From NCBI GenBank assembly GCA_943788235.1, contig CALSPM010000001.1, positions 1 through 64,000 on the forward strand: a DNA stretch of 64,000 nt, given 5' to 3'. Shown here in pieces: positions 1 through 64,000 of the stretch. The translations under genes were made by a program, and so were the position numbers. Numbering within the stretch: the stretch's first letter is position 1; every line of letters starts with the position of its first letter. The stretch is from an uncultured Cyclobacteriaceae bacterium (GTDB lineage Bacteria; Bacteroidota; Bacteroidia; Cytophagales; Cyclobacteriaceae). The notes beneath the pieces were generated by a model. It did no database searches. It was given only the letters and a program-made list of their open reading frames with translations, and was not told where the DNA came from.

Positions 1-404
1 CTTTTTGGGTTAAGGGGTCTTCCATGAATTTACATATATGACTTGTAAAAAACTAGCTAGCAAACACAAAATTAGCCTTACAAGGATTTAATATTTTAAT
101 AATAAGTTGCTCCATTGTACCCGATAGTCTACCACCAAATAAGCGATAGGGATAGAAGAGTTATTAAACTTAAAGTTAGATAAAATTGTTATGCATGCAG
201 CGTAATTTATGAAATAATAAATACTCAAAATGGATTAATAATAGATCATGTATTATTTCAGGTTACTCAGCCAAACCAATGGCCTTTTCGGAACTGCTCT
301 AATCTAATTAAAGCCTAATTTTTCTCTTCAATTAATAATTAACTTTGTCTCCGTGCAACTTTATTGCTTCATGTGGCATCCCCTTATTGTAACCTTAAAT
401 ATTA
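1..404. other. 5' gene-free stretch
   Basis: No convincing coding region is visible; all frames are short and A+T-rich. The right part must hold the promoter of the sigma-factor gene. A perfect match to the Bacteroidota -7 consensus TAnnTTTG (TAACTTTG) lies at about 340-347, roughly 58 bases before the start codon, but no clear -33 TTTG is seen. The left part may be the 3' side of a gene lying outside the window. Confidence 0.5.
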
Positions 405-989
405 ATGTTGTTGATCCAAAAATCAATTGTTCTTGATGAAATCTTGTTGAAATGCAAAAACAAGGATAAAACGGCTCAAAACAAGCTTTTTGAAAAGTTA
501 GCACCTAGAATGCTCGGCATTTGCTTTCGATACATAGCCGATCGGTCTGAGGCTGAACACATCATGATTGAGGGAATGGTTAAAGTTTTTAATAAAATTG
601 GTCAATATAAAGGTGATAGTCCTTTTGAGGCTTGGGTCAGACGCATCATGATCAATGAATGCTTAATGTACTTGAGAAAAACAAAAAAGATGACCTTACT
701 AGAAACTTCTCTTGATACTTATGAGGGAAAAATCGCGGGCCATTGGCCGGAAGATTCCATTGATTCTGAAGTACTTGTTGGATTGATTCAGTCTCTTCCT
801 TTAGGTTACCGTAGTGTATTTAACCTATATGCTATAGAGGGATATTCACATGCTGAGGTTGCCGAGATGCTTCAAATAAGCGTGAATACATCGAAATCAC
901 AGTTAAGTCGAGCCAGAAGTTTTTTGCAGAAGAGATTGGTAGCATTAAATATCCAGAAACCTAAAAACCATCGCAATGAAATCATCTAA
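405..989 (+). CDS. ECF RNA polymerase sigma factor
   Basis: An alternative sigma factor of the extracytoplasmic-function class that directs RNA polymerase to a small regulon. Of 194 residues, about 25-90 match sigma region 2 (the helix around FEAWVRRIMINECLMYLRK is the usual core- and -10-binding segment). Residues about 122-178 match region 4, with the helix-turn-helix around GYSHAEVAEMLQISVNTSKS and the typical SRAR tail. The start is the first ATG of the frame. The next gene overlaps the 3' end by 14 bases, so the two are translationally coupled, as is common for a sigma factor and its membrane-bound regulator. Family assignment is firm; the regulon is unknown. Confidence 0.93.
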   Translation: MLLIQKSIVLDEILLKCKNKDKTAQNKLFEKLAPRMLGICFRYIADRSEAEHIMIEGMVKVFNKIGQYKGDSPFEAWVRRIMINECLMYLRKTKKMTLLETSLDTYEGKIAGHWPEDSIDSEVLVGLIQSLPLGYRSVFNLYAIEGYSHAEVAEMLQISVNTSKSQLSRARSFLQKRLVALNIQKPKNHRNEII

Positions 990-1605
990 TGAAATCGATC
1001 GTAAGTTTAAGAATGGTGTGGACAATTTTGAACTCACGCCTAAATCAAATAGTTGGGATCAAGTGGCCGAGAAAATCGATCAAAATAACAATCATCATTT
1101 TTGGATGGCGAGCGCCGCGGCTGTTTCACTGCTCTGCATCTTCACTTTTATATTGGTTCAAACAATGTCTGAATCATCAACCGAACCAGTGCTGGCGGTT
1201 AAAAATGCATTTAATTCAGAACTACCCAAGGCCATCCCTGAATTAGAAGTGAATAAAGAATCTGAAGTTCCCGTAATTATTCCGAAGATGGACCTTATTA
1301 AGCTGGCTAAGTCACCTGAAATCCTTGAGGATGATCATCCTGAGCGCTCAGCAAAGGTAATGATCTCACTGAAGTCAAAATCCTTTGAACCTATCGCGGT
1401 TTCGGAGCCCAAATTCTCGATTCAATTGGCCTATTTGATAGGTTCTGATGATGTAGTTATGAGTAAAAAGGAATCACAAAGAAAGACACTCGCCAAGATT
1501 TTAAAATATGCGAGAAACAAGGCTCCTGCCGATATCATTGGAGACTTAAGAGCTGCAAAAAATAACTTTTTGCAGTTTGAAAAAATGATTGCTAAAAATG
1601 ATTGA
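976..1605 (+). CDS. single-pass membrane protein, putative anti-sigma partner
   Basis: No family recognised with certainty. The 209-residue protein has a hydrophilic N-terminus with a short helical stretch (SWDQVAEKI), one strong transmembrane segment at about 43-64 and a Pro/Glu/Lys-rich extracytoplasmic C-terminus. This topology, and the 14-base overlap with the upstream ECF sigma gene, is that of Bacteroidota membrane anti-sigma factors, but the cytosolic part (about 40 residues) is short and lacks an obvious zinc-binding anti-sigma motif. Role as a sigma regulator is inferred from context. The next gene follows within about 25 bases. Confidence 0.7.
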   Translation: MKSSNEIDRKFKNGVDNFELTPKSNSWDQVAEKIDQNNNHHFWMASAAAVSLLCIFTFILVQTMSESSTEPVLAVKNAFNSELPKAIPELEVNKESEVPVIIPKMDLIKLAKSPEILEDDHPERSAKVMISLKSKSFEPIAVSEPKFSIQLAYLIGSDDVVMSKKESQRKTLAKILKYARNKAPADIIGDLRAAKNNFLQFEKMIAKND

Positions 1606-1627
1606 TTATATAACACCTCCATATATT

Positions 1628-2830
1628 ATGCGCTTTTTCTTATTATGCATCTTGACTTATCCTTTGTCATTATTTGCCGATCCTACCGCTGATACGGTGA
1701 TTATAGAGTTTGAGGATGAAACCCAAATCATCATTTATGCTGAGACCAGAGCACAATTGAAACAACTCAATGATTACAACATCAATCAGATTGTTTCGGA
1801 TTTGAATAATGCTGTGGGCGGAAAGGAGTTACCAGATTATTATCATATAAAAAACAACTCTGGTAAAAGATATTTAAAGGATTCAACCCTCATTTATGAA
1901 AGTGGGAAGGATTTTAAGATTCGAATGGGTAATGTAACTCTTGAAATTGATGGGCTCAAAGAAGATCAAAGTTTAGAAGATAAATGGTATGAATTGGCAG
2001 ATGAATTTTCAAATTGGAATTTCGAGGGAGGGCAACAATATCATTACGATAGTATTGAAGGTTTCACGAGAACCTCGAGAGCCTATTATAAAAAAAAGCC
2101 ATGGATTTCTGATTTGAAGCGTTACAGTTATGACGCATGAAGATCACATATAAAGGCACCCTTCATAATTTTAATATTGAAATGGGATTAAATAATTGGT
2201 TAGATAAAGGCGGAAGTCTCAATGGGCTTGCTGATGACAGTTATTCGGTTAAACCCTGGGGCTCATGGTATTTTGGATTGGCCTCAGTCAATAAAACCCA
2301 ACTTTATAGTATTCTTGTTTTTAGAATGGGGTGCAGGGCTAAGCTGGTACAATTGGAAATTGGAAGATCCAAGTTATCAGGTCACTAAAGCTACCACCCA
2401 AGTCAAATTTGCTCAGCCGGTCAATATAAATGATATAGAAGCTATTAAGAGTAAGTTGGTGGCGAGCTACTTGAATGTTTCATTGGTCCCTTTATTCGAT
2501 TTTGCCCAAGGCACCCGTAAGGTGATCGTGAATGAAGCAGGTAGTTTTAAATGGAATAGGTCAAAAAAAATAGGCTTTCGAATAGGGGTAGGTGGTTACT
2601 TGGGCTACCGGATGTATGGACGTTCAAAATATGTGTATAAAGAAGATAATAAGTTGAGAAATAAAGAAAAAGACAATGGAAACTTCTATTTGAGTAATGT
2701 ACGCTATGGACTCAGAGGTAGAGTTGGCTGGAGAGGAATGGATCTTTTTGTTAACTACGATTTAAATCAAGTTTTCACCAGTGGTAACGGGCCTGAGTTA
2801 AATGCCTTTTCCTTTGGGATCATTCTGTAA
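1628..2830 (+). pseudogene. outer-membrane beta-barrel-type protein, two compensating frameshifts
   Basis: The frame opening near 1628 starts with a signal peptide (MRFFLLCILTYPLSLFA) and runs to a stop at 2138-2140. Coding continues one frame back from 2137 (TYKGTLHNFNIEMGLNNWL) to about 2310, then returns to the original frame and runs to 2830. The last part has barrel-like alternating strands (GFRIGVGGYLGYRMYG, RYGLRGRVGWRGMDLFVNY) and ends in a hydrophobic strand with an aromatic residue. Spliced, this gives a secreted protein of about 400 residues with a C-terminal barrel, third gene of the sigma-factor operon. The stop and the next ATG overlap as ATGA, so real coupling of two genes is possible at the first junction, but the second junction can only be a shift. 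Damage or sequencing indels are both possible. Confidence 0.6.
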
Positions 2831-2902
2831 TTAGAAGTCGGCATTAAATTAAAGAGCGTTATTATGATGATTACACTCGTACACATCAAGGCGTTTAGGG
2901 GA

Positions 2903-4141
2903 TCACCTTTTTTCGAACACCCTTACATAATCTATGATTAGTTTTTGAGAGGTGAGATCAGGATCTATACCTTGAGCACCACCCCAATTCCCACCCATGG
3001 CCAAATTAATAATCAAGTTATGTGCTTGATAAAAAGGCCACTCTAGGTCATTGGCTGTTTTGTCGTAGACATAAGAGGGCACTCCATCAATAAGGCCTAT
3101 CATTTCATTTGGACTCCACTCCATGGTGTAGGTATGAAAACTACCGACCATATCTGTCACCTGGGTGGTGCTGGTTATCTGATTGTTGCGTTTAAAATAA
3201 TAGGCAGGAGTATGAACGGATAGATGGGCGATACCATCTCCCGAAAGTGGATGTGTTTCATAACCGACATTCTCTAAAATATCTATTTCCCCACAATATG
3301 GCCAGGAGCCCTCATCAACATAGCTATCTCCTAACAGCCATCCAGCGGCCCAATATCCTTTTTTGTCGGGAACACGAGCTCTAAATTCTATTTTCCCATA
3401 CAAAAAGGAAACTTTACCTCTGGTAGTAAGCCGGGCCGAGGTCCATATATTTGTTTGTGCTTCTTTAAGGGCCTCTATGATGAGATTTCCTTCTTTTACT
3501 CTCGCATTTTTTTGATCTGCCTTGGTATAATATTGAATTTCGTCATTTCCCCACCCCCAATTGCCTACATCGAACACCCATTTTGAGGTATCTATCTCAG
3601 TTCCATTAAATTCATCAGACCAGACCATGGCCCAGTCTTCACCCTCCATGCGCTGGGTATAGGTTTGAGGTGAGGATTCATGAACGGACATCAATTCAAA
3701 TGTTATTTTTTGAATCTTAGCCACACCCTTGATATGTAATTTAATCTTATGTGCACCGGCATTCAAGGGACTCCCATCTACAAGGCCATAACCAAGGTTT
3801 TTATCAAAGGAAATTTGGCCTGTAATCTTGTAGTGTCTTGCTTCTTTATTGTCTACATAATCTTCAAGATAAACAGTCGCATCGGAGTGATCGGAGCCAT
3901 AAATTTTTACTTGATACCGTCCTGCTTGAGGGACGTTTAAATCAAAAATGATCCAACCCTGATTTGCCGTATTAAATTGTCCATCTTCCACTTTTACATC
4001 TGTTGATATTTCGGAATAGTTAGTTGTAGAGAGTGAGATGACGTCTACTTCTTGAAATTGGACCTCCTTTTCTTGATGCAATGATTTAGCGGTACAACCC
4101 ATTAAAAAAATGAGAATAGGGGTAATTGATTTTAGAGCCAT
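2903..4141 (-). CDS. glycoside hydrolase family 16 lipoprotein (beta-glucanase, laminarinase-like)
   Basis: Secreted endo-beta-1,3(4)-glucanase. The N-terminus is a lipoprotein signal (LIFLMGC, lipid-carrying Cys16). Residues about 30-155 form a beta-rich module resembling a carbohydrate-binding domain, and about 170-412 form the GH16 fold. The catalytic signature is present as GEIDILENVG, giving nucleophile E285, D287 and acid/base E290; AMGGNWGG near the C-terminus is also family-typical. The gene overlaps the end of the upstream sugar-transporter gene by 10 bases, so the two are one operon: polymer cutting at the cell surface followed by sugar uptake. GH16 covers several glucan and galactan specificities; the laminarinase call is inferred. 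Confidence 0.92.
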   Translation of the reverse strand: MALKSITPILIFLMGCTAKSLHQEKEVQFQEVDVISLSTTNYSEISTDVKVEDGQFNTANQGWIIFDLNVPQAGRYQVKIYGSDHSDATVYLEDYVDNKEARHYKITGQISFDKNLGYGLVDGSPLNAGAHKIKLHIKGVAKIQKITFELMSVHESSPQTYTQRMEGEDWAMVWSDEFNGTEIDTSKWVFDVGNWGWGNDEIQYYTKADQKNARVKEGNLIIEALKEAQTNIWTSARLTTRGKVSFLYGKIEFRARVPDKKGYWAAGWLLGDSYVDEGSWPYCGEIDILENVGYETHPLSGDGIAHLSVHTPAYYFKRNNQITSTTQVTDMVGSFHTYTMEWSPNEMIGLIDGVPSYVYDKTANDLEWPFYQAHNLIINLAMGGNWGGAQGIDPDLTSQKLIIDYVRVFEKR

Positions 4142-5674
4142 TTGATCAATGTGGTTTCAAGTTCCTCCAAGGATTTTCCTTTGGTTTCTGGTAATATTTT
4201 TAATAAGACAAAGAAGCCCACCGCAGCAATAGCACCAAAGATGAAGAAACTCATGGCGTTGCCTAAGTTTGATAACTCCCATGGAAATACAAGCTGTACG
4301 GCAGAGCTTATAAATGAATTAACGAAGGCAACAATGCCAATGGCAATTCCCCTGTACTTAATGGGATATAACTCGGACAATAAGACCCACATGACGGGTC
4401 CAAGTGAGAAAGCAAAGCAGGCGATAAATCCTAAAATACCTACAAGAACTAAAGTAGCATTTATTTGGGTGGCTGCCTCAAGAATAAGGCCGTCATTTTT
4501 AGAGTAAGTACTGTTTCCCAAGATAGTTTTCATTTCTTCCTTAAAGTCGACATCATTTTGGTATTCATTACCCGCAATAGGGATCAGGTTTTCTGACTTT
4601 TCGAATTTGAACTGATAAATATCTTGTAATTTGAGTTGATATGTAGCTTGACTAAAGCCAAAGGCACATAAAAGTAAACTTATGGCAATACCCGCTGTAC
4701 CCACCAAGCAGTAAGGGTCTTCTTCCTGCTCGATCAATTAAGTACATCGCAATAAAGGTGAAAAGGACAGTAACGGAACTTAATAGGATACCCGATGAAA
4801 AAGCAGCATCAGTACCTATACCCGTTTGTTTAAAAATAGAGGTAGCATAAAAATAAATGGCATTTATCCCTGTAATTTGCTGTAAAACACCTACTACCAA
4901 TCCTACGATCATAATAAAACGTAAACTAGGTTTTAAAATATCGGTCCATTTGACTTGCTGTAATTCTTTATCTTTATCGATACTTTTTTCTATCGAAGAT
5001 ATTTCCTTCTCAGCCCTATTTTTACCGTGAATTTGATTTAGGACTTGTTTGGCTTCTATGTATTTATTTTTAAGATAAAGCCATCTGGGACTCCTTGGCA
5101 CGAAGAATAATGCCAGAAAATAGAGTAGTGCTGGAAAGAGTTCTACGCCGAGCATCCACCTCCATACATTCTCATCATTCAAGAATAAATGCTCAGGGCT
5201 ATTGTATTTATTGAAAAAATAATTACTCAAAAAAGCAGCAAAGAATCCCAAAACAATGTTTAACTGCTGTATAGAGACCAAAACTCCTCGATTTTCAGCT
5301 GTTGAAATTTCAGCGATATACATGGGTGCCAAAATTAAAGCAGCACCAAAGGCGAGCCCTCCAATCATTCTGGCCAGAGACAACATCTCATAGGTAATCG
5401 CATAAGCTGAGAGCAATGCCGATACGGCATAGAGGAAGGCAACCAATAAGAGTATTTTTTTTCGTCCCAAACGATCACTCAACCTCCCAGAAAAAATCAT
5501 GGCGATCATGGCTGCCCAAGAAGGTGCACTGACCACCCATCCAATCTGCCCATCGGTTAAATTGAATTCAGGTCCGACGTAAGACATCACACCTGAAATA
5601 ATACCCGCATCAAACCCAAATAAAAATCCCCCGAGAGAAACGACAAAGGAGATGAACAGTAATTTTTTTGACAT
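4132..5674 (-). CDS. MFS sugar porter (SP family), frameshifted
   Basis: Proton/sugar symporter-type major facilitator, inner membrane, about 12 helices. The N-terminal part (5674 to about 4710) has the family signatures GRLSDRLGRKK, PRSPRWLY, QQITGINAIYFY and DRAGRRP. The C-terminal part, in another frame, continues with VGTAGIAIS and ends with the classic PETKGKSLEELE. The reading frame breaks around 4700-4712, in the run CTTGGTGGG of the minus strand; removing one G would restore RRPLLLVGTAG. The parts together match the usual length of about 520 residues. Either a recent inactivating indel or a sequencing error; both flanks look conserved. It should import the glucose or oligosaccharides released by the overlapping GH16 gene. 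Confidence 0.85.
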
Positions 5675-5923
5675 ATTTTTTTAGATTATTGCGGGTTCTT
5701 TTTTTGGTTTATGTTCTACTTTCTATTAAAATAAAAGCTCAATTTATACAGAAATTAGTTTGGGATTGATTTTGAAACCCAACGACTTAATTTTTAATTG
5801 AAATTGTTTACGTGCAAGGTTTTCATTAAATAGCACGACAAACATCATCTTTGTAGAAATATTGCAGTTTTTAGATGAACTTTTAGTTGTTTTTTTAAGT
5901 TAATTGAAGGTATTATTGTTTGT
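5675..5923. promoter_or_regulatory. divergent promoter region of sugar porter and crtI
   Basis: This 249-base A+T-rich spacer separates divergently read genes and must contain promoters for both. Close to the crtI start there is a purine stretch GAAGG (about 5906-5910) that could act as ribosome-binding site. The 8-mer TTTTAGTT at 5881-5888 equals one arm of the palindrome in front of the B12-dependent MerR gene at 15760-15780; this could be a regulator half-site, but such A+T-rich 8-mers are expected several times by chance in this window. Confidence 0.35.
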
Positions 5924-7399
5924 ATGCAAAAAGTTAACATAATTGGTTCTGGCTTTTCTTCTTTGTCTGCTGCGTGCTATTTGGCCAAGGCCGGATTTGA
6001 GGTAGATGTATTTGAAAAAAACACATCAATAGGAGGAAGAGCTCGAAAGATGGTCAAAGAAGGATTTACTTTTGATATGGGCCCTAGCTGGTATTGGATG
6101 CCTGATGTTTTTGACAAGTTTTTTCAAGATTTTGGAAATAAAACCTCAGATTTCTATGAATTGAAACGCCTAGCCCCGGCCTATCGGGTTTATTTTGAAG
6201 ATGGTACCTCAATAGATATTCCAGATTCATTAGAAGAAATTTTCAAAATATTTGAAAAAGAAGAAGTGGGAGCGGGTCACCTTTTAGCTAAATTTCTTGA
6301 AGATGCGGGCCATAATTATCGCATAGCTATTGAGAAATTGGTTTATAAACCAGGTATTTCTCCGCTTGAACTCGTGACCTTTGAAACTGTCAAGAAGCTA
6401 GATCAGTTTGTGGTGACCATTAGCCATCAAATAAGGAAACGTTTCAAGAATCCAAAGCTCATCAAAATTTTGGAATTCCCTGTGTTATTTTTGGGAGCTA
6501 AACCTCAAAATACGCCAGCCTTTTATAATTTCATGAATCATGCAGATTTCGTTTTGGGTACTTGGTATCCCATTGGAGGGATGTACAAAGTAGTGGAGGC
6601 CATGGAAACGTTGGCTTTATCATTGGGTGTGAAAATACATACAGGAAGTAATGTAGAAAAAATAGCTACAGAAAATGGTGTCGCAAATGGCCTAGTGATT
6701 GATGGAGTATGGACGCCCTCGGATATTGTGCTGAGTGGGGCAGATTATCATCACACAGAAACGTTATTGCCTAGTCATCTAAGATCTTACAAAGAATCTT
6801 ATTGGGAGAAAAAAACATTTGCTCCGTCCTCACTATTGTTTTATGTCGGTTTTGATAAAAAACTGACTGGTATACTGCATCACATGTTGTTTTTTGATAC
6901 TGATTTTGAAGCCCATGCCAGTGAAATATATGACGATCCTAAATGGCCGAAGGCTCCTTTATTTTATGCCAGTTTTACGAGTCTGACGGATCCTTCAGTA
7001 GCTCCCGAGGGTAGAGAAAGTGGTTTTTTCCTCGTTCCTTTGGCACCTGACTTAGAAGATTCTGAAATCTTACGAGAAAAGTATTTTGATATAATACTCG
7101 CACGATTAGAAAAGCACACTAAGCAATCCATCAAAGCATTCATTTCCTTTAAGGAGTCCTATTGTCTCAATGATTTTAAGGAGGATTATAATTCTTATAA
7201 AGGAAATGCCTACGGATTGGCCAATACCTTATTCCAGACGGCATTTTTAAGGCCGAAAATAATGAGTAAAAAAGTAAAAAATTTATATTTTACTGGACAA
7301 CTAACCGTCCCAGGACCCGGCGTACCCCCTTCTTTGATTTCTGGTAAAATTGCGGCGGAGCTGATCTCTCAAAACACCAGTAAACAAGTATTAACATGA
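5924..7399 (+). CDS. crtI: phytoene desaturase
   Basis: FAD-dependent desaturase that introduces double bases into phytoene to give lycopene, membrane-associated. The N-terminus has the dinucleotide-binding fold (IIGSGFSSLSAACYLAKAG, residues about 5-23, then FEKN) followed by GGRARK. The C-terminus carries the CrtI signature around LYFTGQLTVPGPGVPPSLISG. The 491 residues match the family. It heads the carotenoid operon; its stop overlaps the crtB start (7396-7399). The class as a phytoene desaturase rather than a later carotenoid oxidase is supported by adjacency to crtB and the cyclase. Confidence 0.95.
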   Translation: MQKVNIIGSGFSSLSAACYLAKAGFEVDVFEKNTSIGGRARKMVKEGFTFDMGPSWYWMPDVFDKFFQDFGNKTSDFYELKRLAPAYRVYFEDGTSIDIPDSLEEIFKIFEKEEVGAGHLLAKFLEDAGHNYRIAIEKLVYKPGISPLELVTFETVKKLDQFVVTISHQIRKRFKNPKLIKILEFPVLFLGAKPQNTPAFYNFMNHADFVLGTWYPIGGMYKVVEAMETLALSLGVKIHTGSNVEKIATENGVANGLVIDGVWTPSDIVLSGADYHHTETLLPSHLRSYKESYWEKKTFAPSSLLFYVGFDKKLTGILHHMLFFDTDFEAHASEIYDDPKWPKAPLFYASFTSLTDPSVAPEGRESGFFLVPLAPDLEDSEILREKYFDIILARLEKHTKQSIKAFISFKESYCLNDFKEDYNSYKGNAYGLANTLFQTAFLRPKIMSKKVKNLYFTGQLTVPGPGVPPSLISGKIAAELISQNTSKQVLT

Positions 7400-8234
7400 C
7401 GTTGTTATACGATGATCTGACCCAGGCGTGTAGCAAAGAAGTAACCCTAAAATACAGTACTTCCTTTTATAAGGCTGTAAACCTATTGTCTCCGACCATT
7501 CAACAAGACATTCATAATATTTATGGGTTTGTGAGATTTGCAGATGAAATTGTAGATACCTTTCATGAGCACAATCAAGAGGAATTACTTAAGCAATTTG
7601 AAGAAGATTTTTATGCGGCACTTAAGTAGGAATTAGTTTAAATCCTATTCTCAATTCCTTTCAAAAAACGATACTTAAATATGACATTGACATATCCTTA
7701 GTCGATGCTTTTATGCGAAGTATGAAAATGGATCTTTATAAATCGCAATATAGTACCCAGGAGGAGTATAAGCAATACATATATGGATCTGCTGATGTGG
7801 TCGGCTTGATGTGTCTTAAAGTTTTTGTCGAAGGTGATCAGAGCTTGTATGAATCACTAAAAGAAAGTGCCATGCGGTTGGGTTCAGCTTTTCAAAAAGT
7901 AAATTTCCTAAGAGATATTAAAAATGATCTAGATGTGTTAAATCGCTCTTATTTTCCCCAAGTGGACTTGGAGAACTTAGATGAACCATCTAAAGACGTT
8001 ATTATCAAAGAAATACAGGAAGATTTTCAGGCAGCGAAAATCGGAATTGCACAGTTGCCTTTAGTTGCTAAATTAGGGGTCTATACCGCTTATTCATATT
8101 ATTTCGAGCTTTTGATAAAGTTGAAAAAAACACCGTCATCAAGACTTTTGGAAACTAGAATAAGAGTGAATAATTTTATGAAATCTTATTTATTTTTTAA
8201 ATCTTATGTAAAAGTTAAATTTAATTTCGTTTGA
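7396..8234 (+). CDS. crtB: phytoene synthase, frameshifted
   Basis: Condenses two geranylgeranyl diphosphates into phytoene, the first committed carotenoid step. The first 77 codons carry the first Asp-rich motif region (GFVRFADEIVDTF). An in-frame TAG then appears at 7627-7629, while the frame one base back continues without interruption as GISLNPILNSFQ, through FMRSMKMDLY, to the second Asp-rich motif NFLRDIKNDLD and the end at 8234. A single missing base around 7620-7627 explains this. The joined protein would have about 279 residues, normal for CrtB. It overlaps crtI by 4 bases and the next gene by 4. Because all other pathway genes look intact, a sequencing indel is as likely as a true loss of pigmentation. 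Confidence 0.88.
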
Positions 8235-8731
8235 AACTCATTTTTATTTGGCTCATATTAACTCCATTGAGTATTCCTGAGTTGAGTATCAGGCCGAAAT
8301 TTCATAGTCAAGAAATTACGCAGGCTTATTTAGATGCATTACAATCAGATGCACAATGGAATTTAAATCCTTTGGTCATGGCTTATGTAGGAGTCTCGGA
8401 GACCATGTTAGCAGAAAATGTTTTTTGGCCTAGAGAAAAATGGAATTATTTCAATAGTGGTAAAGAAAAAATTGAAAAGGCGATTCATCAAAACAAAAAC
8501 AATCCAGAATTACGATACCTCCGTCTGCTAGTTCAACTCAATGCACCTAGCTTTTTAAGCTATGATGAAAGTATTGAAACAGACTTAGAATTTTATATCA
8601 GTAATATTTTGAATTCAGGACTAAATATGACTTGGATTAAAAAATTTTGTGATAATTTATTAGATGGGAAACATCTTTCTAATTTACAACATAGTCGGTT
8701 GAATGCTTTTTTACTTGACTTAAATGATTAA
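8231..8731 (+). CDS. secreted protein of unknown function in the carotenoid operon
   Basis: No known domain recognised. The frame begins with a TTG at 8231 that overlaps the crtB stop (TTGA), so translation is probably coupled. The 166-residue product starts with a likely signal peptide (KLIFIWLILTPLSIP) and continues as a soluble, mostly helical chain (EKIEKAIHQNKNNPELRYLRLLVQLNAP), somewhat reminiscent of a TPR-type helix pair. It lies between crtB and crtZ in the same direction with no gap, which suggests a role tied to pigment production or its membrane context. I recall similar small proteins in other Bacteroidota carotenoid clusters, but function is unknown. Confidence 0.72.
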   Translation: MKLIFIWLILTPLSIPELSIRPKFHSQEITQAYLDALQSDAQWNLNPLVMAYVGVSETMLAENVFWPREKWNYFNSGKEKIEKAIHQNKNNPELRYLRLLVQLNAPSFLSYDESIETDLEFYISNILNSGLNMTWIKKFCDNLLDGKHLSNLQHSRLNAFLLDLND

Positions 8732-8760
8732 TTTTGAATAGATAAATCAAATTGGTCTCG

Positions 8761-9213
8761 ATGAACATCATTGCTTTTGTAAGTACTTTCTTTTTTATGG
8801 AATTCGTAGCTTGGTTTGCCCATAAATATATCATGCATGGCCTATTTTGGAATCTTCATGAAGACCATCATACCAGAGAAAATGAGGCATATATTTTTGA
8901 ACGAAATGATAGTTTCTTTTTGATTTTTGCCACCCCAAGTATGCTCTGTATCATATTAGGTTCCCATTTCTCTTTTTTTTATCTTATGGCTATTGGCTTT
9001 GGTATCGCGGCTTATGGTATTTGTTATTTTTTGGTGCATGACATCTTTATACATCAAAGAATTAAAATTTTCACCAGATCAAATAATGCTTATTTACGTG
9101 CCATACGTAAAGCTCATAAAATACATCATAAGAAGCGGTCGAAGGAGGAAGGTGAGTGCTTTGGGATGTTACTAGTTCCGCTAAAGTATTTCAAATCAGA
9201 GTGGAGCAAATGA
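8761..9213 (+). CDS. crtZ: beta-carotene hydroxylase (sterol desaturase fold)
   Basis: Membrane di-iron hydroxylase that adds 3-OH groups to beta-ionone rings, giving zeaxanthin. The 150-residue protein has the family histidine clusters: HKYIMH (H21, H26), HEDHH (H33, H36, H37), HDIFIH (H93, H98) and HKIHH (H119, H122, H123), interleaved with hydrophobic helices. The ATG at 8761 is preferred over the upstream TTG at 8752, since the family begins right at the first helix. Its stop overlaps the start of the lycopene cyclase (ATGA at 9210-9213). Confidence 0.93.
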   Translation: MNIIAFVSTFFFMEFVAWFAHKYIMHGLFWNLHEDHHTRENEAYIFERNDSFFLIFATPSMLCIILGSHFSFFYLMAIGFGIAAYGICYFLVHDIFIHQRIKIFTRSNNAYLRAIRKAHKIHHKKRSKEEGECFGMLLVPLKYFKSEWSK

Positions 9214-9914
9214 GGCATTATTTATATTTGATAATAGATATTGCAACTATTTTTGTTCCTTTTTTTTTTAGTTTTCATCCTCGTATAAAATTTCATAAGA
9301 AATTGAAAGCTTTTTTCCCTGCGATGGTCGTCAGTGGGTGTGCTTACCTCAGCTGGGATATTTATTTTACTGTTCAAGGAATCTGGGGTTTTAATCCAGA
9401 TTATCTCATGGCGCTGCTTGTTTGGCATTTACCTATTGAAGAAGTGCTCTTCTTTGTATGTATCCCTTTTGCTTGTGTTTTTTCTCATTATACATTGATA
9501 GCGATCGCTCCCCAGGGGGGATTGTCTAGAGGTATGACTAATCTGATCAGTGCTTTTTTAGCTCTGATTTTAATTCTGATGGTGGTATTATCTTTTGATA
9601 AAACCTACACTGCTTTCAATGCTTTTTTTACATTGACCATATTGGTAGTCACTTTTGTATCAAAACCTATATTGTTGAGAAGGTTTTACATCGCTTGGGG
9701 CCTACTTATGTTGCCCTTTTTAATGGTCAACGGTGTGCTTACGGGTAGTTTAATTGATGCACCCATCGTGTGGTACAATAATGCTGAGAATTTAGGTATC
9801 CGAATCCTTACCATTCCAGTAGAGGATGTATTCTACGGCATGGGCTTGGTTTTACTGAATATCTTATTAACCGAAGCCTTTTTACCTAAAGCCTTAAAGT
9901 ATAGAGCTCGTTAA
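9210..9914 (+). CDS. lycopene beta-cyclase, CrtYcd-type membrane protein
   Basis: Heterodimer-type lycopene cyclase fused as one chain (CrtYc plus CrtYd), as in many Bacteroidota; it closes the beta-ionone rings of lycopene. About 234 residues with six to seven hydrophobic helices. The two repeats each carry the conserved acidic site, WHLPIEEVLFF in the first half and ILTIPVEDVFYG in the second. The ATG at 9210 overlaps the crtZ stop and is preferred to longer upstream readings that run inside crtZ. The 3' end overlaps by 4 bases the end of the photolyase gene on the other strand, so the two operons converge here. Confidence 0.93.
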   Translation: MRHYLYLIIDIATIFVPFFFSFHPRIKFHKKLKAFFPAMVVSGCAYLSWDIYFTVQGIWGFNPDYLMALLVWHLPIEEVLFFVCIPFACVFSHYTLIAIAPQGGLSRGMTNLISAFLALILILMVVLSFDKTYTAFNAFFTLTILVVTFVSKPILLRRFYIAWGLLMLPFLMVNGVLTGSLIDAPIVWYNNAENLGIRILTIPVEDVFYGMGLVLLNILLTEAFLPKALKYRAR

Positions 9915-11200
9915 TCTTGATGCGATGCAAGGCCTATTTTATAGGTACTCAAGGCTCTTTCACGTGCCAATTTATGATCAACCATTGGGGGGACATAGTC
10001 AAAGGAATCTAATTCAGGGATCCATTTTTTGACATAAATTCCTTTACCATCGAATTTTTGTTGTTGAGAAGTTGGATTAAATACCCTAAAATAAGGGGTA
10101 GCATCACAGCCCGTACCTGCCGACCATTGCCAGTTGCCGTTATTAGAAGAAAGCTCATAATCTAAAAGTTTTTGAGCAAAATAGGCTTCTCCCCAACGCC
10201 AATCAATGAGTAAATGCTTACAAAGGAAACTTGCAGTGACCATGCGCACGCGATTATGCATATATCCCGTGGCGTTCAATTGTCTCATACCCGCATCAAC
10301 CATAGGATAACCTGTCTTACCTGTACACCATTTTTCAAATTCCTCTTGATCATTTCTCCAAACGATACTATTGTATTTCACCTTAAAGTTTTCAGTGACT
10401 ACTCTTGGAAAATGGTAGATTATTTGCATGAAAAATTCGCGCCAGATCAATTCGCTTAAAAAAACCGCATCCATGTCTTTAAGCGTACCGATTATTTCCC
10501 GGATACTAACACTCCCAAATCTCAAATGTGGACTCAGATAGCTCGTATTGTCTGTGCTGGGTAAGTCTCTACTTTTGATGTATTCGCTCAGTGATGAGAG
10601 ATCATAGGGCTTTACCTTTATGGTGGCAACTTTGAAATTCATACTACTCAAAGCGGGTACAACTTGCTTTTGTTTATAGAGGGCTTTGAGGTCTGAAGCT
10701 TCAGATGTTAACATTTCTTTGCTGAAATGAGAAAGCCATTTATTTTTGTAGGGAGTAAAAACAGTATAAGGTTTGCCATCTGCCTTTAAAACTTCATTTT
10801 CTTCAAAAATGACCTGATCCTTGAAGGTATGTAAGACAATACCATTTTCTGAGAGTAATGCGGCAATTTCTTGATCTCTTTTTCGTGCATAGGGTTCATA
10901 GTCTTTATTAATGAACACGGACGAAATGTCGTAACTCTCTATCAAAGACTTCCAAACGTTAACTGGATTACCAAACATACATTGTACCCCACTTTCAAAT
11001 GGATGAAGGCTTGAGTTGATATCTGTTAATAAATCATGAATAAAGCCTAATCGGGCATCTTGTTCTGGTAAGTCACTCAAGATATCTTGATCAAAAATAA
11101 AAATAGGAAGTACTTCATGGCCTGATTTTAAAGCTGCCCGAAGTGCGGTATTGTCATCAAGGCGCAGGTCTCTTCGGAACCAAAAAATAGCAATTTTCAT
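9911..11200 (-). CDS. deoxyribodipyrimidine photolyase (class I type)
   Basis: Blue-light flavoenzyme that splits cyclobutane pyrimidine dimers. The 429 residues show the complete two-domain architecture: N-terminal alpha/beta antenna domain (IFWFRRDLRLDDNTAL, then PIFIFD) and C-terminal FAD domain with YLSPHLRFGSVSIRE, ELIWREFFMQI, WCTGKTGYPMVDAGMRQL, GYMHNRVRM and the DYELSSNNGNWQWSAGTG block. Start ATG is immediately before the end of the SDR gene (11201), so the genes form one minus-strand operon. CPD rather than 6-4 specificity is inferred from overall pattern only. Confidence 0.93.
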   Translation of the reverse strand: MKIAIFWFRRDLRLDDNTALRAALKSGHEVLPIFIFDQDILSDLPEQDARLGFIHDLLTDINSSLHPFESGVQCMFGNPVNVWKSLIESYDISSVFINKDYEPYARKRDQEIAALLSENGIVLHTFKDQVIFEENEVLKADGKPYTVFTPYKNKWLSHFSKEMLTSEASDLKALYKQKQVVPALSSMNFKVATIKVKPYDLSSLSEYIKSRDLPSTDNTSYLSPHLRFGSVSIREIIGTLKDMDAVFLSELIWREFFMQIIYHFPRVVTENFKVKYNSIVWRNDQEEFEKWCTGKTGYPMVDAGMRQLNATGYMHNRVRMVTASFLCKHLLIDWRWGEAYFAQKLLDYELSSNNGNWQWSAGTGCDATPYFRVFNPTSQQQKFDGKGIYVKKWIPELDSFDYVPPMVDHKLARERALSTYKIGLASHQD

Positions 11201-12616
11201 TTATTTTGTAAGGTTATTTAACATGCCTATAAAGATAAAACCATGAAAGGGAAAAACAGCATACCAGTAAAGTCGACCCCAAACACCTTTGGGTCTGAAA
11301 GTAGCCGTTTGCTCCAAATAGGTTCCTTTAACTTTGAATTCTAACCAAGCTTCCCCGGGGAGTTTCATTTCAGCAAATAACAATAATCTACCTTCTTTTT
11401 TGTCCGCATACAAAACACGCCAAAAATCTATGGCATCTCCGACATGGAGCGTGTCTTCTTGCGTTCTACCTCTACGCAGTCCAACCCCTCCAAATAGTTT
11501 ATCTATAAACCCCCGTAGCTTCCATAGGCCATTAGCATAATACCAGCCTCTCTGACCTCCAATACGCCAAATACGATCAACACATTCTTGCTTATTTGAG
11601 ATTTGATGTGATCTTTGATCTTGAAAACACCCAAAGACGGGTACTTTAAGAAATTCTGAGATATTGAGATTAAATGCACTGCTGATTAGGGAATCTTTCC
11701 AGCTAGATACAATTCGATTTTCTACAATTTCTGATAACGTTCTTTTGAGGGCCTCTTGATAATTTATGGGTTCAATATTTATAATTTTCAGTAATTCAAG
11801 ATCTCTACATATCACCTCAACTTTCATACTGCTGACTAGAGCAGAAGCCAGTTTATAAGAGGTGGAAGTAACAAAATAGAGCCAATAAGAGGATAATTTT
11901 GGGGTCATTATGGGTACCGTAAAGATGAATCGTTTCAAGTTTCGAGCCTTTGCAAACCCTAGAAGTATTTCTTTATAGGTCATTACTGCCGGACCTCCAA
12001 TATCGAAATTTTGATCATAGGTTTTCTCATTCCCTAAGGTTTTGACAAGACAATCTAGGACATTGTCAACTCCTATAGGCTGACATTTAGTATTGAGCCA
12101 TTTAGGTGTAATCATGAGGGGTAATTTTTCGACCAAATCACGAATGATCTCAAAAGAAGCACTGCCCGATCCAATAATGATACCTGCGCGTAATGTGGTC
12201 AAAGGATAAGAACCCAGTCCTAATTCATGCTCGACAGCACGTCGAGATGATAAATGTGCTGACAATGAGTCCTCATTGGTTATGCCACTGAGGTAAACTA
12301 CGTGTCGCACATCTTTGCCCTTCATAATTTTACGAAAATGAAGAGCAGATTGTTTTTCTAATTTTTCATAATCACGGGTATTAGACATGGAATGCATCAG
12401 ATAATAAGCACCCTCAATGTCTTGTGGTATTTTTTCTAGAGATTTGAAATCCAAAAAATCAGCTTCAATGACTTCTATCTTATCTAAAATGGAAGCGGGT
12501 GCTGAAAATCTATTTTTATCTCGAACGGTACAAACTATGTGATGGCCATGGTATATTAATTCGAGGAGTAGTCTTTTTCCTATGTAGCCTGTCGCTCCTG
12601 TTAGTAATATTTTCAT
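11201..12616 (-). CDS. NAD(P)-binding SDR protein with C-terminal DUF2867
   Basis: An atypical short-chain dehydrogenase. Residues about 1-290 are an NmrA-like Rossmann fold (TGATGYIGKRLL at 7-18, then YLMHSM, YLSGI). The last 150 residues match DUF2867, an SRPBCC-like domain (WRIGGQRGWYYANGLWKLRG, GRLLLFAEMKLPGEAWLEF). Substrate unknown. Proteins of this architecture recur beside photolyase and carotenoid genes in Bacteroidota. The gene abuts the photolyase gene directly, and the glutathione peroxidase gene lies 10 bases upstream, so co-expression under light stress is likely. Confidence 0.85.
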   Translation of the reverse strand: MKILLTGATGYIGKRLLLELIYHGHHIVCTVRDKNRFSAPASILDKIEVIEADFLDFKSLEKIPQDIEGAYYLMHSMSNTRDYEKLEKQSALHFRKIMKGKDVRHVVYLSGITNEDSLSAHLSSRRAVEHELGLGSYPLTTLRAGIIIGSGSASFEIIRDLVEKLPLMITPKWLNTKCQPIGVDNVLDCLVKTLGNEKTYDQNFDIGGPAVMTYKEILLGFAKARNLKRFIFTVPIMTPKLSSYWLYFVTSTSYKLASALVSSMKVEVICRDLELLKIINIEPINYQEALKRTLSEIVENRIVSSWKDSLISSAFNLNISEFLKVPVFGCFQDQRSHQISNKQECVDRIWRIGGQRGWYYANGLWKLRGFIDKLFGGVGLRRGRTQEDTLHVGDAIDFWRVLYADKKEGRLLLFAEMKLPGEAWLEFKVKGTYLEQTATFRPKGVWGRLYWYAVFPFHGFIFIGMLNNLTK

Positions 12617-12626
12617 GCGGCAAATA

Positions 12627-13154
12627 TCAAACTTTCTTCTTTCTTAAGATAAGCTTTTTTATGTCTTTCTCAAGGGCATTGGGTGGCGTATAAGGTCCGT
12701 ATCTACGAAAGGGTATTCCTTCATTGGAGATTAAAAACTTGGTAAAATTCCACTTGATTCGACTTCCAAATAACTCAGATATTTCATTCTTTAAGTATTT
12801 AAATACAGGATGTGCATTGGGGCCATTTACTTTTATTTTTGACATCAATTGAAAGGTGACTCCGTATTTTAAAAGGCAGGAAGTTTCCATTGTCTCATTC
12901 GATTCAGGTTCTTGAGACATGAATTGATTACAAGGAAAGCCCAAGATTACGAGCCCCTTGGATTGATATTTATGATGTAACTTCTCAAGCTGTTTAAATT
13001 GAGGTGCCAAACCACAACGTGTTGCTGTGTTTACAATCAACACTGTTTTATCATTAAATTGATCAAATGAAACCTCATCTCCAGTAGCATTTTCTGCCTT
13101 CAATTCATAAAATTCCGGCTTGGGTTGCCTAGGAGCAAATTTGGCAGTAATCAT
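12627..13154 (-). CDS. glutathione peroxidase family protein (cysteine type)
   Basis: Thiol peroxidase that reduces H2O2 and lipid hydroperoxides, in this group usually with thioredoxin rather than glutathione. The 175 residues contain the peroxidatic Cys47 in NTATRCGLAPQF, the GFPCNQF motif and the catalytic Trp-Asn in IKWNFTKFL. The selenocysteine position is a plain Cys codon. The protein lacks a signal peptide and should be cytosolic. It lies 3 bases downstream of the ABC1-kinase gene and fits an oxidative-stress role in the light island. Confidence 0.92.
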   Translation of the reverse strand: MITAKFAPRQPKPEFYELKAENATGDEVSFDQFNDKTVLIVNTATRCGLAPQFKQLEKLHHKYQSKGLVILGFPCNQFMSQEPESNETMETSCLLKYGVTFQLMSKIKVNGPNAHPVFKYLKNEISELFGSRIKWNFTKFLISNEGIPFRRYGPYTPPNALEKDIKKLILRKKKV

Positions 13155-13157
13155 TGT

Positions 13158-14480
13158 TTAGGCTATTTTTTTTAGCTTCATGGGACTTTTTATTTCAATA
13201 TGTGTCGCTTTTAGCTCGTGCATCAGATTATATAAACCAAAAAAGGTTCGATTCACATAGATAAAATGTTTTGATCCACGATTTCCATTGTATTTTCTTA
13301 ATTCGGTTTTTTGAGCAAATTCTTGCGCCATATTTGAGAGGGCATCAAAAAAGGTTTTATTTGAAAAGTCAAAATAATCGGTCTGGAAGGGTTGGGTAAA
13401 CAGGCTCAGCAGGTCATGAAAGATTTCTTTGAAAAAATCAAGCTCTTTTTTTGAATCATCGAGTCTTAATATTTCGAGCTCATAAAGTTTTTTTTCAAAA
13501 AGGATTTTGTTATTGATATTTTCTTTCTCTGAGAGCGTAAAGTAAGGATAATAAAATGCATCTGGTAAACTTTTCATACAACCAAAATCAAGAGCGATGA
13601 GCTCTTGGTCTTTTGAGACCAAGAAATTACCAGGATGCGGATCGGCGTGCATTTTTCTTAGGACATGAATTTGATACATGTAAAAATCCCAAAGGGTTTG
13701 GCCTATTTTGTTAGCCAATAGGGGATCACTATTCTGGGCGGCAAATTCCGTAAGGTGGAGTCCATTCATCCATTCCATACTTATTATACGGTCGGTTGAA
13801 TATTCTTTGTAGTATTCCGGGAACCTCATGTGGGGAATGTGCTTGCATGCTTCTGCAATTTCAATACTTTGATTTACCTCAAGAGTATAGTTGGTTTCGT
13901 CAATGAGTTTTTCTTCTACTTCTTTAAAATATTTATCAGAATCTTTGCCCTTAATATTGAACATTCGAATAGCGATAGGTTTGATCAAAGATAAGTCGCT
14001 GCTGATACTTCCTGCAACCCCAGGATATTGAATTTTTACAGCTATTTGTTTACCGTCTTTTTCAGCTAGATGTACCTGACCAATACTTGCAGCATTGGCA
14101 GAGGTAGCATCGAACTTATCAAAAATCTCATGAGCAGATTTTCCAAAATATTTTCCGAAAGTTTTATTGACAAGCGCGGGCGACAATGGGGGTACCGAAA
14201 ATTGTGAAAGGGAAAATTTCTCTACGTATGCTGCAGGCATGATAGATTTTTCCATACTCAGCATTTGGGCCACCTTTAGCGCACTACCTTTAAGGTTTTT
14301 AAGTCCATCATAGATATCATCTGCATTGGCATTGTTTAATGTTTTTTTAGCTTGCTCTTGTTCTTGAGTAATGCGGTTACCATAGTATTTGATGTAGTTA
14401 ACACCTACTTTTGCTCCGGTCTTAACGATTTTGGTTGCTCGCTGAATTTTTGTTATCGGAATTTGATCGATCGTCTCCAT
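13158..14480 (-). CDS. ABC1/UbiB-family atypical protein kinase
   Basis: Member of the ABC1 (AarF/UbiB) family, ATPase-like kinases tied to isoprenoid quinone and lipid metabolism. The 440 residues show the family KxGQ-like segment (here LKVAQMLSMEK), the Ala-rich loop ASIGQVHLA, the Lys motif VKIQYPG, catalytic loop DPHPGNF and LDFG metal-binding motif. No membrane helix at the C-terminus is evident. The 3' end of the TetR gene abuts this start (14480/14481), indicating tight coupling. Presence in a carotenoid/photolyase island hints at an isoprenoid-lipid stress role; target unknown. Confidence 0.9.
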   Translation of the reverse strand: METIDQIPITKIQRATKIVKTGAKVGVNYIKYYGNRITQEQEQAKKTLNNANADDIYDGLKNLKGSALKVAQMLSMEKSIMPAAYVEKFSLSQFSVPPLSPALVNKTFGKYFGKSAHEIFDKFDATSANAASIGQVHLAEKDGKQIAVKIQYPGVAGSISSDLSLIKPIAIRMFNIKGKDSDKYFKEVEEKLIDETNYTLEVNQSIEIAEACKHIPHMRFPEYYKEYSTDRIISMEWMNGLHLTEFAAQNSDPLLANKIGQTLWDFYMYQIHVLRKMHADPHPGNFLVSKDQELIALDFGCMKSLPDAFYYPYFTLSEKENINNKILFEKKLYELEILRLDDSKKELDFFKEIFHDLLSLFTQPFQTDYFDFSNKTFFDALSNMAQEFAQKTELRKYNGNRGSKHFIYVNRTFFGLYNLMHELKATHIEIKSPMKLKKIA

Positions 14481-15137
14481 TTAATTTTTCCCCATTATTT
14501 TCTCTTTCACAAAAAATTTACCTAAATCTAACAGACTTTTCAGTGGGGTGATATTCATTAGCTCAAAACTCGTTTTTACCGATTTTTCAATAAAAATATC
14601 TGTTTTTTCAAAAGAAGCACTGGCATCTTCCATCCAAAAATTAATGGTAAACAACAATTGTTGCCAGGAGAGTTCAGAGAGTCCTTTCTGCTTTACTTCT
14701 TCCAGTTTTTCTTGTTTTAAATCCAATGTTTGGATATCTAATCCGTCTACAAATTTCTTGAATAATTCTTTTAGACCAACCAAAACACCATGTGTCTTGA
14801 GACTAGCTTTGTGCGATGAGAGGGTCATGATGACATAACTTCTATTGGCTTTCAGGACTTCAAATAAGGTGAAATAAAAGCTGAGTAGTTTGTTTTGCGC
14901 GTCGAAATTTTGATACTCTTCATTTTTTTCAAGAAGTATCATGGTATTGTCAAAAAAGTTGCTAAAAATAGATTTTTCGAGGGATTCGAAGGTGCCAAAA
15001 AAGTTATAAAATTCAGCTTCAGTAAAACCATTGTCTTTACCAAACTTGTACACTGATTCGGGAGTGCTGCTGTGCTCTAGTACATGCTGCATGTATGCTG
15101 TGATGATGTCTTTTTGAGACTTATTTTTCTTCGCCAT
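14481..15137 (-). CDS. TetR-family transcriptional regulator
   Basis: The 218-residue protein has an N-terminal helix-turn-helix of TetR type (residues about 8-55: STPESVYKFGKDNGFTEAEFYNFFGTFESLEKSIF) with the characteristic YxxFxxxxxL pattern, followed by a helical ligand-binding domain. The DNA-binding part is weaker than in classical TetR proteins, so the call rests partly on the second half of the motif. It lies between the SRPBCC and ABC1 genes, 10 bases downstream of the former. Likely local regulator; ligand unknown. Confidence 0.78.
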   Translation of the reverse strand: MAKKNKSQKDIITAYMQHVLEHSSTPESVYKFGKDNGFTEAEFYNFFGTFESLEKSIFSNFFDNTMILLEKNEEYQNFDAQNKLLSFYFTLFEVLKANRSYVIMTLSSHKASLKTHGVLVGLKELFKKFVDGLDIQTLDLKQEKLEEVKQKGLSELSWQQLLFTINFWMEDASASFEKTDIFIEKSVKTSFELMNITPLKSLLDLGKFFVKEKIMGKN

Positions 15138-15147
15138 GTGGTTAAAT

Positions 15148-15618
15148 TTAACTTTCTACAATATTAAACTCTTTGTTTACCGCTATGGTTCGATAATCAA
15201 AAATTTCTTTAAGTTTATTTTCAATGATTAGGGTATTGGCTATCATTCCAATGAAACCAAAGGGTGGGATATAGGTAATTGAATCGACCATTTTAACTCC
15301 TTTATTGTCAGGGATCAGTTTGTGCTGGTGATGCCACATCTTGTAAGGTCCCACTCTTTGTTCATCTATAAAGTAATCCCTTTCTTTTACCTGAGTGATT
15401 TCTGTCATCCAGTTCATTTTTATGCCCAAAAGGGGACTCACTTTATAGGTAATAATCATGCCCGGGTAAACCTTAACATTATCCTCTTTTGAGGTGATAT
15501 CGAATCCCATCTCTTTGGGAGTGATTTTTTTAAGATTTGAGGGAGAAGAAATGAACTCCCAAACTTGTTCTAGATCAGCAGCAACGTGTTGTTCTACGGA
15601 AAATTGATAAAATGCCAT
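15148..15618 (-). CDS. SRPBCC family protein (START-like ligand-binding)
   Basis: A helix-grip-fold protein resembling polyketide cyclase/START-like families that bind hydrophobic ligands. Of about 156 residues, the N-terminus FYQFSVEQHVAADLEQVWEF and the mid motif VGPYKMWHHQHKL, DSITYIPPFG are typical. The ATG at 15618 is preferred over upstream starts because the domain begins there. This is the first gene of the minus-strand operon down to the photolyase gene and shares a divergent promoter with the MerR/B12 regulator gene, so it is the likely direct target of that regulator. Ligand unknown; a carotenoid- or isoprenoid-handling role is inference. Confidence 0.83.
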   Translation of the reverse strand: MAFYQFSVEQHVAADLEQVWEFISSPSNLKKITPKEMGFDITSKEDNVKVYPGMIITYKVSPLLGIKMNWMTEITQVKERDYFIDEQRVGPYKMWHHQHKLIPDNKGVKMVDSITYIPPFGFIGMIANTLIIENKLKEIFDYRTIAVNKEFNIVES

Positions 15619-15832
15619 ATTTATTTTTAGATAAGTAAGTACTATATTTTTTTTGTGACCTAAAGGCAATACCTATTTTTCTATATTAAACGAATGAAGC
15701 ATAACATTCAAACATAAAATTCTGCTAATTTGTTCACAGAAGGGCTGAATGTAAGAATTATTTTAGTTTTGAACTAAAATTTATTTTTTTCAGTTATTAA
15801 TTCAGCATTTAATTTTTCTTTCGTAACATATT
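15619..15832. promoter_or_regulatory. divergent promoter region of SRPBCC operon and MerR/B12 regulator
   Basis: A 214-base spacer between head-to-head genes. It holds a perfect 9-bp inverted repeat with a 3-base spacer (see 15760-15780) and a second imperfect one pairing TAACATTCA (15702-15710) with TGAATGTAA (15746-15754) across 35 bases. In CarH/LitR systems the regulator represses its own divergent promoter in the dark, so this spacer is the natural operator site. Confidence 0.6.
15760..15780. promoter_or_regulatory. candidate operator palindrome of the MerR/B12 regulator
   Basis: Perfect 9-bp arms ATTTTAGTT and AACTAAAAT separated by TTG, located about 52 bases before the regulator start codon. 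Size and symmetry fit a MerR-type dimer site. The half TTGAACTAAAA recurs in front of the aromatic amino acid hydroxylase gene (18426-18436, other strand) and TTTTAGTT in front of crtI (5881-5888). Binding is inferred. Confidence 0.5.
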
Positions 15833-16726
15833 ATGAGTACGTATTCGATGTCTCAAGTAGAGGCTTTGACCGGTATTAAAGCACATACACTGAGGATTTG
15901 GGAACGACGCTATAGCTTTTTAAATCCTAGTCGTACTGAAACTAATATCAGATTCTTTTCAGATCTTCAACTCATTCAATTAGTAAATTTCAGCATTTTA
16001 CTCAGAAATGGACATAAAATATCCAAAGTTGAAAAAATGCCTGACGATAAAATTCATGAGTTGATTGATCAAATTTTAGCGCTTCCTGATCAAGATGTAG
16101 ATCAGGAAAGAAAAGAAGACATTCAATCCTTGACATTGGCCATGCTGACCATGGATGAAATTAAGTTTGACGAAATATTCAAGCTGCATGTCATTCGAAA
16201 AGGATTATTAGGTACCGTCAAGGATTTAATTTATCCATTTCTTCACCATATTGGTATTTTATGGAATACACAAAAAACCATGCCTGCACAGGAACATTTT
16301 ATTTCCTGTTTGATAAGGAAAAAAATCATCAGTGCCATTGATGCGATTCCACATCCCCCCGCCAATGCCAAAAAAATCGTTTTTTTCCTTCTTGAGGATG
16401 AGCACCATGAGGTAGGTCTTTTGTTGGCTTCCTTCATTGCTGCCGAAAGAGGATTTAAGGTGTATTATTTAGGACAAAATGTGCCGGGTGAAAATATTCA
16501 TGAGGTTTTAAGTATTGTAAATGCAGATTTCATAATGTCTATGTTTGTTGCACCAAAGGCAGACAAGACGGTAAGGCAAATCGAAAAAGTACTGAAAACT
16601 ACAAAAATACCTTTTTTGATTTCTGGCAATCCGCAAAACTTTATGTCGCTAATACAAAATGAGCGGATCGTTCATCTTGCAAAACCAGAATCATTTATAG
16701 ATTTCTTAAACGATAATAGAGGGTGA
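15833..16726 (+). CDS. MerR-family regulator with B12-binding domain (CarH/LitR-like photoreceptor)
   Basis: Light-dependent repressor type in which adenosylcobalamin sensed by the C-terminal domain breaks the DNA-bound tetramer on illumination. Residues 1-70 are a MerR helix-turn-helix (SQVEALTGIKAHTLRIWERRY). About 95-170 form the helical bundle with the conserved Wx9EH motif (W144, E154, H155). About 178-297 form the cobalamin-binding Rossmann domain with ExHxxG (E190, H192, G195), H192 being the expected lower axial ligand, and YYLGQNVP. The residue after the Trp is Asn145; in Thermus CarH this position is His132, the light-state ligand. It is divergent from the SRPBCC operon and central in the carotenoid/photolyase island. 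Family and B12 motifs are clear; light sensing is inferred. Confidence 0.9.
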   Translation: MSTYSMSQVEALTGIKAHTLRIWERRYSFLNPSRTETNIRFFSDLQLIQLVNFSILLRNGHKISKVEKMPDDKIHELIDQILALPDQDVDQERKEDIQSLTLAMLTMDEIKFDEIFKLHVIRKGLLGTVKDLIYPFLHHIGILWNTQKTMPAQEHFISCLIRKKIISAIDAIPHPPANAKKIVFFLLEDEHHEVGLLLASFIAAERGFKVYYLGQNVPGENIHEVLSIVNADFIMSMFVAPKADKTVRQIEKVLKTTKIPFLISGNPQNFMSLIQNERIVHLAKPESFIDFLNDNRG

Positions 16727-16790
16727 ATCCCATTGAATGGAAAATAAAGATCTGTAACAAGTAAAGAAATTGAGACGAGGTTAGGCAAAG

Positions 16791-17558
16791 CTATCCTAAC
16801 CAATTTTTTCTTATTCCAATAAACAGTATAATCAAGATAGTATAGCCAATGAAAAAGGGAACAATGTATTCTTTCAATCCTAAAATGAGCATGAGACTTA
16901 TAAGGAGTAATTGAAAGCCTAGGCCTAGCATTGAAATCGCTGTCATAAACCAATTTGGGAATATTTTACCTTCAGAAGCACTTTTATCAAGCCCATAAAT
17001 AATTCTGTCAAAGTAACTGTAAAGCAGATGATATATATAAAAAAGGCGCTGTACATTTTTCTGTTGTTCCCCTTTCATTGCGGTAGGTGCCTCTCTTTCA
17101 ATGATTCTACTCGTAGTATCGCCTCCCAATTTGTTTCTGAGAATGACGTAATAATAATTATATAGTGTGCCTTGTAATTGCAATCCAAAAAAAGCGACTA
17201 AAGTGGTTGAAATGCGGGCATCAGAAGTTTTACATATTGCCATCATGATCAACAGATTCAGGATAATATCAGCGATTGAATCAAAGTATCTACCTGTATA
17301 GGAAGGTGTTTTTTTAATTCTTGCCAGTTCGCCGTCTGCTGCATCAAGTATGGATTTGATGACTAGAAAAATAGCGGCCAAAACAAGAAAATCATTCAGG
17401 ATACAATATATGGCAATTAGGCCACTCAAAATAAAAGCAAAGGTCACGTGAATAGGGGTGAAACCACTTTTTCTCAAAGACCCTGCGATGACCCTTGCAG
17501 CGGGTCTCCCATAGTCAGAGAGATCAACAAATTGATGTTGTTCGGGTAGTTTTGACAT
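16791..17558 (-). CDS. CDP-alcohol phosphatidyltransferase family membrane protein
   Basis: Transfers a phosphatidyl or similar group from a CDP-linked donor to an alcohol. The 255 residues contain the complete signature D-x2-DG-x2-AR-x8-G-x3-D-x3-D: D72, D75, G76, A79, R80, G89, D93 and D97. Several transmembrane helices surround it. A long N-terminus precedes the first helix (SDYGRPAARVIAG). It converges with the MerR gene and is followed upstream by the hydroxylase gene, same strand, 143 bases away. Acceptor alcohol is not predictable; in this island it may build a lipid protecting against light stress, which is speculation. Confidence 0.9.
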   Translation of the reverse strand: MSKLPEQHQFVDLSDYGRPAARVIAGSLRKSGFTPIHVTFAFILSGLIAIYCILNDFLVLAAIFLVIKSILDAADGELARIKKTPSYTGRYFDSIADIILNLLIMMAICKTSDARISTTLVAFFGLQLQGTLYNYYYVILRNKLGGDTTSRIIEREAPTAMKGEQQKNVQRLFYIYHLLYSYFDRIIYGLDKSASEGKIFPNWFMTAISMLGLGFQLLLISLMLILGLKEYIVPFFIGYTILIILFIGIRKNWLG

Positions 17559-17701
17559 AATTGGTGATTACAAAAATTTAGGCTGTTTATGAAAAAGAAA
17601 CAAAATTTAATCAGATATTAATGCACAAAGATACTATCTGATCAGAAACGAGTTTAGATTTTTTTAGTGAATATAATTCATAATCCCATTGATCCAGCGG
17701 A

Positions 17702-18409
17702 TTAGATTCGATCAGATACCTGCTGAATGAGCTGTACGAGTTGGGCCAAGGAATCAAAAATATAATATTTTCCTTGGAAGCTGTGTCGGTCATAAGAAGC
17801 GCCGCTGATTAGCGCCTGAGTGGAAAAAGAGATTTGATTTTTAGGATCAAATGCTATTTTTACCTCTGAAGAAGAATAAAAAGTAGCTCCAAAAGCCTTA
17901 ATTCCTGATGATTCCCTTATCAGTCCCAACTCAATGAGCATACCTCCAATAAAATCAAGTTCTATTAGTAAATCCGAACGATCTTCCTCCATGGCACGTA
18001 TATACGTTCTAGCCAACAATTGATACATATCTGAGTAGCTTTTTTCAGCTAAAAAAGGGATATGTCCCATGACGTCGTGCCAGATATCCGGTTCGTCGCA
18101 ATAGTTGAGTTCATCAGGTCTTCGCACAAATTGGGTCAACGGCATTTGGTAATTACTAATCATGGTATACCATGATTTTTGATCGAGTATGACATTTTCA
18201 TTTGTTTGTACAAAAGTGTAGCCCGTATAAGGTTTTAAAGCTAGGGTTAATTGTTCGGCTTGGGGTCGTTTATTTTGATTTAAGCCCAGTTTTGAGAATC
18301 CAGAAATCCAAAGGGTTGAGATGGCATTTAAAGATTGTAAATTTTGAAAATGGATTTCAAATAATTGTTTCCAGTGGTTATCATCATGAGCTAAATCAAA
18401 GGTACGCAT
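17702..18409 (-). CDS. biopterin-dependent aromatic amino acid hydroxylase (phenylalanine 4-monooxygenase type)
   Basis: Non-haem iron enzyme that hydroxylates phenylalanine (or another aromatic amino acid) with O2 and tetrahydropterin. The 235 residues carry the iron site PDIWHDVMGHIP (H111 and H116) and the third ligand Glu160 in LIELGLI, followed by KAFGATFYSSS. The protein is the bacterial single-domain form without a regulatory domain, though a little short. No pterin recycling gene is nearby. An aromatic amino acid decarboxylase lies far away at 41-42 kb. Substrate choice (Phe versus Trp or Tyr) cannot be fixed from sequence by eye. Confidence 0.9.
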   Translation of the reverse strand: MRTFDLAHDDNHWKQLFEIHFQNLQSLNAISTLWISGFSKLGLNQNKRPQAEQLTLALKPYTGYTFVQTNENVILDQKSWYTMISNYQMPLTQFVRRPDELNYCDEPDIWHDVMGHIPFLAEKSYSDMYQLLARTYIRAMEEDRSDLLIELDFIGGMLIELGLIRESSGIKAFGATFYSSSEVKIAFDPKNQISFSTQALISGASYDRHSFQGKYYIFDSLAQLVQLIQQVSDRI

Positions 18410-18523
18410 GTCCTAAAAGTAGATGTTTTAGTTCAAGTTAAATAGAATATTTAAAATGAGCGATCAAATACTTGTTTAGATCTTTTCTAAAAGGAAAATT
18501 AAGCTTATTTTTTCTTATAAATT

Positions 18524-20002
18524 CTAATAATATAATATAGTTTGGATGGCTCGCGCCGGAATGGATGAGGCTATTTTATGTGTTCCAACGTACATATTAT
18601 AATCTATTTTGACGGTGCTATCGTTCATGATTATGGTCGCATATGAATCATCCGGATTGACGAAAGTAGTCGCTTGGAGAAAGCTTCTGCTACTGACTGT
18701 ACTGACTCTTTTGGCACCTGGACGGATATATTTTGAAAAATGTCCAATATAATAATAAGTCGGTGTCAAAATAAGCTCATCTGTGTCTGTATCACCGTGG
18801 ATAGGTGCAAAACAAAAGTTAGCCACATGATTGGGACCACCATTTTGATCTAAGAGGATATTCCAATCGGTCCAGCCTGCTGTCCCTTGGTTAAAATCGT
18901 TGATCATAGAGTTACCGTAGCGCTCAGCATTTGGCCAAAACTGATATTTATTGACGTCGAAACTTTCATTGCAACCTTCGGTGAATATCAATTCCTTATC
19001 GGGAAATGATTCCTTAACCTTTCCTAAATTCTCAAATTTAGCATCACTTCCGGTCCAGGTTTCATACCAATGGAATCCGGTACCCCACGCATATTTTGCA
19101 GCCTCTGGATCTCCTAATATTGTATTGGCTCGATTGGTAATGAGATCTCTGTTGTGATCCCAAACGATAATGTTTTTATCCCCTAATCCTTCTTTAGCTA
19201 AAATGGGGCCTAAGTAGTTTTTCAAAAAATCTCTTTCTTCTTGTGCAGTGTAAATGCATGATTCCCAACGCTGGGTAGCCATAGGTTCATTTTGTATGGT
19301 TAGACCCCAAATGGGAATGTCAAGTGCCTCATAGGCTTTGATAAATTTGGCATAGTAATGTGCCCAAGATTCGTAAAATTCGGGTAGTAATCGACCTCCT
19401 TGAAGCATACTTCCATTAGTCTTCATAAACGCTGGAGGACTCCAAGGACTTACATAAGTCAACAAAGCACCGCCTGCTTTGGTAATGGCTTTTTTAATCA
19501 GAGGTATCCGATAGGTCAAGTCTGGTGTGATGTCAAATGTTTTCAGGTCTGCATCACCTTCTTCTATATAAGTGTATGATTGCTCACTAAAGTCACAACT
19601 GTGAATCGTTGTCCTCAAGAGGCTATATTTGATCCCGTTTTGTCCATAATAGGCTTCTAATAAGAGCTCTTGTTTTTCAGTAGACAATTTTGCGAAAACT
19701 TCAGCCGAAGCGTCAGTTATAGCGCCTCCGATGCCTATCATCGTTTGAAAGGTTTTTTCAGGATTTATAAAAATGGATAATTCTGTTTCTAAGGGTTGCT
19801 TGCCTTCTTTGAAATCTAATTCAGCAGTTTTTTGCAACTTTAGATCTGTATCTTTTGCTGTAGTGTAGATAAGGGCAGAGGAGGGAACATATCGTCCAGT
19901 ATCAGGTATATTTCTTTCAGTCATTGGAGCATTATTTGAGGTACAAGCAAAACAAAGACCAATCGTAAAAACGAAATATAATTTTTCAGCACTCAAATTC
20001 AT
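18524..20002 (-). CDS. glycoside hydrolase family 30 lipoprotein (glucosylceramidase-like)
   Basis: Secreted beta-glycosidase with lipoprotein signal (IGLCFAC, Cys20). The (beta/alpha)8 GH30 domain has acid/base E239 in LTIQNEPMA and nucleophile E342 in LIFTEGC, plus GGAITDASA near the N-terminus and SPWSPPAFMKT. A C-terminal beta-sandwich (about 420-492) closes the protein. GH30 includes glucosylceramidases and beta-1,6-glucanases; in Bacteroidota, beta-1,6-glucanases of this family act on laminarin side chains, which would fit the GH16 gene at 2.9 kb. It stands alone between light-island genes. Confidence 0.92.
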   Translation of the reverse strand: MNLSAEKLYFVFTIGLCFACTSNNAPMTERNIPDTGRYVPSSALIYTTAKDTDLKLQKTAELDFKEGKQPLETELSIFINPEKTFQTMIGIGGAITDASAEVFAKLSTEKQELLLEAYYGQNGIKYSLLRTTIHSCDFSEQSYTYIEEGDADLKTFDITPDLTYRIPLIKKAITKAGGALLTYVSPWSPPAFMKTNGSMLQGGRLLPEFYESWAHYYAKFIKAYEALDIPIWGLTIQNEPMATQRWESCIYTAQEERDFLKNYLGPILAKEGLGDKNIIVWDHNRDLITNRANTILGDPEAAKYAWGTGFHWYETWTGSDAKFENLGKVKESFPDKELIFTEGCNESFDVNKYQFWPNAERYGNSMINDFNQGTAGWTDWNILLDQNGGPNHVANFCFAPIHGDTDTDELILTPTYYYIGHFSKYIRPGAKRVSTVSSRSFLQATTFVNPDDSYATIIMNDSTVKIDYNMYVGTHKIASSIPARAIQTILYY

Positions 20003-20101
20003 ATATTAATATAATGAATGGGATTTTATTAAAAAATGAAAGAAATATAAGTTAAACTATTTTCCGCGCAAAAGTTACCGTTAAAAAAAATTAATTCCTG
20101 A

Positions 20102-21586
20102 TTATTTATTTAATTGGATTAAAAAGTGATCTGCGGTTGTATGCAATTCGTTTTTTCTCTCATCTGTCATTTTATCAAAAGTTTTTATAAGTAGACCTAA
20201 TCGTGGATTTTTAATAAAAAACATGCGATGAACATCCATAAATCTCCAGAATAAGGCATCCCAGATCGGCTGCCAATCTCCTTTGGGATAATCACTCATC
20301 TTCATTAAATAATTAGATCCACTGATGTAGGGTTTGGTTGCGAATAGGCCCCCATCTGCAAATTGGCTCATGCCATAAACATTTGGAACCATGACCCAAT
20401 CATAGGCATCTATAAATAATTCCATAAACCACCGATATACCTCGTCTGGATCAAATTCACAAAGTACCATGAAATTCCCCAAGACCATCAGCCGCTCAAT
20501 ATGATGACAATAACCTGTTTTTAATATTTTATGAATGGTTTGATCGATGGGGTATATGCCGGTAGTACCATTATAAAAGCTTGAGGGTATTTTTCGTTTG
20601 AACCCCCAATAATTAGTAGATCGAGAAATAGAACCCTGGGAAATATACATGCCCCTTATAAATTCTCGCCAGCCCATTATTTGACGGACAAAGCCCTCTA
20701 ACGAATTTAACGGAATATCTACTTTTTTTGTATGAAGAAGCGCTGCATCAATGATGGATTTTGGTGAGATCAGTCCTGTGTTGAGCATCGGGGACATTAC
20801 ACTGTGATTCAAGAAGAGCTCATCTTTGACAATAGCATCTTCATAAGTACCAAACGCTTCGAATCGATGTTTAAAAAAATCTTCTAACCATGTTTGAGTA
20901 GCAGGCCCATCAATCGGATACAAAGGTTTTGACGTAAGATTGCCGGGATTCTTCGAATAATGCGTTTCAATATAAGTCAAGGCTTCACTCCAAAAGGAAT
21001 TATTTAGGGGACTTTTAATGGTTGGTGGAAGCTTATTTTTAGGATATTTTTTCCTGTTTTCATCATCATAACTCCATTTTCCACCGATGGGCTGATCTGC
21101 TGCATCTACTAAAATATGTTGTTTGATTCTAGATTGCTTATAAAAAGAAGTTTGAAAATACTTTTTTTTATTAGGGCTAAAGAAGTCCCCAAGATCTGAA
21201 CGAGTATTGATAAAAATAGAATTCTCGTAGAAGGTAAGTTTGATTTTTTGCTTTTGTGCAGCTTGTTTTATTCTTTTTTCTAACCAATAATCAGTAGGGT
21301 CAACAAGATAGATGAGCTCTATTTTTTCGATAGAGAGCAGGCCCAGTAAATGTCCTAAATCTGATCTTTGATCACCTATTTCTATGTAATGCACCGTGAG
21401 GCCTCTAGATTCCAAGAGGCTGGCGTGTGCTTTCATGGTAGCTCGGTGATAGGCCAACTTCATTTTATGAAATTTATATTGTGAAAAGAACAAGGGCTCT
21501 TCGATCATATAAATATCATATCCATTCTCGTACAAGACATGTGTTTGAAAAAGTTGATTGGGAAATATAATGTTAATTCCTTTCAT
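20102..21586 (-). CDS. photolyase-related protein of the FeS-BCP / prokaryotic 6-4 type, cluster cysteines missing
   Basis: Belongs to the photolyase-related (PhrB-like) family whose characterised members repair (6-4) photoproducts with FAD, a ribolumazine antenna and a 4Fe-4S cluster. The 494 residues show the N-terminal alpha/beta domain ([20 protein letters not shown]), then [30 protein letters not shown] and [12 protein letters not shown]. In the C-terminal part, where cluster-bearing relatives have CxxC and CPF motifs, the chain instead reads [20 protein letters not shown]. The start overlaps the DUF2256 gene by 14 bases. Last gene of a seven-gene operon. Family is firm; activity without cluster is open. 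Confidence 0.9.
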
Positions 21587-21716
21587 TTTTTTGGCTTCTG
21601 CAACGTTTGCTACAATAAATTACTTGGTCCCATGTAAGTCGCCATTTTTTTCGCCAGTTAAAGGGGCGTCCACAGACAGAACATATTTTATGAGGTAAAT
21701 TTTGTTTTTTTATCAT
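21573..21716 (-). CDS. DUF2256 small zinc-ribbon-like protein
   Basis: A 47-residue protein read from the ATG at 21716-21714. It has the DUF2256 pattern [16 protein letters not shown] followed by [11 protein letters not shown], that is CxxC then CxxxC, a likely zinc ribbon. It overlaps the end of the flavin reductase gene by 29 bases and the start of the photolyase-related gene by 14, a sign of strict translational coupling. DUF2256 genes are known neighbours of cryptochrome/photolyase genes in many bacteria; function unknown. Confidence 0.93.
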
Positions 21717-22344
21717 TAAACTCAGGGGTTTTTTCCGCACGAGCATAAGGGAACTCGCCTACTTTTTTGACTGCATAGTAGGCATTCAGTCCAGAGATAC
21801 CAACACTGTCCGCAACACCTAAGTCAATATATCCTTCTTCACTCAGAGAGATTTCAGGAATGATTAAATGTAAGATTCTCCCAACTACCATGAGGGTATT
21901 ACTGGATTTTATGGGGACACTTTCTTCGTGGATTAAGCCCATTTTCAATTTACTTTCTTTGACAAAAGGTGCTGTGAATTCTTTATGGTACTCTTCGGTA
22001 AATCCACATTTCTGAAATTCAGAAACATTTTTTTCAAATTTAGCTGAGGTATAATGTGCTTGTTCAATGAAATCAGAGGGAATATGATTGATGGTGAATT
22101 GCTTATTTTCTGAAATGTTTTCGTGGGTATGCCTGCGTACATTTTGATCTGGTCGTAAAATGAATCCAAGATAGGGAGGGTTACTGCCTAGATGCACGAC
22201 GGAGCTGATGATGGCTAAATTCGTTTGATTATTTTTATCTTTGGTGCCAATTAAGTTACCTGGCTTGATACCTGAGACTGAATTAATGATATTCAATCTT
22301 TTGATATGAGGCATTTTTTTAATGCTAGATTCTGATAAATACAT
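21688..22344 (-). CDS. flavin reductase family protein (FMN-binding split barrel)
   Basis: Flavin-binding oxidoreductase of the FlaRed/split-barrel type. The 218 residues show the family core [22 protein letters not shown] and [10 protein letters not shown], plus HTHENI and FTINHI. It may supply reduced flavin or keep the cryptochrome FAD reduced, which is inferred from its position between photolyase genes. It lies 6 bases downstream of the photolyase gene and overlaps DUF2256. The first ATG is taken as start. Confidence 0.88.
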
Positions 22345-22350
22345 ATTTAT

Positions 22351-23814
22351 TTATTGTTTTCTGACATGTGTTTTTAAAATTCTTTGACTTTCTTTTTTTA
22401 CTTTTTTGCCTTTCCGGTGGCCCCAAATCTTTTCTCGAGCTATTTTTCCACTTTCCTCCAAATTTACGATTGGAAAGGGATAGTCAGCGCCCATTTCAAT
22501 ACCACAACAAGATTGATCAAAATGATTCATTTTATAAGGTTCATGGATAAAGGGCGTGGGTACATTAACGAGTTCAGGTACCCACTTTTTAATAAATATC
22601 CCCTCAGGATCATGTTCGTAAGACTGTTTTACAGGGTTATAAATCCGGACTGTATTAATACCGGTCGTACCTGCTTGCATTTGAAATTGTGGATAATGAA
22701 TGCCTGGTTCATAGTCAAGGAATAATTGTGCGAGATGATAGACGCCAGTTCTCCAATCTTGGTCTAGATGATGACATAACAAGGATACCAACATGGCACG
22801 CATACGAAAATTGATCCACCCCGTGGTATGAAGACACCTCATACAGGCATCTACCAATGGAAAACCGGTACGTCCCGATTGCCATGCCAGTAGATGGTTA
22901 TTGTTTTCAACTCTTATTAGGGATTCGTAGCCCCTGTTGATACATAAAGTCTCGTAGTCACATTCTACTTCAAATTTTTGAATGAAATGACAATGCCATT
23001 TGAGGCGTGTCATGAGACCCCCAAAAGCACGTTTATGTTTTTCAAAGTTTGTGTGATCAGAGACATGATGCATCGCCTGTTTGACGCTCAAATTACCCCA
23101 TGATAAGTAGGGAGAGATTCTTCCACAAGACTTTCTACTTTCAAGGGGTTTAGAGATCATTTTATGATAATTTTTACCCCGATCATTGGTAAATGAGATC
23201 AAGTATTTCCAAGCCTGCGTCTCACCAGCGGCTTGTAAATGCGGAGTAACTTCAATAAATGTTGATTCTAAAGTGGGTGGTAAGGAAAACGGGTGATTGA
23301 AGGGTGGTTGGTCGTTTTGAGTGAATATATTTTTGATGGGTGGAATGGCAATATCCTTGAGCCACACGTGATCCCAATTTTTCCGATTGTTCATCCCTCT
23401 TATGACTCCACCTTTTTGAAATTGATGCCAATAAACTTTGTTTTTTTTTAAAATTCCCATCACTTTTTGATCTCTGTCCCAAGTCAGTTTGATACCTGAT
23501 TCTTGATAGGAAAAGACTGATTTTAAATCAAAATGATTGAGCAGAAATTCAAAAAAAAGAGTCGCTTCGGTATAAAAAATTTGTATGGATCGATTGAAAA
23601 CTTGGAGAGTTTTATTGGCATCGGCCAACGAGTGGTATATAAATTGATGATGTCTTAATGAACTATCGGGATAAGCGAGTAAAGAAGGCTCAAATAAATA
23701 AACAATGAGATAGGGAAGCTGCGCTTGCTCTGCAGCTTCAAGTGCTGCATGATCTTGTGTTCGGATATCTCTTTTCATCCAAACGAGGTTCACGACTTTT
23801 TTTTTCTCTTTCAC
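22351..23814 (-). CDS. cryptochrome/photolyase family protein
   Basis: A 487-residue, full-length member of the cryptochrome/photolyase superfamily. N-terminal alpha/beta domain (NLVWMKRDIRTQDHAAL, PYLIVYLFEPSLL) and FAD domain (GRISPYLSWGNLSVKQA, GRTGFPLVDACMRCL, GWINFRMRAMLVSLLCHHL, DYEPGIHYPQFQMQAG). It departs from the class I photolyase at 9.9 kb in the active-site block (QAGTTGINTVRIYNP in place of the usual SSNNGNWQW), which argues for a distinct subfamily. A basic C-terminal tail (HRKGKKVKKE) follows. It overlaps the upstream FAD-domain gene by 4 bases. Repair versus signalling is not decidable by eye. Confidence 0.9.
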   Translation of the reverse strand: MKEKKKVVNLVWMKRDIRTQDHAALEAAEQAQLPYLIVYLFEPSLLAYPDSSLRHHQFIYHSLADANKTLQVFNRSIQIFYTEATLFFEFLLNHFDLKSVFSYQESGIKLTWDRDQKVMGILKKNKVYWHQFQKGGVIRGMNNRKNWDHVWLKDIAIPPIKNIFTQNDQPPFNHPFSLPPTLESTFIEVTPHLQAAGETQAWKYLISFTNDRGKNYHKMISKPLESRKSCGRISPYLSWGNLSVKQAMHHVSDHTNFEKHKRAFGGLMTRLKWHCHFIQKFEVECDYETLCINRGYESLIRVENNNHLLAWQSGRTGFPLVDACMRCLHTTGWINFRMRAMLVSLLCHHLDQDWRTGVYHLAQLFLDYEPGIHYPQFQMQAGTTGINTVRIYNPVKQSYEHDPEGIFIKKWVPELVNVPTPFIHEPYKMNHFDQSCCGIEMGADYPFPIVNLEESGKIAREKIWGHRKGKKVKKESQRILKTHVRKQ

Positions 23815-24899
23815 AAATATTTCTTACATTTCTTCCAGAAAGCAAAAAAAGAGGGGAAATAGCCCTGCACATCAAACATCCAATCTCTGACATCTTCAGT
23901 ACCTACATAATGCACATTTAGGGGATGCTCTTTATAAATAATCTCATGATTTGGATAGCTTTTACTTAAGGCCTCAAAGGATCCGACAAATACTTGTAAA
24001 TTTTTAATATTTACCCCCAAGGCTTGCATGAATTGAAAATTTTTTGGCGCAATCGGATATTGTTCGAAAATTTTAGGTTCTAATAAAAGAACACGGTTAT
24101 AATCACCTTCTTGGCGCCAATTTGGATCTAGATTATAATAGTTATAAACAAGAATAGGCTCACTCGGTGTCATGACCAATGTTTGAGATACTGGCAGTTC
24201 TGTATTGAGTAGAGGCAACGTCGTTGGGACTAAAGCGGTGGGGCAGGGACGATTGACTAAAACATCATAATCTAAGTCTAAGAAGGTATTGTGTTGATTA
24301 GTATAAAAAAACTTATTAATGTTCTCTTGATTTGCATAATATTTTTTTGACGCATTACTACCCGCTACCCATTGCCAGCTCAAGGCATTGCTCGCCCAGT
24401 CTCCGTCCAATAAATGATAATACATCCATCGCGAGGGGGTCAACCAATGACTTTTGCCCACATTACAAATAACAGCGGCTACGTACATGCGCATGTGATT
24501 GTGCATGTAGCCTGTTTCTTCCAATCCTTTAATTGCGCTATCTATGGCTTCGATGCTTGATGACTTTGTCAATATAGCCGTGGGCATTTCATAATGTTGA
24601 ACCTCTTGTTGTTGACTTTTCAAGTCCGTATTTATTTCAGATTTTTTATGAATCCAAACTTGTTGCCAATAATCACGCCAAGCCAATTCTTGGATATATT
24701 TTTCAATAGTTTCAAAGGGATAGTTCTCTTCTAACAAATAGTTAAAAACTTTCTTCGTAGAAATTACACCTCTTGAAATGTAAGGAGATAAGTAAGTGAC
24801 GGCCCCATCAACGTAATTTCTTGTATGACTATACCTTTCAGGATCTACAGATTTTAGGCGCTGGTATATGTCGTTAAGCCGAGTGGGGAAAGAGATCAT
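23811..24899 (-). CDS. cryptochrome-like FAD-domain protein with apparently permuted domain order
   Basis: A 362-residue protein that starts directly with the photolyase FAD domain (residues about 1-225: YLSPYISRGVISTKKV, ELAWRDYWQQVW, ETGYMHNHMRMYVAAVI, DWASNALSWQWVAGS) and has no N-terminal antenna domain. The last 130 residues instead look like an alpha/beta fold similar to that missing domain (PILVYNYYNLDPNW, NRVLLLEP, QVFVGSFEAL), ending in a basic tail. The FPT motif two residues after the ATG fits other family members, so this start is preferred although the frame is open further upstream. It sits 13 bases after DUF2805 and overlaps the next gene. Confidence 0.88.
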   Translation of the reverse strand: MISFPTRLNDIYQRLKSVDPERYSHTRNYVDGAVTYLSPYISRGVISTKKVFNYLLEENYPFETIEKYIQELAWRDYWQQVWIHKKSEINTDLKSQQQEVQHYEMPTAILTKSSSIEAIDSAIKGLEETGYMHNHMRMYVAAVICNVGKSHWLTPSRWMYYHLLDGDWASNALSWQWVAGSNASKKYYANQENINKFFYTNQHNTFLDLDYDVLVNRPCPTALVPTTLPLLNTELPVSQTLVMTPSEPILVYNYYNLDPNWRQEGDYNRVLLLEPKIFEQYPIAPKNFQFMQALGVNIKNLQVFVGSFEALSKSYPNHEIIYKEHPLNVHYVGTEDVRDWMFDVQGYFPSFFAFWKKCKKYL

Positions 24900-24912
24900 T
24901 TGACTTCCTGAT

Positions 24913-25197
24913 TTATCGTTTTGATATTTTATTATTTGAGATAGATCTTTGACGCGTGCATTTAAATCTCTGTATTTTAGAATTTCTTTTTTTGCTGTGT
25001 TTTTGGCTAGTACCCTGGTGTACCCGCGCCCTCCACAAATTGAAGCTAGATCTTTTCAGTCGCTTCCGCATGAGCGCAATGACCCCGTTTTCTGGAAGGG
25101 AAAACTGATAATTGATAGCTTCGAAAGGAGTGCGATCCTCCCAAGCCATTTCAATAATTCTATTCTCCTGGTTTGTAGAAAAAGAAGGATTTGTCAT
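24913..25197 (-). CDS. DUF2805 / TIGR03643 family protein
   Basis: Small conserved protein, 94 residues. Family core RIIEMAWEDRTPFEAINYQF followed by SLPENGVIALMRKRLKRSSF and LWRARV; the C-terminus RFKCTRQRSISNNKISKR also looks like other family members as I remember them. The middle part resembles a helix-turn-helix (FEAINYQFSLPENGVIALM), so DNA binding is a reasonable guess. The start overlaps the stop of the Lacal_2735 gene (ATGA). Function unknown; often next to photolyase genes. Confidence 0.9.
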   Translation of the reverse strand: MTNPSFSTNQENRIIEMAWEDRTPFEAINYQFSLPENGVIALMRKRLKRSSFNLWRARVHQGTSQKHSKKRNSKIQRFKCTRQRSISNNKISKR

Positions 25198-25364
25198 TTG
25201 CCTTCAGCAGCTTTAATTTTATTAAGAATTTCTTCCGCTTCAGCGTATTTTTGATCACTCAGCGAACGATTTATTTTTGAAAGTTGGTGGGCATTCTTCA
25301 AAAGTTGTTCGTGTTTCTTATACAAATTTTGGAGAGGTGAAGTCTTTTTGAAAATATTTAACAT
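25194..25364 (-). CDS. Lacal_2735 family small protein
   Basis: A 56-residue coding region, start ATG at 25364-25362. Sequence features: N-terminal NIFKKTSPLQNLYKKHEQLL and then KINRSLSDQKYAEAEEI, a helical pair typical of the Lacal_2735 family of Bacteroidota. The stop overlaps the DUF2805 start by 4 bases, which makes it the first gene of the photolyase operon. Function unknown; no signal peptide or membrane segment. Confidence 0.88.
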   Translation of the reverse strand: MLNIFKKTSPLQNLYKKHEQLLKNAHQLSKINRSLSDQKYAEAEEILNKIKAAEGK

Positions 25365-25483
25365 ATGTTTGAATAATTGTCATTTTACTTTAAACATGCG
25401 CGTGTTTATTAATGTTCCCAAAATGTGTAAATGATTTTTTTTTAATCAGGATCTGTTATTTTCACTCTTTGAAGGAATTACTC

Positions 25484-27145
25484 TTAAAATAAATGTTCAA
25501 CGTTTAAGATTGGCTTTAAACCTGTCATTTCCCATCGGGTAAGAGAAATCGGCACACTTCCAATCGCATTTAATTCATCAAAAAAATCTCGTAAAAAAAA
25601 CCCATTTTCTTGGCTCGATTTCATTTTGGCATAATCGGCAAAAGTTTGCTCTAAGAGGTATTTACCCGTGATATAACTCGAACCATAACCCGGTTGTCTT
25701 AGGTATAAATGTTGCTCGAAAATCAATAATTCTTTTTCTGTCTTCATCCAGCCTCGAGGCGTAAATTCCGAATGAATGCCCCCAGCTTCCTCCATAGTCA
25801 TTTCGTTGGCATGTGCATACAGTGAACCCAATCCTCGAGCGGCTCGTTGAGCAATCATAATATATACGATTTCTCTTACTCTTGGACTTTGATCATACAA
25901 TCCTGCTTGCATGAACATTTCCTCAACAGCTGTAGCCGTTCCTTCATTTCGAGAATCAAAAATATTATAAAGCAAGGGTCCTTGGCGCAGGGGACTTTTT
26001 GGTGGATGCCGATCCATGATGGCCAGTTCAAACCAATGATAAAAATGAGAATAAAGAGGTCTAGGATCATAATGAGCACCAATCATAAAGAAGTTCCGAG
26101 TGGCTTCAGGGATAAATGCACCCAAATGTTTATTGAGTGCTGGACTGAAATAATCTTTGACCGTAAGAATTTCGTTTTCCTCTAAAAAAGTCATAAGATT
26201 TTTTGCGGATGCTTTGGCTTTTTCGTCATAGGCTTCAGGAGACTCAGCGGCACTTAGTGGAGGAAGGTCTCTATTCCTATGTTCTTCTAATTTCAATGCA
26301 GTCCACGCCCGAGCCAGTTCTCTTTTCAAAATCATCACCTCATCTTCCCAAGTAAGCGGGACTAAATGCACATTTTGTTGGTACCAGGTGTAGGATTCTT
26401 TTCCGATGCCGGAGGGGCCTGTTTTAGAGATCGCTTTTTTCTCCAGCCATTCTACCAATTGGTCTGTTGATAGGATGGCCTCATTGACTATTGCCTTTAA
26501 TTCAGAATCATTTTGTACACCGTTCAGATTCAGCATATTACTGAGTTCCACACTTTGAGTTCGAATGTCCTTAATACCTGTAATCCATAGATCCTTCGCA
26601 TTTCCTATTAAATTTTCCTCTGCCTGCCGATTGATCGCGGGGATCACCTGCAGTTCGTTCATGATCCTTGCTCTATCTTCTTTACTCAATGGGAAATGAT
26701 AAGTCCATAGATCAAGTATTTTGTGATGGGTAGGCCCTTCATGTCCAGGCACATCACTTCTTTCCAACCAAAGTGTTACATAGAATGCTGGATCTCGCGC
26801 CCAAGGCTTCAGTATGCGCTGATTAAAATCATAACCATTCATTTCAGCCCAAATCAGATGCCAATCTACTTGATGCTCAATGGGCCAACCAAGGGTATCT
26901 ATGCTGATTAGTTTATTTCGTAAGGATATAAATTGAGCATTTCTCTTCTTAAAGGTTTCAGCACGATAATCAGGTGCTCCCTCGAAAAGGGGAGGATCTT
27001 CAAAAGATCTCCAAACCTTAAAAATTGCAGTTAAGTCCTCATAATTTTTAAGAGTAGGTACCTCTTCAGTAGGCACTTGAGCATTTTTTTTAAAAGTACA
27101 ACTGATCAGAAAAAATAAAGATAGAATAAAGAATGCGCGCATCAT
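25484..27145 (-). CDS. DUF885 family lipoprotein
   Basis: A 553-residue exported protein with a lipoprotein signal ([12 protein letters not shown], Cys at about 16). The remainder matches DUF885, a mostly helical family with distant likeness to metallopeptidases. Motifs visible are [37 protein letters not shown] and the C-terminal [16 protein letters not shown] thermolysin-like HExxH as in some relatives is not present; the sites above carry the conserved acidic and His residues instead. A -7 box candidate TAGTTTTG lies on the minus strand at 27152-27159, which would leave almost no leader. Substrate unknown. Confidence 0.85.
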
Positions 27146-27232
27146 AAATCAAAACTAAGTTTTAAATGGTATCTTAATTTAATCAATCTAATTCGATTAA
27201 TCATAAAACGGGCTGATTTTCGATAAAAACAG

Positions 27233-29437
27233 TCAGGACAATAGATCAAAATTTTGGATAGGGAGTGTACGAATTCTTTTTCCGGTAGCATTGAATATAG
27301 CATTGACCAAGGCAGGAGCGATAACGGGGGTACTTGGCTCACCGGCACCCCCTATTTTTTCATGACTATTGATGATGTAGGTTTCAATGATCGGAGTTTC
27401 ATCCATTCTAAGCATTTTATGATCATGAAAATTATGCTGTTCTACCGCACCATTTTTGATCGTAATTTCGCCATACAAAGCGGCCGTGAGTCCATAAATG
27501 ATACCACTTTCCATTTGGGCGATAAAGGCATCTCTATGCATGGCGAAACCTGCATCTGCAACGCATACCACCCTTTCGATATGTATTTTATCTTCGATGA
27601 TTCGGAGTTCCACAACTTCAGCGACAATCGTTCCGAAAGATTGATGAATGGCAATACCCCGACCCCAATTTTCAGGTAACGACTGATGCCATGATGATTT
27701 TTCGGCAGCCTTGTTGAGTACTTTGAGAAATCGTGGTTGATGGGCAAGCAAAGAAGCACGGTATTCAAAGGGATCTTCATTTTGAAGGTGTGCTAGTTCA
27801 TCAATGAAAGATTCAATAAAAAAACCATGCATGGAATGGTCGACACTGCGCCAATTGCCCCAAGGTACATGAAGGGTACTCTCGGTATGTTGAATAAGTT
27901 GATTGGGAATCAAATAGGGAGGTATAGATGCTTCAGGTGGATGGTGCTTAAATAAGAATTGATTAATCCAAATACTGGGTTTACCTTGTGAATTAAGGAC
28001 TGCTTTGAATTGACTGAGGTTCGCCTCTCTGTAAAAGTCGTGCTGTATATCTTCTTCTCGCGTCCAAATAAGTTTAATGGGATGGGTAGTTTCTCTTGCG
28101 ATCCATGCCGCTTGCAGGGCAACATCAGTTTCTGATCTTCTACCAAAACCCCCACCCAGATACTGATTATAAACCTGGACATTTTTCATTTCAATGTCCA
28201 GCAGATCGGCTACTTCGGACTTGATGCCCAATGGATTTTGGGAGCCTATCCAAATCTCGCAAATTCCATCATGAATCCACGCGGTGCAGTTCATAGGCTC
28301 CATAGTAGCATGTGCCAAAAAAGGAACTCGATAGGTTGCTTCAAACTGATCCTTACTTTTAATTTTTTGATCAGGAATGACTCCTGTTTTGAAATCTATG
28401 TTGAAATCATTGTTTAATTCTGCTTGGTTGAGGTCATATCTAAGTTGCTCAAAAACTCCTTTTTGATGAATGTTTTGAGCGTCATTTTTTTCAAATTTAA
28501 TAACCACTTTATTCAAAGCCTGTTTAGCTAACCAAAAACCATCGGCAATGACGGCGACGGCATTCTCCAAGGTGACCACTTGATAAAAACCTTTTATTTT
28601 TTTGAGTGAAGATGCGTCAACAGAGGTGACTTTGCAACCAAAAACTGGGGAGGCTTTTATGGAAGCGTATTTCATGCCTGGCAGCTGAATATCCATTCCA
28701 TAAAGTGCTTCGCCTGTAACTTTCAGTGGTAAATCTTTTCGTGGCGGAGAGGTGCCCATCAGCTGATATTGATCGACTGATTTTAAGGTAGGATTTGTTT
28801 CAGGCTCCAAAAGGGCTGCGGCTTGCGCAAAGGTGAAAAAAGCTTCTTTTTTACCTGATTTTTCATGGTGGATAAAACTTTTTTGAGCGGATAATTCTTT
28901 TTCGGGTAGTTGCCATTGGGCTGCGGCCGCTTTGATCAGTAATTGTCGTGTACTGGCGCCTGATATCCGCATCCCCAGTTGACCTGTGAATCTGATCGAT
29001 GCACTGCCACCTGTGACTTGAAAATTGATGATTTTTCCTATTTTTAGGAAGGCGCCATCCACGGTATTTATCAGAAAATTTGGGAAATCAATGTCTCGGG
29101 CTACAAAACCTTTGAGCAACATATGATTCGTATACTCCTCTTGCGCTGGGGCTTCTGAAATAATGACTTTATCCCAATCTGCGTCCATTTCATCGGCAAG
29201 CATCAGGGCCAAAGTAGTATGTACGCCTTGACCCATCTCGGCATGGGGTACAATGATCGTCACCGTATTATCGGGACTAATTTTTATCCAGATGTTAAAA
29301 ACATACTCATCTGCATCTGCAATTAAATCGGCCACTTTTTCTGATCGATTGCCAGGTTGAATAGAAACGCCAATGACCAAAGCGCCACTGGCAAGCAATC
29401 CCGTTCCGATAAAAGCTCTTCTGGTTAATTTACGCAT
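27233..29437 (-). CDS. periplasmic molybdenum hydroxylase large subunit (isoquinoline 1-oxidoreductase beta-like)
   Basis: Molybdopterin-binding subunit of a xanthine-dehydrogenase-family enzyme oxidising aldehydes or N-heterocycles. The 734 residues start with a Tat signal (LTRRAFIGTGLLASGALVIG) and then show the duplicated IorB-like arrangement with HAEMGQGVHTTLA, GEALYGMDIQLPG, LGGGFGRRSETD and the catalytic GGAGEPSTPV loop with its essential Glu. The start overlaps the end of the 2Fe-2S subunit gene by 8 bases. The Tat signal places the complex in the periplasm. No cytochrome subunit follows; electron acceptor unknown. Confidence 0.93.
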   Translation of the reverse strand: MRKLTRRAFIGTGLLASGALVIGVSIQPGNRSEKVADLIADADEYVFNIWIKISPDNTVTIIVPHAEMGQGVHTTLALMLADEMDADWDKVIISEAPAQEEYTNHMLLKGFVARDIDFPNFLINTVDGAFLKIGKIINFQVTGGSASIRFTGQLGMRISGASTRQLLIKAAAAQWQLPEKELSAQKSFIHHEKSGKKEAFFTFAQAAALLEPETNPTLKSVDQYQLMGTSPPRKDLPLKVTGEALYGMDIQLPGMKYASIKASPVFGCKVTSVDASSLKKIKGFYQVVTLENAVAVIADGFWLAKQALNKVVIKFEKNDAQNIHQKGVFEQLRYDLNQAELNNDFNIDFKTGVIPDQKIKSKDQFEATYRVPFLAHATMEPMNCTAWIHDGICEIWIGSQNPLGIKSEVADLLDIEMKNVQVYNQYLGGGFGRRSETDVALQAAWIARETTHPIKLIWTREEDIQHDFYREANLSQFKAVLNSQGKPSIWINQFLFKHHPPEASIPPYLIPNQLIQHTESTLHVPWGNWRSVDHSMHGFFIESFIDELAHLQNEDPFEYRASLLAHQPRFLKVLNKAAEKSSWHQSLPENWGRGIAIHQSFGTIVAEVVELRIIEDKIHIERVVCVADAGFAMHRDAFIAQMESGIIYGLTAALYGEITIKNGAVEQHNFHDHKMLRMDETPIIETYIINSHEKIGGAGEPSTPVIAPALVNAIFNATGKRIRTLPIQNFDLLS

Positions 29438-29924
29438 CTTTGGGGGAGTTTATGTTGGCTTGCATCAATTGGATCGCTTTTTTAATACCCGTCTTTATTC
29501 TGGGATATGTGCCGCACCTACAAATGTTTCCCTTCATGGCAGTATTGATTTGATCATCATTGGGATTTTTATTTTTATTGAGCAGCGCAACGGCAGCCAT
29601 GATCTGTCCAGATTGACAATAGCCGCATTGGGGCACCTGAACCTCTAACCAGGCTTGTTGCACGTGATGAAGGACATCAGATGCTGGAGGTGTGATTCCT
29701 TCAATAGTGGTGATCTCTTGATCTATGACGCTTCCTAGCGGAGTGGTGCACGAGCGAATGGGTATACCATTGAGGTGTACCGTGCAAGCCCCACATTGAG
29801 CAATACCGCAACCAAATTTGGTGCCTGTTAGGCCAATTTGTTCTCTGATGACCCAAAGCAAAGGAGTCGATGGGTCGGAGTCTAACTCATGGTGGATTCC
29901 GTTAATTTTAATTGATATTATCAT
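29430..29924 (-). CDS. 2Fe-2S subunit of the molybdenum hydroxylase (IorA-like)
   Basis: A 164-residue electron-transfer subunit. Plant-type 2Fe-2S domain at the N-terminus (GTKFGCGIAQCGACTVHLNG plus the later Cys in IRSC) and the second helical 2Fe-2S domain (QCGYCQSGQIM and GNICRCGTYPRI). No signal peptide: it is expected to be carried across by the Tat signal of the large subunit. Translationally coupled to the large subunit gene (8-base overlap). Confidence 0.94.
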   Translation of the reverse strand: MIISIKINGIHHELDSDPSTPLLWVIREQIGLTGTKFGCGIAQCGACTVHLNGIPIRSCTTPLGSVIDQEITTIEGITPPASDVLHHVQQAWLEVQVPQCGYCQSGQIMAAVALLNKNKNPNDDQINTAMKGNICRCGTYPRIKTGIKKAIQLMQANINSPKDA

Positions 29925-30044
29925 GCTTACCTGGGATTGTAGGACTTAAGTTAATCTTTTTTGGCACATCGTTGAAATCTAAGCCTCGCTTAATGGATAA
30001 AACTAGAGAAGCACGGTCTGAAGGGGCCATGATCTCGATTTTTA

Positions 30045-30080
30045 ATTATCCAAGGATAAAGGGGAGGATTGTTGGATAAT
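30045..30080. repeat. 9-bp inverted repeat in a 230-base gap
   Basis: Arms ATTATCCAA and TTGGATAAT with an 18-base loop, in the gap between the 2Fe-2S subunit gene and the membrane cytochrome gene (29925-30153). It could be a hairpin or an operator. No T-run follows on either strand, so it is not a typical terminator. The rest of the gap shows nothing else. Confidence 0.4.
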
Positions 30081-30153
30081 CATGAATAAATTAAAGGGGC
30101 CCAGTCAATGGCTGCAGATGAAGGCTCATTTGTTCTGATTTTTAAGTCCAAAA

Positions 30154-32307
30154 TTAATTGAGAAAAAGCTCATCTATGAATATCCAAGCGGGAGTTTTTT
30201 TACCTGGATGCCAATCAGGCAATTTTTTTAAATTAGATAGGGTAAACCTATAAAATTTATAAGAATCTTCGCCAGGAATCGGACAGTTAAACGATTTGTT
30301 TTCAATATTGATATCATCTTTTTGTAAAGAGGGAAATTTAATCTCATTGAGGGTCTTAAATTGGTTACCATCAAGACTGCCTGCTACTTGTATGGCTGTG
30401 AGTGGGAAGATATAGGAGGCATTATCTATCAAGGTGTTAAATCGAGCTTCTTTGAGTTTTTTGCTTTGATGGAATCCAATGACCAATATCATATTTTCAT
30501 CTAGATAGCCCAACCATTTGCCATTTGAAAAGTTTTGATCACCTAATTGATAGTCGATCAAAGTTTGGGTTCCATTACCTGGGTATTGCCTATCAGGTTG
30601 AGTGATAAAATAAATGGTGTCAGGATGTATTTCAGATCGATAAAAAGTTTTTTGCACGATATCACTACTGATCCAGCCGGATTTAAATGCTTTAGTTTTT
30701 AGGGTAGTATGTTCAGTGATTCTTAAAGTCTGTTTAAACTTAGGACTTGACAAACTATCAGGATCTGTTCCGTCAGTGGTATATCGGATGACGGTGCCTT
30801 CTAAAAAATGCTTAATATTGATATCTAGATGACTTGCGATAATGGATGAGTCTTGGTCAATGATCGGGCTTGTGATTTTGATTAAGTCGTTTTTCAAATT
30901 ATCTCCCACAGTAAAATTAATTCGAGGATAGGTGCTGCGAATCTTATCGATTTGAGGTAGATTAAGACTTGAGGCCCATAAGTGAACCTCCTCAAAAGGT
31001 GCATTTTCAAAAAAAGAAGGCCAATTTTTTTCGTCGTATGCTAAACCGCAGATCGAAATTGACTTGAGTTGGGTTAATTTTTTGAGTGGGACTAATTGAT
31101 CAGCACTCAGTTGGGTGAAGTTTAAATTCAGCTTTTGTAATTGACTGCATTGAGCAATAAAAGCGATGTCTTCTTCGTGCAAAGGCATATTTTGCATGTT
31201 TAAGTTGACTATCTGAGACTGGATTGGAGCCAGACGCCTTAAATTTTCATGGGCATAAAAATTTCTTTGATAAAAACTTACTTCAATGTCGCTGCTACCG
31301 GTGTATGAATAACTTACAGTACAATAATTCGAAGTATAGGCTTTTAAGTCTGGGAATATAGTTGTTGGACGGTTCAAATATGGGACACTGGGCATCCAAT
31401 TTTGGGCTAACAAAAATAGACTGTCGGATTGGTCCAGTTCATTCATTTTAATTTCCAAATACCCCCCTGAGCGCACCCAATAACGCAATAGACTCAGTTC
31501 TTCTTTGGTCAATTGTAATTTACCTTCAGGGGGCATATGCTTTTCTTCTGATAGGGGTAAGAATAACCGCTCCAACAAAGGCGCTTTTTTGTTATTATTA
31601 CCAATTAAAATAGAGCCATGTTTTCCTCCTTTCCGGATATGATCCGGCGAATTAAGTAATAAGTTTCCCTTTTCTTTTTCTGGACCGTGACAACTCATAC
31701 ACTTTTGTTGTAAGAGAGGGCCGATGGCCCTTTCATAAAGGGTGGCTGTACTGTCCATATTTACCGTGATCTTCTTTGCAATTTCTTCTTTAGGCCAGCT
31801 GAGCACCTTGGAGCCATGGGTCAATTGTGCGCCTTTGTGCGTAAAAAAAATGAGTACCCCTGCAAAGACGAAGCCCACGAGGGCCCGCAATGAAAAATGG
31901 GTTTTAAAAGAATTATTGTACTCATGGAGTGCCATCAATCCCCAACTCATCCAGGCAATAGATATACCACCCCATTTATGCCAAAAAATTAAGTCATGGT
32001 TATAGCTTCCCTGTTTGGACAAAAAGATGCCAAAAATAGCAACAATGGTCGCCAGTAAAGAGTGAATGATTAAAAGAGGAGACAAGAAGCGGCTTATTTT
32101 TTTGTTATCTCTTCTGTAGACATAATAACCTGCGACTCCCAAGCCCAAGACTATGGGAAAATGTAAAAGCATGGGATGCATTTTACCCAGCCATTGAAAA
32201 TAAATACCAAATTTTATTTCTTCATGATAATACGCTATAATGCCCAGAAATGGATTTAAAATCCACAGAGCGTTTCTACCAAGTGCCAACCATTTAGGTG
32301 CCGACAT
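30154..32307 (-). CDS. membrane-anchored planctomycete-type cytochrome protein with LRR and chitobiase-like domains
   Basis: A 717-residue multidomain protein. Residues about 1-170 form membrane helices of DUF2231 type (HPMLLHFPIVLGLGVAGYY). About 190-285 form a planctomycete-type cytochrome domain with haem motif CMSCH and MPPEGKLQLTKEE. About 350-460 form a leucine-rich-repeat-like region (LQKLNLNFTQLSADQLVPLK). Then a chitobiase/FN3-like domain (IRYTTDGTDPDSLSSPKF) and a C-terminal beta-sandwich (FYRFTLSNLKKLP). It is the most downstream gene of an operon with DUF1501, DUF1553 and NHL proteins. A substrate-binding electron-transfer role at the cell surface is inferred. Confidence 0.85.
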   Translation of the reverse strand: MSAPKWLALGRNALWILNPFLGIIAYYHEEIKFGIYFQWLGKMHPMLLHFPIVLGLGVAGYYVYRRDNKKISRFLSPLLIIHSLLATIVAIFGIFLSKQGSYNHDLIFWHKWGGISIAWMSWGLMALHEYNNSFKTHFSLRALVGFVFAGVLIFFTHKGAQLTHGSKVLSWPKEEIAKKITVNMDSTATLYERAIGPLLQQKCMSCHGPEKEKGNLLLNSPDHIRKGGKHGSILIGNNNKKAPLLERLFLPLSEEKHMPPEGKLQLTKEELSLLRYWVRSGGYLEIKMNELDQSDSLFLLAQNWMPSVPYLNRPTTIFPDLKAYTSNYCTVSYSYTGSSDIEVSFYQRNFYAHENLRRLAPIQSQIVNLNMQNMPLHEEDIAFIAQCSQLQKLNLNFTQLSADQLVPLKKLTQLKSISICGLAYDEKNWPSFFENAPFEEVHLWASSLNLPQIDKIRSTYPRINFTVGDNLKNDLIKITSPIIDQDSSIIASHLDINIKHFLEGTVIRYTTDGTDPDSLSSPKFKQTLRITEHTTLKTKAFKSGWISSDIVQKTFYRSEIHPDTIYFITQPDRQYPGNGTQTLIDYQLGDQNFSNGKWLGYLDENMILVIGFHQSKKLKEARFNTLIDNASYIFPLTAIQVAGSLDGNQFKTLNEIKFPSLQKDDINIENKSFNCPIPGEDSYKFYRFTLSNLKKLPDWHPGKKTPAWIFIDELFLN

Positions 32308-32309
32308 TG

Positions 32310-33755
32310 TTAAGCGATTAAGTCATTGATGATATTGCCTGATACGTCGGTCAATCGGTATCGACGCCCTAGATGTTTGTAGGTAAATGCCTCATGATCG
32401 ATTCCCATCAGATGCATGATGGTGGCATGAAAGTCATGCACATGTACCGGAAGTGAATTAATATTATATCCAAATTCATCGGTTTCACCATACACACCTG
32501 GTTTTACTCCACCGCCTGCCATCCAGATAGTAAAGCATCTGGGATGATGGTCTCTACCATAATTATCCTTGGTGAGGGGGCCCTGACAATAATTGGTTCT
32601 TCCAAATTCACCACCCCAAATCACCAAGGTCTCATCCAGTAAACCTCGTTGTTTTAAATCTTTTATCAATGCGGCAGAGGGCTGATCCACATCCTTACAT
32701 TGTCCGATGAGCTCATTGGGTAAATTACCGTGACCATCCCATCCTTGATGATACAACTGTACAAATCTAACGCCATTTTCAGAAAGCTTGCGCGCCAACA
32801 AACAGTTGGCTGCATACGTACCCGGCACTAGGCATTCGGGCCCATACATTTTCACAACACTTTCAGGTTCATTTTTTAAGGAAGTGATTTCGGGTACGGC
32901 CATTTGCATGCGATAGGACAATTCGTATTGCTGAATTTTTGCCACAATTTCTGGATCTCCAATTTTCTCATAGGATTGTTGATTCAGGGCGGCAATTTCA
33001 TCTAGCATCGCACGCTTGTCACTTCGGGCTATAAATGGGGGGTCTGACAAGTATTTTACCGGTTCTTCGCCACTACTAAATTGTACCCCCTGGTGGATGG
33101 AATCTAAAAAGCCATTGTTCCATAATTTGGAATAAACACCTTGTCCATTCCCTTTTCCTTTGCTCAATAGCACGCAAAAAGCAGGAAGATTCTTATTATC
33201 GCTCCCCAAACCATAACTGACCCAAGAGCCCAAACTCGGTCGGTTTCCTACCTGCGCACCAGTTTGAAAAAAGGTAAGGGCAGGATCATGATTGATGGCT
33301 TCGGTATACATGGACTTCACAATACACAAATCATCAGCAATACCTGCAATATGGGGAATGGTCTCACTGAACCAGCCTCCATAACTACCATGTTGGGAAA
33401 AATTAAATCGGCTTCCTGCCAAAGGGAAAGTAGTTTGATTGGAGGTCATACCTGTGAGTCTTTGTCCGTTTCGAATACTGGCAGGTAAATCTTCACCATG
33501 CATTCTTTGTAGCATAGGCTTATAATCAAATAAGTCCAATTGTGAGGGGGCACCATTTTGAAATAAATAAATTATTCTTTTGGCTCTTGGGGCAAATTGA
33601 GGTAATGTTTTAGAAAAAATCTCAGCTTCATTGAGGCCGTCAAACATACCAGGAACCATCAAAGATCCGAGACCTAGTCCACCTAATCCCAGACTCATTT
33701 TGGACAAGAATTTCCTTCTATTTTGATTTAATCCATGCTCTAATAATTCATTCAT
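32310..33755 (-). CDS. DUF1501 protein with Tat signal
   Basis: An exported protein of about 481 residues in the alkaline-phosphatase/sulfatase-like DUF1501 family. Tat signal with NRRKFLSKMSLGLGGLGLGS. Family motifs IYLFQNGAPSQLDLFDYKP, NGVRFVQLYHQGWDGHGN and VIWGGEFGRTNYCQG, then GRDHHPRCFTIWMAGGG. The ATG at 33755 is preferred to the one at 33785, because it avoids a 26-base overlap and leaves a standard Tat leader. Always paired with DUF1549/1553 cytochrome proteins in Planctomycetes and some Bacteroidota; reaction unknown. Confidence 0.92.
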   Translation of the reverse strand: MNELLEHGLNQNRRKFLSKMSLGLGGLGLGSLMVPGMFDGLNEAEIFSKTLPQFAPRAKRIIYLFQNGAPSQLDLFDYKPMLQRMHGEDLPASIRNGQRLTGMTSNQTTFPLAGSRFNFSQHGSYGGWFSETIPHIAGIADDLCIVKSMYTEAINHDPALTFFQTGAQVGNRPSLGSWVSYGLGSDNKNLPAFCVLLSKGKGNGQGVYSKLWNNGFLDSIHQGVQFSSGEEPVKYLSDPPFIARSDKRAMLDEIAALNQQSYEKIGDPEIVAKIQQYELSYRMQMAVPEITSLKNEPESVVKMYGPECLVPGTYAANCLLARKLSENGVRFVQLYHQGWDGHGNLPNELIGQCKDVDQPSAALIKDLKQRGLLDETLVIWGGEFGRTNYCQGPLTKDNYGRDHHPRCFTIWMAGGGVKPGVYGETDEFGYNINSLPVHVHDFHATIMHLMGIDHEAFTYKHLGRRYRLTDVSGNIINDLIA

Positions 33756-33759
33756 AGCT

Positions 33760-36096
33760 CTAAGACTTGGTAATGGTTTCTTCAAGGTTAAAAATAATCA
33801 ATATCGTATTCATCAAAGCAGCGGCTTCGATGGCATCATATTTTTCAGCAGGGTGACGATATTCCCCAATCGCTAAGGCCGCGCTGACCACAGAAGGCTT
33901 TTCTTTGAGCAGTAGCATTTGCTCGGTACAATAGTTGACCAATCTATTTTTTTCTATCCGAGTCGGTTTGCGAATTACAATCCTTTCAAAGGCTTGTTCA
34001 ATTTTATCGGACAATTTCTGCGGATTCAGCGATATGCTTTCTGCCAATACCCTCGACGCTTCAAGTACTGTGGGATCATTGAGCATGGTTAAGGCCTGCA
34101 AGGGCGTATTGGTACTTGATCTTTTGACTTCGCATTGATCCCTATTGCTGGCATCGAAGATCATCATACTGGGTGGAGGAGCCGTTAATTTAATAAATGT
34201 ATACAAACCTCTTCTATAGAGATCTGCACCATGATCCTGCATATAAGAAGCCAATACTCCTCGTCCGGAGGTGGTACTTTCCCAGACCCCTTCTGGTTGA
34301 TAGGGTTTGACACTAGGGCCACCTATTTCAGGATTGAGTAAGCCACTAGAGCCCAAGACAAAGTCGCGAATGATCTCGGCTTTGAATCGCAGACGGGGGG
34401 ATCTGCTGTAGTAAATATTATCAGGATCAAGAGTCAATTGTTCTGAGCTCATTTCGGTAGATTGCTTAAAGGTACTGCTCATGATAATCTTTTTAATCAG
34501 ATACTTTATATCCCATTGATGTTCCATAAAATCGACAGCTAACCAATCCAATAATTCAGGATGGGTGGGTAATTCTCCTTGGAGACCGTAATCTGCTGAA
34601 GTGTTGACAATGCCTTTCCCAAAGAGCTCCTGCCAAATAAAATTGACAAAGACCCGTGCAGTAAGTGGATTTTGAGCATTCGTAGTCCACTGAGCAAGTC
34701 CCAATCGGTTACGCTGATATTTTGTGGTATCAAAAGGCATGATGGATTCCAAGGCGGTTGGCTTGACCAGCTGATCGGTGGGAGCATCATAGCTTCCTCT
34801 GGCTAAAATATAGGTGGCCCTTGGTTTGATGCTATCTTTTGGACTCCAATCACCCATGACGGACACTTCTAGTTGACTGGTATCTGAGGTATTGAGAAAA
34901 GCCAATAATTTGTTTCTTTCTTGGGCGGAGATGAGAAGTTTTGGATTTTTGGCAGGCGTAGAAACGCTGACATCTCCCTCATAGCCTTTTTCTTTACTTT
35001 CATTGAAAAAAGCATACAACTGATAATACGCACGATTAGAAAAGGGGTCATATTTATGGTCATGACATTGGGCACATTCAATGGTAACTCCCAAAAAAGC
35101 CTTGCCATAAGTCCTTGTTTTATCAATGTTGTATGACACTCGGTATTCTTCATCGATGACGCCACCTTCTTCGGTAAACTTATGATTTCTAAAAAAGGCC
35201 GTAGCTAAAATATTTTTTTTTGTAGCATTAGGCAATAAATCACCTGCAATTTGATTAATTAAAAACTGATCGTAAGGTAGGTTATCATTGAAGGCATGGA
35301 TGACCCAATCTCGCCAGGGCCATTGGGATCTAATATTATCGTCTTGAAATCCATAAGAATCTGCATATCGAGCCAAATCCATCCATAATAACGCAAATTT
35401 TTCTCCGTAGGCAGGCTTTTGTAACAAGTCATCGATCAATTGTTCATACCAATTTTCATTAGATATCGATCGCCAATGATTTAGTTCATTATAGGAAGGA
35501 GGTAATCCGATTAAGTCGACATAAGCTCTTTTTATCAAAGCGTCTTTGCTTGCCGCATCATTGGGGCTAAATTCTAAGGCTTCCATTTTTTTTAAAATGA
35601 AATAATCGACTTCATTGGTCATCCAACTCGGATGATTTACCTTAGGTAAGTCCGCTTTTTTTGGGACTTCAAAGGCCCAATGTTTTTCATATTGTGCACC
35701 TTCTTTGATCCACTGCTTAAATAAGTTTATTTCATCGGGACTTAAATGCCCCAAATGACTTTCCGGTAAGGGCATCATGATTTGAGAATCTGATGATTCG
35801 ATGCGATGAATCAATTCACTTTGTTCAGGGAAGCCTGGTACGATGGCATATTTCCCTTTGGATTTTTCTAATTCAGCAAAGGCCATAGAAGGGATATCCA
35901 GTCTAAGTCCTGCTCTTACTTTGGTTACATCTGGACCATGACAAGCAAAACATTTGTCGGACATGAGTGGCCTGATTTCTCGATTATAGGATACCATTTT
36001 GGTACCTTCATTTTTTTCAGGGGCAAAAAAAATCATCCCACTTAAGCATCCTATAAAGAGTAAAATAATTAGGGCCAGCAGCCTTTCTTTTTTCAT
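33760..36096 (-). CDS. PSCyt1/DUF1549/DUF1553 protein
   Basis: A 778-residue exported protein: N-terminal hydrophobic segment (ALIILLFIGCLSGMIFF), a planctomycete cytochrome domain with haem motif CFACH, then DUF1549 (ALIKRAYVDLIGLPPS) and DUF1553 in the C-terminal half (NPLTARVFVNFIWQELFGKG, DASNRDQCEVKRSSTNTPLQ). The three-domain order is the classical one. It lies 12 bases downstream of the NHL-repeat gene and 4 bases before DUF1501. Proposed roles for the family include polysaccharide or sulfated glycan metabolism, unproven. Confidence 0.93.
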   Translation of the reverse strand: MKKERLLALIILLFIGCLSGMIFFAPEKNEGTKMVSYNREIRPLMSDKCFACHGPDVTKVRAGLRLDIPSMAFAELEKSKGKYAIVPGFPEQSELIHRIESSDSQIMMPLPESHLGHLSPDEINLFKQWIKEGAQYEKHWAFEVPKKADLPKVNHPSWMTNEVDYFILKKMEALEFSPNDAASKDALIKRAYVDLIGLPPSYNELNHWRSISNENWYEQLIDDLLQKPAYGEKFALLWMDLARYADSYGFQDDNIRSQWPWRDWVIHAFNDNLPYDQFLINQIAGDLLPNATKKNILATAFFRNHKFTEEGGVIDEEYRVSYNIDKTRTYGKAFLGVTIECAQCHDHKYDPFSNRAYYQLYAFFNESKEKGYEGDVSVSTPAKNPKLLISAQERNKLLAFLNTSDTSQLEVSVMGDWSPKDSIKPRATYILARGSYDAPTDQLVKPTALESIMPFDTTKYQRNRLGLAQWTTNAQNPLTARVFVNFIWQELFGKGIVNTSADYGLQGELPTHPELLDWLAVDFMEHQWDIKYLIKKIIMSSTFKQSTEMSSEQLTLDPDNIYYSRSPRLRFKAEIIRDFVLGSSGLLNPEIGGPSVKPYQPEGVWESTTSGRGVLASYMQDHGADLYRRGLYTFIKLTAPPPSMMIFDASNRDQCEVKRSSTNTPLQALTMLNDPTVLEASRVLAESISLNPQKLSDKIEQAFERIVIRKPTRIEKNRLVNYCTEQMLLLKEKPSVVSAALAIGEYRHPAEKYDAIEAAALMNTILIIFNLEETITKS

Positions 36097-36108
36097 AAAA
36101 CAAGAAGA

Positions 36109-37134
36109 TTAAACACGAGAAAATTTATAGGGATAGGATTTACCAGATGCCCACTGTGACACATAGATGCTACCCTCATCATCTATGCATACGTCATGGG
36201 GATGCATCAGTATTTTTTCGGATTGCGCCATGGGTTGCAATTGACCATTAACATATTTGGGTGCAGTCCCCCCTAAATTTGACACTACTTGATTATCCTT
36301 GCTTAATATGGTGACGAATCCGGAATTAATACTATTTAAGTTGGGAGATCGGAGCACAGCTGCATATAGATAATCACCTTTAATGACAGGTCTGCAGACG
36401 CATGCACCCGGTAAGTGAATCACCTCAAGAAGCTTCCCCGCAAGACTAAAACGCTTGAATGCGGTACGGGTGCGATCAGTAATGAGCAGTGTAGGAGTGC
36501 CTTGACGTATATCGATACAGATCCCATGTGCATTATCCAAATATTCATCTCCTATCCCTCGTCCACCAAAATTATTTTTTAGGTTGCCATATTCATCATA
36601 ATGTAAGATGTGTTGCGCACCATACCCATCTGCGATGTAAAAGTCTCCATTGGGTAGCACGGCTGTTTCTGTGGGCACAAAAGTATCTTTATTTTGATAA
36701 TCAGGTATATCCGCAGGGGGATTAATGGTCAATACTATTTTTCCATCGAGTGTGGTTTTGTAAACCTGATGTCGGTTGGTATCCGTAATAAACAAAAAAT
36801 CTTCGTTGCCATTGGCCTGTAAGGTTAAGCCATGCGCACCAGGAAATTCGGTCCCCCAAGTGGTTAATAATCTACCACTTTTGTTATAAATAATTACATT
36901 GTTTTTGGTTTCATTGGTCAGTAGAATCATGCGTCCTTTGGAGTCTTCTATCATTTCATGACAATCATTAACCGGAGTTTTTGCGGGGTTGAGGGCTCCC
37001 CATTTTGTGTTTAACTTGAATTTCATTTCATTGTGACCATACATGGGTCCCTTTGTTTCACCATATAAATCGCGTGCAACAAAAAAGGCAGCGCCCCCAA
37101 GAACGGAGTTTTTTACGAAGGATCTTCTTTTCAT
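36109..37134 (-). CDS. Tat-exported NHL-repeat beta-propeller protein
   Basis: A 341-residue protein with an N-terminal Tat-like signal (KRRSFVKNSVLGGAAFFVA) and a six-bladed propeller of NHL type: repeats include GRLLTTWG, GDFYIADGYGAQHILHYD, GNLKNNFGGRG and GSIYVSQW. Similar to peptidylglycine lyase-like propeller proteins, but no catalytic assignment can be made. First gene of the four-gene cytochrome operon. Confidence 0.87.
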   Translation of the reverse strand: MKRRSFVKNSVLGGAAFFVARDLYGETKGPMYGHNEMKFKLNTKWGALNPAKTPVNDCHEMIEDSKGRMILLTNETKNNVIIYNKSGRLLTTWGTEFPGAHGLTLQANGNEDFLFITDTNRHQVYKTTLDGKIVLTINPPADIPDYQNKDTFVPTETAVLPNGDFYIADGYGAQHILHYDEYGNLKNNFGGRGIGDEYLDNAHGICIDIRQGTPTLLITDRTRTAFKRFSLAGKLLEVIHLPGACVCRPVIKGDYLYAAVLRSPNLNSINSGFVTILSKDNQVVSNLGGTAPKYVNGQLQPMAQSEKILMHPHDVCIDDEGSIYVSQWASGKSYPYKFSRV

Positions 37135-37724
37135 GAACGATTACATTTTCAAACGGTGAAGCCGTAGCTTTTTCAAGTGTTGACTAAAAATAACTAAAAA
37201 ATTTGATTTTATTAAACTCTTTTATTCGAAGCTTATGGGGGTATGGGGTATTTATCTTTCTGAAGAATGCATAGTAATATTGAATCAGGATCAAAGAGAA
37301 GCGATCAGCGAAGGGATAGAATACATTAAAGCATCAATTTAGATTTTGTATTAATTAACAGATTTTTTAATGCAGCTTATAACAATAGCCACCAAGGGTT
37401 GTGTAAGAAATTAATACTAATAATCACGATACACTTTTAGTGTTTACTATTGAAGCTATGGCAATTAAGGGAAATTTAAACGGAAATAACCATCGTCCTA
37501 TCAATATTTTGAGAAATAAATGGAGACATTAAGATAGTCAGAAATATTAAGGAATTAACCAAGGAAAAGGACTATAGCCTAGTTAGGCTCCCAAAAAGAA
37601 GTTATTCCAGACCATTGGATTGTTTTTGAGCCCTAATCGTAATTCGAGATAGGTTCATAGAGGAAAAATTTTTGGGATGGAAGCGATAACTTGCTACGTG
37701 AAAAGGATGGTACAGCTCAATTCA
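37135..37724. other. gene-poor stretch with possible coding remnants
   Basis: No full gene seen in 590 bases. It must contain the promoter of the cytochrome operon near 37140-37200. On the plus strand, a 35-codon frame at 37235-37342 (QDQREAISEGIEYIKA near its end) vaguely resembles the C-terminal tail of small antitoxins. Two further short open stretches follow (about 37458-37531 and 37534-37629). They may be remnants of decayed genes; evidence is weak. Confidence 0.35.
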
Positions 37725-37955
37725 TCATTTATTTTTCTTCGCTGACTTTTTGATTGGAAACCGTCCATAATTACCAATTCCATCCATATCAATATTATCT
37801 GCTCTTCTGTAAGGTGCAGTAAGGTCAGGATCATTTTTCAATTTGCTTTTCTGCAATTCATTTGCTTTTTTAACCATGAAGAGATATCCAATCAAATACA
37901 ATACAAAAATGGTCAGACCGATAGAGAACATTATGATATTTTCAGTTTCCATCAT
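37725..37955 (-). CDS. small single-pass membrane protein
   Basis: A 76-residue protein with a single N-terminal transmembrane helix (IIMFSIGLTIFVLYLIGYLF, about 6-25) and a charged C-terminal tail ending in lysines (KKSAKKNK). No family recognised. Its start overlaps the preceding small membrane-protein gene by 14 bases, so the two are coupled and probably act together, perhaps as small subunits or regulators of a larger membrane complex not encoded here. Confidence 0.65.
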   Translation of the reverse strand: MMETENIIMFSIGLTIFVLYLIGYLFMVKKANELQKSKLKNDPDLTAPYRRADNIDMDGIGNYGRFPIKKSAKKNK

Positions 37956-38154
37956 TTATATTCTTTTGGTTCGAATGGTCCGACCTTCTTTGCCTCAAGG
38001 CTATGGAAGCGGAAAGTATAGAGGGCACCCAAATCCCTACAAAAATCCCCTCTAACTTGTTCCCTGTGAACCACAGGGTAACAGAATACAGGAATGACAA
38101 AAATGCCAAGATTACTGGATAATAGATTCCCCAAAATTCAATCACTTTTTTCAT
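37942..38154 (-). CDS. small two-helix membrane protein
   Basis: About 70 residues from the ATG at 38154 (an upstream ATG at 38199 would add 15 polar residues). Two hydrophobic helices are seen, YYPVILAFLSFLYSVTLWF and GIFVGIWVPSILSASIAL, with a polar C-terminus. No family recognised. Partner of the overlapping downstream gene. Neither has any visible link to the neighbouring tmRNA. Confidence 0.65.
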   Translation of the reverse strand: MKKVIEFWGIYYPVILAFLSFLYSVTLWFTGNKLEGIFVGIWVPSILSASIALRQRRSDHSNQKNINDGN

Positions 38155-38199
38155 AAATGTTGTGCTTTGCCTATGATATTTTAACTTTCTTAACTTCAT

Positions 38200-38565
38200 A
38201 ACTGGTGATTTTAAAAAAAAGTTCTTTAACGGTAAAAATGAGGAACTTGGAAAGGCTTATTAAAGTAACATTAAGCTGACAAAGGATCTTAATTAGCTGA
38301 TCAAAAGGGATAGGGTTGGACAGAAATATATATGAGATCCTCAGTGAAAAGCAGATGAATAATAGCTTTTTTAAATCAATTAATGTTACTGTTTTCAATA
38401 ATCAAATTAACCTACTAATAATATTGATGTAAATGTCATCATATAGTAAACCATTTTTGATAACATGGGATTAAGCTGTATGACATCTAACATAAAGGCC
38501 AAAAATTCTTTGAGATATTAATCCGGAAATAAAATATTTGTACCTAAATAATGTACCGATAAACT
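38200..38565. other. gene-free stretch between small membrane genes and tmRNA
   Basis: About 365 A+T-rich bases. The only open frame of note (38171-38398, minus, 75 codons) has no domain or leader and is not accepted. The right side carries the tmRNA terminator (38566-38601). The promoter for the small membrane-protein pair must lie in the left part; no clear TAnnTTTG box was found. Confidence 0.45.
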
Positions 38566-38601
38566 AAAAAGATCCAACACTATCAGTATTGGATCTTTTT
38601 T
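38566..38601 (-). terminator. intrinsic terminator downstream of tmRNA
   Basis: Perfect 12-bp stem AAAAAGATCCAA / TTGGATCTTTTT with an 11-base loop, immediately after the tmRNA 3' end on the minus strand. The stem is A-flanked and T-flanked, so it can work in both directions. Confidence 0.85.
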
Positions 38602-38602
38602 G

Positions 38603-39000
38603 TGGAGCCGGCGGGATTCGAACCCGCGTCCAGCTAAGGAAACATTACATCGTCTACATGTGTAGTTATTTATTAAATCTTACAGAAGGGCTGGTAAATA
38701 ACAACCTACCTTTTCTGCCAGTCACTAAATTTCGCAACTGCTTAGTAACCTCACAGCGCTAGCCTTTTATACGACACCCTAATTCCTCGCTCAAAAGGCG
38801 AAAGCAAGGTAGGATGTGGCCCGGGAACATCGATAGACGCTCAACCGTTTAAACCTATATTTAACTAAAAAGTTAAATTAAGCAGCCATGGCGTAAGAAT
38901 CTTCGCCAATTAAAATTTAAGTGATTTGATTACGGATGTACACTCATCACCCGACACGCAAATGCATCATTCACACTTCCTGTCGATTCCATTCGGCCCC
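38603..39000 (-). ncRNA. ssrA: transfer-messenger RNA
   Basis: tmRNA rescues stalled ribosomes by adding a degradation tag. The 5' end reads GGGGCCGAATGGAATCGACA and the 3' end carries the T-arm GGTTCGAATCCC and GGCTCC, which closes the acceptor stem with the 5' GGGGCC (one G-U pair). CCA is not encoded. The tag frame at 38878-38904 gives GEDSYAMAA followed by TAA. The resume codon is GGC. Length about 398 bases, normal for one-piece bacterial tmRNA. A terminator hairpin follows directly. Confidence 0.97.
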
Positions 39001-39102
39001 ATAAGTCAATGAACTAATTGTAAAATTAAGCTTTGCCATCCAATAAGTTGATGAAATTATAAAATGATATTTTTTTAATTCTCTATGTTCATTTAATTTC
39101 AT

Positions 39103-39162
39103 ACTATATTGTTTGCTTAACCTCAGCAATTAACTATATTGTTTGCTTAATCTCAGCAATTA
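39103..39162 (+). repeat. 30-bp tandem duplication in front of the nitrilase gene
   Basis: Two adjacent 30-base units, 39103-39132 and 39133-39162, identical except for one C/T difference at 39121/39151. Each contains TATATTGTTTGC and CTCAGCAATTA, and the second ends on the A of the nitrilase start codon. This duplicates the immediate leader and possibly promoter elements. Confidence 0.9.
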
Positions 39163-40049
39163 TGAAAGACCTTCGTGTGGCCCTCGTGCAAGAGGCACCT
39201 GTTCTTTTTGATTTATTCGGGACTTTGGAAAAAGTGGATGGCTTACTTGGCCAAGTAAAGTCCGAAGGTGCTCAATTTGTCCTTTTTCCGGAGGCCTTTA
39301 TTTCGGCGTATCCAAGAGATATTACCTTTGGTACAATTGTGGGGAGCAGGTCTGAAATGGGTCGTGCCATGTGGCAGCGCTACCACGATAGTTCACTAGA
39401 TTTCAGTGCTCAAGCGTTTCTTGATTTGGCTAACATTGTAAAGAAAAACGGTATTTACTGTTGTATTGGTGTGATAGAGCGGGTACGGTCGGGGACTTTG
39501 TACTGTACCATCCTGTATTTTGATCCTAAGGGTAAATGTATAGGTAAGCATCGAAAAATTAAGCCAACAGCTGCAGAACGTATTGTTTGGGGTGAAGGTG
39601 ATGGATCTGATTTACTTGTTTATGATACTCCTCTTGGTAAAATAGGAGGCCTTATTTGTTGGGAAAGTTATATGCCCCAGGCGAGAATGCGCCTTTATGA
39701 TCAAGAGATAGAAATTTATGTTGCACCAACGGCTGATCATCGTGACAGTTGGCAACATACCATTCGTCATATCGCTATGGAAGGGAGATGTTTTGTACTC
39801 AGCTGCAACCAATTCGTCACTCGCGAGGATTACCCTTTGGATCTACCTGGAGAGGCAGTGGAAAAATTACCCGATATCTTATCAAGAGGGGGGAGCTCAG
39901 TAATTGATCCTTTGGGCAATCCATTGGTCGATCCTTTATGGGATGTGGAGGGGATTATTTATGCCAATTTGTCTAGTGACCTGCTCATTCAATCAAAAAT
40001 GGATTTTGATGTGACGGGCCATTATGCAAGAAAGGACATCTTTCGATAA
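39162..40049 (+). CDS. nitrilase superfamily carbon-nitrogen hydrolase
   Basis: Converts nitriles to carboxylic acids and ammonia (or a related C-N hydrolysis). The 295 residues contain the catalytic triad: E44 in LFPEAF, K132 in KHRKIKPT and C166 in LICWESYMP. The segment AAERIVWGEGDG and DHRDSWQHTIRHIAMEGRCFVLSCNQF are typical for true nitrilases (branch 1) rather than amidases. No signal peptide; cytosolic, multimeric in relatives. The gene stands alone, behind a 30-bp tandem repeat. Substrate (arylacetonitrile, cyanide or other) is not predictable by eye. Confidence 0.93.
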   Translation: MKDLRVALVQEAPVLFDLFGTLEKVDGLLGQVKSEGAQFVLFPEAFISAYPRDITFGTIVGSRSEMGRAMWQRYHDSSLDFSAQAFLDLANIVKKNGIYCCIGVIERVRSGTLYCTILYFDPKGKCIGKHRKIKPTAAERIVWGEGDGSDLLVYDTPLGKIGGLICWESYMPQARMRLYDQEIEIYVAPTADHRDSWQHTIRHIAMEGRCFVLSCNQFVTREDYPLDLPGEAVEKLPDILSRGGSSVIDPLGNPLVDPLWDVEGIIYANLSSDLLIQSKMDFDVTGHYARKDIFR

Positions 40050-40190
40050 CTCTTATTTGTGATAGCGATAATTTTTTTTAATACAATTGGCTTAGGATGC
40101 ATTTTGAATCAGGATGTAGATGCTTACTTGAGAAAGGTTCAGCAGTTTTATTCATTTTATGAGCAAGTGATTCGCCGATAACTTAGTCAG

Positions 40191-40310
40191 TTATAAAAAA
40201 GAGTTCTCCAAGTGGAAACTTACAAGTGGAAACTTAAAAGAACCCCAATACCAACCATAAATGTTGATAAAAATATTTTAGTAAAAAAAATACTATGTAA
40301 CATTTGTACT
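40191..40310 (-). repeat. terminator-bearing repeated unit, copy 1
   Basis: On the minus strand this unit reads: AATGTTACATAG, an A+T-rich spacer, ATTTATGGTTGGT, then GGGTTCT ... AGAACTC (7-bp stem with one G-U pair) followed by TTTTTT. It is related to copy 2 at 40431-40545 (shared TTATAAAAAA edge, AACTTAAAAG, AACCCC, ACCAACCATAAAT and TATGTAACA on the plus strand). The loop holds a short 14-base direct repeat (AAGTGGAAACTTAC). It may be a small RNA gene or a mobile terminator. Confidence 0.6.
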
Positions 40311-40430
40311 GGACAATTAATTAGTAACAGATTGAACATTGTGATGATTTATCCTTGTTGACGATGAGATCAATAAAAGATGAGGAGACCAATAAAAACT
40401 AATACCGATGGATTAGGCCCATTGTGAATA

Positions 40431-40545
40431 TTATAAAAAAAAGGGTTCCCTAAGCCAAAAAACTTAAAAAGAACCCCTTACCAACCATAAATCTTTACAA
40501 ATATAATAACTAGTTTAATAAAATATGTAACACTTGTTACATATT
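40431..40545 (-). repeat. terminator-bearing repeated unit, copy 2
   Basis: On the minus strand: TGTTACATA, a -7 box TATATTTG (40505-40498), ATTTATGGTTGGT, then stem GGGTTC ... GAACCC (40476-40471 with 40448-40443) and a run of eight T. An inner TAAG/CTTA pairing extends the hairpin. Together this is a complete candidate transcription unit of about 60 bases with promoter and terminator. A 12-codon frame beginning MVGKGFF is present and partly matched in copy 1 (MVGIGVL), but indels between the copies favour RNA structure over coding. Confidence 0.6.
40498..40505 (-). promoter_or_regulatory. -7 box of repeated unit copy 2
   Basis: TATATTTG on the minus strand, an exact TAnnTTTG match, placed between the palindrome and the hairpin, so that transcription would start just before ATTTATGGTTGGT. 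No canonical -33 box; the palindrome occupies that position, as an operator or activator site would. Confidence 0.45.
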
Positions 40546-40552
40546 TTATTAA
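40515..40552. promoter_or_regulatory. perfect 38-bp palindrome
   Basis: Two 18-bp arms, TTAATAAAATATGTAACA and its exact reverse complement, with a 2-base CT spacer. On the plus strand an eight-T run follows, so it could end plus-strand transcripts. Its TGTAACAnnTGTTACA core is a typical dimer-binding site and covers the -33 position of the unit 2 promoter. Confidence 0.6.
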
Positions 40553-40983
40553 TATTATTTTTTTCCATTTGTTATTCCTTTGTCAATGAACTCAGGTATC
40601 GGATCATTTGGCATGATCAAACTGTGATCATCTGTCGTTTCTAATGGAGCAAGGAAATATAAGCTTTTTGCGAACAGATAATTTGTGATTTATACTTTAG
40701 GTCATCTTGGATCTTTCTATATGAAAGGGGACCAGATTTATTTTATTGTTTACTTAAGAAAATCATTTACCGTTTACGGAAATGATCCGTTTAAGGGAAT
40801 GATGAAGCTTTTAAAATAAAAATAGTAATTCCGCTGAGGTACCATCATTAGTATGAGGTCTTGCTTTAATCGTATTTGTTGCTTACGTTTATGTCCCCCT
40901 CAAACATAACAGCATGACTTTTTTCACTAAAATCTAGACTTTTTTTGAAGGTACTTTTGCAGAAATATGATTTTCTATATTAA

Positions 40984-42384
40984 TTATTGGGCAATTTGCT
41001 GAATCAGTTCCCATAGCTTTTCAACATGATGCTTTTGAATGTGAGTCTGACCAGTAACTACACGAAGGACGTATTGATGGTTTACCTTAGTATGGGTAAT
41101 ATAGGCTTTACCAGACGCATTGACAGCGGTTAAAATGTGAGCGTTTAGGGCATTATTTTTTTCCAAATCAGCGTATTTAACACATCTAAATACAACCAAA
41201 CTCAAGACTCTATCGACAACCATTTCAAAGTCGGGGTGATGAATCACTCGTTGCTCGAGCCACGCCGCAAGCGCAATATGTTCCTTGATTTTGATCCGGA
41301 TGCCTGAAGCACCGTATTCTCGGATCACAAACCATAATTTCAATGCCCTGAACCTACGTCCAAGCGGGATACCCCAATCTCTGTAATCATTTACTTTTCC
41401 TCTTGTGTTTGTTTTTAGGTATTCAGGGAGTATTTCAAAGGTTTGAATTAAGGCTTCTTTGTCTTTGACAAAATAAGCGGTACAGTCAAAATTGGTAAAC
41501 ATCCACTTATGAGGATTAAAAAGATAAGTATCTGCTTTTTCTATTCCTTTTAGAAAATGTCTGTATTTGGGAAGAACAAAGGCGGCTCCGGCATAAGCCG
41601 CATCAACATGATGCCACACATTATATTTAATGGCAATATCGGCAATGGCCTCCAGTGGATCCATAGCTGTCGTACCTGTTGTGCCCAATGTAGTAATGAT
41701 GCAACAAGGAATTTTACCCAATGCTAAATCGGATTTAATAGCTTCTTCCAATAAATGGGGCAAAAGGGCCATTTGATCATCTACAGGAATTTTCACTAAG
41801 TTGTCTAACCCAATACCTGCAATTTTCACTGACTTATCTATTGAGCTATGGGTCTGAGCGGAACAATAAATCCTTAATTTCTCATTCGAAAATCCACGAT
41901 TATTGATGTTGAAGTGGGTGATTTTTTCTCTGGCTGTGAGTATGGATACCAGAGTACCTGTGCTCGCAGTGTCTTGAATGACCCCATCCCAATTTTGGGG
42001 CAAACCACTCATATTTATCAGCCATTCCATAACGCGTTCCTCTAGTTCCGCTGCGGCGGGAGAAGTTTCCCAAATCATACATTGAGCACCAATGGCAGCC
42101 GTAATCAATTCTGCCAGTATGGAAGCATAACTTCCATTGGCATTGAAATAAGCATGGAAGTTAGGATGTTGCCAGTGGGTGATACCGGGTAATATTTTTT
42201 CTTCTACATCTGATAGGAGTTGTTCAAAAGGTTCTCCTTGTTCCGGGGGAAGCATAGGCAGGGCAGCAGCAATATCTCCTGGATTGACTTGTGATTTTAC
42301 AGGATATTGTTCGATATTCTCTAAATAATCTGCGACCCAATCAATTACTTGATGTCCATGCTTCCTGAATTCTTCGGCATTCAT
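40984..42384 (-). CDS. pyridoxal-phosphate-dependent aromatic-L-amino-acid decarboxylase
   Basis: Group II decarboxylase. The 466 residues follow the DDC/TDC layout: N-terminal EEFRKHGHQVIDWVADYLE and THWQHPNFHAYF, then DTASTGTLVSILTAREK, TLGTTGTTAMDPL, HVDAAYAG and the PLP lysine in NPHKWM. C-terminal VSLVVFR and RVVTGQTHIQKHHVE. It decarboxylates Phe, Tyr, Trp or Dopa to the amine; choice unknown. Start overlaps the end of rsmG by 4 bases (42381-42384), so it is coupled to a housekeeping gene. Confidence 0.94.
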   Translation of the reverse strand: MNAEEFRKHGHQVIDWVADYLENIEQYPVKSQVNPGDIAAALPMLPPEQGEPFEQLLSDVEEKILPGITHWQHPNFHAYFNANGSYASILAELITAAIGAQCMIWETSPAAAELEERVMEWLINMSGLPQNWDGVIQDTASTGTLVSILTAREKITHFNINNRGFSNEKLRIYCSAQTHSSIDKSVKIAGIGLDNLVKIPVDDQMALLPHLLEEAIKSDLALGKIPCCIITTLGTTGTTAMDPLEAIADIAIKYNVWHHVDAAYAGAAFVLPKYRHFLKGIEKADTYLFNPHKWMFTNFDCTAYFVKDKEALIQTFEILPEYLKTNTRGKVNDYRDWGIPLGRRFRALKLWFVIREYGASGIRIKIKEHIALAAWLEQRVIHHPDFEMVVDRVLSLVVFRCVKYADLEKNNALNAHILTAVNASGKAYITHTKVNHQYVLRVVTGQTHIQKHHVEKLWELIQQIAQ

Positions 42385-43007
42385 AAGGGAATATAAATTA
42401 TTTTTTTGGTCTCAAAAAAAGGTTCGTCAAAATAATCTCTTATGTTTATTTCCTGATGAGATTTATTGAGAGCTTTCATTTCCATCTCGAGATCACCTCC
42501 TTTGAGGGCAATGATGCCATTAGCATTATCAGTAGATGTGATAGTTTTTATTTTTTGATGTGTCCATTGCCATATTTTTAGTGCGGGAGCAACGGCTCGG
42601 CTGACGATAAAATCAAATTTACCAGTTGTTTTTTCTGCGCGAGCAGCTTCACTGGTGACATTTATTAATCCCAATTCAGCACTAATTGCTTGCACTACTT
42701 TGATTTTTTTGGCCATTGAATCGACCAGATGAAAGGTAGACTCAGGAAACAGTAGTGCTAGTGGGATGCCCGGAAAACCACCCCCTGTACCGATATCAAG
42801 AATACTTGTTTTAGCTTTGAATTCGATGAACTTAGCGATGGCCAAACTGTGTAAAATATGTCTGATATAGAGTTCTTGAATGTCTTTTCTAGAAATAATA
42901 TTTATTTGTTTGTTCCAAAATTCATATAGATCTTGAAGCTGTTTGAATTGTTCTTCTTGGGCCTTACTTAACTCAGGGAAGTAATGTTTTATCAATGTGG
43001 CATTCAA
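42381..43007 (-). CDS. rsmG: 16S rRNA (guanine-527-N7)-methyltransferase
   Basis: Methylates G527 of 16S rRNA. The 208 residues match RsmG/GidB: ILDIGTGGGFPGIPLALLFP is the SAM-binding loop, then HLVDSMAKKIKV and FDFIVSRAVAP. Alone in promoter position before the decarboxylase gene. Loss of RsmG gives low-level streptomycin resistance in other bacteria. Confidence 0.96.
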   Translation of the reverse strand: MNATLIKHYFPELSKAQEEQFKQLQDLYEFWNKQINIISRKDIQELYIRHILHSLAIAKFIEFKAKTSILDIGTGGGFPGIPLALLFPESTFHLVDSMAKKIKVVQAISAELGLINVTSEAARAEKTTGKFDFIVSRAVAPALKIWQWTHQKIKTITSTDNANGIIALKGGDLEMEMKALNKSHQEINIRDYFDEPFFETKKIIYIPL

Positions 43008-43435
43008 ATTAATTTTTCTGTTTTAGTATGATTTTAAAATAAAACGGAGCGATTTAAATAGGAAATTTTTTGTTAACTTAAATCGATGACTTACCAATTA
43101 AAAGGGCTAAAAGGGGCGAATATAGATCATAAAACAATCACAAACAAGTCTAGATATAATGCTCAATAAAGATTAAGAAAGATGGGTATTTTTAAAGCGT
43201 AATTAACAATTAATAAATGAATAGTTGAATCGCCCCGATTTATTTAAAGTTATCTGATGTAGGATGATCCGTTGGCGATCAATACAAATATTTCTCTACC
43301 TCATTACAAAGTCAATGATAGGAACAAATACAATACACATACACAAGGATCATTTATCATAGGAATATTTTTATTGAGGTAATAACAAATTTTATAGGAT
43401 TTTCTTTAGTTCAAAAGCGTATTTTTACATTCTCT
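43008..43435. other. spacer between rsmG and tgt
   Basis: 428 bases separating divergent genes; no open frame worth keeping. It holds the promoters of both. A G+C-rich pair GGGGCGA (43113-43119) and TCGCCCC (43230-43236) is complementary across 110 bases and stands out in this A+T-rich DNA; it could close a structured leader, or be chance. Confidence 0.45.
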
Positions 43436-44566
43436 ATGAAATTTGATCTTTTAAATACAGATACAAAAAGTGATGCTAGGGCGGCCGTTTTAACCACGGC
43501 ACATGGTACCATTAAAACGCCCATTTTCATGCCTGTTGGTACAGCAGGAACGGTTAAAGCAGTACATCATCGTGAGCTTAAAACTGATATCGAAGCACAA
43601 ATTATTTTAGGAAACACGTACCATTTGTATTTGAGACCGGGTATGGACATCATTCAAGGCGCGGGAGGCTTGCATAAATTCATTGGCTGGGAGCACCCTA
43701 TTTTAACCGATAGTGGGGGATACCAGGTGTACTCATTGGGGGCCAATCGAAAAATAAAAGAAAAGGGAGTTCGATTTCAATCTCATATAGACGGATCATA
43801 TCATGATTTTTCACCCGAATATGTCATCGATATCCAGCGAAAGATTGGTGCTGACATTGTCATGGCCTTTGATGAATGCACGCCATATCCCTGTTCAAAA
43901 GAATATGCGGAAAATTCTATGCAAATGACCCATAGATGGCTGAAGAGATGTATCCATCGTTTTGATAAAACGGAACCATTGTATGGTTTTGATCAAACAT
44001 TCTTTCCTATTGTGCAAGGGAGCACGTATCATGACCTCCGCGAGCAGTCTGCAGCATTCATTGCTGAACAAAATCAAGATGGTAATGCCATAGGGGGATT
44101 ATCGGTAGGTGAACCACATGAAATGATGTATGAAAGTACAGCGCTTGTATGCAGCATTTTACCCAAAGATAAACCACGTTATTTGATGGGCGTGGGCACC
44201 CCAGTCAATATTTTGGAATGCATTGCGTTGGGAGTAGACATGTTTGATTGTGTTATGCCGACAAGAAATGCGAGAAATGGAATGCTGTTTACTTCCGAGG
44301 GGATCATCAATATTCGAAATGAGAAGTGGAAAAATGATTTTTCACCTATTGATATCAATTTGGGAGGATATCTTGATACGCTACACTCCAAAGCTTATTT
44401 ACGGCATTTGATCATCAGTAATGAGATTTTAGGTGCTCAAATATCAAGTATTCATAATCTTAGTTTTTATTTATGGTTGGTTAAATCAGCCAGAAAGCAC
44501 ATCATCCAAGGAGACTTTAGTTTATGGAAAAATAGAATGGTGCAAAAATTAGCCAATAGGTTGTGA
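43436..44566 (+). CDS. tgt: tRNA-guanine transglycosylase
   Basis: Exchanges guanine-34 for preQ1 in tRNAs with GUN anticodons. The 376 residues include the family motifs FMPVGTAGTVKAV, LGNTYHLYLRPG, LTDSGGYQVYSL (catalytic Asp), GGLSVGEP, YLMGVGTP and the nucleophile in MFDCVMPTRNARNG. The C-terminal zinc site is degenerate: YLRHLIISNEILG is present but the usual CxCxxC block before it reads as INLGGYLDTLHSKA, without Cys. It is followed 7 bases later by an LptG-like gene. Confidence 0.94.
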   Translation: MKFDLLNTDTKSDARAAVLTTAHGTIKTPIFMPVGTAGTVKAVHHRELKTDIEAQIILGNTYHLYLRPGMDIIQGAGGLHKFIGWEHPILTDSGGYQVYSLGANRKIKEKGVRFQSHIDGSYHDFSPEYVIDIQRKIGADIVMAFDECTPYPCSKEYAENSMQMTHRWLKRCIHRFDKTEPLYGFDQTFFPIVQGSTYHDLREQSAAFIAEQNQDGNAIGGLSVGEPHEMMYESTALVCSILPKDKPRYLMGVGTPVNILECIALGVDMFDCVMPTRNARNGMLFTSEGIINIRNEKWKNDFSPIDINLGGYLDTLHSKAYLRHLIISNEILGAQISSIHNLSFYLWLVKSARKHIIQGDFSLWKNRMVQKLANRL

Positions 44567-44573
44567 TTATGTT

Positions 44574-45650
44574 ATGAAAAAACTTGATGTCTACATTCTT
44601 AAAAAATTTTTAGGATCTTTCATCTTTGTGATGTCCATCTTGATTTTCATCATTATCATTATTGATTTTACGGAGAAGAACGACAATTTCATTAAAAATG
44701 ACGTAGCCAGCGAGGAAATTTTACATTACTTCTTGACCTACATACCATATATGGCCAGCTTTTTGACACCTATTATCGTCTTTATAGCCACCGTATTCGT
44801 CACCGCAAAATTAGCAGCAAAAACAGAAATAGTTGCGATATTGGCAAGTGGGGTTAGTTTTAAGAGATTCATGTTACCCTATTTTATGGGGGCTGTACTG
44901 ATTGGATTCGTAAGTTTTCTAGCAAATTCCTATCTCATTCCTGAGACCAATAAATTTAGAATTGCTTTTGAACTACAATATGTAAAAAAGGCCTTTTATT
45001 TCAATGATCGAAACATTCATATTCGGGTGGCTCCAGATCTGTACATTTATATGGATCGATATAACAACCAAGGTAATGTAGGTTATAATATCACCTTAGA
45101 GCAGATCGAAAATGGTATTTTGAATGAAAAACTTTATGCACGAACGATGAAATGGGACACGACAGGTCATAAATGGAGGTTGAATAGATGGAATAGGCGC
45201 GTCTTTAAAGAGGCGGATGAAATGATCTATAGTGGAGATGCTATGGACACGGTATTGAACGTATCACCCGTTGATTTTGAGAATCAAGAGAGATTGTGGG
45301 AAACTTTAACCATGAGTGAATTGAATGACCATATTGATCAACAGACCTTAAGAGGGTCGGCTGATGTAGATATCTATAAAATTGAAAAGTACATTAGGTT
45401 CATGTCTCCCTTTTCAGTAGTCATTCTGACCTTCATTGGTATCATCGTATCTTCAAAAAAATCAAGGCAAGGGACGGGTGTTCAGATCGCATTGGGATTT
45501 TTAATAGCCTTTTTATTTGTGATTGCTTTCATGCTTTCCAGGGCTTTAGCGGAGGCTAATGCATTTAACAATCCTCTTTTAGCAGTATGGATGCCCAACA
45601 TAATTTTTGGTCTTATAGGAGTAGTTTTATATCGTACCGTTCCTAGATGA
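44574..45650 (+). CDS. LptF/LptG family lipopolysaccharide export permease
   Basis: Inner-membrane part of the LPS export ABC system. The 358 residues have six membrane helices in two groups (about 12-30, 55-80, 100-120 and 278-355) around a periplasmic beta-jellyroll domain. YjgP/YjgQ family features include LDVYILKKFLGSF, LTPIIVFIATVFVTAKL, AILASGVSFKRFMLPY and GTGVQIALGFLIAFLF. The stop overlaps the EamA gene start by 4 bases. LptG rather than LptF is likely but not proven. Confidence 0.9.
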   Translation: MKKLDVYILKKFLGSFIFVMSILIFIIIIIDFTEKNDNFIKNDVASEEILHYFLTYIPYMASFLTPIIVFIATVFVTAKLAAKTEIVAILASGVSFKRFMLPYFMGAVLIGFVSFLANSYLIPETNKFRIAFELQYVKKAFYFNDRNIHIRVAPDLYIYMDRYNNQGNVGYNITLEQIENGILNEKLYARTMKWDTTGHKWRLNRWNRRVFKEADEMIYSGDAMDTVLNVSPVDFENQERLWETLTMSELNDHIDQQTLRGSADVDIYKIEKYIRFMSPFSVVILTFIGIIVSSKKSRQGTGVQIALGFLIAFLFVIAFMLSRALAEANAFNNPLLAVWMPNIIFGLIGVVLYRTVPR

Positions 45651-46558
45651 AGCAGAAAACTAAGGATATTGTCTTTCTACATTTCATCGTTCTTATATGG
45701 GGGTGTACAGCGGTTATAGGCTTGTTAATTAACCTGACACCTGTTGAAATTGTCTTTTATCGTACGGGTATTGCCGCGTTATTATTGATCATTGTTCTTT
45801 TGTTATTGAATCGATCCTTTTTGTTGAGTTCGCGTCGGTCTTTGTTGAAAACAGGAATTGTTGGATTTCTATTAGCAGTCCATTGGGTACTTTTTTTCTT
45901 GTCAGCAAAAATATCAAACGCTGCTGTTTGTTTGGTGGGTATGGCCACAACCTCTTTTTGGACTAGTATTATTGAGCCTCTTTTTTTTAGAAAGCAAATA
46001 AAGCTGTTTGAAGTTTTGTTAAGTCTATTGGCTTTATTGGGAATCTTGATTGTATTCAATATGGAAATCCAGTATTTTCTAGGACTGTCTTTTGCGATAT
46101 TGGCCGCTATTTTAGCAGCATTTTTTTCTATCATTAATGTATCATTGATAAAAAGTGATGATCATTTTGTAATCACTTTTTATGAGATGGTATTCGCATG
46201 CCTATTTACGGGTATAAGTTTACCTTTCTATTTTCTTTATGTGAGTCAGGAAGTTTTTGAATGGCCAACTTTAGAACAGGCTATGTGGCTACTGATATTG
46301 GCGAGTGTTTGTACCGTATTTGCCGTTTCCTATTCGATTAAATTAATGAAGCGACTCTCCGCTTTTTTTGTCAACTTGACCATTAACTTGGAGCCTATTT
46401 ATGGAATTATATTGGCCTTGTTGGTTTTTGGTGATAGCGAGAAAATGAGTGATGGGTTTTATTTAGGCACGGGCTTTATTTTATCTTCCGTTTTATTGCA
46501 TCCACTACTCAATCGCAAAAGAAAAAGGAAGGCCTTGGAAGCTGAAATTTTAAGATGA
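45647..46558 (+). CDS. EamA (DMT) family transporter
   Basis: Drug/metabolite-type transporter with two EamA repeats, ten hydrophobic helices over 303 residues (for example FLHFIVLIWGCTAVIGLLI, LALLGILIVF, ILASVCTVFAVSYSIKLM, LEPIYGIILALLVFGD). Overlaps the LptG-like gene by 4 bases. The C-terminus ends with a basic stretch (LNRKRKRKALEAEI). It converges with ispE with a 9-base overlap at the 3' ends. Substrate unknown. Confidence 0.92.
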   Translation: MKQKTKDIVFLHFIVLIWGCTAVIGLLINLTPVEIVFYRTGIAALLLIIVLLLLNRSFLLSSRRSLLKTGIVGFLLAVHWVLFFLSAKISNAAVCLVGMATTSFWTSIIEPLFFRKQIKLFEVLLSLLALLGILIVFNMEIQYFLGLSFAILAAILAAFFSIINVSLIKSDDHFVITFYEMVFACLFTGISLPFYFLYVSQEVFEWPTLEQAMWLLILASVCTVFAVSYSIKLMKRLSAFFVNLTINLEPIYGIILALLVFGDSEKMSDGFYLGTGFILSSVLLHPLLNRKRKRKALEAEILR

Positions 46559-47371
46559 ATCGGTTGGAAGTGTTAATGAACGAAGGATACATTCGTGTTT
46601 TTGAAAAGTAGTAACGGCTGGAGGTTCTTCAAACAGGCCATAAAGGGCAGATCCTGATCCACTCATAGCAGCATAAAAGGCGCCTTGATCGTAAAGGCGT
46701 GATTTTATTTTAGCCAAGATAGGTGTGTTTTTGAACAAGGACTCCTCAAAGTCATTATGAAGTAAGGAGTGCCATTTTTTTAAATCTTTCAATGAGTCTT
46801 CCAATGAATTTTCGGATATTTTCGGTTGGATATTGGCATAAGCATGTGAGGTGCTCGTATGTAGATTAGGAAATATTACAATTATGTAATATTTTGATAA
46901 ATTGAGTTCATAAAGTTTCAATTTTGTCCCTGTTTTGGAGGCAATGGCAGGCAAATTATCTATAAAAAAGGGACAATCACTTCCCAGCATAGTAGCATAA
47001 TGTTTAAGACGTCTACTGGTGATTTTTAATGAAAAAAGCTGATTAAGCATCCTAAGCGTAAATGCTGCATCTGCGGATCCGCCGCCTAAGCCAGCACCCA
47101 TAGGAATGATTTTATGTAAATGTATGTTGATGGGGGGTATGCGGTAATATTTTTTAATGAGTTCATAGGCCTTTACGCAAAGGTTATGCGTAGGTTCACC
47201 CGGGATAGCGCGTCCTGTTTGAACAAAAGAAAATGATTTTGCAGGTACAATCTCTAGGATATCATGCCAAAGTAAGGGATACATACAGGTTTCAATATCA
47301 TGAAATCCATCTGCTCTTTTATTGAGAATGTTTAGCCCAAGATTAATTTTCGAGTTAGGAAAGGTAATCAT
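46550..47371 (-). CDS. ispE: 4-diphosphocytidyl-2-C-methyl-D-erythritol kinase
   Basis: GHMP kinase of the MEP isoprenoid pathway. The 273 residues have the N-terminal FPNSKINLGLNILNKRADGFH, the ATP loop IPMGAGLGGGSADAAF, and the C-terminal AAMSGSGSALYGLF. Provides isoprenoid precursors, so it is one of the feeders for the carotenoid pathway at 6-10 kb. Converges with the EamA gene. Confidence 0.96.
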   Translation of the reverse strand: MITFPNSKINLGLNILNKRADGFHDIETCMYPLLWHDILEIVPAKSFSFVQTGRAIPGEPTHNLCVKAYELIKKYYRIPPINIHLHKIIPMGAGLGGGSADAAFTLRMLNQLFSLKITSRRLKHYATMLGSDCPFFIDNLPAIASKTGTKLKLYELNLSKYYIIVIFPNLHTSTSHAYANIQPKISENSLEDSLKDLKKWHSLLHNDFEESLFKNTPILAKIKSRLYDQGAFYAAMSGSGSALYGLFEEPPAVTTFQKHECILRSLTLPTDSS

Positions 47372-47494
47372 GAGATCAATTTAAATTATTAATAGTTTAC
47401 CGATTGATGAACCGATCATTTTCCGATCAATATAGTTAAAATGATAAGAATTGGACTCAAAAAATCAGATCAAATGAGCTTCCTGAAATCAATT

Positions 47495-48307
47495 TTATTT
47501 TTGCAGTGTTTCTACGATTTTATCGGTCATGCCTGATGATGAAAATCCTCCATCATGCATGAGATTTTGCATGGTAACCATTTTAGTAAAATCTGAGAAT
47601 AATGAGATGCAATAATCTGCACATGCCTCGGCAGAAGCATTTCCCAAAGGAGACATTTTATCTGCATAATTATAAAAAACATCAAATCCTGGGACACCCG
47701 ATCCTGCAGTCGTCCAAGTTGGAGACTGTGAAATCGTATTTACTCTTATTTTTTTGCTTTGACCGAGTCGATAGCCATAACTCCGCGCAATTGATTCTAA
47801 CACAGCTTTTGCTTGGGCCATGTCCGAGTAATCTGGAAAAGTTCTTTGTGCCGCAATGTAGGAAAGAGCTAAAATAGAACCCCACTCATTAAAGGCATCT
47901 AATTTTTCACCTACCTGCATGACTTTATGGAAAGAAAGGGCCGATACATCGAGTGATTTTTGAAACCAATCGTAATTCAAATTACCATAAGATTTTTTCT
48001 TTCGAACATTTGGACTCATTCCGATCGAATGAAGAACGAAATCTAATTTTCCTCCCAAAATCTCAGTTGATTTACTGATTAATATTTCTAGGTCTTGTAG
48101 GGAAGTGGCGTCAGCGGGAACGATTTCTGCACCACAAATCGCACCCAACTTGTTAATTTCGCCCATTCGCATGGCAATAGGAGCATTACTTAAAGTGAAC
48201 TGAGCACCTTCATCATGGGCTTTGAGGGCAACTTTCCATGCAATTGAGCTTTCATCCAAAGCTCCAAAAATGATTCCTCTTTTACCTTTCAGTATATTAT
48301 AAGCCAT
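47495..48307 (-). CDS. fabI: enoyl-[acyl-carrier-protein] reductase
   Basis: NADH-dependent reductase for the last step of fatty acid elongation. The 270 residues have the FabI N-terminal pattern KGKRGIIFGALDESSIAW, LDFVLHSIGMSP and the active site around YSDMAQAKA, with YIAAQRTFPDYS before it and TWTTAGSGVPGF as the substrate loop. A -7 box TATTTTTG is visible on the minus strand at 48327-48334, 20 bases before the start. Confidence 0.95.
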   Translation of the reverse strand: MAYNILKGKRGIIFGALDESSIAWKVALKAHDEGAQFTLSNAPIAMRMGEINKLGAICGAEIVPADATSLQDLEILISKSTEILGGKLDFVLHSIGMSPNVRKKKSYGNLNYDWFQKSLDVSALSFHKVMQVGEKLDAFNEWGSILALSYIAAQRTFPDYSDMAQAKAVLESIARSYGYRLGQSKKIRVNTISQSPTWTTAGSGVPGFDVFYNYADKMSPLGNASAEACADYCISLFSDFTKMVTMQNLMHDGGFSSSGMTDKIVETLQK

Positions 48308-48326
48308 TTATTTAAAATTTAAGTTA

Positions 48327-48334
48327 CAAAAATA
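48327..48334 (-). promoter_or_regulatory. -7 box of fabI
   Basis: TATTTTTG on the minus strand matches TAnnTTTG exactly and lies about 20 bases upstream of the fabI start in the 42-base gap to recN. No clear -33 motif seen. Confidence 0.45.
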
Positions 48335-48349
48335 ATGAAAACTATTTCT

Positions 48350-50008
48350 TTATTGGGGTAATGACAATAATTCCCGCGCACTTTTAAAGGCACTTTCCGT
48401 GGGATGCGCTCCTGCAATCATTTGGGCGATGGCTTCGATACGTTCTTCGGCTACCAATTCTTTGATTTTAGTGACGGACTTATCGGCACTATGGTCTTTG
48501 TAGACAAAGAAGTGTGCCTCTCCTCCGGCAGCAAATTGAGGTAAATGACTAATGGAGATAATCTGATGATTTTTTGCCATGGTTTTCATCATTTTAACCA
48601 TTTTAATGGCGATTTCTCCAGAAATTCCAGTATCGATTTCATCGAAAATAAGCGTAGGTAACGCAATTTTATCTGCAATTAAATATTTTATTGCAAAAAC
48701 GAGCCGAGACAATTCACCACCAGAGGCGATATTTTTAAGTGATTGTGGAGCGACACCTTTATTGGCTGAAAATTGAATGGAACATTTGTTGATTCCATTT
48801 TTATTAGGTTCAATGACCTCTACTTCAATTTTTACTTGACCATTTTCAATGCCAATTTCATGAATGATATCGGTGATATCCCGCTCAAAATTAAGAGCTG
48901 ATTGCTGACGAAGTTTTGAAAGTGCTGTACCCTGTATCATTAGTTGATTCATAGCTAGATCCATTTGCTCTTTTGATGCAGTGAGTTTTTCATCAAGATG
49001 ATCTATTTCATTAAGTTTCTCAGATAATTTCTCCCTTAGATCAATGAGGCCTTTCATTGTATGAAGTTCATGTTTTTGCTGCAAGCGATAAATGAGTGAA
49101 CGTTGTTCGTTAAATTCGGCTATTCTCTGGGGATCGAATTCAATCTGTTCTCGTTTCTCTAGGAGAACTTCAAAGACATCTTTTAATTCGATTAGTGAGC
49201 TTGTGATTCTTCCTTTAGCCTCTTTAAATGTTCCTGACAGACTACTAATAGATATCATTAAGGTATCCAATAGTTCCAGTTGTTTGATTACAGAAAAGTC
49301 TTCCTCATCTAATAGATGGATCGCTTGAGAGAGCTTTATTTTAATTTCCTCTGCATGTTGCATGGTCGTCAAATTTTGCTCTAGCCTTTCTAAATCAATG
49401 TTATCTAGCCCCGCATCTTCTAATTCTTGAAGATTATGACGTTCATAATCTTGATTCTTTCGAGAGGTAGAATGCCATAAAACCAACTCTTCATATGTCT
49501 TTTTCCGGTGTTGATAGATCTCATAGGCCTTTTTGTAGGCTTTTAGCTGACCTGCATTAAGTGAAAACTGATCTAATACGTCAAGTTGGTATTGGTGATT
49601 TCCTAGATTTAAGGACTCATTTTGAGAATGAATATCCATGAGTTTTAAAGAAAAGGTTTTGAGTACCTCTAAATTGACGGGAGTATCATTGATAAAGGCC
49701 CTACTTTTTCCATTGGGAGAGACCTCTCTACGAATGATAGTCTCCGTTTCATAGTCGAGCTCATGGGTTTCAAAAAAAGATTGAAGCTCATAGGCAGAGA
49801 TGTCAAAATGCCCTTCGATTTGGCATTTTTTAGAGACATCCCATAGGGCTTTGCTATCAGCACGACGGCCCATCAACAGGCCTAAGGCACCCATCATAAT
49901 TGATTTCCCAGCTCCCGTTTCTCCCGTAATGACATTCAATCCCAAAGCAGGGATCAATTCTAATTCCTTAATTAAAGCAAAATTAATGATTGAAAGCGAT
50001 TTGATCAT
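48350..50008 (-). CDS. recN: DNA repair protein RecN
   Basis: SMC-like ATPase acting in double-strand break repair. About 552 residues: N-terminal Walker A (VITGETGAGKSIMMGALG), long coiled coils (about 150-370), signature motif LKNIASGGELSRLVFAIKYL and Walker B LPTLIFDEIDTGISG, plus ISHLPQFAAGG. The ATG at 50008 is chosen, because the family begins with MIKSLSIINFALI; the TTG-started longer form overlaps the upstream gene. Confidence 0.95.
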   Translation of the reverse strand: MIKSLSIINFALIKELELIPALGLNVITGETGAGKSIMMGALGLLMGRRADSKALWDVSKKCQIEGHFDISAYELQSFFETHELDYETETIIRREVSPNGKSRAFINDTPVNLEVLKTFSLKLMDIHSQNESLNLGNHQYQLDVLDQFSLNAGQLKAYKKAYEIYQHRKKTYEELVLWHSTSRKNQDYERHNLQELEDAGLDNIDLERLEQNLTTMQHAEEIKIKLSQAIHLLDEEDFSVIKQLELLDTLMISISSLSGTFKEAKGRITSSLIELKDVFEVLLEKREQIEFDPQRIAEFNEQRSLIYRLQQKHELHTMKGLIDLREKLSEKLNEIDHLDEKLTASKEQMDLAMNQLMIQGTALSKLRQQSALNFERDITDIIHEIGIENGQVKIEVEVIEPNKNGINKCSIQFSANKGVAPQSLKNIASGGELSRLVFAIKYLIADKIALPTLIFDEIDTGISGEIAIKMVKMMKTMAKNHQIISISHLPQFAAGGEAHFFVYKDHSADKSVTKIKELVAEERIEAIAQMIAGAHPTESAFKSARELLSLPQ

Positions 50009-50013
50009 ATCGA

Positions 50014-50223
50014 TCAGATTTGTACATCTCTCCAAACTTCATCCAATTCTGAGCGCAATATGAAGGCTCTTTTCATAGCTGAATTTTGATATAAAATTTT
50101 ATTTTCTTCAATACTAATCATTTTTCCAAATATTACCGCACCATCTTTCCGTATAAATGTGAGCCATTCTTGAAAATGGATTTCTAGATCTGTTAGCGTT
50201 ATTTTCACTTGTCGACTTGGCAT
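50014..50223 (-). CDS. small conserved protein between DUF4835 and recN
   Basis: A 69-residue protein, no domain known to me. Acidic/hydrophobic beta pattern (GAVIFGKMISIEENKILYQN), which resembles a small Sm-like or KOW-like barrel. Start ATG overlaps the stop of the DUF4835 gene by 1 base. The gene order coaBC-DUF4835-this-recN is one operon, so it is likely a real gene. Function unknown. Confidence 0.7.
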   Translation of the reverse strand: MPSRQVKITLTDLEIHFQEWLTFIRKDGAVIFGKMISIEENKILYQNSAMKRAFILRSELDEVWRDVQI

Positions 50224-51119
50224 TATTTAATCATCTCTGCAAAATCTGAACGCTTGGTTGCATCAATATTTATAAGCATATTATAGGTCCGCTTGCGAAG
50301 GGATGGATCTCCTTTTGAAAATATTTTACTGAGCTCGTCAGTTTTGGCATCTAGAAAACTAATGGTAAGTATCGAACGGGGTCTTGCTTGGTTGACTTTT
50401 AGTACTTTTTGGATACTTTCAGAGATCATTTTTCTGGCCTCTTCAGGATTTTCCAAAAAATGATCCATACCTTGCAAGTGATATTGATAACTGGCCTCTC
50501 TTATGGGTTTCATTTGAGCATTCAATAAATTCTCTACTAACCAATAGCGATTTCTGATACTATTGAATTGATCCCACCCTATAAAACCAGTATTTTGGGC
50601 GTTGGTCACTACCCTCCATGCCAGATTGAAGTAAGGCTCGCCTCTTAACCTTCCAAAAGAATCATAATCCAAGCCAATGATGACTAAAGCATAATATGAT
50701 AGAAGAGAAGAAAGGTTATCAATAAAGCTATTTTCATTATAGATGATGGGCTGAGAATTAACATATTCAAAGACCCAGTCTCTATCACCAAAATTCAATA
50801 GGATTGTTTCATGATTGGTGTTATATACCGGTCTAGAGGAAAGTACCTGTACGGAGGCTTGGTATTGCCCCAATGCAGGATCACTTGCGTCGGTTAGTGT
50901 GAGAACAATATTACAATTAATTCTTTCTTCAACTTTAAATTGATCAGAAGTCCATTTTGTATTATTTAGAAATTCGCTAAAGGCAACTTCCATTTCAGAA
51001 ATCGTACTTGGGTCACTACTTTGAATGGCTTGCGCATTGATGATTACACGACAATTCAGCTCTTGACTTAGCAGTACCGTCGGAATTAAAAAAAAAAATA
51101 ATATACTCAGCTTAAGCAT
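50223..51119 (-). CDS. DUF4835 family exported protein (PorD-like)
   Basis: A 298-residue protein with a signal peptide (KLSILFFFLIPTVLLS). Sequence features such as ELNCRVIINAQAIQSSD, YYALVIIGLDYDSFG and FLENPEEARKMI are typical for DUF4835, a Bacteroidota family found next to coaBC and annotated in some databases as a type IX secretion component (PorD). Location would be the periplasm. Overlaps coaBC by 8 bases. Confidence 0.85.
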   Translation of the reverse strand: MLKLSILFFFLIPTVLLSQELNCRVIINAQAIQSSDPSTISEMEVAFSEFLNNTKWTSDQFKVEERINCNIVLTLTDASDPALGQYQASVQVLSSRPVYNTNHETILLNFGDRDWVFEYVNSQPIIYNENSFIDNLSSLLSYYALVIIGLDYDSFGRLRGEPYFNLAWRVVTNAQNTGFIGWDQFNSIRNRYWLVENLLNAQMKPIREASYQYHLQGMDHFLENPEEARKMISESIQKVLKVNQARPRSILTISFLDAKTDELSKIFSKGDPSLRKRTYNMLINIDATKRSDFAEMIK

Positions 51120-52306
51120 AGCTTTCCATTATTTTCAAAATATCTTGAGCAACTTCTTTTTTATCCTTTAAATCAAAGGGAAATCGTTTTTCAAAGCGAT
51201 CATAAATGGTGACCTTATTGGTATCTTGACCAAAACCGACACCAATATCTTGTAACGAATTTAGAACAATAAGATCTAAATTTTTACGCTTTATTTTCGC
51301 TTTAGCAGAGGCCTCTTCATTATGAGTTTCTAGTGCAAATCCAACATGGATTTGTTTTTCAGTTTTTAGTTTACCCAATTCATGAGCAATGTCAGGATTT
51401 TCAATCAAGGTTATTTTTAGAGGATTACCATCCTTTTTATGCTTTTTTTCAAACGCCTCGTTGGGTTTGTAATCGGCTACTGCAGCAGTAAAAACTGCAA
51501 AGTCGATCTTTACATATTGCTGAATACATGCATCCAGCATTTCATCAGCAGATGTGACTTTAATGACCTTGATATCAGTGTGTTTAGGGTAATCTTTTAC
51601 AGGACCAGAAATAAAAACAACTTGAGCCCCTTGCTCAGCAAATAAAGTGGCCAAGGCATACCCCATTTTACCAGAAGAATGATTTCCAATAAACCTCACT
51701 GAGTCAAGAGCCTCATAGGTAGGGCCTGAGGTAATCAATACTCTTTTATTATGAAAGGTCCCTATTTTGAAATGTGCTTCCAGAATATTAATGATGGTTT
51801 CTGGCGCAGCCATTCTTCCTTTTCCGTTCAGACCACTAGCAAGTTCACCTACATCGGAAGCAATGAGATGGTTCCCACGTGAGACTAATAGATTAATGTT
51901 TTTTTGAGTTGCTGGATGCGCCAACATGTCTAAATCCATTGCTGGAGCAAAATATACAGGACATCTTGCCGAAAGAAAGACAGACAACAGAAAATTATCA
52001 CATAAACCTTGTGCCATTTTTGAGAGGGTATGGGCCGAGGCCGGTGCAATGATCAGCACATCTGCCCAAAGACCGAGAGCAACATGATTGTGCCACTCTT
52101 CTGAATTATTCTTATAAAAGGAGGTATAGATGGGTTGTTTTGATAGAGTGGATAGGGTAGTAGGGGTAACAAATTTTGTGGCACTTTCCGTCATAATGAC
52201 TCGTACCATCAGCTTGCTCTTTCACTAAAAGCCGAACAATCAATGCTGATTTGTAAGCTGCAATAGACCCGCTAACGGCTAAAAGAATTTTTTTTCCTGC
52301 TAGCAT
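51112..52306 (-). CDS. coaBC: bifunctional phosphopantothenoylcysteine decarboxylase/synthetase, frameshifted
   Basis: Carries out two steps of coenzyme A synthesis. The N-terminal frame from the ATG at 52306 has KKILLAVSGSIAAYKSALIV (CoaC flavin site); after about 52210 coding moves to another frame with VRVIMTESATKFVTP, ADVLIIAPASAHTLSKMA, RPVYFAPAMDLDM-like segment and the CoaB part (LITSGPTYEALDSVRFIGNHSSGKMG, FTAAVADYKP). The joined product would be about 400 residues, the normal size. As the gene should be essential and there is only one copy in view, a sequencing indel near 52200-52212 is the likeliest cause. Confidence 0.92.
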
Positions 52307-52319
52307 AGGCTTGAGCAAG

Positions 52320-52646
52320 TTATAGTTTTATGCCCTCTGCGTCATCTTCATCCCGTCTTCTAAATATCACCTCATCGTTGAGGAATTCCTCAGTGGCTGT
52401 GGTTGTTGGCTTTGGCATCCGCTCGTAAAATTTAGAAATTTCAATTTGTTCTCTGTTTTCAAAAATTTCTTCCAGATTATCGACGGTAGAGGCAAATTCA
52501 GCCAATTTTCCATTCAATTCTTCTTTCTGGATGCTTGAGATTTGTCGGGCACGTTTGCCTATGATTACCAAAGATTCAAATATATTCTCTGTAGGTTTTG
52601 ATAGTATAGAACTTTCTCTTGTTTTGAGTGATGCGTCAGTAGCCAT
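52320..52646 (-). CDS. rpoZ: DNA-directed RNA polymerase omega subunit (Bacteroidota type)
   Basis: A 108-residue protein with the omega core NIFESLVIIGKRARQIS and an acidic C-terminus (FRRRDEDDAEG). It lies between bamD (6 bases upstream) and coaBC, the usual order in this phylum. Weak similarity to proteobacterial RpoZ is normal for the phylum form. Confidence 0.88.
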   Translation of the reverse strand: MATDASLKTRESSILSKPTENIFESLVIIGKRARQISSIQKEELNGKLAEFASTVDNLEEIFENREQIEISKFYERMPKPTTTATEEFLNDEVIFRRRDEDDAEGIKL

Positions 52647-52652
52647 AATCTC

Positions 52653-53468
52653 TCAATTATTTTTAAAGACAAATTTAGTTAAAAAATCTGTACTATTCGC
52701 ATAATATTCTTCGGCTTCTTTCAAAAAGTTACTGTTAGGGTATTTATCAACGAAAGTTTGATACTTATCTACACAAGCTTTAAAACGTTTATTTTGAACC
52801 GAACGAATGCTGGCTTGCGCATAGTCATGTGCTGTCTTGATGGTCAAGAAGAAAGCCTCTTCTTGAAAAGAAGAACCTGGGAATTCCTTGATGAAATCTT
52901 CTAAAGTGACGATAGCCGCCTCATATTTTCGTAGTTTAAGATATAATCTTGCATTTTCAAATTCTTTTTTTTCTAGTTTAAGTTCTAGTTCGTTAACAAT
53001 TACTCCCGCATTTTTCGCAAATTCTGAAGTGGGGTATTGATTGATGAAATTCTGCATCACATTGATGGCTTCATAGCTCGGCGTTTGATCTAAGTCATAT
53101 TCTGGCGATTGCATATAGAGCGAATAGCCAAACATATAATTGGCCTCAAGTGCTAAATCACTCCGAGAATAAACTTCCAAGAAGGTTTCAAAATAATGGG
53201 CGCTCAGAATAAATAAATCTTGATAGAAGTGCGCGTAGGCATAATAAAAATTGGCAGATTCGGCTTCCTTGGTACCTCGAATAATAGGGAGTATATCGTC
53301 AAAAAGGCCAATAGCTCTGGAAAAATCCTTTTTTTCATAATATTTCATGGCTGCCTCGTATTTCGGCTGCCAATCACTAGTTTTAAGTAATTTCTGGTAC
53401 TCAGTACAACTCGTAACAAAAAGGCATAAAAGGCCTATGAGAGATATTTTGATATAAATTTTGATCAT
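52653..53468 (-). CDS. bamD: outer membrane protein assembly factor BamD
   Basis: Lipoprotein of the beta-barrel assembly machine. The 271 residues start with a lipoprotein signal (IGLLCLFVTSC) and contain TPR repeats: AAMKYYEKKDFSRAIGLFDD, ANFYYAYAHFYQDLFILSAHYF, ARLYLKLRKYEAAIVTLEDF, matching the YfiO/BamD fold. First of the bamD-rpoZ-coaBC-DUF4835-recN run, all on the minus strand. A -7 box TACTTTTG lies at 53490-53497. Confidence 0.92.
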   Translation of the reverse strand: MIKIYIKISLIGLLCLFVTSCTEYQKLLKTSDWQPKYEAAMKYYEKKDFSRAIGLFDDILPIIRGTKEAESANFYYAYAHFYQDLFILSAHYFETFLEVYSRSDLALEANYMFGYSLYMQSPEYDLDQTPSYEAINVMQNFINQYPTSEFAKNAGVIVNELELKLEKKEFENARLYLKLRKYEAAIVTLEDFIKEFPGSSFQEEAFFLTIKTAHDYAQASIRSVQNKRFKACVDKYQTFVDKYPNSNFLKEAEEYYANSTDFLTKFVFKNN

Positions 53469-53489
53469 TTTCTAAAAAATATTGACGTA

Positions 53490-53497
53490 CAAAAGTA
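53490..53497 (-). promoter_or_regulatory. -7 box of the bamD operon
   Basis: TACTTTTG on the minus strand, exact TAnnTTTG match, about 22 bases upstream of bamD. The same octamer serves the OstA-like gene (55164-55171). Confidence 0.45.
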
Positions 53498-53519
53498 ATG
53501 CACTATTGTTATAAATGTA

Positions 53520-55145
53520 TTAATCAGGTGCACCTTGTATTTTCTTGCCATTTTTTCTTTCCTGAAGTTTCTTTTTATTTTCCTCTCTTTCTTGTTCATC
53601 AGGTTTAACTTTCTCTTCAAGATTACTCGAAGGGACCAAATCGCCGTCAAAAATGGGTTTTACAAAAATATCTTGGAGAGAAGGTCTTCGATCAATCATC
53701 CAGTTGAAGTCATCCAGTATTTTGTCTGCTTCTGTAATCATGTGCGGGGGTAAAAATCGACCCTCTGGAGATTTGTATAATGTAAAGTTATTAATTTGAT
53801 TGTTGAGAAAACGAATGGTCATATTGCTTGTTAGCATTTTATTGATCCCTAATAAAACCGTATCTGTTTCATCCATTGAATGGAACAGACTTTCACAATT
53901 ACCATTAATATCAATGTAGTTTAAGCGTTTTTTGAAGAAATAGATGTTCATCAGTCTTCCTTTTATTTGATTGAAATTACTGACTGAATCTTTGGTGATC
54001 AGAAATGCATTTCGTTTTAAGTCCATTTTTTCTATGCTGCTGTCGTTAAGGAAGATAGCGATAGTATCTGATAGGACTTGATTTTGCCCTGTCCATAGAA
54101 CAGGATTTTGATAAAGCATTATAATAGAATCAGCCAAAAGATAAGCGGAAGAATCGGCAATGCCTTGGACATTCATTTTAAATATCCTAATGTCCGGATA
54201 GGCCAATATTCTTCTTACAGAGTCGTATTCACTTTCGATGGCCATCATCGTATCTGCGGCTATGTAAAAGGTATCTAATTTCATAATCTTTTTCATAATG
54301 GCATTACCATATATTTTGCTGTAGCCATTGACCTTATCGTGATAGCCTTCATCGCCGATTAAGATAAGATTATTTTCTTTTGAAGTAAGTTTTACGTTAC
54401 CCTCACCTAAATAGAACTGATTAAAATCATCAAAAAATAATTTATCACCATCCAAGATATATTCGGAGGTTTCAATATTTCCGGATGATATTTCTGTTTG
54501 ACTGATTTCCGTTCGGAATTCACCTCCGTCAGCATATATCATCGTACCTTCTTTATTGATGATCTTAGTTGGGCCAAAGCTGTAAGCTATTTTGGTAAGT
54601 GTATTGTATCTTAAGGTATCAGTTTTTAAGGTAAACTCTGGAGACTGCAAAACTACTGACTGATAAAATCGTGCGATATTTTCCTTGGCGTAAAAATAGC
54701 CTAATTTACTTGAAAGGATATTGGTAGTGTCAATCAACTGTCCTCCATTGTAGTAATAGGCGATTTCGGTGTCTAAGCTGTAATCCAAATGATCAGTATA
54801 GAGTTCCTGATATCCCCGCTTATAAATCACGTCTTCTCGAAGTTGAGCGATGCGATCTTCTCCTTGATATAGGAGCCGATCGGAAGTGACGACAGTTGAA
54901 TCATTGATAATTTTAACATGGTCGTAAGCCTTCATTTGATTTTCGGCTTTTATATAAATAGCACTGTCGCAATAAACAGTAGTCTCTTTCTGAACAAAGA
55001 CCACACTGTCAATGAGATATCTTATCGATTGACCCACTTTTCGAACTACTTCCTGCTTACCTTTGGCTGTATATTTAATTCTCTTCTGAGCCATAGATGC
55101 TAAAGAGAGGAAGAGTAACATAAGTAATATAAGGTAGTTTCGCAT
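53520..55145 (-). CDS. OstA-like protein (LPS transport-related)
   Basis: Exported 541-residue protein: signal peptide (LILLMLLFLSLASMAQ) followed by OstA/LptA-like beta-jellyroll repeats (VFVQKETTVYCDSAIYIKAE, DHVKIINDSTVVTSDRLLYQ, IYGNAIMKKIMKLDTFYIAA). The C-terminus is highly charged (KPDEQEREENKKKLQERKNG). Bacteroidota have this long form instead of short LptA. It likely bridges LPS through the periplasm with the LptF/G-type permease at 44.6 kb. Confidence 0.88.
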   Translation of the reverse strand: MRNYLILLMLLFLSLASMAQKRIKYTAKGKQEVVRKVGQSIRYLIDSVVFVQKETTVYCDSAIYIKAENQMKAYDHVKIINDSTVVTSDRLLYQGEDRIAQLREDVIYKRGYQELYTDHLDYSLDTEIAYYYNGGQLIDTTNILSSKLGYFYAKENIARFYQSVVLQSPEFTLKTDTLRYNTLTKIAYSFGPTKIINKEGTMIYADGGEFRTEISQTEISSGNIETSEYILDGDKLFFDDFNQFYLGEGNVKLTSKENNLILIGDEGYHDKVNGYSKIYGNAIMKKIMKLDTFYIAADTMMAIESEYDSVRRILAYPDIRIFKMNVQGIADSSAYLLADSIIMLYQNPVLWTGQNQVLSDTIAIFLNDSSIEKMDLKRNAFLITKDSVSNFNQIKGRLMNIYFFKKRLNYIDINGNCESLFHSMDETDTVLLGINKMLTSNMTIRFLNNQINNFTLYKSPEGRFLPPHMITEADKILDDFNWMIDRRPSLQDIFVKPIFDGDLVPSSNLEEKVKPDEQEREENKKKLQERKNGKKIQGAPD

Positions 55146-55163
55146 CTCAATTTAATTGGTCTG

Positions 55164-55171
55164 CAAAAGTA
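55164..55171 (-). promoter_or_regulatory. -7 box of the OstA-like gene
   Basis: TACTTTTG on the minus strand, 19 bases before the start codon, exact match to TAnnTTTG; no clear -33 box. Confidence 0.45.
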
Positions 55172-55205
55172 GTATATATAATGACAGTAAAATAGCGTTA
55201 ATTTT

Positions 55206-56552
55206 ATGTTAGCAAAATTAAAAGCTCATATTGAATCTCATCATTTATTTAGTATCCAAGACCGGCTGCTTTTAGGAGTAAGCGCTGGGGTTGATTCTAT
55301 CGTGCTTGCGCATTTGTTAAAGGAGCTATCCTTCGACTTTTTTATTGCTCACATGAATTTTGGCCTTCGAGGTCAGGAATCAGAGTTGGATGCTGATTTT
55401 ATTGAGCAATGGGGCCGAAATCATGGGATTATTACTCACATTTTAAAGGTGGATACTGAGGTCTATGCAAAAAAAAATCAGGTATCGATTCAAATGGCTG
55501 CTCGATCATTGCGTTATGATTGGTTTTCTGAGTTGGCTTCTTTGCATAAATGTTCGGCTGTATTAACAGCGCATCATGCTGATGATAACTTAGAGACCGT
55601 TTTATTTAATTTGACCAAAGGAACGGGTATCCGAGGTTTAAGAGGCATGAAAATACAACAGGGACTTTTGGTACGTCCCTTATTAATTTTTGACAAACAA
55701 GAAATAATAAATTATGCAGAGAAACAGCGTATTTCATGGCGTGAAGATTTGTCCAACGCCAGCAATAAGTATGTGCGCAATAAAATTCGTAATAAAGTAT
55801 TGCCTGTTCTGAAAGAGCTCAATCCTTCAGTCTTACAAACTTTTGGGAATACGCAAGCTCGTCTTATCGCCACTGAAATGTTACTCGACCAAAAGGTTTC
55901 GGACCTGAAGACACAATATTTCAAATCAGGTAAAATAGATTGTTTAAACGTTTCTTGGGTTCGAGATCATCCATTGGATAGTTTGTTGCTTTTTGAATTG
56001 CTTGAAAGTTATCAGTTGGGCTATGCGCAATTCAAGCAGATTTTTAGATCAGTGGTTCAGAATCATTCGGCCATGTTTTATTGGGATGCATACCAATTGA
56101 ACGTAGATAGGCACAAAGTTTGGATTGGGACAACAGATCAGATCATTGATCCAGCAGCACGAAGAACCATATCTAATGCATTGGAGGCGGTTGCATTTTA
56201 TAATTATCAGTTTACTTTCACTCTTATTCCATCGACTACTGAACCAGTTGATAAAAGTTTGAACATTGCTTATTTGGATATGAAGAAATTGATCTTTCCA
56301 CTTACCCTAAGAAAATGGGAAAAAGGAGATTATTTTTATCCCTTGGGTATGACTCAAAAGAAAAAAGTCAGTGACTTTTTGATAGATCAAAAAATCCCTA
56401 TGATTAGGAAGGAAAGTCTTTTAATATTGACCTCTAAACAAGGAATTTGCTGGCTTGTTGGTCTCCGCATTGACGATCGATTCCGGTTGAAAAACTCAAC
56501 CAAGGATATTTTAAGAGTGGAGATGAAAGATTTGAAGGGAAATGATGGATAG
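55206..56552 (+). CDS. tilS: tRNA(Ile)-lysidine synthetase
   Basis: Modifies C34 of the tRNA-Ile CAU anticodon to lysidine. The 448 residues have the PP-loop (LLGVSAGVDSIVLAHLL), the next conserved HMNFGLRG and LTAHHADDNLET, and the NKIRNKVLP region, plus a C-terminal TilS domain (RKWEKGDYFYPLGMTQKKKVSDF). The PP-loop reads SAGVDS where SGGxDS is more common. Divergent from the OstA-like gene with a 60-base spacer. Confidence 0.95.
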   Translation: MLAKLKAHIESHHLFSIQDRLLLGVSAGVDSIVLAHLLKELSFDFFIAHMNFGLRGQESELDADFIEQWGRNHGIITHILKVDTEVYAKKNQVSIQMAARSLRYDWFSELASLHKCSAVLTAHHADDNLETVLFNLTKGTGIRGLRGMKIQQGLLVRPLLIFDKQEIINYAEKQRISWREDLSNASNKYVRNKIRNKVLPVLKELNPSVLQTFGNTQARLIATEMLLDQKVSDLKTQYFKSGKIDCLNVSWVRDHPLDSLLLFELLESYQLGYAQFKQIFRSVVQNHSAMFYWDAYQLNVDRHKVWIGTTDQIIDPAARRTISNALEAVAFYNYQFTFTLIPSTTEPVDKSLNIAYLDMKKLIFPLTLRKWEKGDYFYPLGMTQKKKVSDFLIDQKIPMIRKESLLILTSKQGICWLVGLRIDDRFRLKNSTKDILRVEMKDLKGNDG

Positions 56553-56644
56553 TAAAATATAAATGCGTAGTACTTTCAGGGTTTCGGTTAACATTTAAAT
56601 TTGTGATATCAGTAGCATTACTTTTCTATTAATACCTTGGCGTG

Positions 56645-56652
56645 TAACTTTG
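56645..56652 (+). promoter_or_regulatory. -7 box of mdh
   Basis: TAACTTTG, exact TAnnTTTG match, 44 bases upstream of the mdh start. The -33 position has no TTTG. Confidence 0.4.
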
Positions 56653-56696
56653 TTTTGCCATATAGATCGGCTCAAGTTTAAACTAAAAAAAAATAG

Positions 56697-57635
56697 ATGA
56701 AGGTTACCGTTGTTGGAGCAGGAGCTGTTGGAGCTACTTGTGCAGAAAATATTACACGCAAACATTTGTGCGAAGAAGTGGTTCTCTTGGATATTAAGGA
56801 AGGCCTTGCAGAAGGTAAAGCCATGGATATGAATCAATGTGCTACTTTAAATGGGTTCAATACAAAGGTAATTGGATCGACCAATGATTATGTTTCTACC
56901 GCCGATTCTGAAGTAGTAGTGATTACCTCTGGTATCCCAAGAAAACCGGGAATGACACGTGAGGAATTAATTGGCACCAATGCTGGTATCGTTCAAACGG
57001 TAACAGAAAATATCCTTAAGTACTCACCAAATACCATTATTATCGTTATTTCAAATCCCATGGACACCATGACTTACCTGAGTGTAAAGTCCAGTGGTTT
57101 ACCTAAAGAGCGAGTCATCGGTATGGGGGGATTGTTGGATAGCAGCAGATTTAAGTATCGTTTGAGTGAAGCCATCGGTTGTTCGCCATTGGATTTGCAA
57201 GCAGTGGTCATTGGCGGGCATGGTGACACCACAATGATTCCTTTAATCAAGCATGCTACCTACAATAGTACACCTGTTACCCATTTTATAACGGAAGATG
57301 AGCAGGTAAAAGTAGTTGAAGAAACCATGCTAGGAGGTGCGACTTTGACCAAACTCATAGGGACTTCTGCTTGGTATGCTCCGGGTGCTGCTGGAGCGTT
57401 TTTAGTGGAGAGCATTGTACGTGATCAGAAAAAATTATTTTCCTCATGTGTATATCTTGATGGTGAATATGGACAATCTGATATTTGTATTGGCGTGCCA
57501 ACAATCATTGGTAAAAATGGATTAGAAAAGATCATCGATTATCATTTAGATTCAGCTGAGAAGGTCAAATTTGACGCTAGTGCAGTTGCAGTACGCAATA
57601 TGAATGGTGCCCTAAAGGATCTTAACTTAATATAA
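56697..57635 (+). CDS. mdh: malate dehydrogenase (lactate-dehydrogenase-like type)
   Basis: NAD-dependent TCA-cycle enzyme. The 312 residues have the Rossmann start VTVVGAGAVGATCAENI, VVVITSGIPRKPGMTREEL (substrate Arg loop), SNPMDTMTYL and the catalytic VIGGHGDTTMIPL His. Consistent with the tetrameric MDH type 3 of Bacteroidota. Stands alone between tilS and the aldo/keto reductase gene. Confidence 0.95.
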   Translation: MKVTVVGAGAVGATCAENITRKHLCEEVVLLDIKEGLAEGKAMDMNQCATLNGFNTKVIGSTNDYVSTADSEVVVITSGIPRKPGMTREELIGTNAGIVQTVTENILKYSPNTIIIVISNPMDTMTYLSVKSSGLPKERVIGMGGLLDSSRFKYRLSEAIGCSPLDLQAVVIGGHGDTTMIPLIKHATYNSTPVTHFITEDEQVKVVEETMLGGATLTKLIGTSAWYAPGAAGAFLVESIVRDQKKLFSSCVYLDGEYGQSDICIGVPTIIGKNGLEKIIDYHLDSAEKVKFDASAVAVRNMNGALKDLNLI

Positions 57636-57721
57636 AATACGATTAGTTTAGAAAGTAGATAAAAAAATGTCTTAATGGGTTTTATCGACTTTAAGTAGTG
57701 GAGAACAAAAAATTGGTTCGG

Positions 57722-58630
57722 TTAGGGCAATTCGACTCCGGTAGAAGCATTGTATATTTCGTACCATTGTTCCATTGATAACTTGAGTTCAAGTCCGTCA
57801 AATGCTGTTTGAATACGCTCAATTTTTCCACTACCGACGATGGGCATGATTTGACTAGGGTGTTTTACGATCCAAGCGTAGACTACTTGGTCTATACTTT
57901 TTGCCCCAATTTCCTTAGTTATTTTTTCAAGAACCTTCAGGATTTTGATACCTTTTGTAGTGGTCGGATGAAAGAGCTTACCTCCAGATAAAGGTGACCA
58001 TGACATTGGCTTTATTTGTTCCTTCAAACAAAAATCTAAATTACCATTTTCAAAATGCTCCAGACAACTGGGTGAAATTTCGATTTGATTGGTCAATAGT
58101 TTTTGATGCCAATGCTTTTGAAGCATTTCAAACTGCCCAGGGGTAAAATTAGAAACACCAAAATAACGCACCTTGCCTGCTTGATATAATTCGTCAAGGG
58201 CTCGGGTAACCTCTTCGGGGTCAAAGAAGGGAGCGGGTCGATGCAAAAGGAGTAAATCGATGGTATCAATACCTAAATTTTGTAGAGATTGCTCAGCCGA
58301 TTGTAGGATGTGTTGATAACTGTAATCATAGATTTGCAACTTTCTCTCGGGATATTTATCAGAACGCAGCTTAATACCACATTTTGTAATAATTTGTATA
58401 TCTTTTTTAAGGGAAGGTTGCAGGCGGAGGGCATCTCCAAAAATCTTTTCACAGCTATAATCTCCATAAATGTCCGCATGGTCAAAGCTGGTAATGCCCA
58501 TCTCCATGATTTCTTCCAAAAAAGCGACTAAATCTTTTTTGCCAAGATTCCAATCCTTGAGTCTCCAAAGACCATGAATGATGCGAGATAGTGATAAATC
58601 AGTTGCGAGTGGTAAGCTATTTACGGGCAT
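57722..58630 (-). CDS. aldo/keto reductase
   Basis: NADPH-dependent oxidoreductase of the YdhF-like branch. The 302 residues show the TIM barrel with GITSFDHADIYGDYSCE (Asp/Tyr of the tetrad), DLLLLHRPAPFFDPEEV, VRYFGVSNFTPGQFEML, MSWSPLSGGKLF and the cofactor-binding IMPIVGSGKIERI. Substrate not known. Convergent with mdh (87-base gap), divergent from the exported isomerase gene. Confidence 0.93.
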   Translation of the reverse strand: MPVNSLPLATDLSLSRIIHGLWRLKDWNLGKKDLVAFLEEIMEMGITSFDHADIYGDYSCEKIFGDALRLQPSLKKDIQIITKCGIKLRSDKYPERKLQIYDYSYQHILQSAEQSLQNLGIDTIDLLLLHRPAPFFDPEEVTRALDELYQAGKVRYFGVSNFTPGQFEMLQKHWHQKLLTNQIEISPSCLEHFENGNLDFCLKEQIKPMSWSPLSGGKLFHPTTTKGIKILKVLEKITKEIGAKSIDQVVYAWIVKHPSQIMPIVGSGKIERIQTAFDGLELKLSMEQWYEIYNASTGVELP

Positions 58631-58782
58631 ACTCTTCAGATATTAAATATTATATAATTTAGGTCAACGATTGAAATCATTCGCTTATTCATCGACAATG
58701 TAAATTAAAAACCTAAAAATAGAATGGTACGCTTTTAATTTATTAATTTGAAATATTTATTTTACTTCAAAGATCAAATAAT

Positions 58783-59622
58783 ATGAGATCCCGCAGAAAT
58801 TTTATTTATCAAACGACTGCTTTGGCAGTTGGGAGCCTGACTTTACCTTCATTCATTCCAACTCAAAGCGCACGTAAAGACGTTGGTGTACAACTCTACA
58901 CTTTTAGAGGCGCTATGATCCAAGATCCAAAAGGGACGCTCTCAAAAGTTGCTGAATTAGGGTTCAAGCAATTGGAAAGTGCACGGAGTGATAAAGGCTT
59001 ATATTATGGATTGACTCCCATTGAGATGCGTGATACTTGCAAGGCATTAGGTCTTTCTATTAGAAGTGGACATGTTCATTTAGATACGGATTGGAATCAG
59101 ACCATGGAGCAGGCCGCTGAAGCTGGACAGGAATATGTGATTTGTTCATCTATGCCAACTGAAGGCCAGGATATTGATAATTATCTCAGGGTAGCTGAAG
59201 CATTCAATAAGGCTGGAGAAGACTGCAAAAAACTAGGATTGAAGTTCGGATATCACAACCATTCCTATGAGTTTGAGTCTGATAAGGGGCAAGTGCTCTA
59301 TGATGTGCTCCTTGAAAATACAGATTCTAGTTTAGTTCATATGGAATTAGATTTAGGTTGGGTGGTCATGGGGGGAAAGAATCCTATTGACTATTTCAAT
59401 GAATATCCAGGAAGATTTCCTTTATGGCATCTTAAAGATATGAGCATCTTGGAAGGGGAGAGTACAGAATTTGGTAAGGGAGATTTAAACATAGCCGAAA
59501 TGCTTGAAAACATTGATTTAGCTGGAGTCAAATACATGTTTATGGAGCAAGAACAATATGATAATAATCCCTTTGATAGTATTCAATATAATTTAAATTA
59601 TTTGGCAAAATTGGGCGAGTAA
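58783..59622 (+). CDS. exported sugar phosphate isomerase/epimerase-like protein
   Basis: A 279-residue xylose-isomerase-like TIM-barrel protein with a Tat signal (RSRRNFIYQTTALAVGSLTL). Motifs include VGVQLYTFRGAM, GFKQLESA, GYHNHSYEFE, MELDLGWVVMGGKNP and KDMSILEGE, with metal-binding Glu, His and Asp. The Tat leader places it in the periplasm. Substrate unknown; such proteins are common in Bacteroidota sugar-acid utilisation. Confidence 0.9.
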   Translation: MRSRRNFIYQTTALAVGSLTLPSFIPTQSARKDVGVQLYTFRGAMIQDPKGTLSKVAELGFKQLESARSDKGLYYGLTPIEMRDTCKALGLSIRSGHVHLDTDWNQTMEQAAEAGQEYVICSSMPTEGQDIDNYLRVAEAFNKAGEDCKKLGLKFGYHNHSYEFESDKGQVLYDVLLENTDSSLVHMELDLGWVVMGGKNPIDYFNEYPGRFPLWHLKDMSILEGESTEFGKGDLNIAEMLENIDLAGVKYMFMEQEQYDNNPFDSIQYNLNYLAKLGE

Positions 59623-59799
59623 TTTAATCTATTGATTTTTTTGTGACAGCTCCGAACAATCTCTTTGCACATTGAGTATTTAGGGTGAAATTAAAATAGT
59701 CAAGATTTCGGAACATCCTTTTATTATCCATATTCCGTTTAAAAAACCTTGATTGATATCTTGATGAGTCAGCATTAAATTAGTATTAAAAAAATATTT

Positions 59800-61797
59800 A
59801 TGTGTACTTACTCTTATAAATCTCAATGGCTCGTATGGGCCATGCTATTGGGCATGGCGTCAAATTCTTTGGCGCAATCATTTGAAATTATCGTTGCTTC
59901 GGATGAAATAGAACTCTCTTCAGAAGGGTATCATCAAATTTTAGTTCAAGCAGTAGATGCCCAAAACCAGGTCATTCCTGAAGTAAATTTCAGTTTCTAT
60001 TCGTCGGCTCCCCAAATATTTAAAGTAGATAAAAAGGGCTTAATTACCCCACTAGAACCCGGTCAAGGGAACGTAATTGTCATTGGTAGGTTGGAGGGAA
60101 TGAAAGACTATCAGCGATTGAACTTGTGGGTAAATGTGAAGCATTCAGAAGGCACAGACCTTAAAATCACGAATCTACCCTCGGGGATTTTTGCAGGTCA
60201 AAGAATTGGCATGCAGGTGCAATTATTGGATGTACAAAATTATCAAATTTCCAACCCAAATTTGGTATTTGAAAGCAGTGATACGCATGTGGCTAGTGTA
60301 GACATTTTTGGAAACATCACCGCTCATCAAAAAGGCAAGACAGTTATTAAAGTAAGCTCAGGTAAAATTTCAACAGAGACGGTCATTGCTGTGAAAAAAA
60401 ATCCAGTGACATCAATAGAATTATCGAGCAATGTTCAGGAGGCAGTAACAGGAGAGGTAGTTTATTTTGATGCTCAAGCAATTGACAACGAGGGAGATCT
60501 TATTGCAGCGATTCCCTTTATTTTTTCTTTTACGGGAGTTTCTGCAAGCCCTTCAGAGTATGCCTCCGGCATGATCAAAGACAATGGAAACTTTGTTGCC
60601 GATGTATCAGGTATTTATACCATTGTAGCTGCTTTTGGGGGGAGGGAAGCACGGAGAACACTTCAAGTTTCAGCTCGAAATGTTACAGAAAAGGTTCAAC
60701 TGAAAGGGCATGGTACTGTAAGTAATGTACATACATCCGACCTGTGGGTATGGGAAGGTATCGATGGAAGAGATTATTGTGTGACGGGCACCTGGGGAGG
60801 AAATGGTGAGGCTTATTTCTGGGATGTGACGGATCCTAATCAGCTGATTCCTATAGATACCATTAGGGTTGATGCACGTACGGTAAATGATGTTAAGGTT
60901 TCTGAAGATGGTAAAATTTGTGTAATTTCTCGAGAAGGGGCTTCCAATAGGAAAAATGGTTTAGTGATCATCGATGTCAGTAATCCGGCCGAGGCGGACA
61001 TTATCGCTACCTATGATGAAGGTTTGACCGGGGGCGTGCACAATGTTTTTATATATAAAAATCATATCTATGCGCTAAGCAATGGTGAAAGATATGATAT
61101 TATCAATATTGAAGATCCAAAGTCTCCTAAAAAGGTAGGTACTTTTGAATTAGATGAACCAGGTCATTCGATACATGATGTTTGGATAGAGGATGGCATA
61201 GCGTATTCCTCTAATTGGGCCTATGGTGTTTGGATGGTGGATGTGGGTAACGGAATGGCTGGAGGGACACCCTCGAATCCAAAACGTATAGCTAATTATG
61301 CGTATCCAAGTGGATGGAATCATGCTGCTTTTCCTTACCATGATAAAAAAACAGGTAAATTTTATGTGATTGCCGGAGATGAGGCTTTTCCGAATGGATT
61401 AAATACTGAGGATGGGCCAACCATTCCAGCTGGATTTCTTCATATCATAGATTTCACAGATTTAGAGCACCCCGTTGAAGTAGCTAAATATGAAGTGCCG
61501 GGAGCAGGTTCTCATAATTTATGGGTAGAAGGAGACTTGTTATATGTTGGTAACTATAATGCAGGCTTGCGAGTAGTTGATCTTTCTGGAGAATTAATGG
61601 GAGACCTTTTCAAGCAAGGTAGAGAAATTGCATGGTTCTTGCCTGCTGATGCCAAAGGTAGAATACCCAATGCACCGATGACTTGGGGACCCCAACCTCA
61701 TAAAGGCCATGTATTTTTCACGGATTGGAACAGTGGATTATGGTCAGTGAAAATAGATATTATAAAGCCAAAAAACATTAAAGTGGAAAAAAGATGA
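59800..61797 (+). CDS. secreted LVIVD-repeat beta-propeller protein with Ig-like domains
   Basis: Of 665 residues, a signal peptide (MLLGMASNSLAQ) precedes two or three bacterial Ig-like (BIG2-type) domains at about 25-290 (VASVDIFGNITAHQKGKTVI) and a propeller with LVIVD-like repeats at about 300-650 (NGLVIIDVSNPAEADIIATY, YDIINIEDPKSPKKVGTF, LHIIDFTDLEHPVEVAKY, GLRVVDLSG). The ATG at 59800 fits the leader. The stop overlaps the next gene start by 4 bases. Role unknown: possibly binds ligands or partners at the cell surface. Confidence 0.87.
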   Translation: MCTYSYKSQWLVWAMLLGMASNSLAQSFEIIVASDEIELSSEGYHQILVQAVDAQNQVIPEVNFSFYSSAPQIFKVDKKGLITPLEPGQGNVIVIGRLEGMKDYQRLNLWVNVKHSEGTDLKITNLPSGIFAGQRIGMQVQLLDVQNYQISNPNLVFESSDTHVASVDIFGNITAHQKGKTVIKVSSGKISTETVIAVKKNPVTSIELSSNVQEAVTGEVVYFDAQAIDNEGDLIAAIPFIFSFTGVSASPSEYASGMIKDNGNFVADVSGIYTIVAAFGGREARRTLQVSARNVTEKVQLKGHGTVSNVHTSDLWVWEGIDGRDYCVTGTWGGNGEAYFWDVTDPNQLIPIDTIRVDARTVNDVKVSEDGKICVISREGASNRKNGLVIIDVSNPAEADIIATYDEGLTGGVHNVFIYKNHIYALSNGERYDIINIEDPKSPKKVGTFELDEPGHSIHDVWIEDGIAYSSNWAYGVWMVDVGNGMAGGTPSNPKRIANYAYPSGWNHAAFPYHDKKTGKFYVIAGDEAFPNGLNTEDGPTIPAGFLHIIDFTDLEHPVEVAKYEVPGAGSHNLWVEGDLLYVGNYNAGLRVVDLSGELMGDLFKQGREIAWFLPADAKGRIPNAPMTWGPQPHKGHVFFTDWNSGLWSVKIDIIKPKNIKVEKR

Positions 61798-62921
61798 TTA
61801 GAAAAAGTCAGTTGCTTTGTCTTTTTTTGTGTGTATCGTTTATTGGATTCTCCCAAACGTACTTTTTATATGTAGCATCGGAGTCTGAGGACGAAGTAGC
61901 GCTGATCAAATTTGATGGTTCTCAGGGTTTTGTAGATGAGGTTATTACTGTGGGTTACCAGGCTACAGAAATAGAAGGACCTCATGGCCTTACAATAGAT
62001 CCTTCGGGTGATTTTTGGTATGTGACCATGGCACATGGAAATCCTTTTGGCAGAGTATATAAATATGCAACTAAATCAAATAAACTGATAGCTTTTACTG
62101 AGTTAGGAATTTTTCCGGCAAGTATGCAGATCAGTTCTGCCAATGGGATGCTTTTTTGTGTCAATTTCAATCTCCATGGTAAAATGGAACCCAGCACTGT
62201 TTCAGTTGTTGATCCTTTTGCAATGGAAGAGCTTATGCAAATTCAAACAGGGGCGATGCCTCATGGATCTAGAATCAGCCCTGATGGTTTAAAGCATTTC
62301 TCTGTGGCCATGATGTCTGGAGAACTTTTTGAAATAGACGTCATGAATATGGAAATAAGCCGAAAGTTGAATCTAGATCGTTCTTTAGCCTCCATGCATA
62401 AAGAATCAAGTGATGCGGTAGATCATGCAGCGATGGGACATGTAATGAATCATGAGACATCTCATCAGGATAATCATCATTCTGCGATCAAACCTACTTG
62501 GGTCAGCCCACATCCAGATGGTCAACGAGTTTTCGTCGCTGCAAACGGAAAGGATATGATTTTAGAAATAGATCTGCTCAAATGGGAAGTTACTCATACC
62601 TTTTCAACGGGAAAAGGTCCTTATAATATAGAAATTACAGCGGATGGTAAAACAATGATTGTAAGCTATAAAACTGAAGGCACTACTGCGATTTGGAACC
62701 TTGATCAGGGGAGAGAATTGGCGGTTATTAAGAATTCTAGAGAGATTACTCATGGTATTTCTGTTTCTCCAGATCATAAATATGTATTTGTTTCGGTGGA
62801 GGGAAAAGGTAATCAGCGCGGTGCAGTAGATATTATTTCATTGGAGAAATATCAATTAATTGATGTGGTAGAAGTAGGTAAGCAAGCTGGAGGTATTGCT
62901 TTTTGGAAAGTGGAAGAATAG
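61794..62921 (+). CDS. secreted YncE-like beta-propeller with His/Met-rich insert
   Basis: A 375-residue protein with signal peptide (LCLFLCVSFIGFSQ) and YVTN/YncE-type beta-propeller blades (PHGLTIDPSGDFWYVTMA, PHGSRISPDGLKHFSVAM, PHPDGQRVFVAANGKDMILE, GISVSPDHKYVFVSVEG). Between blades (about residues 195-232) is a stretch very rich in His, Met and Asp/Glu (HAAMGHVMNHETSHQDNHH) that looks like a metal-binding loop, perhaps copper. Overlaps the upstream propeller gene by 4 bases; the pair form one unit with the aminotransferase gene that follows 66 bases later. Confidence 0.87.
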   Translation: MIRKSQLLCLFLCVSFIGFSQTYFLYVASESEDEVALIKFDGSQGFVDEVITVGYQATEIEGPHGLTIDPSGDFWYVTMAHGNPFGRVYKYATKSNKLIAFTELGIFPASMQISSANGMLFCVNFNLHGKMEPSTVSVVDPFAMEELMQIQTGAMPHGSRISPDGLKHFSVAMMSGELFEIDVMNMEISRKLNLDRSLASMHKESSDAVDHAAMGHVMNHETSHQDNHHSAIKPTWVSPHPDGQRVFVAANGKDMILEIDLLKWEVTHTFSTGKGPYNIEITADGKTMIVSYKTEGTTAIWNLDQGRELAVIKNSREITHGISVSPDHKYVFVSVEGKGNQRGAVDIISLEKYQLIDVVEVGKQAGGIAFWKVEE

Positions 62922-62987
62922 TTCTTTGCTGAGGTATTCTTCTAAAAAATAAGAGTAATAACGTTCATTTTGAAGTATTTATTTTTT

Positions 62988-64000
62988 ATGGAAAAACGCA
63001 CATTTTTAAAAGGACTAACAGGTTTGGGATTATCAACATCTTTGACTTTTGATCACCTCGATACATTAATTTCATCCATAAGTCACCTTTCTGATAATGC
63101 CCTAGCTACCCAGGAAGATTTTTGGTTAAAAATAAGAGCAGATTATAGGTTGAAAACAGATTACATCAACTTAGAAAATGGCTTTTATTGTATCATGCCA
63201 AAATACATCGAACAACATTACATCGAACATGTGAAGGAAATTAACTTCCAAGGTTCTTATTACATGCGTACGGTGCAAATGGAAAACAAAAAAAACAGTG
63301 CTATGCGTCTGGCAAAAATGGCTGGTTGTCTTCCTGAAGAGCTAATTATTACCCGTAACACTACAGAATCACTCAACTTAGTCATCCAAGGACAAAATTG
63401 GGAAAAAGGAGATGAGGCCATCATGGCAGCACAAGATTATGGGGCTATGCGCAATCAATTTAGATTGATGGAACGTCGTTTTGGGATAGTAGTAAGGGAA
63501 GTTTCAATTCCTAATCATCCCAAAAATGATGAAGAGATTGTAAAACTTTATGAGTCGGTAATTACATCAAAGACCCGATTGCTCATGATTTGTCATATGG
63601 TCAATATCACCGGACAGATTATGCCCGTTCAAAAAATTTGTGACATGGCGCATCGCTATGGCGTTCGTGTGTTGGTAGATGGTGCACATGCTTTTGGTCA
63701 CATTCAATTCTCAATTCAAGACCTACATTGTGACTATTATGGGACCAGTTTACATAAGTGGCTAACTGTTCCCTTAGGTGCTGGATTCTTGTATATAAAT
63801 AAGGATCAAATAGCTGATCTCTGGCCATTATTTGCTGAAGACCCACGTGATTTAGAAGATATTTTACGATTAAATCATGTAGGCACTTATGCTGTACATA
63901 CAGACCTCGCCATCATCAATGCAATTGATTACCACCATAAAATTGGCGGCAGTCGAAAGGAGGCACGGTTGCGTTACTTACAAAAATATTGGACTGATCA
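62988..64000 (+). CDS. class V aminotransferase with N-terminal Tat-like leader (cut by window end)
   Basis: The frame is open from the ATG at 62988 to the window end, 337 residues visible. The N-terminus KRTFLKGLTGLGLSTSLTF resembles a Tat leader with a single KR. The body matches PLP enzymes of the selenocysteine lyase/isopenicillin N epimerase type: ITRNTTESLNLVIQG, LVDGAHAFGHI and the PLP Lys in GTSLHKWLTVPLG. The C-terminus is missing. Same direction as the two propeller genes upstream. Substrate unknown. Confidence 0.88.
   Translation, partial: MEKRTFLKGLTGLGLSTSLTFDHLDTLISSISHLSDNALATQEDFWLKIRADYRLKTDYINLENGFYCIMPKYIEQHYIEHVKEINFQGSYYMRTVQMENKKNSAMRLAKMAGCLPEELIITRNTTESLNLVIQGQNWEKGDEAIMAAQDYGAMRNQFRLMERRFGIVVREVSIPNHPKNDEEIVKLYESVITSKTRLLMICHMVNITGQIMPVQKICDMAHRYGVRVLVDGAHAFGHIQFSIQDLHCDYYGTSLHKWLTVPLGAGFLYINKDQIADLWPLFAEDPRDLEDILRLNHVGTYAVHTDLAIINAIDYHHKIGGSRKEARLRYLQKYWTD

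Follow-up and report, generated by a model that had tools for sequence, protein, structure and literature searches.

A carotenoid and photolyase gene island with a CarH-like regulator in a marine Cyclobacteriaceae bacterium, and its possible light control through a SigR-like sigma factor

Introduction

Photoreceptor regulators of CarH/LitR class I, which use AdoB12, are known from Thermus, Myxococcus, and Streptomyces. In the Streptomyces LitR-LitS and Myxococcus CarQ systems, light acts via an ECF sigma factor. SigR-RsrA is an actinobacterial pair formed by a sigma factor and a zinc anti-sigma factor, and the Fe-S photolyases (FeS-BCP) carry four cluster cysteines. A different arrangement is described for Pseudomonas putida/mendocina, where the light regulon of the class II LitR proteins PplR/PmlR is reported to include photolyase, SDR, folE, and cryB genes, with LOV-coupled regulators, TGTACA-N12-TGTACA sites, and a sigma70-like promoter (PMC9758184). 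Within the Bacteroidota, crt genes are reported to be light-induced in Chryseobacterium (PMC7064467).

Here we examine an island (positions 5924-25364) in which a crt operon and the genes for four photolyase/cryptochrome proteins accompany the gene of a CarH-like MerR regulator. It lies in a 64,000-nucleotide stretch of DNA from a marine bacterium of the Cyclobacteriaceae, hereafter called the window.

Gene content and conservation of the island

Gene identities (Table 1) were taken from Pfam and NCBIfam models. Matches were obtained for CrtB, lycopene cyclase, a CPD-type photolyase, SDR with DUF2867, ABC1, TetR_C_23, SRPBCC, MerR with B12 domains, CDP-alcohol phosphatidyltransferase, aromatic-amino-acid hydroxylase, a DPRP photolyase, flavin reductase, a cryptochrome/photolyase, a photolyase-like protein with its FAD domain first, DUF2805, DUF2256, and DUF6435 (the 'Lacal_2735' protein). 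The original prediction had listed a carotenoid operon, four photolyase/cryptochrome proteins, and a central MerR/B12 regulator, and these models bear that inventory out; its 'thiol peroxidase' proves to be a glutathione-peroxidase (GPx) family protein. A GH30 glycosidase gene (18524-20002) that had been overlooked also lies inside the island.

Table 1. Coordinates of island genes and promoter motifs in the window
Feature	Position	Strand	Remarks
Promoter motif TGAAC-N18-GTT, crt operon	5876..5901	+	8/9 genus upstream regions; CTT in the remaining one (L041)
crtI, phytoene desaturase	5924..7399	+	NF058655, 717.6 bits
crtB, phytoene synthase, frameshifted in assembly	7396..8234	+	
166-aa protein between crtB and crtZ	8231..8731	+	cluster in 16/68 loci
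crtZ-like hydroxylase	8752..9213	+	His motifs read from sequence; clusters with 46 other loci
Lycopene cyclase (CarR type)	9156..9914	+	
phr1, class I-type DNA photolyase, closes SRPBCC run	9911..11200	-	
SDR (NmrA-like) + DUF2867 protein	11201..12616	-	
Glutathione-peroxidase family protein	12627..13154	-	
ABC1/UbiB-like atypical kinase	13158..14480	-	
TetR_C_23 regulator	14481..15137	-	
SRPBCC protein, opens six-gene run	15148..15618	-	
Promoter motif TGAAC-N18-GTT, SRPBCC run	15711..15736	-	9/9 genus sequences
Promoter motif TGAAC-N18-GTT, merR	15770..15795	+	9/9 genus sequences, one with GAAT
CarH-like MerR/B12 regulator	15833..16726	+	
CDP-alcohol phosphatidyltransferase, outside assigned regulon	16791..17558	-	
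Aromatic amino acid hydroxylase, outside assigned regulon	17702..18409	-	
GH30 glycosidase, outside assigned regulon	18524..20002	-	
DPRP-family photolyase	20102..21586	-	two Cys only
DUF2256 protein	21573..21746	-	
Flavin reductase-like protein	21688..22344	-	
Cryptochrome/photolyase	22351..23814	-	
Photolyase-like protein, FAD domain first	23811..24899	-	
DUF2805 / TIGR03643 protein	24913..25197	-	
DUF6435 ('Lacal_2735') protein, opens seven-gene run	25194..25364	-	
Promoter motif GGAAC-N18-GTT, DUF6435-to-DPRP run	25393..25418	-	5/5 genus sequences

Several gene models need comment. The crtB gene is broken by a single-base frameshift in the assembly (ORFs 7396-7629 and 7713-8234), and its frame of 279 aa is unbroken in 8/8 genus relatives. 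Searches of Pfam and NCBIfam gave no match for the 166-aa protein, and CrtZ has no significant Pfam match; we take the His motifs of the latter to be those of CrtZ-type hydroxylases. The real start of the lycopene cyclase is probably an ATG about 54 bases downstream of 9156. For the SRPBCC gene, whose open frame begins with TTG at 15669, the start was set at an internal ATG, and successive gaps in the six-gene run that follows to phr1 are 10, 0, 3, 10, and 0 bases.

The order from crtI to the phosphatidyltransferase gene is common to 9/9 genus loci, one of which (L041, genome G006) deviates in part, with the SDR gene missing and an extra gene ahead of the phosphatidyltransferase gene. The DUF6435-to-DPRP block is likewise retained wherever genus contigs extend that far, except in G006, where DPRP and DUF2256 are absent. 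Because gene order is retained in this way, the grouping of the island genes exceeds chance. The hydroxylase and GH30 clusters each occur in four of the eight genus loci extending to this part of the island (L075 stops short), and L078 has a hydroxylase-like match of 34%. When gene neighborhoods are compared more widely, as the original prediction had proposed, conservation of order holds within the genus, but GPx, ABC1, TetR, and phosphatidyltransferase genes less than 10 kb from merR are found in the genus only (9/68 loci each; L034-L040, which are copies of L074-L080, are left out of the cluster counts). Wide conservation of the clustering as such is not supported.

The regulator

The window MerR protein has a MerR-type DNA-binding domain, matched above cut-off by both PF13411 and PF00376. 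Among the B12 domain models, PF02607 scores above its cut-off and PF02310 below. The protein reaches 90 bits against the CarH model NF052513 (cut-off 400) and matches solved CarH at 2e-18 with phmmer. It contains both Wx9EH and ExHxxG, which we take to be the B12-contact motifs; 17 aligned proteins have Wx9EH and ExH in 17/17 cases and the Gly in 14/17. The DNA-binding domain, these motifs, and the nearby crt genes are all features of CarH/LitR class I, as probably are the B12 domains. Unlike those regulators, the window protein has Asn at what is presumably the position of CarH His132, and the candidate operator of its relatives is TTGTYTAA-N16-TTARACAA, which in flavobacteria forms arrays of up to four half-sites, one every 26 bp.

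A promoter motif shared by four units

The upstream regions of crtI, the SRPBCC-to-phr1 run, merR, and the DUF6435-to-DPRP run share [TG]GAA[CT]-N18-GTT in 31 of 32 genus sequences. At the other spacings from 15 to 21, the motif occurs in only 3/32 regions, all of them merR at spacing 15. The motif is one-sided, with GAA[CT] fixed at one side and only GTT at the other, and is oriented toward the gene in all four cases. It equals the published SigH promoter, whose consensus is given as GGAAYR-N17/18-GTT (PMC4803200). In its GAAC form, the four island sites are the sole intergenic matches in the 64 kb outside the tmRNA gene. The pattern is not enriched across genome G000 (22 sites versus 36 for the reversed pattern), so the island sites stand out solely by their position and conservation. 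Twelve of the 18 non-island sites in G000 were inspected by script, and seven are intergenic and five lie in frames.

No such motif was found upstream of the genus genes for the phosphatidyltransferase (0/9, one region having only 113 bases), the aromatic hydroxylase (0/4), or GH30 (0/4); for five non-member genes, the count is 0/29. Two other elements upstream of merR were considered as operators. A perfect palindrome at 15760-15780 was dropped because its exact copies are at merR only (seven genus genomes searched) and because it overlaps the sigma-type promoter, and AACA-N16-TGTT was superseded by the oriented promoter.

An unlinked sigma gene of SigH/SigR-like type

A SigH/SigR-like sigma gene is located at G000:C3 (start about 187055) and is not linked to merR; this stretch was chosen for inspection as a sigma gene rather than at random. 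The best model for its product is TIGR02947 SigH (9.1e-48; 162.5 bits, below the cut-off of 251.6), and its neighbor is best matched by the RsrA model TIGR03988 (43.2 bits, below the cut-off of 62.5). A short HxxxCxxC frame accompanies the sigma gene in 5/7 genus loci. Upstream of the gene, TTGTYTAA-N16-TTARACAA is present in 6/6 genus genomes with a readable upstream region, always at spacing 16 and with 0-1 mismatch. These best matches and the GGAAY-N18-GTT promoter resemble the actinobacterial SigH/SigR systems with zinc anti-sigma factors, as far as these are described in PMC4803200 and PMC5483222. The genus differs in that model scores fall under the cut-offs, a candidate B12-MerR operator precedes its sigma gene, and light-protection genes lie behind the promoters.

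Other sigma factors were also considered. An ECF sigma gene within the window (405-989) was dropped, since the motif is upstream in 0/6 cases. No genus protein closely resembles the dedicated ECF sigma factor of Cytophagales (cluster c7), the best match reaching 32-36% identity in seven of eight genomes and 29% in the eighth. The promoter motif also lies 99 bp ahead of a SigJ-like ECF gene (L202), whose product could be the true sigma factor of the island promoters. The G000:C3 sigma gene adjoins genes recognized by eye as gmk/nadD-like, and it might encode a general stress sigma factor.

The candidate MerR operator in relatives

Ahead of operons in cultured carriers such as Kriegella, Hanstruepera, and Cellulophaga fucicola, the candidate MerR operator can be written TTGTCTAA-N16-TTAGACAA. 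The candidate operator is absent from the window (up to one mismatch, spacings 14-18) and adjoins merR in many Cytophagales and flavobacteria. The 33 Cytophagales loci contain 27 sites at spacing 16, 23 of which lie within 400 bp of merR (15/33 loci), nearly all between merR and an ECF gene. The spacing control gave one site at 12, six at 17, and none at 13-15 or 18-20, and four further sites all fall between merR and an ECF gene or crtI. An ECF gene is often next after merR in Cytophagales, a likeness to the sigma factors of LitR-LitS and CarQ, whereas the sigma factor of the window's genus is SigH-like and unlinked to merR.

The closest relatives of the MerR protein come from 22 genomes, in which 43 operator sites compare with 8 matches to the reversed pattern; across 217 genomes of the class, there is no excess (23 versus 24). 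By coordinates, 15 of the 43 belong to merR loci. Homologues of window genes are scattered in these genomes, and the 28 sites away from merR comprise 17 ahead of operons with such homologues, four ahead of fasciclin genes, and seven others (two by a secreted protein; the remaining five near unrelated genes, inside coding sequence, or at the edge of a contig). The count of 17/28 uses a stricter pattern with all 28 sites inspected, includes related species that are not independent, and does not rest on the 20 regions initially picked by eye among the matches listed. Homologues of FolE, SDR, and phr1 share the candidate operator in flavobacteria, which is reminiscent of the PplR/PmlR regulon.

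Three-half-site arrays occupy 34 sequence windows in 18/26 loci; six of these (L081, L101) are labeled by a small spurious frame yet lie in the same intergenic region. At one mismatch, the array is not enriched genome-wide (L099's genome left out), and exact arrays are all at merR save one in G186.

A proposed light cascade and its alternatives

From the motifs and their conservation, we think it reasonably probable that light relieves B12-MerR repression of the SigR-like sigma gene and so activates some 19 genes of the island. The CarH-like protein, with B12 bound, would in the dark sit on TTGTYTAA-N16-TTARACAA upstream of the G000:C3 sigma gene and repress it; in the light, the B12 bond would break and the gene would be derepressed. 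The sigma factor would then transcribe four predicted units from [TG]GAAC-N18-GTT promoters: crtI-B-unk166-Z-Y; SRPBCC-TetR-ABC1-GPx-SDR-phr1; merR itself, giving negative feedback; and DUF6435-DUF2805-NewPHL-like-Cry-flavin reductase-DUF2256-DPRP. Redox control would probably accompany light control, and the RsrA-like zinc anti-sigma factor encoded beside the sigma gene may supply an input from thiol oxidation. In marine flavobacteria, the candidate MerR operator stands immediately ahead of genes of these kinds.

It is also conceivable that MerR binds the island promoters directly, with GAAC-N18-GTT serving as the genus operator and not as a sigma promoter. The two promoters on either side of merR, the inverted relation of AAC and GTT, and the general use of direct operators by flavobacteria speak for this. 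However, the one-sided, gene-oriented form of the motif at 4/4 promoters is at odds with this, as is the different candidate operator of related MerR proteins, which is found upstream of the genus sigma gene. We therefore regard direct binding as unlikely, and the genus regulator probably acts via the sigma factor encoded elsewhere. The identity of the promoter with the SigH consensus, together with GPx and the RsrA-like protein, could instead point to a SigR-type thiol/oxidative stress regulon in which merR is a mere member and light is irrelevant. This seems improbable, as the gene content is one of carotenoids and photolyases and the candidate operator precedes both the genus sigma gene and flavobacterial genes of the families found in the island.

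The original prediction treated the whole 19-kb island, including the phosphatidyltransferase and aromatic hydroxylase genes, as a single light regulon. The genes are all grouped together and the phosphatidyltransferase gene is present in 9/9 genus loci, but with GH30 counted in, the shared promoter is missing from three genes (0/17 sequences), two of which are kept in only half of the genus loci that reach them. A single regulon of this extent is thus very improbable, and what stands of that claim is the promoter common to four units (31/32). Its association of a CarH/LitR-type regulator with carotenoid and photolyase genes fares better, agreeing with both the genus promoter and the flavobacterial operator. 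Similarly, the SRPBCC, DUF2867-SDR, and small proteins appear to belong to a light regulon, sharing the genus promoter and having the operator ahead of homologue operons in flavobacteria.

More tentatively, an ancient Bacteroidota B12-photoreceptor regulon with one operator (TTGTYTAA-N16-TTARACAA) may have been rewired in three ways: direct half-site arrays in marine flavobacteria, a dedicated ECF sigma factor by merR in Cytophagales, and, in the window's genus, a captured thiol-stress sigma factor of the SigR-RsrA type that would join light and thiol oxidation in the control of carotenoid, photolyase, and antioxidant genes. Bacteroidota are a major group of bacteria in the sunlit ocean, and the operator and promoter offer a testable code for their responses to light. 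Because the cascade would put about 19 island genes under the sigma factor, the proposed light-protection regulon would take in the widespread unknown families SRPBCC, TetR_C_23, ABC1, DUF2867-SDR, DUF2805, DUF2256, and DUF6435, to which flavobacteria would add TspO, FolE, and fasciclins. If the SigR relay is true, light sensing by B12 and a sigma factor for thiol stress are joined in one bacterium.

Photolyase-family proteins

The DPRP protein (20102-21586) has two Cys versus the four cluster cysteines expected of FeS-BCP. In the FAD-first protein (23811..24899), FAD_binding_7 spans residues 69-189 of 362, and 13 such proteins, the window's included, align over their length. The second domain was modeled with a pLDDT of 67 and has no PDB match at 1e-3, and its fold is too uncertain to interpret. 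By its domain order, the protein is presumably NewPHL-like; the likeness, known here from sequence, lies in the leading FAD domain and the short second domain. The phr7 inverted photolyases are described as having this same arrangement (PMC9426592).

Gene organization and conservation of the island

The window forms the start of contig C1 in a 3.25-Mb genome. In a named collection, the assemblies closest to it come from marine Flammeovirgaceae/Cyclobacteriaceae, together with one 'Marinoscillum' assembly. All genes named in the original prediction are present in the island, as is a GH30 glycosidase gene. Island genes are arranged in three runs (see the table) with intergenic gaps of -59 to 20 bases, from which we infer that each run is one operon; run 2 is divergent from merR. 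The genes for the phosphatidyltransferase, the aromatic hydroxylase, and GH30 stand singly between runs.

Features of the island and of a second locus in the same genome (window positions unless indicated)
Feature	Coordinates	Strand	Gene order or remark
Sugar transporter gene	4132-5674		adjoins crtI
Island	5924-25364
Run 1		+	crtI-crtB-unk166-crtZ-crtY
crtB	7396-8234	+
unk166	8231-8731	+	166 aa; between crtB and crtZ
Run 2		-	SRPBCC-TetR-ABC1-GPx-SDR/DUF2867-phr1
SRPBCC TTG codon	15669	-
merR	15833-16726	+	CarH-like MerR/B12 regulator
Run 3		-	DUF6435-DUF2805-FAD-first photolyase-Cry-flavin reductase-DUF2256-DPRP
DPRP-family photolyase	20102-21586	-
FAD-first photolyase-like protein	23811-24899	-
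Locus L202 (own numbering)	1364-2837		SigJ-like ECF gene, then fatty acid desaturase

A single-base frameshift splits crtB, which has a full frame in 8/8 genus relatives, and this reflects either an assembly error or a strain unable to make carotenoids. The sugar transporter gene is likewise split by a single-base frameshift compared with relatives, and two split neighbors favor assembly error for both. The cluster of unk166 occurs in 16/68 merR loci, and a hypothetical gene is drawn at its position in the Chryseobacterium lacus crt cluster (PMC7064467). The DPRP-family photolyase has only two cysteines and thus has no iron-sulphur cluster of the kind in Fe-S photolyases; the same is reported for a Prochlorococcus family member (PMC9426592). 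Among 118 genomes of the phylum, 11, including the window's own, have matches to the FAD-first protein at 1e-30, and a sequence search for a solved relative covering its second domain found none.

Conservation was counted at 68 merR loci, including the window and mostly within 10 kb. The regulator gene is accompanied by crtB (51), crtI (50), crtZ (47), crtY (38), phr1 (22), SRPBCC (14), and SDR (13), with GPx, ABC1, TetR, and phosphatidyltransferase genes beside it in the nine genus loci only. GH30 and hydroxylase genes are each found in four loci, and L075, a genus locus, ends before both. In Cytophagales loci, the genes after merR are often those for an ECF sigma factor (cluster in 21 loci) and crtI-crtB, and many marine flavobacteria have the crt genes and a fasciclin gene, named by eye (cluster in 24 loci), divergent from merR.

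The regulator aligns with solved Thermus CarH (3whp, 5c8d) at about 2e-18 and carries both the Wx9EH and the ExHxxG signature of CarH proteins. Among 17 aligned regulator proteins, Wx9EH and ExH are invariant, and the Gly of ExHxxG is kept in 14, with Ala or Ser replacing it in L063, L043, and L053. Directly after the Trp, the window protein has Asn at the position of CarH His132, the light-state ligand. Because it scores 90 bits against a cut-off of 400 for the NCBI CarH model, it is CarH-like rather than CarH by that model. With L093 as the query and E-values up to 1e-20, relatives of this type were recovered from 130 of the 217 genomes searched in the class. Identity reaches 50% with marine Flavobacteriaceae proteins, 49% with Reichenbachiella, which is not a flavobacterium, and 43% within its own family outside the genus (computed with a different program from the Flavobacteriaceae figure). 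This pattern hints that the regulator might have been horizontally transferred.

A promoter motif shared by four island units

A scripted comparison of genus upstream regions revealed [TG]GAA[CT]-N18-GTT, starting 46-78 bases before the frame, at crtI (8/9), merR (9/9), SRPBCC (9/9, measured from the TTG codon; the distance grows by 51 bases if the internal ATG is used), and the DUF6435 run (5/5). Spacings of 15-17 and 19-21 in these regions yield three matches, all before merR at spacing 15. The motif is absent upstream of the phosphatidyltransferase (0/9), hydroxylase (0/4), GH30 (0/4), and sugar transporter (0/6) genes and the window's own sigma gene (0/6). The proposal that the whole 19-kb island is one light/oxidative-stress regulon is thus partly supported: the four units sharing the motif look like members, and the phosphatidyltransferase, hydroxylase, and GH30 genes are not assigned to it.

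Counted over the whole 64-kb window, matches to the pattern number 13 at spacing 18 and 11, 5, 6, and 7 at spacings 16, 17, 19, and 20, respectively; the GAAC form, outside the tmRNA gene, has the four island sites as its only intergenic ones. A related pattern shows no enrichment over the whole genome, with 22 sites versus 36 for its reversed form. The motif equals the published SigH promoter, GGAAYR-N17/18-GTT (PMC4803200), and GGAA and GTT form the SigH promoter core in Corynebacterium glutamicum (PMC5483222). The island motif had been fixed before the sigma gene described below was identified and before that consensus was looked up.

A cousin motif, AAC-N17-GTT[AT], lies within 150 bases upstream of merR (11/33), CruF (7/17), crtZ (5/16), IspH (5/13), DUF4286 (5/13), and ECF (5/21) genes in 33 Cytophagales-type loci, compared with 15/428 for other genes. 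The ECF, merR, and crtI upstream regions also give 3-5 matches at some other spacings.

A candidate operator for the regulator

TGTC/GACA half-sites of alternating orientation, 22 bases apart, precede merR in 18 of 26 loci (L081-L106, mostly Flavobacteriaceae), where three-half-site windows number 34 at spacing 22 and three at 23, with spacings 20, 21, and 24 giving none. In L081-L105, arrays have up to four half-sites alternating every 26 bp. This geometry is unusual for the operator of a MerR-family protein. In L081, the half-sites overlap, by eye, sequences like the -33 and -7 elements of the Bacteroidota promoter consensus, in the fasciclin/crt direction.

Searched with one mismatch in 22 whole genomes, the three-site array does not outnumber the reversed pattern used as a control, and exact arrays are all at merR save one in genome G186. 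The pair TTGTCTAA-N16-TTAGACAA, with at most one mismatch, occurs 43 times in these genomes versus eight for the reversed pattern. Across 217 genomes of the class there is no excess (23 versus 24), and four of the 23 sites come directly after merR, two before an ECF gene and two before crtI. The form TTGTYTAA-N16-TTARACAA occurs 27 times in Cytophagales-type loci, with 23 sites within 400 bases of merR (15/33 loci), almost all of them in the interval that separates merR from the ECF gene. Other spacings give six sites at 17, one at 12, and none at 13-15 or 18-20.

A sigma factor gene that may close the circuit

The window itself has no such operator. Among stretches of the same genome chosen for sigma genes or promoter matches, one carries it, on contig C3, where the candidate operator starts 103 bases ahead of a sigma gene. 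Its start lies 89-106 bases upstream of this gene in 6/6 genus genomes with a readable upstream region (in a seventh, the contig starts within the gene), always at spacing 16 and with zero or one mismatch. The protein's best model is TIGR02947 (SigH family; 9.1e-48, under the cut-off), and a small RsrA-like protein is encoded right after it (43 bits versus a cut-off of 62.5). The gene behind the candidate operator therefore probably encodes the sigma type whose known promoter matches the motif of the four island units.

A rival candidate for the sigma factor of the island is the ECF gene of L202, which is itself preceded by the island promoter motif. The motif is also found before DUF3050, DoxX-like, and fatty acid hydroxylase genes of this genome (L197, L198, and L199), and these four could possibly be further regulon members or chance matches.

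With the contig C3 gene as the sigma factor, the most likely reading of the sequences is that, in the dark, the B12-bound MerR protein would repress this SigR-like gene. In light, repression would end, and the sigma factor would activate the genes for carotenoid synthesis, photorepair of DNA, and peroxidase along with their uncharacterized partners, as well as merR, which would reset the system. Through the anti-sigma factor, thiol oxidation would add to the light signal. This scheme infers operator binding, the direction of control, light as its signal, and which sigma factor acts at the island.

Published reports describe light-induced carotenoid genes in a Chryseobacterium (PMC7064467), a light regulon of Pseudomonas that is controlled by LitR and includes photolyase, FolE, and CryB genes (PMC9758184), and a MerR together with a ChrR-SigmaE pair in Vibrio cholerae in blue light (PMC5241685). 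A literature search, mostly under other terms and hence weak evidence of absence, found no description of this operator or of a SigR relay in Bacteroidota.

Operator sites away from merR

By coordinates, 15 of the 43 pair sites are at merR. The flanks of all 28 others were annotated by blastp, with Pfam for ten proteins, and 17 sites, from eight genera, precede gene runs with homologues of window genes. These runs are of the types TetR-ABC1-(flavin reductase)-SDR/DUF2867-(DUF2805, FolE), SRPBCC-SDR-phr1, FolE-...-GPx-DUF6435-TspO-SRPBCC-phr1, and DUF6435-...-FAD-first photolyase-Cry-flavin reductase-DPRP; at one of the 17, L168, the first gene after the operator has no assigned identity. The probability of at least 17 of 28 by chance is 2e-27 if, as we assume, one intergenic site in a hundred qualifies, and relatedness of the genomes means that this value overstates the significance. 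Thus, genes that are clustered in the genus are scattered in flavobacteria and yet tied by one site, which is another form of the conserved-linkage check proposed with the original prediction.

Of the remaining 11 sites, five are at a contig edge, in coding sequence, or near unrelated genes, two precede a secreted protein, and four precede fasciclin-like genes, assigned by eye, away from merR (L147, L150, L152, and L155). In marine flavobacteria, the products of these operator-led genes may be surface proteins induced by light.
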